64,000 nt of DNA from contig CAIIXF020000004.1 of NCBI GenBank assembly GCA_903813345.2, positions 31,003,986-31,067,985 on the forward strand. The letters run 5' to 3'. Made by a program: the position numbers and the translations under genes. This stretch comes from Owenia fusiformis (Eukaryota > Annelida > Polychaeta > Sabellida > Oweniidae). This document shows positions 1-64,000 of this stretch, one piece after another. Position 1 is the stretch's first letter. Every line of letters begins with the position of its first letter. A model generated the notes under the pieces. It searched no databases. It was not told the DNA's origin and worked only from the letters and a program-made list of their open reading frames with translations.

Positions 1-2160
1 CTCTGGTTAATTATTTTCAATAAACCTATCAGCAAACGTGTAATAGATAATTTTGATGTTCTGTTACATATTGGTGAAGCAATCTTTGGGATATGACCTT
101 AATTTCTGATTTTCCACTGTGTCCCTGTATACCCCTACTTCAAAAGATGTATGTTATTCGTCATTTTTCATTATGATATTAGGATATCGAGCAAACAAAT
201 GCGTGTCAATTTACACTGTAATATCCTACATACTTATATTTCAAGGGTAGTTTTGAAGAATAATCAAGAAAATCCATGTTTTCAAATGGATTCATCCTTG
301 TCAAAGAACGTGGATGAGGATATGCCGTTTGAAAAACATGTTTCAAGTTCTTAGAATTCTTGGTTAAAAAAAATAATTTGAAAGTTGTGATTCCGAATGT
401 AATATCCTACTCAATGAAATTTGTTGATATTTGTGAATTTTTTCTTTCAAAATGCACATTGCTGGATAACAGAACCTTGCCATGTTCGAGATGCACGAAA
501 AGTGTTTTGTTAATACTTGACGTCGTGCGGATATTTGGATGTGATTGACGTTTTCGTTTATCTCCTACCACTGTAATTTCCAACTTAATTTTTGGAAGCC
601 AAATGTGATAGTCACGAATTGATATTTAAGTCACCCGTTGATGCATACATCATGTGTGTACATTAACTGTCGAATACATGCCAACTTACATTTATATAAA
701 TATCCACAATCAACTCAAATCATCAATTCCCGAAACGGTTTATCATTTAACCTGGTGAATTGAATGTTTCATTTTGATTCATAATTATGATATCGGATTT
801 GAGTATGATATAAGTCGAGGCTTAAACAAAGCAATAAAATTACGTGAAACCTTTTTTGAAAATTCGAACGATTTTTCAAGAATTCTCCTTCAAAGTGATA
901 CCAAAGTGCTCCCCGGGAGGGGAAATTTCGTCTTGTGTAATCAAAATAATAGAGCGGGTGGTTTGAATTTTTGTTTGAGTTTATAGTTTACATCTATAAA
1001 TTTAAAAACATATCGCCTAATTGAGAGGTACGTGCATATTTTGGCGATCTATCATTATAAAGGGCTAAATATTGTGCAAATACAGGAGTTGATACGCTTA
1101 CATTTGGAAATGAAATTTCCTACATAATCGTCGACTCATGTTTAAAAGTCATGAAAACAAGGTTGAACACAAAACATTGACCCAGTTACTGTCTTTTCAG
1201 CATGGGTTCACTAAGGGAAATGTTATTAATGACTTAAATCGTTTACAGTTAAGTTGTATTCCAAGAAACTTATCAATTTAGAAATGCAAAATGTTCAATT
1301 TTGTTTTTCAATTATAAAAAATGGCACCTGTAGAGAACAACGTTTTCAAAAAATTTAAAACGGAGATATTTACTTATGCAACATTCATTGGCATGTGTCA
1401 GGGAGTAAATCGGAAGAATATGCATTTTATTCTATATCTTGTTCCCAAAGGAGTTTGTTAAGGAGCGGTATATCTTAACGTACTTTTATCATCCCGAACT
1501 CAAACATTTCGAATACTTATTTCGAGAACGCTTTTTTGAGAATAGATTCGAGATGTACTCAAAATTAGTGCGTTAAAATGTGTATTATCATCTAAATAAC
1601 CACCTCACAAATTATTTTGGAAATCAAAGATGTACGATTTTTGAGATTTTTATTTTCGAATGATGACTTACTTACTTGACTTGACTGTTAATAGAATTTG
1701 TGGGGATTGAAGCGTTCTCTCCTATGGTAAAATAATATGGGATTTTTGGTTTTTAATTTTATTGCTGTTCAATCCTCATCACCTTTCATAAGTTATTGAT
1801 ATGGTGTAGGAGAAGCTTCTGATATGTTATTTAAATTGAGAAAACAAGATCCTTTTTTATAAAATTAGCCTAACATTAGTAAAAAATCTGACAAAGTTGG
1901 GTCTCAAACCATAACTTTTCAGAGAGTTGTAATTTTGCATTGATATTTGTATTATCATGGGAACTTCACTTGAAAGGAAACAAATTTGTTTTTATGAAAA
2001 GAAAACCACTGCATTTATGGTCAGTACTCATGCAAAACTTGTACCAACAAATGATTATAAAAAGCTTAATGTCCTGTTTCTATCGGAAATCGATTCTTGC
2101 AATACTATCGAACATAAATCTTCTGGTTGGACTCAATCAACTTTTTTGAGAAAATGAGGA
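1..2160. other. AT-rich non-coding DNA, probably intron or 5' part of gene 1
   Basis: I see no exon that meets the standard set by the exons further right (acceptor, donor, phase 1 at both ends, cysteine-rich). Only short open frames occur. One at 1957-2157 begins after a cag at 1920 and could encode 66 residues, but it has no donor and no recognisable motif. Since the first supported exon of gene 1 (4859) starts in phase 1, the gene must have upstream exons; they may lie here unrecognised or, more likely, to the left of the window. Confidence 0.4.
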
Positions 2161-2211
2161 TTTCAGCAAGGGTGCATTGACTTTTCAAGGGATTGACCAT
2201 TGACTAAGCAT

Positions 2212-2302
2212 CGGAATACAATCGGGATACATTGGGATACAATCGGGATACAATCGGGATACATCGGGATCCAATCGGGATACATCGGGATACAATGAGA
2301 TG
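2212..2302. repeat. Short tandem repeat, unit about 12 bp (atcgggatacaa-like)
   Basis: Seven or so imperfect copies of a 10-13 bp unit reading gggatacaatc or gggatacatc lie head to tail. Unit length varies by insertion or loss of one to three bases. No coding meaning is apparent. Confidence 0.8.
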
Positions 2303-2434
2303 TATACAAAATGATCATTCTCTCGGAAAAACTCATGTTGATCGAATCCCAACAAGTACATTCATGTGAGATAGTATTGCTAGAATACATTTTCCATATT
2401 TAGAATAGGGGTTCTTAAACAGGACATTAAGCTA

Positions 2435-3040
2435 TTATTATACATACCTCATATGTATTCTATACGCTTATTGGTCAATTCATGGTCACATGATATGAAA
2501 TAGATAGACCAATTCCCTGGAAAGTACTAAATCCCCGCTTCCGCAGATTACGGGGAAGATAAAAGCTACTAATGACCGATGACGTCATTGAAATCCCAGG
2601 AAAACGACTGCGCATCATTAGTGCGCATTCAAAGTTCAGTTCAGACGACAATATGGCTGGTCGTTTCGAAACGATAAATGACGATGATTTGGATGAATTG
2701 ATTGACCAAGCCGATTCTTTGGCTACAAAAAACATTATCAAATCTTCAAGGAAACTCTTTGAAGAGTACTGTGGAGAAACTAACTGCGATGCTGATTCAG
2801 ACAATCCAGAAATGATAGGATCTAAATTGGAGAAATTTTGAAATGTCTTAATATTTTTTTTTATTTGGAATACATATGAGGTATGTAATAAAACAAATAG
2901 TGACTGCCAAATTTTCGGGCAATAGGGCAAACAATTTTCCCCTTGGGAATATCCTGTTCACTGACATGTCAGTGGACAGGATATTCCCTCGGGGAAAATA
3001 GTTTGCCCTATTGCCCTCAATGGCAGTCATTATTTGTATA
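2435..3040 (+). mobile_element. Hairpin-ended asymmetric-TIR element, copy E1 (606 bp)
   Basis: Left end 2435-2460 (TTATTATACATACCTCATAT...) is repeated in inverted orientation at 2868-2890, not at the right end but about 150 bp inside it. From 2893 to 3040 follows a large hairpin whose arms start at CAAATAGTGACTGCC and end at GGCAGTCATTATTTG, with the conserved asymmetric pair CCTTGGG / CCCTCGG in mid-stem. Between the TIRs lie a reversed CCAAT box (ATTGGTCAA), a CRE palindrome TGACGTCA at 2580-2587, a TGCGCA...TGCGCA foldback near 2610-2630 and a small ORF at 2653. Four other elements in this window share the layout (see 33412, 42553, 50337, 52344). The inverted repeat plus terminal hairpin resembles Helentron/Helitron2 ends; the ORF suggests a tyrosine-recombinase element. 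No target-site duplication is evident. Confidence 0.75.
2653..2841 (+). CDS. 62-aa ORF in element E1, resembles N-terminus of Crypton-type tyrosine recombinase
   Basis: The predicted product starts MAGRFETINDDDLDELIDQA and continues with a Ser/Ala-Thr-Lys-rich helix and a FEEYC segment before a stop at 2839-2841. Acidic DDDLDELI followed by TKN.IK.S...F.EYC resembles, from memory, the N-terminal SAM-like core-binding part of Crypton/KIAA1958/ZMYM-type tyrosine recombinases, in which a phrase like DLD.LI...S.NTKK.IK..V..F..Y is common. The catalytic domain is absent, so the product could not be a working recombinase; it may be a remnant or a short DNA-binding derivative. I chose ATG 2653 because the resemblance starts there and the TGCGCA foldback lies just upstream; an earlier in-frame ATG at 2572 would add 27 residues without resemblance. 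Confidence 0.45.
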   Translation: MAGRFETINDDDLDELIDQADSLATKNIIKSSRKLFEEYCGETNCDADSDNPEMIGSKLEKF

Positions 3041-3364
3041 CTAAGGCCCTTTTGAAATTCTTGATGAGCACTAAAGGATATTAATTACTTTCCAAAATCA
3101 CTTTCCGTGTTAAACATGATCCTTTATAAAGAGTGCAAGACTGTCCCGATTCTGACGAGGCGAACTTTTTGAATCGTTTCTTACTTCTGAGCCAGGATAG
3201 CAACAATGTTTAATTAAAATTTTGACAATAGCGCTACTGAGGACTTGATTGCGTAAAATTTTGTTTGTGCAATTCTTTGGGCTCAATCTATATGATAAAT
3301 GCAACAAAATCACACGCCTTTTTATTCTAGAATTTGAAATTTTATAGATACTAGTAATCTACCC

Positions 3365-4045
3365 GATCGTGTAGGTCATCAAGGGGCACAGTAGCCCCTA
3401 CATGGCAGCCCCGATTTAATGCTGTATATTGATCGTTTTACCTTGACCGATCCTTGAATTGAGGTGAACTTGTCCAAAGGCCTTGAAATGCCTTAATATA
3501 CATTGACTTTGACCTTAGATTACATAATCATGGGTCGCCAAGGGTCACAGCAGTCCCAAAAGTGCATGAAACGCCAACTTATACATAGATATTGACCCTT
3601 GACCAATAAACATTGATCTTGACCTCAGGTCACCTAATCATGGGTCGCCAATGGTCACAGCAGCCCCTAGGGTCTCAAAATGCCAAATACATAGATGTTG
3701 ACCTTTCACTTTGGAATGACCTTGACCTCAGGCTACATTGATCTTGACATCAGATCACCTTCCCAATGGTCGCCAAGGGTCACAGCAGCCCCAAAGACCT
3801 TATATCACCAAATAACTAGATAATGACATTTAACCTAGGAATGACCTTGATCTCAGGTCATCAAATCAGGGTCACCAAGGGATACAACAGCCACCAAGCA
3901 TTAAAACGCCAAATACTCAAATATTAACCTTTGACCTTGGAATGGCCTTGACCCATAAAGTTTACCTTGACCTCAGGTCACGTAATCATGTGACACCAAG
4001 CGTCACAACAGTCCCAAGGACTTTAAATCACCAAATACCTAGATA
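3365..4045. repeat. Diverged tandem repeat, unit about 113-118 bp, rich in TGACCTTGACCT
   Basis: Five to six diverged units are recognised by a recurring block, tgaccttgacctcaggtca, followed by caccta-atcatgggtcgccaa-ggtcacagcagcccc (marker at about 3528, 3641, 3756, 3866 and 3985). Each unit keeps AGGTCA half-sites in both orientations and the extended half-site TCAAGGTCA on the minus strand. The repeats are too diverged for recent expansion. Confidence 0.75.
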
Positions 4046-4297
4046 TTACGATATGATACGATAACGATATTTAGATACTCTGAGCTGGATATTTCAAAAT
4101 TCTTCTATGGCACCACTCCTCGCAAATTTTACATGTACGATTTCGAGTGAACATATACTAGGCAGGAAGAAAGTCTGTGAAAGTCCGTCCGCAGTTCATT
4201 CAATAATTTGATAGACAGAACACTATTGAGAGGGACGATACTTATAACATTTTGAAGCGGTTAAAAATTACTCCTGATTGACGTGCACGTATTAAAC

Positions 4298-4742
4298 CAA
4301 CGGTAACGACACCTCTGAAAGGTTCGCGTTACCGACCATCAATTTTTTGTGTTACCGCAAATTCAAAAAAACATTATTATGGCTTGAGTAGAATATTAGG
4401 TGGCTTCTAATGCTCAATTGACTTTGTATGATCGTTTTTAAGTTACATCTATATACCCCAAGGTTGTAAAGCAATTTAGACCATGCCCTAATGACAAAAA
4501 TAAACAATGTGTATTTTTGAACTCGAAGCTCGACAGCTTTTTGCTTATTTCATGTTATTCCCGGGCATCAATTTGCAAATACTACCTTCAAAATATACAT
4601 TACTGAATGCATCACCGAATGCGACACTTACATAAATCGTTCATCCTTTCATTAATACACAGTAGTAGAAGATAATGCACCAACCTTAGATTTCTGTTCC
4701 ACCGTGGCCATTTTATTGGGTAAGTCAGAGAACGTAACCACC
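4298..4742 (+). repeat. Dispersed repeat of about 440 bp, copy 1
   Basis: The stretch from the ggtaacgacacc region to gccattttattgg is matched on the opposite strand at about 61660-62105 with roughly 80 percent identity by eye, including shared blocks such as ccaaccttag, catgccctaatgacaaaaa and ttgatgcc-gggaataacatgaaataagc. Both contain gttcgcgttaccg-type sequence near one end. I find no ORF, and the family is unknown to me. Confidence 0.65.
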
Positions 4743-4763
4743 CTACCTAGTTTTACCTATTGG

Positions 4764-4836
4764 TGTAACCGTCATGCTAGAGCAGTGTGAGAATAGAAGA
4801 TTCATGTGAAGACGAAAATTGTACAAAAACATCTCA
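4764..4836 (+). pseudogene. Degenerate copy of the EGF-like exon, just upstream of the intact one
   Basis: The sequence gcagtgtgagaatagaagat followed by tcatgtgaagacgaaaattgtacaaaaacatct aligns with the middle of the exon at 4859-4966 (tcctgcagaattgaagaacc, atgtgacgaaaattgtacattatct). In the exon's own frame it hits a stop (tga) at the equivalent of the Cys-Asp position, so it is a relic. It has no acceptor of its own. It shows that this exon has been tandemly duplicated, as also seen in gene 2 at 50022-50110. Confidence 0.6.
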
Positions 4837-4858
4837 CATATGTTTCATTATGTTTTAG

Positions 4859-4966
4859 TTAAGAACTGTACTAGCGTAGAGTCCTGCAGAATTGAAGAAC
4901 CATGTGACGAAAATTGTACATTATCTGATATTGGAAATGGAGACATTGGATTCGACGGCGACGGGT
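4859..4966 (+). CDS. Gene 1 exon: degenerate EGF-like module
   Basis: The acceptor is tatgttttag and the donor is GGGT|GTAAGT. Length is 108 bp, phase 1 to phase 1. It encodes VKNCTSVESCRIEEPCDENC then TLSDIGNGDIGFDGDG, with the last cysteine of the module supplied by the next exon (F-C after splicing). Four cysteines in this exon are fewer than a standard EGF, so the fold may be altered. Two N-glycosylation sequons are visible (NCT twice). It is nearly identical to the gene 2 exon at 50158-50268, which supports real coding status for both: differences are few and no indel breaks frame. Confidence is high as an exon, moderate for the EGF label. Confidence 0.85.
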
Positions 4967-5429
4967 GTAAGTACTAAGTAAAAAGTCTGAAATCAAAGTT
5001 TGTTACATTTCGAAACTTAAACACTGAAATAATTTCAAGAAGCAACGTTTTAAATAGGGGAAACTTGTGAAAACTAGAAGAACGCTGCCAATGAAAAATA
5101 TTATTCTGACATTTGATATAAAATTTGACTTAAAAAATTGCAAGTTGATCTCAAATTATAAATTCTAATCACTAATTCGTACAACATATTTAAGAACAAT
5201 GACACGCTGAAATTTAGAGATCCATAACAATACTACATTCTTCTTAATTTTAGACGAAAATAATTATTTGTAGTTTTCAATTTTAGGATATGTTAATAAT
5301 AGGGTCGTATTTTTGATCGATTTTGTAAATATCAACCTTTTCCTCTTAAAAGGATCACATCTTATTAATACATTATTGAGCTTTTAATGAATTGTATAGT
5401 AGTGTTCTCGTTATCATTAATATTGCGTT

Positions 5430-6826
5430 TATTTCAGTTTGCTTGGGAACCACAGCTGTTTGCAAAGGTTGTCACCACAATGCACTTCGAATGACATTGA
5501 TATCATATTCATAGTGTTTTATTTCAGTTTGCTTGAGAACCACGGCTATTTGCAAAAGTTGTCACCACAATGCACTTCGAATGACATTGATATTATATTC
5601 TTAGTGTTTTATTTCAGTTTGCTTGAGAACCACGGCTATTTGCAAAAGTTGTCACCACAATGCACTTCGAATGACATTGATATCATATTCATAGTGTTTT
5701 ATTTCAGTTTGCTTGGGAATCACAGCTGTTTGCAAAGGTTGTCACCACAATGCACTTCGAATGACATTGATATTATATTCATAGTGTTTTATTTCAGTTT
5801 GCTTGAGAACCACGGCTATTTGCAAAAGTTGTCACCACAATGCACTTCGAATGACATTGATATCATATTCATAGTGTTTTATTTCAGTTTGCTTGGGAAC
5901 CACAGCTGTTTGCAAAAGTTGTCATCACAATACACTTCGAATGACATTGATATTATATTCATAGTATTTTATTTCAGTTTGCTTGGGAACCACAGCTGTT
6001 TGCAAAAGTTGTCACCACAATACACTTCGAATGACATTGATATTATATTCATAGTATTTTATTTCAGTTTGCTTGGGAACCACAGCTGTTTGCAAAAGTT
6101 GTCACCACAATACACTTCGAATGACATTGATATTATATTCATAGTATTTTATTTCAGTTTGCTTGGGAATCACAGCTGTTTGCAAAGGTTGTCACCACAA
6201 TGCACTTCGAATGACATTGATATTATATTCATAGTGTTTTATTTCAGTTTGCTTGAGAACCACGGCTATTTGCAAAAGTTGTCACCACAATGCACTTCGA
6301 ATGACATTGATATCATATTCATAGTGTTTTATTTCAGTTTGCTTGGGAATCACAGCTGTTTGCAAAGGTTGTCACCACAATGCACTTCGAATGACATTGA
6401 TATTATATTCATAGTGTTTTATTTCAGTTTGCTTGAGAACCACGGCTATTTGCAAAAGTTGTCACCACAATGCACTTCGAATGACATTGATATCATATTC
6501 ATAGTGTTTTATTTCAGTTTGCTTGGGAACCACAGCTGTTTGCAAAGGTTGTCACCACAATGCACTTCGAATGACATTGATATTATATTCATAGTATTTT
6601 ATTTCAGTTTGCTTGGGAACCACAGCTGTTTGCAAAAGTTGTCACCACAATACACTTCGAATGACATTGATATTATATTCATAGTATTTTATTTCAGTTT
6701 GCTTGGGAATCACAGCTGTTTTGCAAAAGTTGTCACCACAATGCACTTCGAATGACATTGATATTATATTCTTAGTGTTTTATTTCAGTTTGCTTGGGAA
6801 TAACAGCTATTTGCAAAAGTTGTCAC
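5430..6826 (+). repeat. 90-bp tandem array (about 15.5 units) copying the acceptor and start of the 9424 exon
   Basis: Each unit reads ttttatttcag then tttgcttgggaaccacagct and about 60 more bases. The part after cag aligns with the first 60 bases of the exon at 9424 (tttgcttgg, gg-atttgc-aaagttgtca, caatgca). Two alternating subtypes occur (gagaaccacggctat and gggaaccacagctgt), implying dimer-wise duplication. In the exon's phase the units translate VCLGTTAVCKGCHHNALRM then reach a stop before the next unit, so use of an upstream acceptor would truncate the protein. The 438-residue open frame at 5439-6755 is in another phase and is a by-product of a unit length divisible by three. Confidence 0.9.
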
Positions 6827-6838
6827 CAGCGGCAGCAT

Positions 6839-8770
6839 TATTCTTATATACGTAACAATTTGTCTAATTTTAGACACGATGGATCGTCATTTTGGAAATA
6901 TTTAAATGAGACTTTTCCAAAAAAGAAATCGATGAATACTTTTGCATCTGTGTTACTGGAAAATAATGAAGTTTCAACAGATAAGAATGTTATATTGGAA
7001 AAGTGGAAACAAGATTTTGAAACAGTTTACAAGAAAGATGATAATGATAAAATTGAAGTAGATAATATTAACGCGTTGTTTGAGCTTGACGAAAATAAGC
7101 ATATAGCAAAAGAGAATATTCAAGAAGACGAGTTGTTAAACAGTACCATTACTCTAGAAGAGGTTGGGTATGCCATATCGAAATTGAAAAATAAGAAAAG
7201 TACTGGTATGGATAATATTCCAAATGAGATACTGAAACTACCATCGCTGAAAATGTTATTGTATAAACTTTTTAATGTTTGTTTTACAAACAACATTATT
7301 CCAGATGTTTGGTTATATTCTATCATTCATCCTATATTAAAAAAAGGAAAGGACAGTAAAGTTCCATTAAATTATAGAGCAATATGCTTATTATCAACTG
7401 TTGCTAAAGCATTTACATCTATTTTAAATAGCCGAATAGTGAGGTTTCTTAATGAGCACAAGATACTTTGTATAGAGCAAAATGGATTCAGAAAGTTTCG
7501 TTCATGCATAGAACATATTTTTACATTAACGACTGTGGCTAGAATACGAAAATATTTTAATATGGATACTTATTTCTGTTTCGTCGACTTCAAATGTGCA
7601 TTTGATTCTGTAAATAGGGATCTATTGTTTCATAAAATGAAGATGAAAGGTATAAACGGAAAAATGTTAGATATTATAATGACCCTGTATTCAAATGTAA
7701 AAGGTTGCATTAAACTAAATGACATAGAAACTGATTGGTTTGAGATGGAAAAGGGTATAAGACAAGGTGATAGCGTTTCATCGACCCTATTTTCTATCTA
7801 TATCGATGATTTAAGTGAAAGTATTAACAACCTAAAATGTGGTGTACACATGGGTAATGAAGGCATGTTAAGCTTGTTAATGTATGCAGATGATGTTGTT
7901 TTGATATCGAGTAGTAAAGATGGTTTGCAAAAACAGATAGATACATTATATCGTTGGTCAAATACTTGGAAGTTGAAAATTAATACTGATAAAACCAAGG
8001 TGATGGTGGTATCAACAAAGAAATATGAAAACTTTGAAAGTTTAGAGTTCAAATATGGTAAATCTTCACTTGATGTAACAGATAAATATCACTATCTTGG
8101 TATAGATATTACATATAACTTAGATTTTTCCTTAACTGCTGAAAAAGTAAGTTATTCTGGAAGTAAAGCGCTTGGAGCTATGAGGTCAAAGTACCTACAA
8201 TTGAAAGGTTTACACTTTGATATTTACACAAAATTATATCACAGCACAGTCGCATCGGTAATGGATTATGCATCTGGAATCTGGGGTCTGCATAGAAAAA
8301 CTCATAGTTTTACCAATAAAGTACAGTTTAATGCCATAAGGACCTTCTTGGGTGTCGGTAAAAAATGCCCTATCAGCTTTTTAGAAGGCGAGTGTGGATG
8401 GACCCCAAATTATATAAGACATTATATAGAAGGTATTCGATTATTGTATAGATTAGTTGTTAATTGTGAAGAAGCCAATATGGCAAAGAAAGCATTTAGA
8501 TGGGATTTAAGTTTAGCCAAATTGAAATGTGATTTTACCTGGAACGAAGAAATCCAGAGCATATGTAAAAGTGTTGACATGCTGAATATGTATGATGATA
8601 TTAAAAAATGTAAAGATTTTAAAAAATTTGTGAATCAAATGAAAGGAAAATTAATGAAATTACATGAAACTCAATGGTTGGAGACAATTAGGGAAAAAAG
8701 AAAATTGACTTTTTATAAGAGCTTTAAATTATCTTTTCAAAGGTCTGAATATTTATTTTGTAATTTTTGA
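6839..8770 (+). CDS. LINE reverse transcriptase ORF (partial)
   Basis: The frame is open from the start of the LINE to a stop at 8768-8770, about 640 residues. It starts in the linker before the RT domain (FWKYLNETFPKKK). RT motifs are in order: LNYRAICLLSTVAKAFTSIL; motif A FVDFKCAFD with its Asp at 7586; motif B GIRQGDSVSSTLFSIYIDDL; motif C YADD at 7883-7894; then the thumb region. The conserved Pro of NYRPI is Ala here. After SEYLFCNF the frame ends, while the next part of the protein continues in another frame from 8767, so a single frameshift separates the two pieces and the copy is probably inactive. The upstream extension into the 90-bp array is not part of the ORF. Confidence 0.88.
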   Translation, partial: YSYIRNNLSNFRHDGSSFWKYLNETFPKKKSMNTFASVLLENNEVSTDKNVILEKWKQDFETVYKKDDNDKIEVDNINALFELDENKHIAKENIQEDELLNSTITLEEVGYAISKLKNKKSTGMDNIPNEILKLPSLKMLLYKLFNVCFTNNIIPDVWLYSIIHPILKKGKDSKVPLNYRAICLLSTVAKAFTSILNSRIVRFLNEHKILCIEQNGFRKFRSCIEHIFTLTTVARIRKYFNMDTYFCFVDFKCAFDSVNRDLLFHKMKMKGINGKMLDIIMTLYSNVKGCIKLNDIETDWFEMEKGIRQGDSVSSTLFSIYIDDLSESINNLKCGVHMGNEGMLSLLMYADDVVLISSSKDGLQKQIDTLYRWSNTWKLKINTDKTKVMVVSTKKYENFESLEFKYGKSSLDVTDKYHYLGIDITYNLDFSLTAEKVSYSGSKALGAMRSKYLQLKGLHFDIYTKLYHSTVASVMDYASGIWGLHRKTHSFTNKVQFNAIRTFLGVGKKCPISFLEGECGWTPNYIRHYIEGIRLLYRLVVNCEEANMAKKAFRWDLSLAKLKCDFTWNEEIQSICKSVDMLNMYDDIKKCKDFKKFVNQMKGKLMKLHETQWLETIREKRKLTFYKSFKLSFQRSEYLFCNF

Positions 8771-9102
8771 ATAGAAAACAAAGATCTGTTTTAGCTAAAT
8801 TTCGATCTGGCACTTTACCTTTAGAGATTGAAACGGGTAGGTGGCAGAATATACCAAGTCAAGAGAGATATTGTAGGCAATGTAAGAATGAAATAGGTGA
8901 TGAGTTTCATTTTTTATTCAAGTGTAAAGTTAATCATAAATTAAGAGAGGAAATGTTTTGTAAAGTAAAAGGTATATATGATCTATTTGAGTCTTGTGAT
9001 AATGAAAAGAAAACAATGTACTTATTGAATTCTAAATCACTCTGTAAATATGTTTCAAATTTTTTGCTTTTGTCTTTGGAGGCTAAAAATAGATTAAAGT
9101 AA
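8767..9102 (+). pseudogene. LINE C-terminal Cys/His segment in a shifted frame
   Basis: This frame encodes SVLAKFRSGTLPLEIETGRW, followed by a zinc-finger-like CRQC...HFLFKC pattern (C-x2-C-x8-H-x4-C) at about 8872-8932, and ends at 9102. The same LAKFR...R.C..C....DE.HFL..C order occurs in the LINE remnant at 57035. It is the natural C-terminus of the RT ORF, displaced by one frameshift near 8762. Confidence 0.8.
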
Positions 9103-9195
9103 GTGTTAATTCTGACTTATCTGCTTATAATATGATTGTAATTGTGTCTCATAAGCCTTTGGAGGCTGGCCGTATAATTACGGGTGACACTGTAA

Positions 9196-9226
<31 letters not shown>

Positions 9227-9230
9227 ATAT

Positions 9231-9420
9231 ACACTTCGAAAGACGTCGATTAAGTCAATTCAAACATAAAAACAGTTATATTATATCCATAGTGTTTTAT
9301 TTCAGTTTGCTTGAGAATCACAGCTATTTGCAAATGTTGTCACCACAATGCACTTCGAAGGACATCGAATTCGTCAATTAAAACATCAAAAAGATAAATT
9401 ATATTTATAGTGTTTTATTT
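9231..9420 (+). repeat. Two longer (about 128 bp) units of the acceptor-derived repeat
   Basis: After the LINE the repeat resumes with units that keep an extra 35-40 bases (gtcaattcaaacataaaaac) missing from the 90-bp units. They match the ~128-bp units before the 52685 exon of gene 2 (51836-52340) in layout. I infer that the 128-bp form is ancestral and the 90-bp form an amplified deletion derivative. Confidence 0.75.
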
Positions 9421-9423
9421 CAG

Positions 9424-9561
9424 TTTGCTTGGAAAAGAAAACCGAGGATTGCGGCATTTGCGAAAGTTGTCAACAAAATGCAACGTGTACGCCTCTGAAG
9501 TTGGAGCAATTTGTTTGTTATGCTGCCTGTATTTCCGACCAAGGAAATGAGGGAGATGGAC
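9424..9561 (+). CDS. Gene 1 exon: EGF-like cysteine-rich module
   Basis: The acceptor is gttttatttcag and the donor is GATGGAC|GTAAGA. Length is 138 bp, phase 1 to phase 1. It encodes CLEKKTEDCGICESCQQNAT, then CTPLKLEQFVCYAACISDQG and NEGDG, with the closing cysteine in the next exon (P-C-Q). The ending GxEGDG matches the gene 2 exon at 52685, where it reads GFEGDG, the usual end of an EGF module before its last cysteine. It has eight cysteines and one sequon (NAT). It is the source of the 90-bp array upstream. The remaining 228-bp intron to the next exon is short and ordinary. Confidence 0.85.
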
Positions 9562-9789
9562 GTAAGATGATATTTAATACGATTTATGTTGTATATCAGT
9601 TTCCTAGTTTGAATGAAGAAATACAAGTCGAAGTTCAACTTCTTTTTATTTTTATCTTTCATATTTCAAGATGTACGATAATAAAAAGCGGAGATATATT
9701 TTGTTTCTTTATTACTCGAGTACTGTGGCGACCAAAGAATTGTAATTGCCTTGAAATGTCTAAATGACTGAATTTGATGTACATTGCAG

Positions 9790-10146
9790 CTTGCCAACCT
9801 ATAACTACCACTCCTACAGAAGCTCCTACCACAACAATCATGGAAAGTGCTACAACAACAGAAGCTGTTGAAATCACGGATAATGCTACAACCACAGATG
9901 CTGCTACAACTACAGACGCCGCTACTGCCTCGGGGGGTTCTGGAACCACAGACGCCGCTACTGCCACGGGGGGATCTGTAACCACAGACGCCGCTACTAG
10001 CACAGGGGGATCTGTAACCACAGACGCCGCTACAACAACGGGATCTGTTAATACAACGGGATCGGGAGCTAGCAACAGCACACAGTTAGCAGAAGGCTCT
10101 ATAGTTACCACTACAAATGGATTGCTCCCCCTACCAGGTGGTTCTG
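9790..10146 (+). CDS. Gene 1 exon: Thr/Ser-rich mucin-like stalk
   Basis: The acceptor is gatgtacattgcag and the donor is GGTTCTG|GTGAGT. Length is 357 bp, phase 1 to phase 1. It begins with the cysteine that closes the preceding EGF-like module, then runs as PITTTPTEAPTTTIMESATT and on through TTDAAT and GGSVTT repeats, ending GLLPLPGGSG. Composition (Thr, Ala, Ser, Gly, a few acidic residues) suggests heavy O-glycosylation; sequons NAT, NTT and NST are present. The last 30 or so residues match the end of the gene 2 stalk exon at 55724-56416, including LPLPGGSG/FPLPGGSG. The minus-strand ORF over this exon is a shadow of the repeat. Confidence 0.88.
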
Positions 10147-13100
10147 GTGAGTCAGTTTTATAATAGGCGCAACATGTGAATCCTAGGGCACGTAACGAAT
10201 TCAGTCATGTCTGTTTTATAATAGAACCCACGTTTATATCTTCGGGCATGCAACGAGTTCATGCAAGTGAGTTTTATAATAAGCCCAACATTTGAATCAG
10301 AGGTTGCAACGAGTTCATGCAAGTGAGTTTTATAATAAGCCCAACATTTGAATCAGAGGTTGCAACGAGTTCAGGAAAGTAAGTTTTATAATAAGCCCAA
10401 CATTTGAATCAGAGGTTGCAACGAGTTCATGCAAGTGAGTTTTATAATAAGCCCAACATTTGAATCAGAGTTTGTAACGAGTTCATGCAAGTGAGTTTTA
10501 TAACAAGCCCAACATTTGAATCAGAGGTTGCAACGAGTTCATGCAAGTGAGTTTTATAATAAGCCCAACATTTGAATCAGAGGTTGCAACGAGTTCATGC
10601 AAGTGAGTTTTATAATAAGCCCAACATTTGAATCAGAGGTTGCAACGAGTTCATGCAAGTGAGTTTTATAATAAGCCCAACATTTGAATCAGAGGTTGCA
10701 ACGAGTTCATGCAAGTGAGTTTTATAATAAGCCCAACATTTGAATCAGAGGTTGCAACGAGTTCATGCAAGTGAGTTTTATAATAAGCCCAACATTTGAA
10801 TCAGAGGTTGCAACGAGTTCATGCAAGTGAGTTTTATAATAAGCCCAACATTTGAATCAGAGGTTGCAACGAGTTCATGCAAGTGAGTTTTATAATAAGC
10901 CCAACATTTGAATCAGAGGTTGCAACGAGTTCAGGAAAGTAAGTTTTATAATAAGCCCAACATTTGAATCAGAGGTTGCAACGAGTTCATGCAAGTGAGT
11001 TTTATAACAAGCCCAACATTTGAATCAGAGGTTGCAACGAGTTCATGCAAGTGAGTTTTATAATAAGCCCAACATTTGAATCAGAGGTTGCAACGAGTTC
11101 ATGCAAGTGAGTTTTATAATAAGCCCAACATTTGAATCAGAGGTTGCAACGAGTTCATGCAAGTGAGTTTTATAACAAGCCCAACATTTGAATCAGAGGT
11201 TGCAACGAGTTCATGCAAGTGAGTTTTATAATAAGCCCAACATTTGAATCACAGGTTGCAACGAGTTCATGCAAGTGAGTTTTATAATAAGCCCAACATT
11301 TGAATCGGAGGTTGCAACGAGTTCATGCAAGTGAGTTTTATAATAAGCCCAACATTTGAATCACAGGTTGCAACGAGTTCATGCAAGTGAGTTTTATAAC
11401 AAGCCCAACATTTGAATCAGAGGTTGCAACGAGTTCATGAAAGTGAGTTTTATAATAAGCCCAACATTTGAATCAGAGGTTGCAACGAGTTCATGCAAGT
11501 GAGTTTTATAACAAGCCCAACATTTGAATCAGAGGTTGCAACGAGTTCATGCAAGTGAGTTTTATAATAAGCCCAACATTTGAATCGGAGGTTGCAACGA
11601 GTTCATGCAAGTGAGTTTTATAATAAGCCCAACATTTGAATCAGAGGTTGCAACGAGTTCATGCAAGTGAGTTTTATAATAAGCCCAACATTTGAATCAG
11701 AGGTTGCAACGAGTTCATGCAAGTGAGCTTTACAATAAGCCCAACATTTGAATCAGAGGTTGCAACGAGTTCATGCAAGTGAGTTTTATAACAAGCCCAA
11801 CATTTGAATCAGAGGTTGCAACGAGTTCATGCAAGTGAGTTTTATAACAAGCCCAACATTTGAATCAGAGGTTGCAACGAGTTCATGCAAGTGAGTTTTA
11901 TAATAAGCCCAACATTTGAATCGGAGGTTGCAACGAGTTCATGCAAGTGAGCTTTACAATAAGCCCAACATTTGAATCAGAGGTTGCAACGAGTTCATGC
12001 AAGTGAGTTTTATAACAAGCCCAACATTTGAATCAGAGGTTGCAACGAGTTCATGCAAGTGAGTTTTATAATAAACCCAACATTTGAATCAGAGGTTGCA
12101 ACGAGTTCATGAAAGTGAGTTTTATAATAAGCCCAGCATTTGAATCAGAGGTTGCAACGAGTTCATGCAAGTGAGTTTTATAATAAGCCCAACATTTGAA
12201 TCAGAGGTTGCAACGAGTTCATGCAAGTGAGTTTTATAATAAGCCCAACATTTGAATCAGAGGTTGCAACGAGTTCATGCAAGTGAGTTTTATAATAAGC
12301 CCAACATTTGAATCAGAGGTTGCAACGAGTTCATGCAAGTGAGTTTTATAATAAGCCCAACATTTGATTCAGAGGTTGCAACGAGTTCATGCAAGTGAGT
12401 TTTATAATAAGCCCAACATTTGAATCAGAGGTTGCAACGAGTTCATGCAAGTGAGTTTTATAATAAGCCCAACATTTGAATCAGAGGTTGCAACAAGTTC
12501 ATGCAAGTGAGTTTTATAATAAGCCCAACATTTGAATCAGAGGTTGCAACGAGTTCATGCAAGTGAGTTTTATAACAAGCCCAACATTTGAATCAGAGTT
12601 TGTAACGAGTTCATGCAAGTGAGTTTTATAATAAGCCCAACATTTGAATCAGAGGTTGCAACGAGTTCATGCAAGTGAGTTTTATAATAAGCCCAACATT
12701 TGAATCAGAGGTTGCAACGAGTTCATGCAAGTGAGTTTTATAATAAGCCCAACATTTGAATCAGAGTTTGTAACGAGTTCATGCAAGTGAGTTTTATAAT
12801 AAGCCCAACATTTGAATCAGAGGTTGCAACGAGTTCATGAAAGTGAGTTTTATAATAAGCCCAACATTTGAATCAGAGGTTGCAACGAGTTCATGCAAGT
12901 GAGTTTTATAACAAGCCCAACATTTGAATCACAGGTTGCAACGAGTTCATGCAAGTGAGTTTTATAATAAGCCCAACATTTGATTCAGAGGTTGCAACGA
13001 GTTCATGCAAGTGAGTTTTATAATAAGCCCAACATTTGAATCAGAGGTTGCAACGAGTTCATGCAAGTGAGTTTTATAATAAGCCCAACATTTGAATCAG

Positions 13101-16100
13101 AGGTTGCAACGAGTTCATGCAAGTGAGTTTTATAATAAGCCCAACATTTGAATCAGAGGTTGCAACGAGTTCATGCAAGTGAGTTTTATAATAAGCCCAA
13201 CATTTGAATCAGAGGTTGCAACGAGTTCATGCAAGTGAGTTTTATAATAAGCCCAACATTTGAATCAGAGGTTGCAACGAGTTCATGCAAGTGAGTTTTA
13301 TAATAAGCCCAACATTTGAATCAGAGGTTGCAACGAGTTCATGCAAGTGAGTTTTATAATAAGCCCAACATTTGAATCAGAGGTTGCAACGAGTTCATGC
13401 AAGTGAGTTTTATAATAAGCCCAACATTTGAATCAGAGGTTGCAACGAGTTCATGCAAGTGAGTTTTATAACAAGCCCAACATTTGAATCAGAGTTTGTA
13501 ACGAGTTCATGCAAGTGAAGTTTATAATAAACCCAACATTTGAATCAGAGGTTGCAACGAGTTCATGCAAGTGAGTTTTATAATAAGCCCAACATTTGAA
13601 TCAGAGGTTGCAACGAGTTCATGCAAGTGAGTTTTATAATAAGCCAAACATTTGAATCAGAGGTTGCAACGAGTTCATGCAAGTGAGTTTTATAACAAGC
13701 CCAACATTTGAATCAGAGGTTGCAACGAGTTCATGCAAGTGAGTTTTATAATAAGCCCAACATTTGAATCACAGGTTGCAACGAGTTCATGCAAGTGAGT
13801 TTTATAATAAGCCCAACATTTGAATCGGAGGTTGCAACGAGTTCATGCAAGTGAGTTTTATAATAAGCCCAACATTTGAATCACAGGTTGCAACGAGTTC
13901 ATGCAAGTGAGTTTTATAACAAGCCCAACATTTGAATCAGAGGTTGCAACGAGTTCATGAAAGTGAGTTTTATAATAAGCCCAACATTTGAATCAGAGGT
14001 TGCAACGAGTTCATGCAAGTGAGTTTTATAACAAGCCCAACATTTGAATCAGAGGTTGCAACGAGTTCATGCAAGTGAGTTTTATAATAAGCCCAACATT
14101 TGAATCGGAGGTTGCAACGAGTTCATGCAAGTGAGTTTTATAATAAGCCCAACATTTGAATCAGAGGTTGCAACGAGTTCATGCAAGTGAGTTTTATAAT
14201 AAGCCCAACATTTGAATCAGAGGTTGCAACGAGTTCATGCAAGTGAGCTTTACAATAAGCCCAACATTTGAATCAGAGGTTGCAACGAGTTCATGCAAGT
14301 GAGTTTTATAACAAGCCCAACATTTGAATCAGAGGTTGCAACGAGTTCATGCAAGTGAGTTTTATAACAAGCCCAACATTTGAATCAGAGGTTGCAACGA
14401 GTTCATGCAAGTGAGTTTTATAATAAGCCCAACATTTGAATCGGAGGTTGCAACGAGTTCATGCAAGTGAGCTTTACAATAAGCCCAACATTTGAATCAG
14501 AGGTTGCAACGAGTTCATGCAAGTGAGTTTTATAACAAGCCCAACATTTGAATCAGAGGTTGCAACGAGTTCATGCAAGTGAGTTTTATAATAAGCCCAA
14601 CATTTGAATCAGAGGTTGCAACGAGTTCATGAAAGTGAGTTTTATAATAAGCCCAGCATTTGAATCAGAGGTTGCAACGAGTTCATGCAAGTGAGTTTTA
14701 TAATAAGCCCAACATTTGAATCAGAGGTTGCAACGAGTTCATGCAAGTGAGTTTTATAATAAGCCCAACATTTGAATCAGAGGTTGCAACGAGTTCATGC
14801 AAGTGAGTTTTATAATAAGCCCAACATTTGAATCAGAGGTTGCAACGAGTTCATGCAAGTGAGTTTTATAATAAGCCCAACATTTGATTCAGAGGTTGCA
14901 ACGAGTTCATGCAAGTGAGTTTTATAATAAGCCCAACATTTGAATCAGAGGTTGCAACGAGTTCATGCAAGTGAGTTTTATAATAAGCCCAACATTTGAA
15001 TCAGAGGTTGCAACGAGTTCATGCAAGTGAGTTTTATAATAAGCCCAACATTTGAATCAGAGGTTGCAACGAGTTCATGCAAGTGAGTTTTATAACAAGC
15101 CCAACATTTGAATCAGAGTTTGTAACGAGTTCATGCAAGTGAGTTTTATAATAAGCCCAACATTTGAATCAGAGGTTGCAACGAGTTCATGCAAGTGAGT
15201 TTTATAATAAGCCCAACATTTGAATCAGAGGTTGCAACGAGTTCATGCAAGTGAGTTTTATAATAAGCCCAACATTTGAATCAGAGTTTGTAACGAGTTC
15301 ATGCAAGTGAGTTTTATAATAAGCCCAACATTTGAATCAGAGGTTGCAACGAGTTCATGAAAGTGAGTTTTATAATAAGCCCAACATTTGAATCAGAGGT
15401 TGCAACGAGTTCATGCAAGTGAGTTTTATAACAAGCCCAACATTTGAATCACAGGTTGCAACGAGTTCATGCAAGTGAGTTTTATAATAAGCCCAACATT
15501 TGATTCAGAGGTTGCAACGAGTTCATGCAAGTGAGTTTTATAATAAGCCCAACATTTGAATCAGAGGTTGCAACGAGTTCATGCAAGTGAGTTTTATAAT
15601 AAGCCCAACATTTGAATCAGAGGTTGCAACGAGTTCATGCAAGTGAGTTTTATAATAAGCCCAACATTTGAATCAGAGGTTGCAACGAGTTCATGCAAGT
15701 GAGTTTTATAATAAGCCCAACATTTGAATCAGAGGTTGCAACGAGTTCATGCAAGTGAGTTTTATAATAAGCCCAACATTTGAATCAGAGGTTGCAACGA
15801 GTTCATGCAAGTGAGTTTTATAATAAGCCCAACATTTGAATCACAGGTTGCAACGAGTTCATGCAAGTGAGTTTTATAATAAGCCCAACATTTGAATCGG
15901 AGGTTGCAACGAGTTCATGCAAGTGAGTTTTATAATAAGCCCAACATTTGAATCACAGGTTGCAACGAGTTCATGCAAGTGAGTTTTATAACAAGCCCAA
16001 CATTTGAATCAGAGGTTGCAACGAGTTCATGAAAGTGAGTTTTATAATAAGCCCAACATTTGAATCAGAGGTTGCAACGAGTTCATGCAAGTGAGTTTTA

Positions 16101-19100
16101 TAACAAGCCCAACATTTGAATCAGAGGTTGCAACGAGTTCATGCAAGTGAGTTTTATAATAAGCCCAACATTTGAATCGGAGGTTGCAACGAGTTCATGC
16201 AAGTGAGTTTTATAATAAGCCCAACATTTGAATCAGAGGTTGCAACGAGTTCATGCAAGTGAGCTTTACAATAAGCCCAACATTTGAATCAGAGGTTGCA
16301 ACGAGTTCATGCAAGTGAGTTTTATAACAAGCCCAACATTTGAATCAGAGGTTGCAACGAGTTCATGCAAGTGAGTTTTATAACAAGCCCAACATTTGAA
16401 TCAGAGGTTGCAACGAGTTCATGCAAGTGAGTTTTATAATAAGCCCAACATTTGAATCGGAGGTTGCAACGAGTTCATGCAAGTGAGCTTTACAATAAGC
16501 CCAACATTTGAATCAGAGGTTGCAACGAGTTCATGCAAGTGAGTTTTATAACAAGCCCAACATTTGAATCAGAGGTTGCAACGAGTTCATGCAAGTGAGT
16601 TTTATAATAAGCCCAACATTTGAATCAGAGGTTGCAACGAGTTCATGAAAGTGAGTTTTATAATAAGCCCAGCATTTGAATCACAGGTTGCAACGAGTTC
16701 ATGCAAGTGAGTTTTATAATAAGCCCAACATTTGAATCAGAGGTTGCAACGAGTTCATGCAAGTGAGTTTTATAATAAGCCCAACATTTGAATCAGAGGT
16801 TGCAACGAGTTCATGCAAGTGAGTTTTATAATAAGCCCAACATTTGAATCAGAGGTTGCAACGAGTTCATGCAAGTGAGTTTTATAATAAGCCCAACATT
16901 TGATTCAGAGGTTGCAACGAGTTCATGCAAGTGAGTTTTATAATAAGCCCAACATTTGAATCAGAGGTTGCAACGAGTTCATGCAAGTGAGTTTTATAAT
17001 AAGCCCAACATTTGAATCAGAGGTTGCAACGAGTTCATGCAAGTGAGTTTTATAATAAGCCCAACATTTGAATCAGAGGTTGCAACGAGTTCATGCAAGT
17101 GAGTTTTATAACAAGCCCAACATTTGAATCAGAGTTTGTAACGAGTTCATGCAAGTGAGTTTTATAATAAGCCCAACATTTGAATCAGAGTTTGTAACGA
17201 GTTCATGCAAGTGAGTTTTATAATAAGCCCAACATTTGAATCAGAGGTTGCAACGAGTTCATGAAAGTGAGTTTTATAATAAGCCCAACATTTGAATCAG
17301 AGGTTGCAACGAGTTCATGCAAGTGAGTTTTATAACAAGCCCAACATTTGAATCACAGGTTGCAACGAGTTCATGCAAGTGAGTTTTATAATAAGCCCAA
17401 CATTTGATTCAGAGGTTGCAACGAGTTCATGCAAGTGAGTTTTATAATAAGCCCAACATTTGAATCAGAGGTTGCAACGAGTTCATGCAAGTGAGTTTTA
17501 TAATAAGCCCAACATTTGAATCAGAGGTTGCAACGAGTTCATGCAAGTGAGTTTTATAATAAGCCCAACATTTGAATCAGAGGTTGCAACGAGTTCATGC
17601 AAGTGAGTTTTATAATAAGCCCAACATTTGAATCAGAGGTTGCAACGAGTTCATGCAAGTGAGTTTTATAATAAGCCCAACATTTGAATCAGAGGTTGCA
17701 ACGAGTTCATGCAAGTGAGTTTTATAATAAGCCCAACATTTGAATCAGAGGTTGCAACGAGTTCATGCAAGTGAGTTTTATAATAAGCCCAACATTTGAA
17801 TCAGAGGTTGCAACGAGTTCATGCAAGTGAGTTTTATAATAAGCCCAACATTTGAATCAGAGGTTGCAACGAGTTCATGCAAGTGAGTTTTATAACAAGC
17901 CCAACATTTGAATCAGAGTTTGTAACGAGTTCATGCAAGTGAGTTTTATAATAAGCCCAACATTTGAATCAGAGGTTGCAACGAGTTCATGCAAGTGAGT
18001 TTTATAATAAGCCCAACATTTGAATCAGAGGTTGCAACGAGTTCATGCAAGTGAGTTTTATAATAAGCCAAACATTTGAATCAGAGGTTGCAACGAGTTC
18101 ATGCAAGTGAGTTTTATAACAAGCCCAACATTTGAATCAGAGGTTGCAACGAGTTCATGCAAGTGAGTTTTATAATAAGCCCAACATTTGAATCACAGGT
18201 TGCAACGAGTTCATGCAAGTGAGTTTTATAATAAGCCCAACATTTGAATCGGAGGTTGCAACGAGTTCATGCAAGTGAGTTTTATAATAAGCCCAACATT
18301 TGAATCACAGGTTGCAACGAGTTCATGCAAGTGAGTTTTATAATAAGCCCAACATTTGAATCACAGGTTGCAACGAGTTCATGCAAGTGAGTTTTATAAC
18401 AAGCCCAACATTTGAATCAGAGGTTGCAACGAGTTCATGAAAGTGAGTTTTATAATAAGCCCAACATTTGAATCAGAGGTTGCAACGAGTTCATGCAAGT
18501 GAGTTTTATAACAAGCCCAACATTTGAATCAGAGGTTGCAACGAGTTCATGAAAGTGAGTTTTATAATAAGCCCAACATTTGAATCAGAGGTTGCAACGA
18601 GTTCATGCAAGTGAGTTTTATAACAAGCCCAACATTTGAATCAGAGGTTGCAACGAGTTCATGCAAGTGAGTTTTATAATAAGCCCAACATTTGAATCGG
18701 AGGTTGCAACGAGTTCATGCAAGTGAGTTTTATAATAAGCCCAACATTTGAATCAGAGGTTGCAACGAGTTCATGCAAGTGAGTTTTATAATAAGCCCAA
18801 CATTTGAATCAGAGGTTGCAACGAGTTCATGCAAGTGAGTTTTATAACAAGCCCAACATTTGAATCAGAGGTTGCAACGAGTTCATGCAAGTGAGTTTTA
18901 TAATAAGCCCAACATTTGAATCGGAGGTTGCAACGAGTTCATGCAAGTGAGCTTTACAATAAGCCCAACATTTGAATCAGAGGTTGCAACGAGTTCATGC
19001 AAGTGAGTTTTATAACAAGCCCAACATTTGAATCAGAGGTTGCAACGAGTTCATGCAAGTGAGTTTTATAATAAGCCCAACATTTGAATCAGAGTTTGTA

Positions 19101-22100
19101 ACGAGTTCATGCAAGTGAGTTTTATAATAAACCCAACATTTGAATCAGAGGTTGCAACGAGTTCATGAAAGTGAGTTTTATAATAAGCCCAACATTTGAA
19201 TCAGAGGTTGCAACGAGTTCATGCAAGTGAGTTTTATAACAAGCCCAACATTTGAATCACAGGTTGCAACGAGTTCATGCAAGTGAGTTTTATAATAAGC
19301 CCAACATTTGATTCAGAGGTTGCAACGAGTTCATGCAAGTGAATTTTATAATAAGCCCAACATTTGAATCAGAGGTTGCAACGAGTTCATGCAAGTGAGT
19401 TTTATAATAAGCCCAACATTTGAATCAGAGGTTGCAACGAGTTCATGCAAGTGAGTTTTATAATAAGCCCAACATTTGAATCAGAGGTTGCAACGAGTTC
19501 ATGCAAGTGAGTTTTATAATAAGCCCAACATTTGAATCAGAGGTTGCAACGAGTTCATGCAAGTGAGTTTTATAATAAGCCCAACATTTGAATCAGAGGT
19601 TGCAACGAGTTCATGCAAGTGAGTTTTATAATAAGCCCAACATTTGAATCAGAGGTTGCAACGAGTTCATGCAAGTGAGTTTTATAATAAGCCCAACATT
19701 TGAATCAGAGGTTGCAACGAGTTCATGCAAGTGAGTTTTATAATAAGCCCAACATTTGAATCAGAGGTTGCAACGAGTTCATGCAAGTGAGTTTTATAAC
19801 AAGCCCAACATTTGAATCAGAGTTTGTAACGAGTTCATGCAAGTGAGTTTTATAATAAGCCCAACATTTGAATCAGAGGTTGCAACGAGTTCATGCAAGT
19901 GAGTTTTATAATAAGCCCAACATTTGAATCAGAGGTTGCAACGAGTTCATGCAAGTGAGTTTTATAATAAGCCAAACATTTGAATCAGAGGTTGCAACGA
20001 GTTCATGCAAGTGAGTTTTATAATAAGCCCAACATTTGAATCAGAGTTTGTAACGAGTTCATGCAAGTGAGTTTTATAATAAGCCCAACATTTGAATCAG
20101 AGTTTGTAACGAGTTCATGCAAGTGAGTTTTATAATAAGCCCAACATTTGAATCAGAGTTTGTAACGAGTTCATGCAAGTGAGTTTTATAATAAGCCCAA
20201 CATTTGAATCAGAGTTTGTAACGAGTTCATGCAAATGAGTTTTATAATAAGCCCAACATTTGAATCAGAGTTTGTAACGAGTTCATGCAAGTGAGTTTTA
20301 TAATAAGCCCAACATTTGAATCAGAGTTTGTAACGAGTTCATGCAAGTGAGTTTTAAAATAAGCCCAACATTTGAATCAGAGTTTGTAACGAGTTCATGC
20401 AAGTGAGTTTTATAATAAGCCCAACATTTGAATCGGAGGTTGCAACGAGTTCATGCAAGTGAGTTTTATAATAAGCCCAACATTTGAATCAGAGGTTGCA
20501 ACGAGTTCATGCAAGTGAGTTTTATAATAAGCCCAACATTTGAATCAGAGGTTGCAACGAGTTCATGCAAGTGAGTTTTATAATAAGCCCAACATTTGAA
20601 TCACAGGTTGCAACGAGTTCATGCAAGTGAGTTTTATAACAAGCCCAACATTTGAATCAGAGTTTGTAACGAGTTCATGCAAGTGAGTTTTATAATAAGC
20701 CCAACATTTGATTCAGAGGTTGCAACGAGTTCATGCAAGTGAGTTTTATAATAAGCCCAACATTTGAATCAGAGGTTGCAACGAGTTCATGCAAGTGAGT
20801 TTTATAATAAGCCCAACATTTGAATCAGAGGTTGCAACGAGTTCATGCAAGTGAGTTTTATAATAAGCCCAACATTTGAATCACAGGTTGCAACGAGTTC
20901 ATGCAAGTGAGTTTTATAATAAGCCCAACATTTGAATCAGAGGTTGTAACGAGTTCATGCAAGTGAGTTTTATAATAAGCCCAACATTTGATTCAGAGGT
21001 TGCAACGAGTTCATGCAAGTGAGTTTTATAATAAGCCCAACATTTGAATCAGAGGTTGCAACGAGTTCATGCAAGTGAGTTTTATAATAAGCCCAACATT
21101 TGAATCAGAGGTTGCAACGAGTTCATGCAAGTGAGTTTTATAATAAGCCCAACATTTGAATCGGAGGTTGCAACGAGTTCATGCAAGTGAGTTTTATAAT
21201 AAGCCCAACATTTGAATCGGAGGTTGCAACGAGTTCATGCAAGTGAGTTTTGTAATAAGCCCAACATTTGAATCGGAGGTTGCAACGAGTTCATGCAAGT
21301 GAGTTTTATAATAAGCCCAACATTTGAATCGGAGGTTGCAACGAGTTCATGCAAGTGAGTTTTATGATAAGCCCAACATTTGAATCGGAGGTTGCAACGA
21401 GTTCATGCAAGTGAGTTTTATAATAAGCCCAACATTTGAATCGGAGGTTGCAACGAGTTCATGCAAGTGAGTTTTATAATAAGCCCAACATTTGAATCAG
21501 AGGTTGCAACGAGTTCATGCAAGTGAGTTTTATAATAAGCCCAACATTTGAATCAGAGGTTGCAACGAGTTCATGCAAGTGAGTTTTATAATAAGCCCAA
21601 CATTTGAATCAGAGGTTGCAACGAGTTCATGCAAGTGAGTTTTATAATAAGCCCAACATTTGAATCAGAGGTTGCAACGAGTTCATGCAAGTGAGTTTTA
21701 TAATAAGCCCAACATTTGAATCAGAGGTTGCAACGAGTTCATGCAAGTGAGTTTTATAATAAGCCCAACATTTGAATCAGAGGTTGCAACGAGTTCATGC
21801 AAGTGAGTTTTATAATAAGCCCAACATTTGAATCAGAGGTTGCAACGAGTTCATGCAAGTGAGTTTTATAATAAGCCCAACATTTGATTCAGAGGTTGCA
21901 ACGAGTTCATGCAAGTGAGTTTTATAATAAGCCCAACATTTGAATCAGAGTTTGTAACGAGTTCATGCAAGTGAGTTTTATAATAAGCCCAACATTTGAA
22001 TCAGAGTTTGTAACGAGTTCATGCAAGTGAGTTTTATAATAAGCCCAACATTTGAATCAGAGTTTGTAACGAGTTCATGCAAGTGAGTTTTATAATAAGC

Positions 22101-24100
22101 CCAACATTTGAATCAGAGGTTGCAACGAGTTCATGAAAGTGAGTTTTATAATAAGCCCAACATTTGATTCAGAGGTTGCAACGAGTTCATGCAAGTGAGT
22201 TTTATAATAAGCCCAACATTTGAATCGGAGGTTGTAACGAGTTCATGCAAGTGAGTTTTATAATAAGCCCAACATTTGAATCAGAGGTTGCAACGAGTTC
22301 ATGCAAGTGAGTTTTATAATAAGCCCAACATTTGAATCAGAGGTTGCAACGAGTTCATGCAAGTGAGTTTTATAATAAGCCCAACATTTGAATCAGAGGT
22401 TGCAACGAGTTCATGCAAGTGAGTTTTATAATAAGCCCAACATTTGAATCAGAGTTTGTAACGAGTTCATGCAAGTGAGTTTTATAATAAGCCCAACATT
22501 TGAATCGGAGGTTGCAACGAGTTCATGCAAGTGAGTTTTATAATAAGCCCAACATTTGAATCAGAGGTTGCAACGAGTTCATGCAAGTGAGTTTTATAAT
22601 AAGCCCAACATTTGAATCAGAGTTTGTAACGAGTTCATGCAAGTGAGTTTTATAATAAGCCCAACATTTGATTCAGAGGTTGCAACGAGTTCATGCAAGT
22701 GAGTTTTATAATTAGCCCAACATTTGAATCAGAGGTTGCAACGAGTTCATGCAAGTGAGTTTTATAATAAGCCCAACATTTGAATCGGAGGTTGTAACGA
22801 GTTCATGCAAGTGAGTTTTATAATAAGCCCAACATTTGAATCAGAGGTTGCAACGAGTTCATGCAAGTGAGTTTTATAATAAGCCCAACATTTGAATCAG
22901 AGTTTGTAACGAGTTCATGCAAGTGAGTTTTATAATAAGCCCAACATTTGAATCAGAGTTTGTAACGAGTTCATGCAAGTGAGTTTTATAATAAGCCCAA
23001 CATTTGAATCGGAGGTTGCAACGAATTCAGGAAAGTAAGTTTTATAATAAGCCCAACATTTGAATCAGAGTTTGTAACGAGTTCATGCAAGTGAGTTTTA
23101 TAATAAGCCCAACATTTGAATCAGAGGTTGCAACGAGTTCATGCAAGTGAGTTTTATAATAAGCCCAACATTTGAATCGGAGTTTGCAACGAGTTCATGC
23201 AAGTGAGTTTTATAATAAGCCCAACATTTGAATCGGAGGTTGCAACGAGTTCATGCAAGTGAGTTTTATAATAAGCCCAACATTTGAATCAGAGTTTGTA
23301 ACGAGTTCATGCAAGTGAGTTTTATAATAAGCCCAACATTTGAATCAGAGGTTGCAACGAGTTCATGCAAGTGAGTTTTATAATAAGCCCAACATTTGAA
23401 TCGGAGTTTGCAACGAGTTCATGCAAGTGAGTTTTATAATAAGCCCAACATTTGAATCAGAGGTTGCAACGAGCTCATGCAAGTGAGTTTTATAATAAGC
23501 CCAACATTTGAATCAGAGGTTGCAACGAGTTCATGCAAGTGAGTTTTATAATAAGCCCAACATTTGAATCACAGGTTGCAACGAGTTCATGCAAGTGAGT
23601 TTTATAATAAGCCCAACATTTGAATCAGAGTTTGTAACGAGTTCATGCAAGTGAGTTTTATAATAAGCCCAACATTTGAATCGGAGGTTGCAACGAGTTC
23701 ATGCAAGTGAGTTTTATAATAAGCCCAACATTTGAATCAGAGGTTGCAACGAGTTCATGCAAGTGAGTTTTATAATAAGCCCAACATTTGAATCGGAGGT
23801 TGCAACGAGTTCATGCAAGTGAGTTTTATAATAAGCCCAACATTTGAATCGGAGGTTGCAACGAGTTCATGCAAGTGAGTTTTACAATAAGCCCAACATT
23901 TGAATCAGAGGTTGCAACGAGTTCATGCAAGTGAGTTTTATAATAAGCCCAACATTTGAATCAGAGGTTGCAACGAGTTCATGCAAGTGAGTTTTATAAT
24001 AAGCCCAACATTTGAATCAGAGGTTGCAACGAATTCAGGAAAGTAAGTTTTATAATAAGCCCAACATTTGAACCGTAGGTTGCAACGAGTTCATGCAAGT
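10147..24100 (+). repeat. 14-kb satellite of 56-bp units (about 249 copies) made from the exon's 5' splice site
   Basis: The consensus unit reads GTGAGTTTTATAATAAGCCC, then aacatttgaatcagaggttg and caacgagttcatgcaa. The first unit starts exactly at the functional donor of the 9790-10146 exon (GTGAGTcaGTTTTATAATAGG), so the array is an expansion of the intron's own first bases. Units 1-3 are diverged; the rest are more than 95 percent alike. Common variants (aTAACAAg, gagctttacaat, cacagg, ggagg, agtttgtaac) recur in blocks: the paired gagctttacaat marks at 11727/11951, 14247/14471 and 16263/16487 are 224 bp apart each time, and blocks repeat with 2520-bp (45 units) and 2016-bp (36 units) spacing, so higher-order duplication has occurred. 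No open frame persists. Confidence 0.95.
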
Positions 24101-24107
24101 GTCGATT

Positions 24108-24605
24108 TTGATATTTTTAGTTTTCATCGGATTAAACTACACTATACTTGACGTAATGCTTTGATATTATAACTAAATCCGACTTATATGACATGGCAAC
24201 TTTTGAGTATAATCAGTTTTTCATATTTCATGCGTGGGCGACATAGTTCAACGATATCTTCCACCGCTTAAGGGAAGGTAACTGGGATTTTGGTTTTACA
24301 GATGATTACTGATATGCCAGTGATGCGGTAACGTTATGAGAGTTTATAATGGAGAGCTAAGATGTCCAGATACCGCGTATACTATTTAAAACTAACATTA
24401 CCGTTACCCTACAGTGTATCTTACATTTCCAATTATCTTCCATTAAGCGGTGGAAGATATCGTTGAACTTTGGCACCCACGCATGATATGTGAACAAATT
24501 GTCATACTCCATTGTTCCCATGTCATAAAAGGCCTGATTTGGTTTAATCATCAAATCATAATATTAACTATAAAGTAGTTTAATTCGATGAAAACTAGAA
24601 ATATC
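24108..24605. mobile_element. Imperfect foldback, about 500 bp, with arms that look formerly coding
   Basis: The left arm (from gatatttttagttttcatcg at about 24110 to 24300) and the right arm (to gatgaaaactagaaatatcc at 24605) are imperfect reverse complements. Shared blocks include caacgatatcttccaccgct and tatgacatg. Read outward-in, both arms encode similar peptide strings: minus strand AFYDMGTMEYDNLFTYHAWV followed by FNDIFHRL; plus strand LYDMATFEYNQFFIFHAW followed by FNDIFHRL. Similarity at protein level in both arms suggests an inverted duplication of an exon or of a transposon gene piece rather than a simple MITE. I do not recognise the protein. Confidence 0.55.
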
Positions 24606-24790
24606 CAAACCGACAATTACCGTCCAGTCAGGGAGGCAATTACGAGAATTCCTCAATGTCTTGATATTATATTTCAATTACGACTTGTTATGAGATCTAC
24701 GCATGAGACTTATAAGGACATGCAGTTCAAATTATATATTGCGTTTGCGATATTTGAATTTGGAGTAATGCAAATTATGTATCTTTTCAG

Positions 24791-24864
24791 GGGCCAGTTG
24801 TACAACCGTTTCTCTGGGCATCGTGATTTTGCTGTTTGCTGCCATCGATCTCGTATTAGTATAA
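24791..24864 (+). CDS. Gene 1 last exon: hydrophobic C-terminus (GPI signal or short anchor)
   Basis: The acceptor is tgtatcttttcag. Starting in phase 1 it encodes GASCTTVSLGIVILLFAAID then LVLV and TAA at 24862-24864. With the PGGSG end of the stalk exon this gives small residues (a plausible omega site) followed by a hydrophobic run to the very end, the layout of a GPI-attachment signal; no cytoplasmic tail follows, so a single-pass receptor is less likely. The paralogous exon at 56819-56892 matches in acceptor, length and the SCTTVSL core, which supports both. The position after a 14-kb satellite makes correct joining worth testing. Confidence 0.8.
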
Positions 24865-24941
24865 CATGTGACAAATATTGGACGTCACTGGTAACGTGAA
24901 CGAGATCTCGCAACGTGTTACAAAAGACAGATTTCCTACAG

Positions 24942-25069
24942 TGGTCGGGTCACATTTGCTCATCGGCCGGCGCCCGGTCGATTGGGTGTTTTGATCAAAA
25001 CTGAATACAATGTTGAACAAAATGCTCGATCGGGCGGGCACCGGCCTATGAATCGGAGCAAATTTGACC
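24942..25069. mobile_element. Palindromic MITE (TGACC/GGTCA family), diverged copy
   Basis: The arms ggtcacatttgctcatcggc and gaatcggagcaaatttgacc enclose ggcgcccggtcgatt and its complement. It ends in a run of about 15 C. It is the same family as 25708-25847 and 57713-57852 but more diverged. It lies within 80 bases of the gene 1 stop and so probably in the 3' UTR. Confidence 0.7.
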
Positions 25070-25707
25070 CCCCCCCCCCCTACGTTCTGGACTGCCGACG
25101 AATACGACAATCATGCAAGGGAACTTCTTTTAAAATTAACTATGTATACATGCCTCTTGACGTATGAGTGACCCTTCTTGTAAATGCGAACTATCACAAA
25201 TTTAGTTTCGGTTAAAAAGTGGTCAAAAAATTAACGAGAGAAATTGAAAAAAAAAGAAAAAGAAAAATAAGGTGTCTGTTTGGTACATTTTTTTTATTTA
25301 GCTCATCCCAGTCATAAGTGTATAACTCATAAGTCCTGTTGACAAAACAGGATATTTTTAGAACATTGTGACCTTGAGCTTGTAACAATAATAAACATTG
25401 AAAACATGAATTATAAATCACAACTAAGCATGAATATAATATATTACAATATCGTCAATACCATAATAGCAACCAAAGTTCTTATCATTTAATGTTGAAA
25501 TTGTATATAATTGTAAATAATTTGTGTTTTTCTCATTGAAAGAGCTATAAACATATTGTACTCATTAGTATATGAAGAAATAAATGTTTTGTGCATTCAA
25601 AAATGTTAAAAACATATTACTGTTTTTTATACATACTAAGTAAAGCATTTGTACGGGAGCCAGCTGGGAGTCTCATTAGACATAATACTATAGACATACA
25701 AGCCTAG
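25070..25707. other. Downstream flank of gene 1
   Basis: This stretch is AT-rich with possible polyadenylation signals AATAAA at 25390-25395 and 25579-25584. No exon or repeat is seen. Confidence 0.35.
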
Positions 25708-25847
25708 TGCCTTGGTCACATTTGCCCCGATTTTCACTACGGCGCCCGGCCGATTGATTATTTTGTTCCAAATCGAATACAAAATTGAGCAAAACACTCA
25801 ATCGGGCGGGCGCCGGCCGATGGATCGGAGCAAATGTGACCAAGGCA
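25708..25847. mobile_element. Palindromic MITE, 140 bp
   Basis: Nearly the whole element is one hairpin: TGCCTTGGTCACATTTGCCC at the left and its complement gagcaaatgtgaccaaggca at the right, with gcgcccggccgatt and a central aatcgaatacaaaattgagc foldback. A near-identical copy is at 57713-57852, a diverged one at 24942-25069 and a 27-bp end fragment at 48944-48970. No clear target duplication is visible. Confidence 0.85.
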
Positions 25848-27254
25848 TTGGTTACAATCCAATGAATGGACGTGCATGTTTATACCTTTGTTCCAAATTC
25901 TCTTTGACTGCGTTTTTGAACTGCCCGCGGCGCAACTAATTTGCATACTATTGAAACGAGTCTCACGCCGTGTACCACAAAAAGAACAACACTCCTCGCA
26001 TCGCAAATTACATTGGTCACGTGTTTTTAACAAAAATAGCTCATCCAAGCGCATTTACGTTCCACTCACATAATTCTTTTGAAAGACAACAATGCCGGGC
26101 AGAACTCTTGTGGTGCACACGTGACTGGTTGGAACGTGTAAACAAGGTAGTGTAAATGCGTTTGAATAAATTCGATGTTTATTTCAATTTTTATTTTGAG
26201 AATATGTTTCTTGTCATTTTAAACAAGAAATTGAATTGTTTGTTTGAGTAAATCTGGTCTGATCTTTGATATACTCACTCTAGTCAGGCCGCAGGTGAGA
26301 TTTTACTCAGCGCCACCTTTTGACAATCCCTTTAACCTTACCAAAAGCTCGATTTCCTTTTGATCTTAAGGGCTGAAATATACGTAGTCGCCATCTATTG
26401 AGTACTTTGTAATCTTTTTGTGAGGTAAGTTCTAAAGTCAGATTTTGCTTTGAAAGAGAGTGGTGTAATTCGGTTTGATTGAGCTATATTTGATGAAAAT
26501 CTTGTAAAATACCAGACTTTTGTTATTTATTTACAATTAAACTTTAAAACTTTACTTGATTCGTCATGTTGATTGATTGTAATCATTGATTGGAGGTTTA
26601 GATGGAATAACAGTGAAGAAGCCTGTAATTAACATTTTTTGATGGCCCCTTAACTTTTTCTAGATTCATTTCATGTTCCAAATCATTCTTGTTCAATAAG
26701 TATTTCCAACTTTTGTGTCTATTTAAAGGTGGCAGCACCTTACATATAGTCCAGCAACCAATCTTTAATATTCGGCTCAAATCCGATACACTACATGCTA
26801 TGACCGGTAAAGCTTCCACTTGTTTCCACGCTTCCACTTGTTTGCTTGTTCGGTCTTGATTGTTTGTTTGTTGTTTGTATGGGTTGTTTTGTTGTATCTG
26901 TTGTATTAATTGATTGAGTGGGCAGCTCGTACGTGGCAGTTTCGGGATTGAGACCGAACTGTTTCAGCTACTTTAGGCTCCGTAATGCATTTTAATGGAG
27001 GGGTGGGACATTTATTGAGACATTTAGCTTGAAATCTCTTATTTTGCCCTCTAACTACTTGAAATGTCCTTCAAGTGCAGGGTAAGAGGGTCCATTATAA
27101 ATACCGATAGGGTTATATTGTCCAAAATTAAAAAAAAATTGGAATTCCAAACCTAACAAGATGACGACGTTTTAAATCTCTAAGGCTTGACAAAAGGGGA
27201 ATGCTCAAGTGTTGAAATTTAAATCATGTTTCAATATGGAAGATATCATATCTG
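25848..27254. other. Intergenic DNA, no feature seen
   Basis: Several overlapping short ORFs at 25.7-26.1 kb have no coding character. No acceptor/donor pair in phase 1 with cysteine-rich content is seen. Confidence 0.4.
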
Positions 27255-29177
27255 CTATTGACAATGACCATTGATATATTGACCAAGGATTATTGACTAT
27301 GACTATTGACCAAGAAGTATTGACTATGACTATTGACAAAGGATTATTGACTATGACTATTGACAAAGGTTTATTGACTATGACTATTGACCAAGGTTTA
27401 TTGACTATGACTATTGACCAAGGATTATTGACTATGAATATTGACCAAGGTTTATTGACTATGACTATTGACCAAGGATTATTGACTATGACTATAGACC
27501 AAGGTTTATTGACTATGACTAATGACTATAAATTATTGGCTATGACTATTGACCAAGGCTTATTGATTATGACTATAGACAAATGTTTATTGACTATGAC
27601 TATTGACCAAGGATTATTGACTATGACTATTGGCCAAGGTTTATTGGCTATGGCTATTGACAAAGGCTAATTGACTATGACTATTGACCACGGTCTATTG
27701 ACTATGACTATTGGCAAAGAATTATTGACTATGACTATTGACAAAGGATTATTGACTATGAATATTGACCAAGGTTTATTGACTATGACTATTGACCAAG
27801 GATTATTGACTAGTGACAAAGGTTTACAGACTATGACTATTGACCAAGGATTATTGACTATGACTATTGATCAAGGTTTATTGACTATGACTATAGACAA
27901 ATATTTATTGACTTTGACTATAGGCAAATATTTATTGACTATGACTATTGACCAAGGATTATTTACTATGGCTATTGGCCAAAGATTATTGGCTATGGCT
28001 ATTGACCAAGGCTAATTGACTATGATTATTGACCAAGGTTTATTGATGTGACTATTGACCGAGGATTATTGACTATGACTATTGACAAAGGATTATTGAC
28101 TACGAATATTGACCAAGGTTTATTGACTATGACTATTGACCAAGGATTATTGACTATGACTATTGACCAAGGATTATTGACTAGGACTATTGACAAAGGA
28201 TTATTGACTATGAATATTGGCCAAGGATTATTGACTATGACTACTGACAAAGGTTATTTGACTATGACTATTGACCAAGGATAATTGACTATGACTATTG
28301 ACCACGGTCTATTGACTATGACTATTGGCAAAGAATTATTGACTATGACTATTGACAAAGGATTATTGACTATGAATATTGACCAAGGTTTATTGACTAT
28401 GACTATTGACCAAGGAATATTGACTAGTGACAAAGGTTTACAGACTATGACTATTGACCAAGGATTATTGACTATGACTATTGATCAAGGTTTATTGACT
28501 ATGACTATAGACAAATATTTATTGACTATGACTATAGGCAAATATTTATTGACTATGAGTATTGACCAAGGATTATTTACTATGGCTATTGGCCAAGGAT
28601 TATTGGCTATGGCTATTGACCAAGGCTAATTGATTATGATTATTGACCAAGGTTTATTGATATGACTATTGACCGAGGATTATTGACTATGACTATTGAC
28701 AAAGGATTATTGACTACGAATATTGACCAAGGTTTATTGACTATGACTATTGACCAAGGATTATTGACTATGACTATTGACTAGGACTATTGACAAAGGA
28801 TTATTGACTATGAATATTGGCCAAGGATTATTGACTATGACTACTGACAAAGGTTATTTGACTATGACTATTGACCAAGGATAATTGGCTATGACTATTG
28901 ACCAAGGATTATTTACTATGACAATTGACAAAGGATCATTGACTATGACTATTGACCAAGGTTTATTGACTATGACTATTGACCAAGGATTATTGACTAT
29001 GAATATTGACCAAGGTTTATCGACTATCACTATTGACCATGGTTTATTGACTATGACTATTGACCAAGGATTATTGACTCTGACTATTGACCAGAGTTTA
29101 TTTTCTATGACTATTGACCAAGGTTTATTGACTATGACTATTGACCAAGGTTTATTGACTATGACTATTGACTATTA
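27255..29177. repeat. 27-bp minisatellite (about 70 units) with 614-bp higher-order repeat
   Basis: The unit reads atgactattgaccaaggatt then attgact, with variants (gaccaaggt, gacaaagga, gaatattgac). Because 27 is divisible by three it stays open as repeats of MTIDQGLLT on the plus strand and as VNNPWSIVI on the minus strand. Blocks 27671-28284 and 28285-28898 are near-identical, a 614-bp duplication. No splice or start context supports translation. It lies between the two genes. Confidence 0.92.
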
Positions 29178-29317
29178 ACTTGGTAGATTTGGCCCTCATC
29201 TTTTTGGTATCGACAGAAAAATATAGATAATAAAAAACAAGAAAATGATGAGCCAGCAGGGATATGTGATATAGCATTATGATTAGACCATGATGGTTGT
29301 TCCCTTTAGTGAACCTA

Positions 29318-30313
29318 CAGGGTGGTCCAAAAAAAGTGAACCCCTGCAACTTGCCATATTTCCCTTATTACTTGCAGGAATTATTTTTTATTTTCACATG
29401 TTGTAGAGGAAGGTCTAAAATTTATGTTGATACCATACATTTTTCTTAGTCTTGAAATTTGCAGAAATTATAAGCCTTAACCAAACATTACTGAAAATGG
29501 ACAAATTGTGATTTTCAATATCCACGATTCTTCAACCCTTTAACACCTTTCCCCTGAAAATTTTTTAAGCTGCAGTCTTAAAGAACTAATATTTTCTGAC
29601 TTTGTTCAATTTTAAATCTTGCACATTATGGCTTAAAACTAGCATCCTACATTTGTTAGTTGCAAAGTTATTGTGATCCAAAGAGATGTGCTAAGCTTCC
29701 ACAGACGAAAACATTTTCCAGCGAAATCATGAATATACCCCTATATGATCTTTAAATGTCAATATCTTCATAAATCATGGACCAACTCTTATGATATATG
29801 GCTCAAAACATTGAATATTGGATTTTCTTTTGATATTTTAAAGATATTTGATGAAGGTGTTATCAGATTCCTGGTCACAGGGGGCAACTTCCTTCCACAA
29901 GAGGCCCCTCTCTAACTGTTGGTGTAGGTAACATACCCCTGAACTGTTGAACAGTTAAAAATGCTTCAAAATGATCAATGAAAGTGTGAAATGTGTTTTC
30001 TGCTTGAATAGTGTCCTTTTTGTCATATGGTAGGGTTTTAAACTTGTATCTCTAACCGAAAGCTGTTTAAGATCATCCAATGTGTTTCAACAATTTCCAT
30101 GAATCACATTTGTGAAATTTTGTACAATATCTAATTTCCAGGCATGTTTGTTAAACGCTTGTAATTTTTTCAAAATTTAAGACTGAGAATAAATTATCGC
30201 ATCAACCAAAATGTTAGACCTTTCTCTACTACATGTGATAATATGAGCCAATTCATGCATGCATTAAGAAAATTGTAGCCTGTTGCAGGGGTTCACTTTT
30301 TTGGACCACCCTG
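29318..30313. mobile_element. Non-autonomous Tc1/mariner-like element, 996 bp
   Basis: Terminal inverted repeats CAGGGTGGTCCAAAAAAAGT (then gaacccctgcaac) and their complement at 30280-30313 are flanked by TA on both sides (29316-29317 and 30314-30315). The interior has no transposase frame. CAGGGTG ends and TA targets are usual for mariner-type elements; two smaller elements with related ends lie at 48751 and 49161. Confidence 0.88.
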
Positions 30314-31288
30314 TATATCATACACGACCAGTGGTTTTCACAATTCTTATAATTTATAATTATGTTCAGCTGATCGAATAACAAATTGAAACAAATATTT
30401 TCTGTTATGTTGGTATGCTGTTTCATGCATTTGTTGGCTTTCAAGTAAGCTTTCGAGGTTCATTCTTAGCGTTGGTCGCTAGCTAAACACTTCACAGAAT
30501 TACTGTTAAGAAGTGCCGATAGGTGGAGCGTTAATTCCATACCTTTCCTAATTGTTCGGTTTTAATGGTGTGAAGGATCAAAGAATCAATCGGTATTTTT
30601 TCACTCTTCATAAACTATGTTTCGTGAGTAACTTAAACTGATTTTCAAAGACTTTAGAGGCTGAAATTTGGGATTTCAAGGAATAATTTTCAAGAAAATA
30701 GTCTTACCTTTCTATTAGGATTGGTTTATGTGCCAACGATAATTGATCCATGAATATATATCATTTTGAAAATTGGAAGCAAGAAATATTGTTTGGAGGC
30801 CATGTTTTTTTTACAGTCATGACAGGAAATAGATTCTCAAAATGTAAATATAAATCTGAAGCAGCGTTATCCATCTGCACAACACGTTCTCATTTCACAT
30901 TTCTTAATAAATATGTAGCTCTGTTTTATGCATTTCATACTTTCCATCTATTGTAACATACGAATGAAGCGACCACAAGCCATTTGCTTCCTTAAAACTT
31001 ATTTTGTAAGGGGTTCAAAAGTAGGGTATAGAATCTATATATCTGAAAACTCAGAAGCGATACGCATTGTTGTGGCTTGTTAGCGGCCATTTTGAAAAAT
31101 TGTGGATATTTTTCCATGGTAATTTATCGCGGTGCATTTTTTATGATGTCATCTCCTATCTATCTGCTTCTCTGCTAGCAAACATAGGAGTGGGAGGGAT
31201 TAGAAAGGCTTGAAGCACGACAAAGATTTCTAATAACAAAAACAACTTTGCTTTGATAAAATATTATTGAAACTGCGCCCGACTCTTA
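30314..31288. other. Intergenic AT-rich DNA, no feature seen
   Basis: Nothing but chance ORFs (for example 30750-30956) is found. Confidence 0.35.
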
Positions 31289-32168
31289 CACTCCCCTCCA
31301 TAAGTTTGGCAACCTTTTTCCCCCATTGAACTACGTGTTAAAGCCTCTTTACGTTTGAATTTTTATTTACTTAACCGGCGATGAAATAACTTATAATATT
31401 GATGGAAACGTAACTTGACTTTATCTCCAATACCTCCAAATTTTGTCAATTTTTTTCCTCAATTACAATAGGTCGAAAATCGATGATAAATTTGATGAAT
31501 TTTTGAAAATCGTCATTCCCATGTAATCCAATGGGAAATGAAGGGTTCGGGGCAAATCAGAAATCAGGATATCTTTTCAGTAAAAGATTCAGCAAAAAAT
31601 ATTTTTACATAGAAAATTGAATTGTCTAACTTTTTTGAACACCGAGTGTTTAGTTTATTTGATGAATATTAAGGTTACAGCGCTTCAAAAAAAAGTCATT
31701 TTTGAAAATAATTTTTCGCCTCCTGTGTTATTTCAATGGGAGAGGTTTTTTGAAAATCAATTTTGACTTTAAAGCCCTATAACTTTGTTGAACCTGAAGA
31801 AACATATCAATTTTTTGTTAAATAAAGTTAGCAAATTCAATTGCCTGTCTAACTCGTATTTTTTGCAAGGACTCGGAAGAATGGATATTCTGTCATATGA
31901 CTTGCGGCAAACCTACCATTTCCCATTGATTAACATGGGAATGTCGATTTTCAAAAACTCATCAAATTTATCATCAATTTTCGACCTATTGTAATTGAGG
32001 AAAAAATTGAGAAAATTTGGAGGTATTGGAATTAAAGTCAAATTACGTTTCCATCAATAGTATAAGTATTTTCATCGCAGGTTAGGTAAATAAACATTCA
32101 AAGGTAAAGAGGCTTTAACACGTAGTTCAATGGGGGAAAAAAGGTTGCCAAACTTATGGAGGGGAGTG
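31289..32168. mobile_element. Foldback element with about 265-bp inverted repeats, TA flanked
   Basis: The left arm begins CACTCCCCTCCATAAGTTTG and the right arm ends with its complement; TA dinucleotides flank both ends (31287-31288 and 32169-32170). The arms match for about 265 bp (31289-31555 against 31903-32168) with scattered differences, including caattacaataggtcgaaaa. The central 350 bp is single copy with no transposase. It is probably a Tc1-type non-autonomous element. Confidence 0.88.
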
Positions 32169-33411
32169 TATGTACTGTATGTACAATGTTAAAAAACTCG
32201 GTTGAATATCTAGGTACACTTGGTGAACATTTTATGGCTCATGATGCACATATTTTGCCCGTGGTGTAATCTCGTATACGGAGAAATATAATGCTGTAAT
32301 AAACCAACCCCTATTCATCAATAGAATTTACAGCATTATATCATTGATCTTTAGTCCTTGACCACACATTGTAGTTAAATAAGAAAATATTGGACTCGAA
32401 GGGTCATTTAAGGATTATATACTAATCGCTTTGACATCAATTGTGTTCTACTTAATCCAGATTGACCGTCAAGGATTATCTAGATTAGATTTGGTAGGAG
32501 AGTTTACTTGTATCCTCGGCGATTAAATAGCTTTGTCAATACAAAAGTACTTTTAGCATTTATATCATATCGTATTTATTGTATCTATATAAAACCCTTA
32601 AAGAGGATAATTATTAAACTGTATGGTTGTAAAGAATTATCGGATTATATTTGAATCAAATATTGACTTATAATTCTTGACGATCAAGGATACAGTGTAC
32701 TCTATTCCCAATCACATATTATATATATTTATGGTTCGCATGATAGCCAAAGCCTGTCAAACTTGAACGGATCTAGGGAGCAATTTGCCCGTGCTTAGGA
32801 TGCATAAGGTATGTTACGTAAAACATGATAACTAGTTTTGATATTAATTAATTTAGATGAAATAATTTATAACATTTACGTCACTCCGGTTATGGTTATG
32901 TCGCATGCCGATCTACTGATCTTATTCATCATTTTCAATTGAACACGGCACAGAAAAAGGGGTCTTATCACAGACCTTTTCAATATTTTGATTTGTTTTG
33001 TTTTTTCTTAAAAAGCACAAAGAGACCTAAAATTAGCCATTGTCGTATCTCGACAATTTTTACTTGCAGATAAAGACAAAAAGACAGATTTGAATTTAGC
33101 ACATTTTTCTCTTAATCTTGGGCACATTTTTGTTCTGTAGCACTATTTTGAGTTAAGTGGACAGACGGTTTACCAATGTTGAGGGTTGATTTATGTAAAA
33201 AAATAAAATAAGTTAATATTTACTTTTAATAAGCAATTACGAAGAATATAATATATCGTAGGCATGTCTTTCTCCTCGGCAATATATGTTTTATCCCAAG
33301 ATAATCATTTCGGTTTCGTAATAATTGAGAAACTGGAGAGAATATGTTTCTAAAATAGGAGTTCTTCATTTAAAAATCAATTGGATATAAACCATTGGAA
33401 AGTATCGTATT
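32169..33411. other. Intergenic AT-rich DNA, no feature seen
   Basis: A weak foldback around 32270-32345 (ataatgctgtaat / acagcattatat) is the only structure noticed. Confidence 0.35.
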
Positions 33412-33793
33412 TTATTTTATCCTACACTTAGAATACTAAATGTATAATAACATTAGAAAATAAATTTGATATTTATTGGCAAAATGAATATCCGGAGGAT
33501 ATCGTAACGATATACTCCGGGCGGAGGATATCGTGACGATATACTCCGCTTATTGATTTCCCGCCAAATTGACTCTATTTGGCATGGAATTCATTTTGCA
33601 ATGATATTATACATTTAGTACTTTCCTTGTAAGTGTAGGATAATAAGAACATCCTATGATTTTTTCAGAATATCATTTTAATCTACTCTGTGATATTGAT
33701 AAATGCACTCGTTCGCTTCGCTCTCTCGTGCAGATATCAATATCACCTCGTAGATAAAAATGATATATTCCTCAAAATCATAGGATATCCTAT
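33412..33793 (+). mobile_element. Hairpin-ended asymmetric-TIR element, copy E5 (about 380 bp)
   Basis: The left repeat TTATCCTACACTTAGAATAC (33418 onward, through taaatgtataat) is inverted at 33606-33645 (attatacatttagtactttc through gtgtaggataa). Beyond that a hairpin from catcctatgatttt to aaaatcataggat runs to about 33793, with tgatattgata / tatcaatatca in its inner stem. The interior holds two copies of the palindrome ggaggatatcgtaacgatat. Its sequence is unrelated to E1/E2, but the order TIR, cargo, TIR, terminal hairpin is the same. Confidence 0.65.
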
Positions 33794-34431
33794 AAGTATT
33801 CAATTTGATTTAAAGTGTACATATTGCAAATCGTTAATTATTTTTCTTTTGCCTTTATCCCTTTTTATGACAATTTACTTACTCCATCATACATACAGCA
33901 ATTTTATTTAGACATCGAATTCCAAAGGTCCTTGACACGTCATTTAATACGACATTACTAGATAAATAGATATGCTGTATAAGTGGTTATTTTGCATAAT
34001 CATTTAATTTGCCTATTCAATTATTTTTGACAGGTTCGGAAAATTAAATGTCGGAAATATTATTTTCATAATATTATCCAATAGTAAGTTTCTAAGAAAA
34101 ATGATAACATTTGACCATTCGGAGATTATACACTTGGATTGTGAAATACCATTTATACTAAACCTATAATGGAAAACCTTCTGCTAAGACTATCTAATGC
34201 TACATCATCCGTCCGTGAATCGATAAGAGAAATATAATGGCTGTTCAAAGAGGAAAAATTGAAAATCAACCCAGAAATACTAACGGTGTACATGCTAATC
34301 GTATGTGAACTTTTCTTCCCTTCTCTTAAGTTTAAGGTATTTAAATTATTAAGGGCTATTTGTTGCCAACGCATTTTAGGTAGACAAATAAAATCCTTAA
34401 CTTGGTATATGAACATCCATTTTTGTTTCAG

Positions 34432-34495
34432 GGAACGTTTCCGCCGACGGCGTGGGTTTTATTCATACTGGTGTTTTCAATTCTGAAGATAAAAG
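34432..34495 (+). CDS. Possible gene 2 signal-peptide exon
   Basis: The acceptor is catttttgtttcag and the donor AAAAG|GTACGA. Read in phase 0 it encodes GTFPPTAWVLFILVFSILKI then K and ends in phase 1, exactly what the next exon (38946) needs. The hydrophobic WVLFILVFSIL run would suit a signal peptide core, and the next residues would be the mature VDCQCE start. No initiator ATG is in frame within the exon, so a small upstream exon would be required; a candidate ATG CTA ATC|GTATGT sits at 34291-34299. The donor region has been duplicated 174 bp downstream (34655-34670). This is an inference from phase and hydrophobicity only. Confidence 0.3.
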
Positions 34496-34800
34496 GTACG
34501 ACTATCTGTATTTATTTTAACTAACACCCCAGTCACATTTGTCGTACGGAGGCCGTGCGTCGACTGCAGATCAATTAATCAGTGAATTTCTGAGGCGAGC
34601 GTAGAAAAACTACGCTCGCGATGCGGTCTCCGTACGGCGCATCCAGTTTTTCTATTCTGAAGATAAAAGGTACGACTATCTGTATTTATTTTAACTAACA
34701 CCCCAGTCACATTTGTCGTACGGAGGCCGTGCGTCGACCGCAGATCAATTAAATCAGTAAATTTCTGCGGTCTCCGTACGGCGTATCCAGTTTTTTTCCA
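34481..34800. repeat. Tandem duplication (about 174 bp) containing GC-rich palindromes
   Basis: The block attctgaagataaaaggtac through cagtcacatttgtcgtacgg and gcagatcaatta occurs twice (about 34481 and 34654). The first copy also holds the hairpin gcgagcgtag / ctacgctcgc. Flanking cgtacggag and ctccgtacg pair with each other, so this may be a palindromic MITE copied together with the candidate donor. Confidence 0.7.
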
Positions 34801-35339
34801 GGCCGCAGGGTAGCCTTAGAAATTATACCTCGGAGTCATAATATGTTCATTTCTGCGGCCCCCGTAGAAATGCCGTTGAGTTGCGTCTGCTGTAGGGTTT
34901 GATGGGTAATGTTCCTTTGGAAACAGTTTTTATGTTAGTTTTCGGCCATATATTTGCTGTAAACACAGCAAAATACGTATATACTGTTTGATGTAAGGTA
35001 ACTGATACAACAGCAACTTATATTTTACTTTCACTTTTTATTTGATACTATATCCTAATACTACAAACAACATTTATAAATTGTACTGATGTAATGTAGA
35101 TAAAACGACGAATTAACGTTACATCCACAGAAATTGCCAACTCATCCCTGGACAACTCATCCCCTAGACAACTCATCCACTGGACATCTCATCCCCTGGA
35201 CAACTCATCCCCTGGACATCTCATCCCCTAGACATCTCATCCCCTGGACATCTCATCCCCTAGACAACTCATCGATTTTACAGTAATTTAGGTTCAATGT
35301 GTAAAACTGTAATAGCAATATGTTTTAAATGTAATAAAA

Positions 35340-35725
35340 ATATATTTGGTATGTGAATACTATAAACATGGCACACTGTCTAACGACACTTTTTGTAGAA
35401 GGCGGCCATTTTGAAAAATGGCCACCATTTTGAAAGATGGCTGCCATTTTAACATATCTTACTATAACTCGAAAAGTAGTGGAGCGATTTTGCTCATATT
35501 TGGTATGTGAATACTATAAGCATGGCACATTCTTTAATGACACTTTTGGTAGAAGGCGGCCATTTTGAAAAATGGCTGCCATTTAACGTATTTTACTATA
35601 ACTCGAAAAGTAGTGGAGCGATTTTGTTCATATTTGGTATGTGAATACTATTAGCATGGCACACTGTCTAATGACACTTTTGGTAGGAGGTGGCCATTTT
35701 GAAACATGGCTGCCATTTTTGCTAT
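35340..35725. repeat. Three tandem 133-157 bp units with ggcggccattttgaaaaatggc foldbacks
   Basis: Starts at about 35341, 35498 and 35631 share atttggtatgtgaatacta and tggcacactgtctaa, followed by a cggccattttgaaaaatggc foldback and ataactcgaaaagtagtgga. Copies differ by loss of one foldback. Confidence 0.8.
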
Positions 35726-37055
35726 ATACTTTGTGGTGTCACTCCTGTAAATCATTGAAAAGTATTGAAAAAATTACAAAAGTACATATCGCCATTTCCG
35801 AACGGATTTGCCCATACAATGACTATATTTCTGCGTTCCGCAATACATAACCTTCATCTTGACACTATATTTAACATAGGGTTTGCGTCTCGATTTTTAA
35901 ATATCACTACGCGAACAAAGGGACTCATTTTTAGGTAAAATCCCTGCTTCACCGATGAAAATTAACGAATAAAGTAGTTCCAGTTTACGGGACTATATTC
36001 TTGCGATTTTATTCTAAAAATGGCACATTTAGAAACTACTTGGCCTCAGCTTTACATACATACCTCAAATGGCCACAGTACATAAACTTAAACCTACTAT
36101 ACACATCATTCAAGTTGGCATGGCTTCGTTTTTAAAGTATTAAAAAACACTGTAGTAACATCTTGTTTGTACAAATGCCAGCCATGGCTGTTCGATGGGA
36201 TTTGCTACACGCTTTGGCGTTGCTGTTGTCTAATTTGTCCTTATATTACATGACTTAATATTGCATGACAAAAAAATAAAGTTCTCTCTGCATAATTTTT
36301 AAACATGAACTTTACTAACTTCATCTGTGACTGCTATGATAAAATTATCTTTGGATTAAAGAATATTTGAAGTATAAACAACACGCATATACTGAAATCA
36401 AATCAATGTTAACATATGAATTGTATATTAAAAGTAGAATTAAAGGTAAATATTTACAAAACAAATTACAGATTAATTGGTTGATAATCTCCTTGACATA
36501 ACCATAGTAGTACCATGGTATATCAAAGTTTTTTTAAACAATTTTCAAGATTTCCCCCAAGAAAGTCATTGTTCACTTGTCAGTCAGAAGACAACAGAAT
36601 CGTTGCTTTAATACCTTACTATTGTTATGTAAATCGAATGAGTTAGAAGTGCAGATCTTAACCATTTTTGAAGTTCTGTTTACGTAACAAAAGTGAGGTT
36701 ATAAATCGACGATCGTGTTAATCATTTGAATAATATATGAATTAATAATATTACGTTCAGAGCTGGCGTTAACGCCGTTTTTTACCATTTTTACGCATAT
36801 TCGATCAAGTGTGACGCAGAATTTTCAACTCATTGCGTTTCATTGACGCTCTTTTATCCCCAGATTGATAAAGGCTAGTTCCAGGGAATTAGCCCCACAC
36901 AACAAAACAAAGTTTTGACCTATATCCTACCGACCAAATCATGTATCACGATCTTTCATTGGTTTAAAAACTTATGCCAATCGACCAAACAGAAACAACG
37001 AAACTAAATTCATCGGGTACGGTTTGCAATTCTCAAAATGTGAAAAAATTCTTAA

Positions 37056-37874
37056 AGTCCCCGTGTAAAGTTTAAACCACTTTGGCTTATATTGTAGTCT
37101 TACCCAATGTTATCCAAGTGTGATATGTGAAACTTTTTTTGTAAATTTCAAAAAGTGGTTTTTAATAGACTTTTTGTTCCAAAATTTGTGAATTTATTTA
37201 AAACTAACTTTTAGAGGTCACATATATCTTTTAATTAGACACAATTCATACCATTCCATAGCATTCATCCTCGCATGTTTTTTTGCCGAAAAAATAAGAA
37301 AATCGGTTCATAAATAAGCGAGAAATGAACTTATCAGTGCAAGAAAATGGTTCTGAGAAAAATGCATTTCAAAATTTTAGTTCTCATAGAAACCAATGGT
37401 ATAATGATATCTAAAACATAATATATTTTTCCTTTTAACCTAGTTAGACAATTAACATTGATTGATTATTGAAGTCTAGGATATTGAAAAAAGATAGACA
37501 TCGAAAACAAAATTTCAGTTTTTTTCAAAAAGTTTTTGGTACCTTTGTGACATCACTAATGTTTCAAAATATTTTTGATATGCTAAAACATTGAAGTGGC
37601 CCATTAAATATGGCATTTTATTATTGAAATAGTGTGTCCTTTGTTCAATCTTTGCATTGGTGTTAAAAGGATTGGTGTTAAAAGGATAATCTCTTTTGAA
37701 ATGCATTAAGAAATATTTGATGATTAAAAGATTTCAACTTTTTTTGAAAAATGGCGGGAAATTTGAATATTTGAGAAATGAAATGCTCACAACTTTTTCT
37801 CCCCCAAATTTTTTAAGTCATGACAAATAGTAAATGAATGCTAAAAAAATATTTTCAAACTTTAGACGGGGACT
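37056..37874. mobile_element. MITE with TTAA target duplication (819 bp)
   Basis: Ends AGTCCCCGTGTAAAGTTTAA and the complement of caaactttagacggggact are flanked by TTAA at 37052-37055 and 37875-37878. TTAA targets are known for piggyBac and Kolobok elements. The interior is AT-rich with no transposase frame, so it is non-autonomous. Confidence 0.82.
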
Positions 37875-38945
37875 TTAAAGCATCAACTCATTCAAAATGT
37901 TCTGCAGGACGATGCTATAATAGGCAACGTATGCACACTTTGCCCACTTAATACTGTTATGAGACTGAAAGTGCGTAACACTCATGACTTCCTGTTACAC
38001 TTTGGATTTTTCCATTGATTTAGTTTATGTTTCATTATTGCGATACTTAAATCATGGCAAAAGTCAATTTCATCATAAGAACAATGTTTTTGCTACAAAA
38101 GGAGGTTGCCTGGATTTGCAGCGTCCCAGTTTGGCAAGACATGAAGTCTCATTGCAGCACATTTATTTTTGTACTCTAGATTTATCCAAATTGAGCATAA
38201 TTATCATAATTCATAATTGACCCACATTTTCCAAGTTTGACCCACTTTTTGATTGAACTGGGTCACGTGACACACAAAATATTGAGCCTACCGCCAGTAC
38301 TGACATTATACTACTCAGATATTCCAAATGATGATTCGTCCATGGAATGAGTTGTCCAGGGGATAAGTTATCCAGGGGATGAGTTATCTAGGGGGATTTT
38401 TCTTCCTTTTCAACAGCGACATGTGGAGTAATTCTAAAGCCATTGATGCCGTTTCGTTCAGTACATATAGTAATGTCCCGGGTATTAGATAAACTATTGA
38501 TGATACGTTTGCTCTACGGATTTTAACGAATGGATTGGTATCGGGTTAACCCAACTTATTGTTATAACATGCGTATTCCCATACAAACGATCTGTCTTCC
38601 ACAGAAAACTAAGATTTGTGGACATGTTTTGCTATCATTCCATCATACCCCAGTATGTCCTCTGTCTGTCAAAAAAGTTTGAATCAAAACTCCCCACGAA
38701 AATCAAAAGATCTCACCTGTTGAAGACGCCATCTATAAAAAATGTCCAAAAATGTTATTCTGATTTTGACAGATGAAGGATCTAATGTGTGTCTCCATCT
38801 CAAATTGATCTGATTATCTCGATCTCTAAATTTTACCGCTAGAGGCGCTGCCATTTTCACGCATGCGTGAACTATTGTTTACATACAGATATTTTGACTT
38901 CATTGAATGATCATAGTAATATGCTAAATACGTTGTCTTTTCCAG

Positions 38946-39056
38946 TCGATTGTCAATGTGAAGACCATCCTTGTGATAAATACGCAGATTGCGTTGACCT
39001 TGGTGGTGAAGACTTGTTTTCATGCGAATGTCAAGAATCGTATGACGGAGATGCAT
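38946..39056 (+). CDS. Gene 2 exon: EGF-like domain
   Basis: The acceptor is gttgtcttttccag and the donor GATGCAT|GTGAGT. Length is 111 bp, phase 1 to phase 1. It encodes DCQCEDHPCDKYADCVDLGG then EDLFSCECQESYDGDA, with the closing cysteine in the next exon (Y-G-C). The cysteine spacing (C-x4-C-x5-C-x9-C-x-C then the split final Cys) is that of a true EGF domain, the best EGF match of the window. It lacks the D-x-D/N-E start of calcium-binding EGF. It may be the first domain of the mature protein. Confidence 0.88.
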
Positions 39057-39361
39057 GTGAGTATATTGTGTCGGAACTACTTTCTTAACTACTGAACAAC
39101 TTTCAACATGGTCGTGAACAGGCATGGGGCAAAAATGAGAACAAAACATTGATACATGGTTGTCGGTAGTCATAAGCCAAACAGTCACTTATGATAGAAA
39201 GATACTTTTTAAATGAAAAAAAATAATCTAATGATGTTCTGCTTGATTTATTTGAAAATAAACACATAAACGTTCATGTAGTTACTAAAGCTTAGACTGA
39301 AATAAACATCATTTAAGTTAGAAATGCGATCTCAGACGTTCGTACTTTTCATATTAATATA

Positions 39362-41306
39362 CGGGCGGGTAAGTTATGTCAAGCTTTTTAGACAACTCTC
39401 ACTTAAAATCGAATAATTATTTTACCAGAAAAACAAATGCGTTTGTTTGGCCAATATGTCATCTTCAATAGATGGCAATAGAATGAAAGTAAAGTTAAAC
39501 GGATTATCTCTTAAGCTGTCATTTATCCACCCATCATCACCAATTTTCCGCAATAATGAGCCAATTTTCACCTAAAGTGCAGCATTCTATTTCATATTTT
39601 ACGACTAAATTGAAATGTACTTTAAGTCATGATTTACCTCTGAAAAGGAAAAGTGAGTCACATTGGGATTAGGATAATCCGAAAAACAATGAAAATTTGA
39701 GGTCAAATATCTGGCGTAAAAGCAACATTTTTGATATAGTTTATGTACAAAAGGGGGGTATTACATATTTGATCTCCAAAAATAAAAAAAATAACATTGA
39801 TTATGAGATATAATGGATTATGAGATAAGCCCTTTCTTATTTAGTTATTTTTTTCTTTTTGGAGATTGATTATGTAGAATCCCCCAATTTTTTTTGAACA
39901 TGAACCATGATACACCAGATATTTGACCTCAACGGATAGGTATCGATATATACATATGTATCAAATTATATTGTTACTATTTAATAACAAATGAAGGACC
40001 CACGGTCCTGTGCTCACACAGTTTGGAACCTTCAGAGGAATGTATATCCTGACTTTCAAACAAAAATATTGATTTGGATTTGTAGTCTCGAACTTTGAGA
40101 AACTTAGATAGCACAGTTGTGTGACCTAGTTTGATGACCTTTGACCTTGAAAATTCTACTTATTCAGAGCTCAGCAATCAATTTGAAAAATCAACTTTTT
40201 GACCTTTCGAAGGTCACTGAAGGTCAAGTAAAGGTCAAATCTTAACATTTATGTTAGATTTGAACTCCTGGTAACTTGTAGATGACTTTCAAAAAAAATG
40301 TCAAATTGAAGCAAGTTGAAAAAAACTTATTTTTACTGTGTTTTTTTACGTCAAATATCTCAAAAATGGTAAAAATTTGATGCTGTACATATATTGAGCA
40401 ATGTGTGGGGAATGCTTAAATCTAGTACTGATGTTATTTATTGCAAGAAACTCGTCAATCACAAAACCTGCCTTTGACTTTATACATGAGAAAGTTTCCT
40501 GAAAATGGCCAAGTCCTACTTTTTGTCAACTTTTATGGAGTAAACACCAAAAACTGTAATTCCAAGAGCTTTGAAATCTTCAGAGGACATAAGTTGCATA
40601 TACAGCAACTACTACAAGTTATTTAAAAGTTCTATTTCAACAAAGTGTCTTAGTATTTACAGAAAATTTGACTTTTTGACGTCAAAATCCGCAATTTCTC
40701 AGAAACCGGGAGAACTTGGGAAATGGCGATGATAGGTCAAATAGGCATTATGGATATGCATAAAATGAATGTGGATATGACTCAATCTGAATAGCAGTTT
40801 TAATTTGTGCGGCCAATGTTGACGGACGGACCAACGGACGGACGGACGCCTGGTCAATCCCATAGGCTCACTGTGTGAGCCAAATAATGACCATTAAATT
40901 GACGATGTGTTAATTTTTTTTAGAATTTTTGGATGACTGGTTTAAGAGAAACGTGTGTTCAAAAAGTAAACCATATCGATACCAATCCTTTCCATTGTTA
41001 GCGGATTATCCTAATCTCAATGGGACTCACTTTCCCTTTCAAAGGTAAATCATGACTAACAGGACATTTCAATTTAGTCGTAAAAAAATTGAATAAAATG
41101 CTGCACCTTTGGTGAAAATTGGTATTGCGGAAAGTTGGTGATGATGTGTGGATTAATGATAGCTTAAGAGATAATCCGTACGACCTTTATTGCCCTTTGT
41201 TGAATATGACATATTGGCCAAACAAACGTATTTGTTTCAGTGGTGAAATATCTATTAGAGCTTAAGTGAGAGCTGTCCAAAAAGCTTGCAATGACGTACC
41301 TGCCCC
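39362..41306. mobile_element. Non-autonomous DNA element with about 320-bp inverted repeats (1.94 kb)
   Basis: The left arm 39362-39685 begins GGGCGGGTAAGTTATGTCAA; the right arm 40990-41306 ends with its diverged complement (gcaatgacgtacctgcccc). Shared internal blocks include gcgtttgtttggccaatatg, cttaagctatcatt and cggattatcctaat. The interior (39700-40980) has chance ORFs only and holds a separate stretch with cctgtgctcacacagt / ctcactgtgtgagcc near its ends (about 40008-40883). It lies within the first large intron of gene 2. Target duplication is not evident. Confidence 0.78.
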
Positions 41307-42552
41307 TTTTAAGTTTAAATTCAAGCTTCCAGAAAATATTTGACCTTTAGGTTAACTTTATACTTTGACCTTTTATTGACATTCGAAAGATCAATATTTT
41401 TCTGGGCCGATACGATGGCTTTAATGTCGATGTCCAACTGTGTAAATGCCACGTGTTCTTCCTTGCAATATTTTCTTATCCATTTCGGCCAACATTCGGG
41501 TTCCAGATGATTACACCCCGTTTGTAATACTTCGCCCATTACCATTTGATGTGACCATTTATTTAGATTTCCTTCATTCAATCATAGTATGTATGTACCA
41601 TTTGCAGATAGTTGTGACTCTATAATTGTGTATGCTGTGTCATTTGCAGATGGGTGTGCCTCTGGAATACTGTTTTTGATATGTCATTTGTAGATGGTCG
41701 TTACTCTATAACTGTCCATTATATGTCATTTACAGATGATCGTGAAACTCGTGTATGATGTGTCATTTGCAGAAAGGTGTGACTCTATAATTCTCTATTA
41801 TATGACATTTGCAGAAAGGTGTGAATCTAAAATTGTGATTGATATGTCATTTGCAAATGAGTATGATTCTATAATTGTGTATGATATGTCATTTGCAGAT
41901 GAGTGTGATTCTATAATTGTGTATGATATGTAATTTGCAGATGAGTGTGATTCTATAATTGTGTATGATATGTAATTTGCAGATGAGTGTGATTCTATAA
42001 TTGTCTAGTATATGACATTTACAGATGAGTATGATTCTATAATTGTGTATGATATGTCATTTGCAGATGAGTATGATTCTATAATTGTGTATGATATGTC
42101 ATTTGCAGATGAGTGTGATTCTATAATTGTGTATGATATGTCATTTGCAGATGAGTGTGATTCTATAATTGTGTATGATATGTCATTTGCAGATGAGTGT
42201 GATTCTATAATTGTCTATTATATGACATTTGCAGATGAGTATGATTCTATAATTGTGTATGATATGTAATTTGCAGATGAGTGTGATTCTATAATTGTCT
42301 AGTATATGACATTTACAGATGAGTATGATTCTATAATTGTGAATGATATGTAATTTGCAGATGAGTGTGATTCTATAATTGTCTAGTATATGACATTTGC
42401 AGATGAGTGTGATTCTATATTTGTGTATGATATGTCATTTGCAGATGAGTGTGATTCTATAATTGTGTATGATATGTCATTTGTAGATGAGTGTGATTCT
42501 ATAATTGTGTATGATATGTCATTTGCAGATGAGTGTGATTCTATATTTGTGT

Positions 42553-43267
42553 TTATTATATACCCAATATGTAACACTAATCCTGATTGGTCAATACCTA
42601 GTCACGTGTTCCGAAATAGATTTACTATTTCCCTCGGAAAGTTATATTCCCTCAAATGTGACGTCAGCGGGAATATACATTTGAACTATTGCCCGCTGAC
42701 GTCACAATTGCAAGTTCTATTACCCTTGGAAACGTCTGCGCATCATCACTGCGCAGACGAAAAACAGAAAAATGGAGGATGAGCACAAACACAAATCAAC
42801 TCCGTTCACCATGACAGACGTGCGTGAACGATACAATATAAGCAACGTGTATAAAGTTCCCTAAGCTCAATACGTCTGTGTAATTTCAAGTGTTATGATA
42901 ATCTATTCCGCATGTTAAACGCCATTGAATTTGTCAAGTGAGAGTCTCAGAGGCAAACATTTCTGTTGAGCATCTGATGACGTCACAGCTTATAATGCTA
43001 ACAATGCTAACAATGGGAGGGGGCTTTCTAAGCCTCTTTGGCCTTCACAGAGGAAACGGGACACGAGTCAGTATAGGGTATATAATAAAACAAATAGTGA
43101 CTGCCTAATTTCGAGCAATAGTGTAAATGATTTCCCCTTGGGAATATCCTCTACAATGTACTATATATTCCCTCAGCCTGCGGCTTCGGGAATAGTACAT
43201 TGTAGAGGATATTCCCTCGGGGAAATAATTTACACTATTGCCCTCAATGGCAGTCACTATTTGTATA
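42553..43267 (+). mobile_element. Hairpin-ended asymmetric-TIR element, copy E2a (715 bp)
   Basis: The insertion splits one 42-bp unit cleanly between tttgtgt and atgatatg, with no base lost or duplicated, so the ends are exact. Left end TTATTATATACCC is inverted at 43076-43088; beyond it the hairpin 43090-43267 has arms ACAAATAGTGACTGCC and GGCAGTCACTATTTGT and the CCTTGGG / CCCTCGG pair. The interior has an ATTGGTCAA box, a 15-bp-stem palindrome with TGACGTCA twice (42659 and 42697), a TGCGCA foldback at 42735-42757 and a 30-codon ORF at 42772-42864 (MEDEHKHKSTPFTMTDVRER...). The layout matches E1, though the interiors differ. Confidence 0.82.
42772..42864 (+). CDS. 30-codon ORF in element E2, unknown
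   Basis: ATG follows the TGCGCA foldback by about 20 bases, the same relative place as the ORF of E1. The product begins MEDEHKHKSTPFTMTDVRER and ends at TAA. I do not recognise it. It could be the truncated first exon of the parent element's gene. The duplicate is at 44285-44377. Confidence 0.25.
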   Translation: MEDEHKHKSTPFTMTDVRERYNISNVYKVP

Positions 43268-44065
43268 ATGATATGTCATTTGCAGATGAGTGTGATTCTA
43301 TAATTGTGTATGATATGTCATTTGCAGATGAGTATGATTCTATAATTGTGTATGATATGTCATTTGCAGATGAGTGTGATTCTATAATTGTGTATGATAT
43401 GTAATTTGCAGATGAGTGTGATTCTATAATTGTGTATGATATGTCATTTGCAGATGAGTGTGATTCTATAATTGTGTATGATATGTCATTTGCATATGAG
43501 TGTGATTCTATATTTGTGTATGATATGTCATTTGCAGATGAGTGTGATTCTATAATTGTGTATGATATGTCATTTGCAGATGAGTGTGATTCTATAATTG
43601 TGTATGATATGTCATTTGCAGATGAGTGTGATTCTATAATTGTGTATGATATGTCATTTGCAGATGAGTGTGATTCTATAATTGTCTAGTATATGACATT
43701 TGCAGATGAGTGTGATTCTATAATTGTGTATGATATGTCATTTGCAGATGAGTGTGATTCTATATTTGTGTATGATATGTCATTTGCAGATGAGTGTGAT
43801 TCTATAATTGTGTATGATATGTCATTTGCAGATGAGTGTGATTCTATAATTGTGTATGATATGTCATTTGCAGATGAGTGTGATTCTATAATTGTGTATG
43901 ATATGTCATTTGCAGATGAGTGTGATTCTATAATTGTGTATGATATGTCATTTGCAGATGAGTGTGATTCTATAATTGTGTATGATATGTCATTTGCAGA
44001 TGAGTGTGATTCTATAATTGTGTATGATATGTCATTTGCAGATGAGTGTGATTCTATATTTGTGT

Positions 44066-44780
44066 TTATTATATACCCAATATGTAACACTAATCCTGAT
44101 TGGTCAATACCTAGTCACGTGTTCCGAAATAGATTTACTATTTCCCTCGGAAAGTTATATTCCCTCAAATGTGACGTCAGCGGGAATATACATTTGAACT
44201 ATTGCCCGCTGACGTCACAATTGCAAGTTCTATTACCCTTGGAAACGTCTGCGCATCATCACTGCGCAGACGAAAAACAGAAAAATGGAGGATGAGCACA
44301 AACACAAATCAACTCCGTTCACCATGACAGACGTGCGTGAACGATACAATATAAGCAACGTGTATAAAGTTCCCTAAGCTCAATACGTCTGTGTAATTTC
44401 AAGTGTTATGATAATCTATTCCGCATGTTAAACGCCATTGAATTTGTCAAGTGAGAGTCTCAGAGGCAAACATTTCTGTTGAGCATCTGATGACGTCACA
44501 GCTTATAATGCTAACAATGCTAACAATGGGAGGGGGCTTTCTAAGCCTCTTTGGCCTTCACAGAGGAAACGGGACACGAGTCAGTATAGGGTATATAATA
44601 AAACAAATAGTGACTGCCTAATTTCGAGCAATAGTGTAAATGATTTCCCCTTGGGAATATCCTCTACAATGTACTATATATTCCCTCAGCCTGCGGCTTC
44701 GGGAATAGTACATTGTAGAGGATATTCCCTCGGGGAAATAATTTACACTATTGCCCTCAATGGCAGTCACTATTTGTATA
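44066..44780 (+). mobile_element. Hairpin-ended element, copy E2b (from a 1513-bp local duplication)
   Basis: It is identical by eye to E2a and sits exactly 1513 bp downstream with the same flanking array units, including the variant gcatatgag unit at +230 bases. The copies therefore arose by tandem duplication of array plus element and not by a second insertion. It carries the same small ORF and hairpin. Confidence 0.9.
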
Positions 44781-47700
44781 ATGATATGTCATTTGCAGAT
44801 GAGTGTGATTCTATAATTGTGTATGATATGTCATTTGCAGATGAGTATGATTCTATAATTGTGTATGATATGTCATTTGCAGATGAGTGTGATTCTATAA
44901 TTGTGTATGATATGTAATTTGCAGATGAGTGTGATTCTATAATTGTGTATGATATGTCATTTGCAGATGAGTGTGATTCTATAATTGTGTATGATATGTC
45001 ATTTGCATATGAGTGTGATTCTATATTTGTGTATGATATGTCATTTGCAGATGAGTGTGATTCTATAATTGTGTATGATATGTCATTTGCAGATGAGTGT
45101 GATTCTATAATTGTGTATGATATGTCATTTGCAGATGAGTGTGATTCTATAATTGTGTATGATATGTCATTTGCAGATGAGTGTGATTCTATAATTGTCT
45201 AGTATATGACATTTGCAGATGAGTGTGATTCTATAATTGTGTATGATATGTCATTTGCAGATGAGTGTGATTCTATAATTGTATATGATATGTCATTTGC
45301 AGATGAGTGTGATTCTATAATTGTGTATGATATGTCATTTGTAGATGAGTGTGATTCTATAATTGTGTATGATATGTCATTTGTAGATGAGTATGATTCT
45401 ATAATTGTGTATGATATGTCATTTGCAGATGAGTGTGATTCTATAATTGTCTAGTATATGACATTTGCAGATGAGTATGATTCTATAATTGTGTATGATA
45501 TGTCATTTGCAGATGAGTGTGATTCTATAATTGTCTAGTATATGACATTTGCAGATGAGTATGATTCTATAATTGTGTATGATATGTCATTTGCAGATGA
45601 GTGTGATTCTATAATTGTGTATGATATGTAATTTGCAGATGAGTGTGATTCTATAATTGTCTAGTATATGTCATTTGCAGATGAGTATGATTCTATAATT
45701 GTGTATGATATGTCATTTGCAGATGAGTGTGATTCTATAATTGTGTATGATATGTAATTTGCAGATGAGTGTGATTCTATAATTGTCTAGTATATGACAT
45801 TTGCAGATGAGTGTGATTCTATAATTGTGTATGATATGTCATTTGGAGATGAATGTGATTCTATAATTGTGTATGATATGTCATTTGCAGATGAATGTGA
45901 TTCTATAATTGTGTATGATATGTCATTTGTAGATGAGTGTGATTCTATAATTGTGTAAGATATGTCATTTGTAGTTGAGTATGATTCTATAATTGTGTAT
46001 GATATGTCATTTGCAGATGATCGTGAAACTCGTGTATGATATGTCATTTGCAGATGAATGTGATTCTATAATTGTGTATGATATGTCATTTGCAGATGAG
46101 TGTGATTCTATAATTGTGTATGATATGTCATTTGCAGATGAGTATGATTCTATAATTGTGTATGATATGTCATTTGCAGATGAGTGTGATTCTATAATTG
46201 TGTATGATATGTCATTTGCATATGAGTGTGATTCTATAATTGTGTATGATATGTCATTTGCAGATGAGTGTGATTCTATAATTGTGTATGATATGTCATT
46301 TGCAGATGAGTGTGATTCTATAATTGTGTATGATATGTAATTTGCAGATGAGTGTGATTCTATAATTGTGTATGATATGTCATTTGCAGATGAGTGCGAT
46401 TCTATAATTGTGTATGATATGTCATTTGCAGATGAGTGTGATTCTATAATTGTGTATGATATGTCATTTGCAGATGAGTGTGATTCTATAATTGTGTATG
46501 ATATGTCATTTGCAGATGAGTATGATTCTATAATTGTGTATGATATGTCATTTGCAGATGAATGTGATTCTATAATTGTGTATGATATGTCATTTGCAGA
46601 TGAGTGTGATTCTATAATTGTCTAGTATATGACATTTGCAGATGAGTGTGACACTATAATTGTGTATGATATGTCATTTGCAGATGAGTGTGATTCTATA
46701 ATTGTGTATGATATGTCATTTGCAGATGAGTATGATTCTATAATTGTGTATGATATGTCATTTGCAGATGAGTATGATTCTATAATTGTGTATGATATGT
46801 CATTTGCAGATGAATGTGATTCTATAATTGTGTATGATATGTCATTTGCATATGAGTGTGATTCTATAATTGTGTATGCTATGTCATTTGCAGATGAGTA
46901 TGATTCTATAATTGTGTATGATATGTCATTTGCAGATGAGTGTGATTCTATAATTGTGTATGATATGTCATTTGCAGATGAGTGTGATTCTATAATTGTG
47001 TATGATATGTCATTTGCAGATGAGTGTGACACTATGATTGTCTATTACTGGTATATGACATTTGCAGATGAGTGTGATTCTATAATTGTGTATGATATGT
47101 CATTTGCAGATGAGTGTGACACTATGATTGTCTATTATATGACATTTGCAGATGAGTGTGATTCTATAATTGTGTATGATATGTCATTTGCAGATGAGTG
47201 TGACACTATGATTGTCTATTATATGACATTTGCAGATGAGTGTGATTCTATAATTGTGTATGATGTGTCATTTGCAGATGGGTGTGATTCTATAATTGTG
47301 TATGATATGTCATTTGCAGATGAGTGTGATTCTATATTTGTGTATGATATGTCATTTGCAGATGAGTGTGATTCTATAATTGTGTATGATGTGTCATTTG
47401 CAGATGAGTGTGACACTATGATTGTCTATTACTGGTATATGACATTTGCAGATGAGTGTGATTCTATAATTGTGTATGATATGTCATTTGCAGATGAGTG
47501 TGACACTATGATTGTCTATTATATGACATTTGCAGATGAGTGTGATTCTATAATTGTGTATGATATGTCATTTGCATATGAGTGTGATTCTATAATTGTG
47601 TATGATATGTCATTTGCAGATGGGTGTGATTCTATAATTGTGTATGATATGTAATTTGCAGATGAGTGTGATTCTATAATTGTGTATGATATGTCATTTG

Positions 47701-48372
47701 CAGATGGGTGTGATTCTATAATTGTGTATGATATGTCATTTGCAGATGAGTGTGATTCTATATTTGTGTATGATATGTCATTTGCAGATGAGTGTGATTC
47801 TATAATTGTGTATGATATGTCATTTGCAAATGAGTATGATTCTATAATTGTGTATGATATGTCATTTGCAGATGAGTGTGATTCTATAATTGTGTATGAT
47901 ATGTCATTTACAGATGAGTATGATTCTATAATTGTGTATGATATGTCATTTGCAGATGAGTGTGATTCTATAATTGTGTATGATATGTCATTTGCAGATG
48001 AGTGTGATTCTATAATTGTGTATGATATGTCATTTGCAGATGAGTGTGATTCTATATTTGTGTATGATATGTCATTTGCAGATGAGTGTGATTCTATAAT
48101 TGTCTATTATATGACATTTGCAGATGAGTGTGATTCTATAATTGTGTATGATGTGTCATTTGCAGATGAGTGTGACACTATGATTGTCTATTACATGACA
48201 TTTGCAGAGAGGTGTGACTTAATAATTGTGTATGATGTGTCATTTGCAGATGGGTGTGAATCTGTAATTGTCTACTATATGTCATTAATAGCTGGCTGTG
48301 ACACTATAATTGTGTACGATGTATCACTTTTTGAAGTGACTAATATAATTGACTTTGATATGTCATTTGCAG

Positions 48373-48723
48373 ATGGGTGTCACACTTTAATTGTCGACTT
48401 TGAATCATGCATACCACCTGGTGGAGAGGAAGAGCACAATTGGTTAGAAGGTATTTATCATTACGATCACATTGACATGGAAGAGGATATAGATGGAAAT
48501 CTTCCTGTGCCCCCGCGAGTCTGGGCAAAGGATGATGCATCGATGTTTATTTACCAGGACGAATATACGAAAATTTGGTATATTTCGAATGTTTATGATA
48601 GTGCAGAATATCAAGCTGAAACTGCAGGATCATGGGCAACACCTGTAACGGACGATTGGTCATACAGTGACTTTTGGGGCACTGTTCATGATCACGCGCA
48701 TGGGTGCTACCCTGTACGATGTG
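48373..48723 (+). CDS. Gene 2 exon: 117-residue extracellular domain with WYIS motif
   Basis: The acceptor is gatatgtcatttgcag and the donor CGATGTG|GTGAGT. Length is 351 bp, phase 1 to phase 1. It starts GCHTLIVDFESCIPPGGEEE, includes LEGIYHYDHID, NLPVPPRVWAKDDASMFIYQ, KIWYISNVYDSAEY and WATPVTDDWSY, and ends HGCYPVRC. The order G-x-Y, P-V-x-x-x-V-W, Y, x-W-Y-I-S, then P and a late W resembles an aromatic, beta-rich module that recurs in secreted invertebrate proteins; I know no function for it. The first cysteine closes the preceding EGF. No counterpart was found in gene 1 within the window. The first 24 bases are the seed of the 42-bp array. Confidence 0.85.
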
Positions 48724-48750
48724 GTGAGTAGTATAAACTTCAAGCTTATA

Positions 48751-48818
48751 CAGGGTGAACCAAAAAACAATATTTTTATTCTGATTTAAAGTTGGGTATT
48801 GTTTTTTGGCCCACCCTG
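48751..48818. mobile_element. 68-bp mariner-like MITE
   Basis: Ends CAGGGTGAACCAAAAAACAA and complement are flanked by TA (48749-48750 and 48819-48820). It is almost entirely inverted repeat and lies 27 bp after the donor of the 48373 exon. Confidence 0.8.
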
Positions 48819-48943
48819 TACTGAGTCTACATTTGCGACAGATATTGCAAACGATTTTGTTGTACATGGAGTTTCGGGCCAACGTACTATTCTAATATTT
48901 TGCCACTACCCTGTCACGTGTAAAATATCCGAGCGACTCAGAA

Positions 48944-48970
48944 AATCGGAGCATATGTGACCAAGGCATA
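48944..48970. mobile_element. End fragment of the palindromic MITE family
   Basis: The sequence atcggagcatatgtgaccaa followed by ggcata matches the right arm of the 25708 and 57713 elements. The left arm is missing. Confidence 0.6.
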
Positions 48971-49160
48971 AGGATCTTGCTGAAGTTAAAATTAAATGTA
49001 AATTTTTTACATTTCTTAGTTCTCTTTTAAAACATGATATTTGGGAAATTATATTGTTTTTATTCTAAATCGCTAAACATATAATAAACTCAAAATATAT
49101 CATATATTTATGGTTAGTGACGGTGTAACTTTTAGTGATATTGTCCAAAATTGTTGGATA

Positions 49161-49788
49161 CAGGGTGCTCAAAACTAAGCAACCCAAAGAAATCGCTTTA
49201 TCTTGGAAAATACTAATTCAATGTTCATTTTTTCAGGAAAGAAAAATACTGTATTGTAAGCTCCTGTAGTTGGTTCCTTGTAAAACATACTAGTAATACA
49301 TTGGACACCTGCTCAAAAGACATTTGAATTAGAAAATAAGAAAAATGTAGTCAGGAGTGGCTGTAACCGCAAGAATACTAAATAATTTCCTAACCAAAGT
49401 GTTTTGGCTCTTCAAAGGCACAAATCATCTTCATTTAATGAGTGGTAAATATGTAGAGTGAAATCAAAATCACCCAGTGACTTTATAGTCATGGTCGAAA
49501 TGCTTTCAAAACGCAATCAAACATCCTGGTTCAGGTAGACTTGAGAAGGCATTTTGAACATGACCGTAAAGTGTGAACATGTCATGGCAGTCACTGCTGA
49601 CTGCGTTTTTCGTATTTTTCTAATACAAATGCATTTTGTGGTGTTCAAGGTTTCATGTTTTACAACTTACTAACAATAAGAGCTGTACGTACACAGTCTC
49701 TTCTTTCTTTCCTGAAAAAATGAACACATTTGGATTAGTATTTTTTAAGATATAGCGATTTCTTTGCGTTGTATTTTTGAACACCCTG
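49161..49788. mobile_element. 628-bp mariner-like MITE, TA flanked
   Basis: Left CAGGGTGCTCAAAACTAAGC and right complement (gcgttgtatttttgaacacc ctg) are flanked by TA (49159-49160 and 49789-49790). The arms continue for about 90 bp (aaagaaatcgctttatcttg and attttttcaggaaagaaa). No transposase frame is present. Confidence 0.85.
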
Positions 49789-50021
49789 TATTTCAAAACA
49801 CTTCTATGGTTTAAGATATAATTTTGCTGGACATAAGATACATGAGGGTCATTTATCCACTTAAACTGAAAAATATTCAAGGGAACTTTCTACTACTATT
49901 TCTGCTGTATATAGACAACTAACAATCTCCGGTCGTGCAAGAACTCCAACAAAAAACTGAAAAAGAAAGAACTCCAGATATGGAGTTTTGGCCCCTTGAC
50001 GTTTTGTGTTCATGTTTTAGC

Positions 50022-50110
50022 CAGAAACTCGCGTCGACTAGTACTGAGTCTTGCAGAATTGAAGAACTACGCGAGGAGAATTGTACGACAATATCTGATA
50101 TTTGAAATAA
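50022..50110 (+). pseudogene. Degenerate copy of the 50158 exon
   Basis: After an acceptor-like tgttcatgttttag comes ccagaaactcgcgtcgacta, then ctgagtcttgcagaattgaa and gaggagaattgtacgacaat, matching the 50158 exon base by base. The Cys codons at the first positions are lost (TCG for TGT, CGC for TGT) and a stop interrupts at the tatttga near 50105. No donor is seen. With the relic at 4764 it shows that this exon tends to duplicate in both genes. Confidence 0.75.
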
Positions 50111-50157
50111 ATAATAACTCGCACAGTGTGTTAAGAATGGGGTGTTTTATGTTTTAG

Positions 50158-50268
50158 TTAAGAACTGTACTAGTGTAGAGTCCTGCAAAATTGACGAACC
50201 ATGTGAGGACGAAAGTTGTACAATATCTGATATTGGAAATGGAGACATGGGAGTCAATGACGACGGAT
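50158..50268 (+). CDS. Gene 2 exon: degenerate EGF-like module
   Basis: The acceptor is ttttatgttttag and the donor GGAT|GTACGT. Length is 111 bp, phase 1 to phase 1. It encodes KNCTSVESCKIDEPCEDESC then TISDIGNGDMGVNDDG. It is orthologous in position and closely similar to the gene 1 exon at 4859, with one codon more (EDES against DEN). The donor GTACGT is a little weaker than GTAAGT in gene 1. The final cysteine comes from the next exon (F-C-L). Sequon NCT is kept. Confidence 0.85.
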
Positions 50269-50336
50269 GTACGTATAAAAAAAAGTTAAAATCAAAGCAT
50301 GTTATATTTTGAAAGGATGAGTGTCTTTAAGACCCT

Positions 50337-50720
50337 TTATAACATACCTATGATGACGTATAGTGTAAACTGTTCACAAGACAGCGGGCCAATATAACTT
50401 TTGAAAAGCCCGCGCCCGCTAACTTTCTGGTTGGTCAAGCGCTGGGACTACGTCATACATTAGGCCTAGGTCAAATTGATCGTACATTCGTAAGATACAA
50501 ACATGGGAATAAATCATCATTTCCGAACCATTGCTAGTCAATAAGATAAGAAAACGGTACGTTCTGACCAGATTAGATCATCATAGGTATGTTATAAATC
50601 GTTTATGTCACTATAGTTGCATATATGCCCTCGGTTCTCAGTGATCAATGTCCCTCCCAAGGTCGGGCCATATATCACTGAAACCCTCGGGCATATATGC
50701 AACGATAGTGACATAACCTT
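50337..50720 (+). mobile_element. Hairpin-ended asymmetric-TIR element, copy E3 (about 384 bp)
   Basis: Left end TTATAACATACCTATGATGA is inverted at 50577-50597 (tcatcataggtatgttataa). The hairpin 50600-50718 has arms tatgtcactatagttgcata and tatgcaacgatagtgacata with gccctcgg / aaccctcgggc in the stem. The interior holds GGTTGGTCAAG, TACGTCA and GCGGGC/GCCCGC pairs, the same kinds of modules as in E1 and E2. The left end resembles that of E1 (ACATACCTC). It lies 68 bp after the donor of the 50158 exon. Confidence 0.75.
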
Positions 50721-50922
50721 TAAATATTAGCCTCCAAGAAAAAGTAAAAAGTACGATACCAAAGCACGTCACATTTTGTAAATAAAAACTAGGACAAGCA
50801 AAATAAAATATTATAAGAAGGAATATTTCAGAACAACACCTATCTGATTTTGATCTCAAATCTGACATTGTCAAATTTGGCAATTTGACTTATGTCTGCT
50901 AGATTATGAATTCTAACAACTA

Positions 50923-51285
50923 CACAGGAAGATATGCCGATTACTCAATAAATACAAAATGAGTACTAAATTAGCACTCTGTCAAAAGTGCACTCATAAG
51001 CACTCATGCCATGAGTGCTAATTTAGTACTAATTCATGATAAGAGTACTCATCTTGTGCTGAAAAATCAATTTTATTAGTACTATTTTATCACTCATGAT
51101 ATGAGTACCAATTTAAAGCTAGAAAATCAATAAAATTACTGCTATTTTATCACTCATAATATACTCATACTCATTTAGTACTAAAACCTGCAACAAATCA
51201 GTACCCATGTCATAAGTGTTCAATTTACTCAATTAGCGCTAATATGGCATGAATCCTATTTTAGTACTTGGCATATCTCCCTGTG
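50923..51285. mobile_element. 363-bp MITE, TA flanked, interior of tgagtac repeats
   Basis: Ends CACAGGAAGATATGCCGA and TTGGCATATCTCCCTGTG are inverted with one or two mismatches and flanked by TA. The interior consists of repeated atgagtactaa / actcatgatatgagt motifs that fold back on each other. Confidence 0.75.
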
Positions 51286-51575
51286 TAATTCGTTTAACAT
51301 GATTGAAGACATACTGAAATGTATAGAACCTTCAAATGAATATGTCCTCTAAATGTCAGACGAAAATGATTATTCGTAGTCCCCAAATTTAAGAAATAGA
51401 ATCTGAGATCTACTACTACTCTCTTAAGGACACTTGAGAAGCGTGTGTGGGGGGGGATATATAAGAGCAAATGCCATAGGGACAGAAATGTCAGTTGTGC
51501 TTCCTCTGGTGTGTTCGATCGTTAACATCAGCTGCCTCTAGTCAGATCGACTGACAAAACAACCTTTTTGGGGTT

Positions 51576-51655
51576 GTCGAGTTGGCCGAGAGGGCTTGAG
51601 CGCCGGCACGTTCGAGCTAGGCGATTGGGCGCCGTAACCACGAGGTTGCGAGTTG
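51576..51655 (+). other. tRNA-like sequence, probable SINE head or tRNA pseudogene
   Basis: GTTGTCGAGTTGGCCGAGAG followed by ggcttgagcgcc resembles the D arm and A box (TGGCCGAGAGG) of Leu/Ser tRNAs, and gaggttgcgagttg about 50 bases on resembles a B box. The 3' strand that would close the acceptor stem is missing, so it is not a working tRNA. I infer a tRNA-derived SINE promoter region; its tail is not clear. Confidence 0.5.
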
Positions 51656-51835
51656 TGTTTATTCATTTCTATCGTGTAAAATGACAGCCTTTTCTTTCTT
51701 AAATGAAATGTTTAGAAAATAATGCATCGAAGTTTTTAATGTAATGTATATTTCGAATATGTCAATCTGAAATATTGATTTCAAATAGTCCCTTATCTAA
51801 AAAGAAACTTTGAAAAAAGCATTCTTGGCCTAGTT

Positions 51836-52340
51836 TGATTTGAAAAACCATGGTCAATTGAAAAGGTTGTACCGCACTATACTTCAAAGGTCAACTAAAA
51901 GTCAATTAATACATATGAGCCATTGAGAAATCGCCCTATGTCATTTCTTTTGTGTTAATTTCAATTTGTTTGAAAACCATGGTGAATTGAAAAGGTTGTA
52001 CCGCACTACACTTCGAAGGTAAGATTAAAAGTCAATTAATACATTTAAGCAATTGAGAAATTGCCCTTTGTCAATTTATTGTGCTTATTTCCATTTGCTT
52101 GAAAACCATTGGGTATTGCAAAGGTTGTCGCCACATAATACACTTCGAAGATCAATTGAAAGCCAATTAATACATATAAGCCATTGAGAAATCGCCCTTT
52201 GTCATTTTATTGTGCTTATTTCCATTTGCTTGAAAACCATTGGGTATTGCAAAGGTTGTCGCCACATAATACACTTCGAAGATCATTGAAAGCCAATTAA
52301 TGCATATAAGCCATTGAGAAATCGCCCTTTGTCATTTTAT
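51836..52340 (+). repeat. Four ~125-bp units copying the acceptor and start of the EGF exon (gene 2 version)
   Basis: Units contain tttccatttgcttgaaaacc, attgcaaaggttgtcgccac and acacttcgaagatcaattga. The blocks tttgcttg, caaaggttgtc and cacttcga are shared with the 90-bp and 128-bp units of gene 1 in the equivalent intron. The acceptor cag has decayed to ccat in most units. This array therefore predates the gene duplication but expanded only in gene 1. Confidence 0.8.
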
Positions 52341-52343
52341 TGT

Positions 52344-52671
52344 ATTATTACCACCTTGCCGTGCCAGTTCTTGGGGTTTTAGTGCTAGTTTAGAAGGCAT
52401 TCATTTTACTATATCGACCTGAGAAATGTGTAACGTCATAGTGATGGTCCATATGGACCGGTCTAGAATATATTCTGGACCGGCAAATTTCCCCCGGGAA
52501 ATTAAATATCGTTCAGTGCGATTTTCTTGCTATTTCAGCCCTGGTCGTTAACGGTGGTAATAATACTAATAACGTCATTTCTGCGAGCAATATAGTGAAA
52601 TGTTGGACCTTGGGCCTTCGGCCCTCGGTCCAATATTTCACTATATTGCCCTTAGAAATGACGTTATTGTA
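52344..52671 (+). mobile_element. Hairpin-ended asymmetric-TIR element, copy E4 (about 328 bp)
   Basis: Left end ATTATTACCACCTT is inverted at 52552-52564 (ggtggtaataat). The hairpin 52569-52668 has arms aataacgtcatttct and agaaatgacgttatt with gcaatatagtgaaat and GGACCTTGGGCC / GGCCCTCGGTCC inside. TTATTGTA is present at both outer boundaries. It is inserted at the end of the last unit of the preceding array; its right end is only 13 bases before the functional acceptor at 52683-52684. Confidence 0.78.
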
Positions 52672-52684
52672 CTATTCATTTCAG

Positions 52685-52867
52685 TTTGCCTTCCGATCAT
52701 GGAGGTGTGTAATCCTATCCTGTATCCCTGCCATGGAGACGCAACATGTGTTGTAGCATTACAGTTATCAGAACCTCCATCTGAGAAAGTGAAACGGAAA
52801 AAGAGGAGTGAAGATGAAATCGGTTATGCTGTGTGTCAGTGCGACCCAGGATTCGAAGGAGATGGTC
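52685..52867 (+). CDS. Gene 2 exon: EGF-like domain with basic (furin-like) insert
   Basis: The acceptor is actattcatttcag and the donor GATGGTC|GTAAGT. Length is 183 bp, phase 1 to phase 1. It encodes VCLPIMEVCNPILYPCHGDA, TCVVALQLSEPPSEK, the basic run VKRKKRSEDEIGYAV and CQCDPGFEGDG; the closing Cys comes from the next exon (Q-T-C). EGF spacing is normal except that the loop between the third and fourth Cys is enlarged to about 28 residues and contains RKKRS, a match to the furin consensus R-x-K/R-R. The gene 1 counterpart (9424) has no such insert. Cleavage there would leave two disulfide-linked chains. Confidence 0.88.
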
Positions 52868-53460
52868 GTAAGTTGATATTTATTATTTTGTTACGGGTGG
52901 GCATATACAATGGGCCGTACCTTGATATTACATTGCTCCATTTTCCTTCGTTCAAACCCTTTCAAATGTAAGAAAATGGCATGAAATTAAATGAAGCTGT
53001 GCTGTTGAAAAGATTCGGGAAGTAAAGGACCAAAAACTGTTAAATCAAAGAAATCCAATGAACTGGATCAGAACTGGACAAGTCAACATATAATTATTAG
53101 AATGGATGAAGCATTGAACAGAATAGAATATATATACGCTGCAGAAGCGTTCATGATACGTTTTCAATGGAGAGTGTGAAGAAAATTAGACATGCAATAG
53201 ACATGCAAATAGCGTTTATGGCAAATGAAAGTGGGACATTCTCGCATTCTTGTTTAGCGTCTGCTGGAAAAATTGTCTTAAGACGATTCTTGACTCAATC
53301 AGTTCATGGAAAGAATGTTTTCGCACCATCTACCGAGAATATGGACACTTAACTTATCACCTTTTCAAGTGTAACAAGGAAGGCCATCCCTTCGATATGT
53401 CCGGAACCTGCATTTTTGGTTTAGTTGATATCAAATGTGAATTGAAATTGAATGCATTTT
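52868..53460. other. Gene 2 intron start, no repeat
   Basis: The sequence is ordinary AT-rich intron; short ORFs at 53167-53462 show no coding features and are not bounded by splice sites. Confidence 0.5.
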
Positions 53461-55620
53461 GAATGCATGATACTAAGACCCGTTAAGCTCTGGCCAAGTG
53501 CCGTGAGTGAAGTTGGTATTTGCTGACGTATGCATTAGGGCTTTTGATATTGAACACATTCGCTCATCATTTTGGATGATATTTAGACCCGTTAGTGTCA
53601 TCCTGATGTGGCAAAGTGCCGTAAGTGAAATTGGTATCTGCTGACGTATACATTAGGGCTATTGATATTGAACACATTCGCTCATCATTTTGGATGATAT
53701 TTAGACCCGTTAGTGTCATCCTGATGTGGCAAAGTGCCGTAAGTGAAATTGGTATTTGCTGACGTATGCATTAGGGCTTTTGATATTGAACACATTCGCT
53801 CATCATTTTGGATGATATTTAGACCCGTTAGTGTCATCCTGATGTGGCAAAGTGCCGTAAGTGAAATTGGTATCTGCTGACGTATGCATTAGGGCTATTG
53901 ATATTGAACACATTCGCTCATCATTTTGGATGATATTTAGACCCGTTAGTGTCATCCTGATGTGGCAAAGTGCCGTAAGTGAAATTGGTATCTGCTGACG
54001 TATGCATTAGGGCTATTGATATTGAACACATTCGCTCATCATTTTGGATGATATTTAGACCCGTTAGTGTCATCCTGATGTGGCAAAGTGCCGTAAGTGA
54101 AATTGGTATCTGCTGACGTATGCATTAGGGCTATTGATATTGAACACATTCGCTCATCATTTTGGATGATATTAAGACCTGTTAGTGTCATCCTGCTGTG
54201 GCAAAGTGCCGTAAGTGAAATTGGTATCTGCTGACGTATGCATTAGGGCTATTGATATTGAACACATTCGCTCATCATTTTGGATGATATTAAGACCTGT
54301 TAGTGTCATCCTGCTGTGGCCAAGTGCCGTAAGTGAAGGTTTTACATACTGACGTATGCATTATTCCATTTATTGACATGAATTTCAGATATATAGACAC
54401 CCGATTATAAAAATGATTCCATTTGATATGAATTTCAGATATGTGGACACCCGATTGGGTAGAATGATTCCATTTGATATTATGAATTTCAGATATATAG
54501 ACACCCGATTGTAAAAAAATGATTCCAGTTGATATGAATTTCAGATATATGGACACCCGATTATAAGAAATGATTCCAGTTGATATGAATTTCAGATATA
54601 TGGACACCCGATTATGTAAAATGATTCCAGTTGATATGAATTTCAGATATATAGACACCTGATTTGTAAAATGATTCCATTTGAAGATTTCCATCCTGAT
54701 GTGGCAAAGTGCCGTAAGTGAAATTGGTATCTGCTGACGTATGCATTGGGGCTATTGATATTGAACACATTCACTCATCATTTTGGATGATATTTAGACC
54801 TGCTAGTGTCATCCTGATGTGGCAAAGTGCCGTAAGTGAAATTGGTATCTGCTGACGTATGCATTAGGGCTATTGATATTGAACACATTCGCTCATCATT
54901 TTGGATGATATTAAGACCTGTTAGTGTCATCCTGCTGTGGCAAAGTGCCGTAAGTGAAATTGGTATCTGCTGACGTATGCATTAGGGCTATTGATATTGA
55001 ACACATTCGCTCATCATTTTGGATGATATTAAGACCTGTTAGTGTCATCCTGCTGTGGCCAAGTGCCGTAAGTGAAGGTTTTACATACTGACGTATGCAT
55101 TATTCCATTTATTGACATGAATTTCAGATATATAGACACCCGATTATAAAAATGATTCCATTTGATATGAATTTCAGATATGTGGACACAAGATTGGGTA
55201 GAATGATTCCATTTGATATTATGAATTTCAGATATATAGACACCCGATTATAAAAAAATGATTCCAGTTGATATGAATTTCAGATATATGGACACCCGAT
55301 TATAAGAAATGATTCCAGTTGATATGAATTTCAGATATATGGACACCCGATTATGTAAAATGATTCCAGTTGATATGAATTTCAGATATATAGACACCTG
55401 ATTTGTAAAATGATTCCATTTGAAGATTTCCATCCTGATGTGGCAAAGTGCCGTAAGTGAAATTGGTATCTGCTGACGTATGCATTAGGGCTATTGATAT
55501 TGAACACATTCACTCATCATTTTGGATGATATTTAGACCTGTTAGTGTCATCCTGATGTGGCAAAGTGCCGTAAGTGAAATTGTTATCTGCTGAAGTATG
55601 AATTTGGGTTATTGAAATTG
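53461..55620 (+). repeat. 118-bp array with nested ~46-bp acceptor-like units and 739-bp duplication
   Basis: The main unit (about 13 copies) reads gacccgttagtgtcatcctg, atgtggcaaagtgccgtaag, tgaaattggtatctgctgac and further; each holds GCC|GTAAGTGAAATT, a donor-like site. Two inner blocks (54361-54686 and 55106-55426) consist of six units of a 41-50 bp repeat, ttgatatgaatttcag followed by atatatagacacccgatt, whose tgatat-atttcag matches the acceptor of the next exon (tgatatacatttcag). The two blocks lie in copies of a 739-bp higher-order unit. Minus-strand ORFs at 54290-54694 and 55248-55433 are by-products. Confidence 0.9.
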
Positions 55621-55723
55621 AACACATTTTGCATATCCTCTTCAATATTTTCGTCCTGCGGCAAACAAAACACTGTGAATTTACTAGGGATCTCCAACTG
55701 ATTGCATTTGATATACATTTCAG

Positions 55724-56416
55724 AAACCTGCACTGCCACCACTACCACAACCTCAACCACTACCTCCACAACCTCCACTACCACCACAACCTCCACTACC
55801 ACCACAACCTCCACCACAACCTCCACTACAACCACTACTACGGAAGCTCCACCTGATCTCATTGACGATTCTACCACCACCAGCACCACTACTACCACTA
55901 CTACGGAAGCTCCACCTGATCTTATTGACGATTCTACCACCACCAGCACTACTACTACCACTACTACGGAAGCTCCACCTGATCTTATTGACGATTCTAC
56001 CACCACCAGCACCACTACCAGCACTACTACCTCCACTACAACGGAAGCTCCAACCACAACAGAAGCTGCTGATATCATGGACGATTCTACCACCACGAGC
56101 ACTACTACTACCACTACTACGGAAGCTCCAACCACAACAGAAGCTGCTGATATCATTGAAATTGCTACCACCAGCACTTCCACTGATGTCATGGAAAATG
56201 CTACAACAACGGATGTTACTGCAACCACTACAACCACGGAAGGTCCTGCAACCTCAGACGCTGCTACAACAACAGGATATGTTAACGCCACTGGATCTGT
56301 TAACACAACGGGATCTGTTAATACGACGGGATCAGGAGCAAATGATGGTTTTCAGTCTGCAGGGGGGAACATAGTGACCCTCCCTAGTGGATGGTTCCCA
56401 CTCCCAGGTGGTTCAG
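55724..56416 (+). CDS. Gene 2 exon: long Thr-rich mucin-like stalk
   Basis: The acceptor is gatatacatttcag and the donor GGTTCAG|GTAAGC. Length is 693 bp, phase 1 to phase 1. It starts TCTATTTTTSTTTSTTSTTT, supplying the last EGF cysteine, then has three copies of TEAPPDLIDDSTTTSTTTTT, two copies of TEAPTTTEAADIM/I, and a C-terminal part rich in VNTTGS ending GGNIVTLPSGWFPLPGGSG. Over half the residues are Thr or Ser, pointing to dense O-glycosylation; sequons NAT and NTT are at the distal end. It is twice the length of the gene 1 stalk owing to extra Thr repeats. Overlapping ORFs in other frames and on the minus strand are shadows. Confidence 0.9.
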
Positions 56417-56495
56417 GTAAGCTAGTTTTATAATAGGCTAAATATGTAGGCATGTTACGGCTTCAAATAGATGAATTAAGTTTTATAATAGGCTC
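56417..56495 (+). repeat. Two diverged units of the donor repeat (gene 2 counterpart of the 14-kb satellite)
   Basis: The intron begins GTAAGCTAGTTTTATAATAG and about 60 bases later has aattaagttttataataggc. Both match the first bases of the gene 1 intron (gtgagtcagttttataatag) and its 56-bp unit. So the seed repeat existed in the common ancestor; in gene 2 it stayed at two copies while the intron is only 402 bp long. Confidence 0.75.
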
Positions 56496-56818
56496 TAAAT
56501 GCAAAACATAGAAATATATTTGGATTTGCTATTCTCGGACTTCCACATTTTTGATTATCGGTCTCAATTCCCCTTCCAGATTTGAACTGCTTGTACCACT
56601 CATACACTCTAGAGGTTGACATCAGATATGATGAACAATGCCTAGATATTTGTATTAATCTCTCGATTTATAGTTTAAGGACTGTTTGACAGACATTTTA
56701 GTTCCGATCGCGACTTGTTATTACACCTTTGTGCGTGAGATTTGAGGATCTTAAGTTATAATTATATACTGCGCATGTGAGAAAAATAATATTACGATTT
56801 ATGCATGTATGTTTGCAG

Positions 56819-56892
56819 GAGCCAGCTGTACTACCGTTTCTCTGACAATAATGGTTCTGCTGGCATCGATCTCGCAATGGTATAATATCTAA
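56819..56892 (+). CDS. Gene 2 last exon: hydrophobic C-terminus (GPI signal or short anchor)
   Basis: The acceptor is gcatgtatgtttgcag. In phase 1 it encodes GASCTTVSLTIMVLLASISQ then WYNI and TAA at 56890-56892. The preceding stalk ends PLPGGSG, so the junction gives GGSGASC, then a hydrophobic stretch to the end. Compared with gene 1 the hydrophobic run is shorter (about 14 residues) and interrupted by SQW, so GPI processing is less certain here. The bases after the stop continue as 61-bp repeats built from the end of this exon. Confidence 0.8.
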
Positions 56893-57030
56893 CAATTCAT
56901 GTGCTAGACGTCACTGCCTGCGTATATGTGGTCTCACATTGGTATAATATTTAACAATTAATGTACTGGACGTCACTGTCTGCGTATATGTGATTTCGAA
57001 TTGGTAAATATGATCTCACATTGGTAATTT
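56868..57030 (+). repeat. Two to three ~61-bp units starting inside the last exon
   Basis: The block atctcgcaatggtataatat, ctaacaattcatgtgctaga and cgtcactgcctgcgtatatg (exon end, stop and 3' flank) repeats as ctcacattggtataatattt and so on, then degenerates. It is the same unit as the array at 59022-59400, about 2.1 kb downstream. Confidence 0.8.
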
Positions 57031-57034
57031 TAAA

Positions 57035-57296
57035 ATGGCCAGATTTAGATTAGCAAACCATAATTTAAGAATTGAAAGAGAGAGACACGAGAAAGAAAAA
57101 ATATTGCAGAACAGAACCGACTTGAAGCAAAAGAGAGAATTTGCCAAGTTTGCAATAAGGGGAACGTGGAAGATGAAAAGCATTTTCTTCTTTTATGCGA
57201 TGGTTATAAAGATTGCAGATATGATATGATCAAAGTTCTATTGATTCATTTGAAAATATGTCGGATGGAGAAAGTTTTTAATGATTTCAGATTGTA
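57035..57296 (+). mobile_element. LINE 3' fragment (C-terminal Cys/His region)
   Basis: One frame gives MARFRLANHNLRIERERHEK; after a frameshift near 57125 another gives ICQVCNKGNVEDEKHFLLLC, the C-x2-C...H-x4-C motif seen at the end of the LINE at 6828. It is heavily 5' truncated and has no clear poly(A) or simple-repeat tail. It lies in the 3' UTR or flank of gene 2. Confidence 0.7.
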
Positions 57297-57712
57297 ACGG
57301 TTGCTTAATAAGACTTTTTATATTTCAACTTCCAAACAATGCTAACGTCGTGTAAATAGAACAGCATTATAGAAACTTGTTATTGGAACAAAGTATAGAA
57401 TTTAGATTGATATCTGTCGCTGAAAACTAGTAGACTTTAGTCTGCCGTACGAGAGATCTCATTGGTTCAACTTGTTCTGGTAGAGTTGACTTTTATGTGT
57501 GAGTTATACAAGGTTGAGTTCGTCAGTCGAGCAGAGGGCAGGATACGATGAAGACTATACGCCTGTGTCTTTATCACTAGAAGTAGTTTGAGTTCAAAAG
57601 CTTGACGATGAAAAGGTTAAGCTAACGATGTTTTTCACAACGTAACCGTGAACGCAAAGTACAAAAATTAACAAAGGAATGTATCGAGCGCTCATAGTTT
57701 TATGCGCGCTTA

Positions 57713-57852
57713 TGCCTTGGTCACATTTACTCCGATTTTCACTACGGCGCCCGGTCGATTGAGTATTTTGTTCAAAATTGAATACAATTTTGAACAAAAC
57801 ACTCAATCGGGCGGGCGCCGGTCGATGGATCGGAGCAAATGTGACCAAGGTA
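57713..57852. mobile_element. Palindromic MITE, 140 bp
   Basis: It is nearly identical to 25708-25847: TGCCTTGGTCACATTTACTC at the left and gagcaaatgtgaccaaggta at the right, with the aattgaatacaattttgaac foldback in the centre. Confidence 0.88.
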
Positions 57853-59021
57853 TTAGTCTACTTCAGATACTCTTTCAGCTTCAGAGTTTCGGGTTTAGAA
57901 CGGGAGAATTTGAAATTTGACGTTGGGTCAACGGGAACCATTTTACTCGTGTCTATTGAACACTATGCTGTCAATTTTGATTTCGATGCACAGTTGAATT
58001 CTTGCTGAACACGATGATGTATGTCATGCATGATTTAGCGCCAAAAATCTTACGAAACGAGCTCGTTTAAAATATCTATTAGAAAACCAGCTATAAAACC
58101 GCATCAATGACATACTATAGAATCATTACACGCTATGGTGTAGTCTAAACAAACACTGGATTTGAACGGCTATTTATATAAGAAGGCTACATGAATTTGT
58201 ATATGGTCGAGTGATACGTACAGGTTCAGTTTCGATTATATATGCAAAGCTTAACCTCTCCAATGTTAGTTTTGGTACGATAACGGAAGTTAGGGCGTGG
58301 CTTAGCCCTCAGGCACTCCGGGGTTGGATCTCGTTAGTAGCATTTCCATTTTATCTATTACTGTTTGTTGCTTGTTTTATATTACTGTATGCATGTATTT
58401 TTATACGTTGTAAATAAATATTTATGTTGTAAACGGTGTTGATTTTATCCGATTGTTATCCTTGTAAATACCCTGTCCTTTGTTCCTTTTGCCCAGCTAT
58501 ATTTTCAGTACCATCTCAGTGCCTCTTATTACGGTCTCATTACAAGATGATTATGAAATTGTAAACGAATTGATACATTTTATAAATAAACTTTTCAATC
58601 AACGTCGTGAGCTATTTGAAAAAGGAATGAACTAGTTTGTAAGATATATATATTTAAATATTAGTTTAACAATGCATTTTACTGTATAACTGTATCATTA
58701 TGTCTTGTAATTGATTTTGTTAGGAAGTCAATTGTTTTGGCTTGAAACACAATAAAATCTTGAATCTTTGTATAATATGAAACAGTTGTAAAATATAATA
58801 AATAATAAATAACGCCTGAATTTGCTGAAGTGAGGATTTCCCATGTTAAAAAGAAGAGAATTTTCAAGAGGCTTTACATCAGTGGATTAGAGTATACAAA
58901 ATGTAAAATATACAAAACTTAAGGGATGTGTATCTAAACATTATTGGAAAGTATAAAGCCTCAAATCACCATGGTCTGAAAATGGTGATAGAAAATCCGG
59001 GTGTCATTTATTCATGGTGAG
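57853..59021. other. Downstream flank of gene 2, no gene seen
   Basis: This stretch is AT-rich. AATAAA at 58413-58418 and further AATAAA-like runs at 58580-58590 and 58797-58812 could serve as polyadenylation signals. ORFs here are short and random in character. Confidence 0.35.
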
Positions 59022-59400
59022 CACTTTAATGTGCTGGACGTCACTGTCTGCGTATATTTGATCTCGCATTGATATTACTTTAAGAATTGATGTGCTTGGT
59101 GGCACTGTCTGCGTATATTTGATCTCGCATTGATATTACTTTAAGAATTGATGTGCTTGGTGGCACTGTCTGCGTATATTTGATCTCGCATTGATATTAC
59201 TTTAAGAATTGATGTGCTTGGTGGCACTGTCTGCGTATATTTGATCTCACATTGTTACAGAATACAACAATGTCACTGACATCATTGCCAATGTGTATTC
59301 GATCTTGCATTGGTACAAGTATAACACCTTTCAATCAATGTATTGGACACCAGTACCTATACTACGTGCATGTGATCTCGAAACGTTACAACAAATGTAC
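59022..59400 (+). repeat. 61-bp array derived from the gene 2 terminal exon and 3' flank
   Basis: Four near-identical units (period 61; gtctgcgtatatttgatctc at 59046, 59107, 59168 and 59229) plus diverged ones to 59400 match the last-exon block at 56868-57030 (gatctcgca-t-gtata-ta...acgtcactgtctgcgtatat). They may be the remains of a third gene end or a displaced piece of the array at gene 2. Confidence 0.8.
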
Positions 59401-60440
59401 CGAACGGCCTACGTATGCGATCATGCAGGCGAAATTGCTTTCAATAAATTAATTGTGCAACTTAATAAACTAATATGGGACAATTCCACAGACAAATGCT
59501 CTGATGTAATCCAATGGGAAAATATTGAAATCTTTGGATTGATTATGAAAAAACGAGGATTTTTGGTACATAAACCCATATACCACGGGATAGCTCCATA
59601 TGTCTCCTTTAAAACTGAAAATGTTTTTGCATAGAAAGGCCATTGAATAAAAAGATATGACCGCTTTTTCCGCCATCTATCCGAATTTTAAACAATTTTC
59701 AATAGATTTCAAACTCAAGACCACCGTAACAAAAAGTCAAATATTTGAACTGAACCGAATCATTTCGTCATACTTTTTGTAAAATCATATACACACATGA
59801 TAAACAAAATAAAATATAAAATTTGTACTTTTTAACTAGTGATTGCACTGATAAATCTTGATTTCAATCAACCATCATCCCGATTTTAAATTTAGATTTT
59901 TTCTACCTTTTCACTAGCGCCCTCTGTGGAGTTATCCCTAATAGTGCCATGGTTTGGTGATTTTTGGTGAAAAATGATATTTCAATGAAAGATGGAAGTG
60001 TTTCAAGATTGCTTGTGCAGTTTAAGAATGATCTATGGACAAATGGGCATTTTATGGATACTTAACTAACCTTGGGGTGGTTTGAATTTAGGCCAAATTT
60101 TTTTCTTGAGAATTCAACATTTCTACATTTAAATGGTGATTAACTGGGATCTATAAAATTGAGCTTCCAAATATAGTGTATTTATTGCATCAATATTCGT
60201 AACATTAATATCTTCGGTTTTTACCCCACGGAGTAAGTTAAACCGAACATAAACAAACCCAGTTACAACAAATGGTAGCTACTATCCCACATATAATTGA
60301 CTGTCTTACACAACAAATATGTAAGATGCTTCAAAAGTGTATTCGACCTGATCAAATATAAATTTGATAAGTATTTTAAATATGTGCGATGCCAAGTACC
60401 ATTCGTATTGGGTAAACATATTCATTTGTGCTAAACATAT
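59401..60440. other. Intergenic AT-rich DNA, no feature seen
   Basis: An ORF at 59293-59634 starts in the repeat array and lacks support. Confidence 0.35.
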
Positions 60441-60448
60441 TCATTTGT

Positions 60449-60870
60449 GGGGTAAGTCACGTGACTTACCGAATGATTTTATATAAACCATTGTTCACTG
60501 TTTTGATGTGGGGTAAGTCACGTGACTTCGACCATGTGACTTGCGCCATCTATATATTCAAAGAGCTCTGGTGTGATTCTCCAATCGCGAAAACGTATCT
60601 TCTATTAACAAAGGATCGCTTATGTAGCCTCATGTCTGTTGTAATGATCTAACAACTTCTCAATTTCCTCTCTGAATTGTGAATATGAATCGTATTCAAA
60701 TTCTTTTTCCTCGCTTGTTTCATCCATTTTGAAATTTCTATGTCACTGGTCACGTGATTTACCGAATGGTTTTATGCTAGATGCATGTGTCATTTATGTG
60801 GGGTAAGTCACGTGACTTACCCCACATAATTTTATGCGAAACATGTCATTAATTATGTGGGGTAAGTCAC
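60449..60870. repeat. Cluster of CACGTG-centred palindromes (GGGGTAAGTCACGTGACTTACCCC type)
   Basis: Five related sites occur: 60451-60470 (20-bp perfect palindrome), 60508-60530, 60748-60764, 60794-60829 (36-bp perfect palindrome, two halves ttatgtggggtaagtcac) and 60852-60870 (half). Flanks repeat ttaccgaatg-ttttat. The core CACGTG is the E-box of bHLH-type factors. Whether they are regulatory sites or ends of a small palindromic element cannot be told. Confidence 0.75.
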
Positions 60871-61659
60871 TATATGTCCGTGCTATTTTGTACTCTATGA
60901 TTGTTCGGTAAATGAACATTGTTTGGTTCTAAAGTGTATTTGTATTTGATGAGTGTTCTAAATATATGTGTCAACTGTTTTTGTTCGTGTGTGTACATGG
61001 ACTTAAATATGTGATATTTTACCAAACACTGAATAACATACACCGCATATACATGTACAAGTGCATTTACCGCATATATAGGTACATAAATCAAATATAA
61101 ATGTGTAAAAACAAACAAATTTATTACGTGTTTCGAATCATTTTAATAGAGTGGAATATCGAATGGTTGTAATCAAATACAAAAGTGTGAAAATCGAATA
61201 AAGATGCAGAAAAAATTCCATATCCAAAGAGTCGAGCAAACTTATTTGTATTGATCACAGTGTTTTATTGGCAAAAATCACTGGACCATGACACTTCTAT
61301 CGTTAAACGTCTTCTCAAATCAAAATTATAGATTTATTTTGGCTAATTGGTTGTTGACCGTTGTTGACAAAAACATTATTGGCCTGGGTCGGTAAAGCAT
61401 GAGGCTTTCTCTTGGGTACAAGGCGGTCATAATAGAAATCAAGATAAGTAGAAAAGACCAACTTGGGCAAGGCTATGAAACTTGATTTGTGGGTATTCCA
61501 GTGGGTTGATGGGTCTTTGGCTCTGAATTCAATTCATTGGCGTACCTAATTTCAACATTTTCATTGTCATCATACATGTTATGGACCCGTTTTTCAAATT
61601 AACAGTATCACGTTGTTAAAGCATGAAAGTTACAAAACCTCCGAAAACGAGATTAGACA

Positions 61660-62105
61660 ACTACGATCCAATAAAATGGCTTTGATGGTACAGAAAACTA
61701 AGGTTGGTGAATTATTTTCTTCTACTGTGTATCAATGAAAGGATGAACGATTTTTGTAGGCATCGCATTTGGTGATTCATTTAGTAATGTATATTTTGAA
61801 CGTATTCTTTGCAAATTGATGCCTGGGGATAACATGAAATAAGCGAAAAACTGTTGAGTTTGAAATTCAAAACTACACAAAATTTAGTAATTTTTTATTT
61901 TTGTCATTAGGGCATGGTCTACATTGCCCAACGACCTCGGGGTATATAGATGTAACCTACATACGATCATAAAAAGCCAATTGAGCATTGGAAACCACCT
62001 GATATGTTCTACTTCAGCCATAATATTGTATTTTTAATTTGCGGTTACGCAAAAATTGATTGACGGTTACGCGAACCTCGTTCAAATATGTATAACAGAT
62101 TCATT
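61660..62105 (-). repeat. Dispersed repeat of about 440 bp, copy 2 (inverted)
   Basis: It is the reverse complement counterpart of 4298-4742, spanning atccaataaaatggctttga to ggttacgcgaacct. It has no ORF. The two copies are 57 kb apart and flank the two-gene region in opposite orientation. Confidence 0.65.
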
Positions 62106-64000
62106 GTATTAATTGTGTCATATTCATCAGTACATGATGCTAATTCTTCATTTGCCTCTTCATTGCTATCTTTTTGACTTAAATTGGTTTCATAAATAAA
62201 GTAAGACACATTTTTTCCTTGCCCTATAGAGGCTCAATCAAGAGCATCTCTTGCGAGTCATGAAAACAAATATAAGCAAATTCAATATTCCATTTCTTAC
62301 CCATTATAACAATTACATGGAAAGAGGCTATCAGAACTAGCAACCTTAACTTGAAAGATGTACATGCACGTAACCGTCCGCTAAATATCTAATGTACATC
62401 TAATACAATACGTTACCGTCAATAGAATTCATACGTTGTCGTCTAACGACATTGCGTTTGAAACCTTATTATTTACAATATGACCACGTTCCTGTTCTGG
62501 ATTTGTCATTTTATGGCTTGTTTATACACAGTTTACTTACTGTTAATAGTTTGAGTGGCTCTGAGACACATATACTGAGAAATCACGAGAATGGACTAAA
62601 AATTATGAACTTGGACATCTCAGTCGGTAAGTTTACATCTTATATTCCACTTCTAGTAAACCACCTGGCAGATTTGACCCAGTCTTTATAACCATCCATA
62701 TATACGTCACCGAATGGAACTAGTTGAAAAGGAAATCTCATCTGTCAATATTGCCTACAGGCGAGAAAGAGGACATGCCGTCTTTCCCATCCGCCATTTT
62801 TTGTTATCATTACTGCAAAATTTTGCAAATCGCCTTGACGTAACCATCATGCTATAACACCGTGAATATTAGGGATAAAACCATAGTTTTTTCATCTGTA
62901 ATGGCATTTTCCAGTTGATGGGTTTATATATAGTATTTTCAATTCTTCATGAGGGTGTCTTGTAATGGTGTGGCTAATTACTTTACTGAATGTGGAATAT
63001 TTATCCAAACAATGGATACAAAGAAATTCTGGCCAGTTGTCCATCAGTAAATAAATTATCATGATAAAAGTATAATTTATTATAGCATCCATTTGTTACC
63101 GTTCTGAATCCAAATGATACACAGTGTAATCCATTTTATACATATATGTTGACGTTTACGAAATGTTTTTCAAATATCTTCCCTATAACAGGAATATAAT
63201 AGTTGAAACTTTCACACATTGTCATACTATGTATATTGAATATGTATGCAATATTTCAAGTCACAATATTAAGTAGAAACTCTGAGATCACTTACCTCGA
63301 TTTGCTGTCATATTTTTGCAATGATCCCATTCCCTATAATGTACGCGAGCACCCACGATACATTGCATATAAATGACTGCATCCACATAGATCGACTAGC
63401 CACAGTGATAGTAGAGTGATTAATTACTTTAATTATTCTTTCGTTGTGCATTTAAGAATGTTGAATAGATGATTATCAGATGAATAATCAAGCATCAACT
63501 GGAATCGGCTGCATCTTTCAAACAACAATTTAACAAGATATAAGAAGGCTATTTATAATTTATAGATTTATATTTGGTTGAAGACGAAAAGATGATGGTT
63601 TTAAAAGGGTGGGAGCTAAATAGCGAACTGAATTTAAAATTGTTTTTCTCTTAGTCCAAAATGCCTTAATACGTCACTTCCGCTGAATAGAAAAAAGTAA
63701 TTTTAAAAAATGAATGTAGTTCCAACACAATTGTGATCATGACGAGTCAGTAAGCTAGTATGTAGGTACAGTTGTCATCTTTTTGCAATGACTCGGAAAC
63801 ATTTTTGTAAATAGTTATAATAAGCAGTTCTGAAAGAATATTACACATTTTTGTCGTCCCAATTTCAGTCATTAATTATGTCAATATGGCGCGCAAACTT
63901 TGGGTAAACGTTGTCATTTTCAGATGCCGAAACGTGTCAGAAACACATAGATTCTCGAATGACCTTGAGTGGACATCAGGGTGCAGAGAAATCGTAATTT
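62106..64000. other. AT-rich DNA, possibly the start of another gene
   Basis: A frame from about 62509 to 62629 (ILRNHENGLKIMNLDISV at its end) finishes at a good donor, TCAGTCG|GTAAGT, in phase 1. At 63923 ttgtcattttcag is followed, in phase 1, by AETCQKHIDSRMTLSGHQGA and a stop at 63994. Joined they would read ...ISVDAETC..., which would suit a third family member, but the acceptor phase of the first piece does not fit and similarity to the other exons is lacking. No other feature is seen. Confidence 0.2.

Follow-up and report, generated by a model that had tools for sequence, protein, structure and literature searches.

In amphioxus, tandem repeats that straddle the junction of intron and exon, whether at the 5' or the 3' edge, are known as "mirages" and have been described in Adh3, troponin C, the globins BflGb6 and BflGb9, and PGBD5; many of their units carry AG or GT signals (PMC3087553, PMC3902484). 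In the account available for these arrays, the interiors evolve in concert, boundary copies are excluded from this process, and regular splicing is reported to be undisturbed (PMC3087553). Related phenomena are known elsewhere, as far as the excerpts of the respective reports go. Intron gain by tandem duplication, as in the potato RdRp case, likewise duplicates a segment with splice signals; unlike there, existing introns have enlarged at the locus described below, and no intron is new between its two paralogues (PMC4974935). Human segmental-duplication paralogues also carry minisatellites, some of them at exon-intron boundaries and differing between recent paralogues, but about half of these repeats lie in coding exons and the boundary ones form novel introns and change transcripts, whereas the arrays here are intronic (PMC2812944). 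Earthworm metallothionein first introns likewise hold large minisatellite arrays that differ between tandem paralogues; unlike here, a boundary origin of the monomers is not stated in the available text (PMC12783039).

The window, that is, the whole analysed stretch of 64,000 nucleotides of Owenia fusiformis DNA, contains two neighbouring paralogous genes of animal type, A (4859-24864) and B (48373-56892). All features below lie on the + strand. The introns of both genes are phase 1 and GT-AG, and the open frame runs across four exons in A and five in B. Exon A1 (4859-4966; phase 1-1, open frame) shares 75% amino acid identity with B1 (50158-50268); the Cys-rich A2 (9424-9561; phase 1-1) is a paralogue of the EGF-like B2 (52685-52867; EGF_3 E 0.0014, under the Pfam cut-off); A3 (9790-10146; phase 1-1) and B3 (55724-56416) are Thr-rich and mucin-like, the latter with 63-bp coding repeats found by TRF within its open frame; and the last exons A4 (24791-24864) and B4 (56819-56892), which align to each other, encode a hydrophobic C-terminus and remain open to the stop codon. 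Exons and introns thus correspond one to one between A1-A4 and B1-B4. Gene B has an additional exon, B0 (48373-48723; phase 1-1, GT-AG), with no counterpart for gene A among the best 120 of 222 matches in a self-BLAST of the window. In Pfam, NCBIfam and PDB, the only matches of gene B are to EGF domains and fall below threshold, neither gene A nor B0 has a usable match, and a single-sequence fold of B0 reached a mean pLDDT of 36.2. The GC content of the window is 35%, lower than the ~41% of Branchiostoma, and the window contains no tRNA and no Rfam family reaching the gathering score.

Tandem repeats were collected with TRF (57 rows) and 11 units, leaving out short, two-copy and coding repeats, were aligned to 18 boundaries (16 splice junctions and 2 stop codons), with z scores based on 200 shuffles of each unit that preserve its mononucleotide composition. 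The arrays include units of 90 bp (u90; 15.6 copies, 5428-6828), 56 bp (u56; 247 copies, 10249-24101), 42 bp (u42; three blocks, 41599-48394), 131 bp (u131; 3.5 copies, 51881-52343), 118 bp and 51/106 bp (u118 and u51; 53491-55424) and 61 bp (u61; 3.5 copies, 59042-59254). Strong matches were obtained for u90 with the A2 acceptor (z 16.9), u42 with the B0 acceptor (z 13.6), u56 with the A3 donor (z 14.9) and also the B3 donor (z 8.1), u51 with the B3 acceptor (z 7.1), and u61 with the B4 stop region (z 27.9). Compared over all 18 boundaries, each of these units was specific to its own boundary or that of the paralogue. The first-pass annotation had held that five arrays copy the splice site of the adjacent exon, and alignment bears this out for u90, u42, u56 and u51; u118 matches no junction, and u131 resembles the acceptor of the paralogue. 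Likewise, the anticipated advantage over shuffled sequence was seen for these four units and u61 and was missing for u118 (all |z| < 2) and for u131 at its own acceptor. The statement that all arrays span functional junctions was wrong, because five tested units (u27, u32, u134, u125 and u118) have no match above z 3.3 at any of the 18 boundaries. Four of the tested arrays without a boundary match sit outside genes A and B. When the two sides of each boundary were tested separately, the intron side was significant for u90, u42, u56 and u51 (P 0.001 each), and only u90 (P 0.001) and u42 (P 0.005) contained exon sequence within the unit. These two arrays are mirages in the strict sense, their unit carrying both sides of the intron-exon boundary. 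Exon sequence is absent from u56 (P 0.41) and u51 (P 0.997), which are intron-edge arrays rather than strict mirages.

The u90 array (5428-6828) consists of ~15 copies of the A2 acceptor together with ~59 bp of exon 2 (alignment 9411-9482), and further copies of the family adjoin the exon itself (9232-9423). Between them lies a reverse-transcriptase element inferred to be of non-LTR type (6829-9230; RVT_1 E 9.5e-33; AATA tail 9194-9229), inserted in the array and without a relative among viral contigs. In gene B, u131 (51830-52343) matches the A2 acceptor (z 6.7) better than its own B2 acceptor (z 1.3). Alignment indicates that u131 and u90 are homologous and form one paralogous family. Since the intron part of u131 alone is not significant against the intron upstream of A2 (P 0.096), the evidence for this homology comes from the exon-like part of the unit and from a longer alignment. 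The AG is intact in 15 of 15 u90 copies and lost at all three u131 sites (AA once, CA twice).

Upstream of B0, the u42 array (41599-48372) comprises three blocks with a 1513-bp higher-order repeat, and its unit includes the B0 acceptor and 22 bp of the exon. In the main block (83 of 85 parsed copies used), the A of the AG is kept in 83/83 copies and the G in 78/83. The last five copies before B0 have identities of 0.88, 0.79, 0.88, 0.76 and 0.62, and 75 of the 80 others are at or above 0.9; no gradient of junction similarity was found along the array (Spearman 0.00, P 1.0). A coding role of the array is rejected by its substitution pattern: main-block copies that are exactly 42 bp long and show no more than 8 differences hold 5 synonymous, 17 nonsynonymous and 3 stop variants (4.2, 19.4 and 1.4 expected), so that coding constraint is lacking and stops are not avoided. 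A 42-bp open reading frame has a sub-threshold Galaxin_repeat match (E 0.0018; 18.7 bits, cut-off 28).

The largest array, u56, occupies the last intron of gene A (10147-24101; intron 14.6 kb), where two diverged copies are followed by 247 copies of a unit that derives from roughly the initial 56 bp of this intron. The GT is kept in 246 of the 247 copies and an exact donor-like GTRAGT in 237; in the ungapped alignment, the GTGAGT falls 4 nt downstream of the true A3 donor. The interior is homogeneous (block-mean identity to the consensus 0.974-0.990, 35 distinct types in 247 copies). The copy beside A3 is ~79% identical over 47 bp, as counted on the alignment, and at the far edge none but the last copy (0.88) is diverged. 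In gene B, the homologous intron (402 bp) contains two copies of the family (56417-56525; copy 1 against copy 2, P 0.0015), so that the homologous last introns carry 2 and ~249 copies in this single sequence, a difference that hints at the copy-number instability, between alleles or tissues, that characterises mirages. Taken by itself this B3 donor seed is short, and 19% of random in-gene points reach an equal score; it counts because it is sited at the homologous place. Gene conversion could mimic seeds common to A and B. The u56 pattern had no match among viral contigs. Because u90 and u131 are one family and the two-copy u56 seed occurs in both genes, the arrays are not, contrary to what had been supposed, all independent.

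The u51 array (54373-55424) reproduces the intronic side of the B3 acceptor as far as the AG. The match is short and scores 38, and the second-highest score anywhere in the window is 34. The array is interleaved with u118 (53491-55570), for which an origin from the B2 donor was also considered and rejected (z 1.8 and 0.0 in two comparisons; exon side alone P 0.021, uncorrected). Exon 1 has a detectable decayed tandem duplicate upstream in both genes: that of B1 includes the acceptor (49985-50129; z 22.5), and that of A1 covers the exon part only (4730-4858; z 9.7), no acceptor copy being found in it (score 25).

The alignments support the view that several arrays grew from exon-edge DNA. We consider it probable that they are mirage-type intronic minisatellites, produced by ordinary growth from chance exon-edge duplications that splicing conceals. 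Chance would produce short tandem duplications that span or adjoin exon edges, several of them before A and B separated, and one boundary copy would remain attached to the exon body and keep working. Since additional acceptor copies necessarily lie upstream and additional donor copies downstream, the extra copies would end up within the intron, at little cost. Some seeds would then be enlarged, to ~247 copies in one case, and homogenised by unequal recombination or slippage, leaving diverged copies beside the exon. Seeds shared between the genes, homogenised interiors, diverged exon-side copies, decoys that are not clearly conserved and an almost complete lack of possible in-frame use form the observed basis of this reading, from which we infer that the arrays are neutral, that they grew by recombination as outlined and that the spliceosome uses the copy attached to the exon. 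The repeats thus have the appearance of a harmless side effect of array expansion, not of a functional device. That they are ordinary satellites unrelated to exon edges, resembling them by chance or through a shared splice consensus, appears most improbable: it would fit u118, u131 at its own exon, the four arrays outside the genes and u51, which matches only a short intron edge, but u42, u56, u90 and u61 reach z 13.6-27.9, each specific to one boundary type among the 18 boundaries. The unrelated-satellite reading is therefore refuted for these four and stands for u118, which has no source if arrays are seeded by boundaries.

Random placement falls short of a full explanation, as boundary copies are somewhat commoner than copies at random points. 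A nearby copy scoring at least 45 is present at 4 of 16 splice junctions, compared with 6.2% of 390 in-gene random points (binomial P 0.015) or 4.9% of all 1500 random points (P 0.0065); a fifth junction, the B3 acceptor, scores 46 only via the coding repeats within the exon. Across the family, five of nine boundary types (acceptors 0, 1, 2 and 3 and donor 3) carry a local flank copy in at least one gene, which is unusual. Exon edges might thus be mutational hot spots in this genome: a process linked to boundaries, for example breakage during transcription or R-loop-associated repair, would break or copy DNA there more often than elsewhere and repeatedly seed duplications at acceptors and donors; the family would then record at least five events, some predating the A-B separation. 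A loose count, which places 4 of the 6 units at junctions (P 0.0006-0.0011), agrees with this, but a strict count of units that truly contain exon sequence gives 2 of 6 (P 0.048-0.066). The record would also be biased towards boundaries if duplications lying entirely within exons are purged and because exon-like sequence is easily recognised. The excess is modest and comes from a single gene pair chosen for its striking look, and we regard preferential amplification of boundary DNA at such hot spots as unlikely. Still less likely is a function of the decoys as alternative exon edges, which would add 14-amino-acid repeats to B0 or yield forms without the C-terminus by read-through of A3 and B3. 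The two read-throughs end alike (GESVL and GKLVL), ahead of the hydrophobic C-terminus, and 224 of 237 u56 donors match the U1 consensus at 7 of 9 positions, as A3 itself does. The first-pass annotation had suggested that skipped or multiplied phase-1 exons stay in frame, but an in-phase, stop-free extension is possible for only 13 of 373 decoys, all beside B0: 13/107 for u42, 0/17 u90 acceptors, 0/12 u51 acceptors and 0/237 A3 donor decoys, for which the extension meets a stop in frame 14 nt inside the intron. Two u131 sites ending in CA, 2 B3 donor decoys and 13 B2 donor decoys also fail. Multiplied exons require both edges, so only the alternation of acceptor-like u51 with donor-like u118 units, the sole place of this kind, is relevant, and none of its 24 pairs keeps phase without a stop. 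Selection on the decoys, likewise proposed, finds no backing in the unremarkable variability of splice motifs compared with the rest of the unit: decoys are neither clearly conserved nor avoided. Against this, TTTGCAG in u42 lies in the less variable part of the unit (in two blocks, 19% and 14% of windows vary as little or less; in the remaining block, 56%). A coding role near B0 is still conceivable, because the 13 u42 decoys closest to it are in phase and open.

The first-pass annotation knew of no described gene family with this pattern, yet the amphioxus mirages show it, and its kind is thus known (PMC3087553, PMC3902484). As in the available description of mirages, many units here keep AG or GT (u56, u42 and u90), though not all (u131 has lost its AG), and u56 and u42 combine a homogenised interior with diverged exon-side copies, the far edge of u56 being undiverged save for its last copy. 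Unlike the 6 and 3 copies of BflGb6 and the 2-7 of PGBD5 given there, one 14.6-kb intron here holds ~247; several boundaries of one gene pair are affected, and two arrays copy the intron edge alone. Such a number of copies of a donor-bearing unit within one intron is unusual. If neutral, the locus would be a clear case of intron growth, in which an edge duplication hidden by splicing reached 14 kb in one paralogue and stayed at two copies in the other. The gene A intron, with more than 200 decoy donors of equal strength, would also offer a natural experiment on the way in which the spliceosome chooses the exon-attached site. Minisatellites seeded at boundaries would represent a general route by which introns enlarge, were mirage-type arrays to prove widespread beyond lancelets.

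The end of the last exon is repeated as well, as had been proposed for the 61-bp array. A 62-bp array (u62; 56868-57011) extends across the stop codon of gene B into the start of the 3' flank and matches the B4 stop region with z 26.7. In gene A, a tandem copy of the A4 stop region is marginal (P 0.054), and u61 matches the A4 stop with z 3.9. The u62 family continues ~2 kb downstream of gene B as the u61 array (59042-59254).

In-frame reading of the window predicts two paralogous genes on the + strand, gene A with exons A1-A4 (4859-4966, 9424-9561, 9790-10146 and 24791-24864) and gene B with exons B0-B4 (48373-48723, 50158-50268, 52685-52867, 55724-56416 and 56819-56892); both models may be incomplete at the 5' end. 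GT-AG ends occur at 7/7 introns between these exons, all exons preceding the last are of phase 1-1, and both frames are open through to the stop codon. Exon B0 has no counterpart elsewhere in the window (tblastn, E 0.01). The predicted proteins combine a Cys-rich EGF-like part with a region rich in Thr and end in a hydrophobic, putatively GPI-anchor-like C-terminus; gene B gave an EGF_3 match (E 0.0014) under the Pfam cut-off and gene A no Pfam family match. Exon B2, which exceeds A2 in length, encodes KVKRKKRSEDE, which resembles a furin-type cleavage site.

The tandem arrays were confirmed by TRF, and 11 units, named by length in bp, were compared with 18 boundaries (16 splice junctions and two stop codons; ±50 bp, 200 shuffles each). 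Unit u90 (5428-6828) matched the A2 acceptor with a z of 16.9, followed by the B2 acceptor (5.3), A2 donor (4.6) and B3 acceptor (3.6). High scores were likewise obtained for u42 (41599-48372) with the B0 acceptor (13.6), u56 (10147-24101) with the A3 donor (14.9) and paralogous B3 donor (8.1), u51 with the B3 acceptor (7.1; 3.1 at that of A3), and u61 (59042-59254) with the B4 stop region (27.9; 3.9 at that of A4). When each boundary side was tested separately, u90 and u42 were the only units to contain exon sequence. In an ungapped alignment, u56 has its donor-like GTGAGT 4 nt 3' of the true donor, so this motif need not be a positional copy. In addition, exon B1 has a decayed tandem copy upstream, acceptor included (z 22.5), and exon A1 an upstream copy of the exonic portion (z 9.7). 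Counting these with the u90, u42, u56 and u51 arrays, 5 of the family's 9 boundary types (acceptors 0, 1, 2 and 3; donor 3) have a local flank copy in one gene or both, and none was seen for donors 0, 1 and 2 or acceptor 4.

We then searched ±40 bp of the 16 splice junctions for copies within 1.5 kb, against 1500 random points outside arrays and exon surroundings. Copies of the A2 acceptor, A3 donor, B0 acceptor and B1 acceptor scored 72, 56, 83 and 45, equalled or exceeded at 1.6%, 3.0%, 1.2% and 4.9% of these points. The B3 acceptor scored 46, but via a coding repeat within exon B3 itself, and the best copies of the remaining 11 junctions scored 19-34. Four of 16 junctions compares with an in-gene background of 6.2% (390 points; P 0.015). 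Placing six array units at random in array-collapsed genes, with assumed 5' and 3' flanks of 3 kb and 1 kb, gave P 0.048-0.066 for two strict boundary cases and 0.0006-0.0011 for four loose ones. The excess at boundaries is modest, in a window picked for its striking appearance.

The first-pass annotation had described independent arrays, all copying junctions, as a pattern without precedent. However, u118, u27, u134, u125 and u32 gave z ≤3.3 at every boundary, and u131 (51830-52343) scored 1.3 with its own B2 acceptor versus 6.7 with that of A2. Independence is not supported, given the homology of the u90 and u131 arrays and a 56-bp unit shared between both last introns, which suggest seeds older than the A/B split, or conversion. 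The boundary-matching arrays are real boundary-seeded minisatellites of a kind already known: amphioxus "mirages" span intron-exon boundaries (PMC3087553, PMC3902484), and PMC2812944 places minisatellites at boundaries in human paralogues. Titles and abstract openings among the matches listed name no mirages outside lancelets, which is no proof of absence. Copy number is extreme, and density within one gene pair unusual.

The last intron spans 402 bp in B, with the 56-bp unit twice (P 0.0015), versus 14,644 bp in A, where two diverged copies precede 247 copies of 35 distinct types (block means 0.974-0.990 against consensus). Seeds would thus predate gene separation, or have been exchanged by conversion, with expansion later in one gene. 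Exon-edge copies are diverged and array interiors homogenised, the usual mark of unequal exchange, which may have made the interiors uniform. Acceptor copies lie upstream of their exon and donor copies downstream, as is inevitable if one copy remains joined to the body of the exon.

Do the decoys, the array copies of splice motifs, matter? Splice motifs do not stand out in invariance among unit windows: 45% of two-base windows in u56 are at least as invariant as its GT, the corresponding figures being 19%, 56% and 14% for TTTGCAG in three u42 blocks and 28% for TTATTTCAG in u90. Of 237 u56 decoy donors, 224 equal the real A3 donor at 7/9 matches to the U1 consensus, and all 237 are preceded by an in-frame stop codon, 14 nt inside the intron. 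The proposal that decoys keep exons in frame survives solely for the block beside B0, which holds the 13 of 107 u42 acceptors that give an in-phase, stop-free extension; it fails for u90 (0/17), u51 (0/12) and the A3 donors (0/237). The u131 sites have lost AG, none of 24 pairings of u51 acceptors with u118 donors yields an open in-phase exon, and no coding constraint was seen among u42 variants. Predicted read-through of the last introns stops alike in both genes, after GESVL (10147-10163) and GKLVL (56417-56433), ahead of the hydrophobic C-terminus, which a retained intron would delete in both paralogues.

Other repeats accompany the arrays. An RVT_1 reverse-transcriptase element (6829-9230) lies inside the 90-bp array, between the 15 main copies and those adjoining A2; its 5' end is probably truncated, its reading frame breaks near 8768, and it carries an AATA tail. 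At 41599-44780, 42-bp array and non-array sequence form a 1513-bp higher-order repeat, of which 43077-43267 and 44590-44780 show 72% similarity to 2880-3040. Alternating 118-bp and 51-bp arrays form a 739-bp higher-order repeat at 53491-55570; the 118-bp unit carries GTAAGT in 13 copies, with no source among the 18 boundaries. An intergenic 27-bp array (27277-29180, ~1.9 kb), without boundary match, is partly open on both strands. A ~2 kb segment (57012-59041) divides the 61/62-bp array and includes, by eye, a possible C-terminal reverse-transcriptase remnant (~57080-57290). Palindromic MITE-like elements with ends CCTTGGTCACATTT / AAATGTGACCAAGG were found by eye and motif search at 25710-25845 and ~57715-57851.
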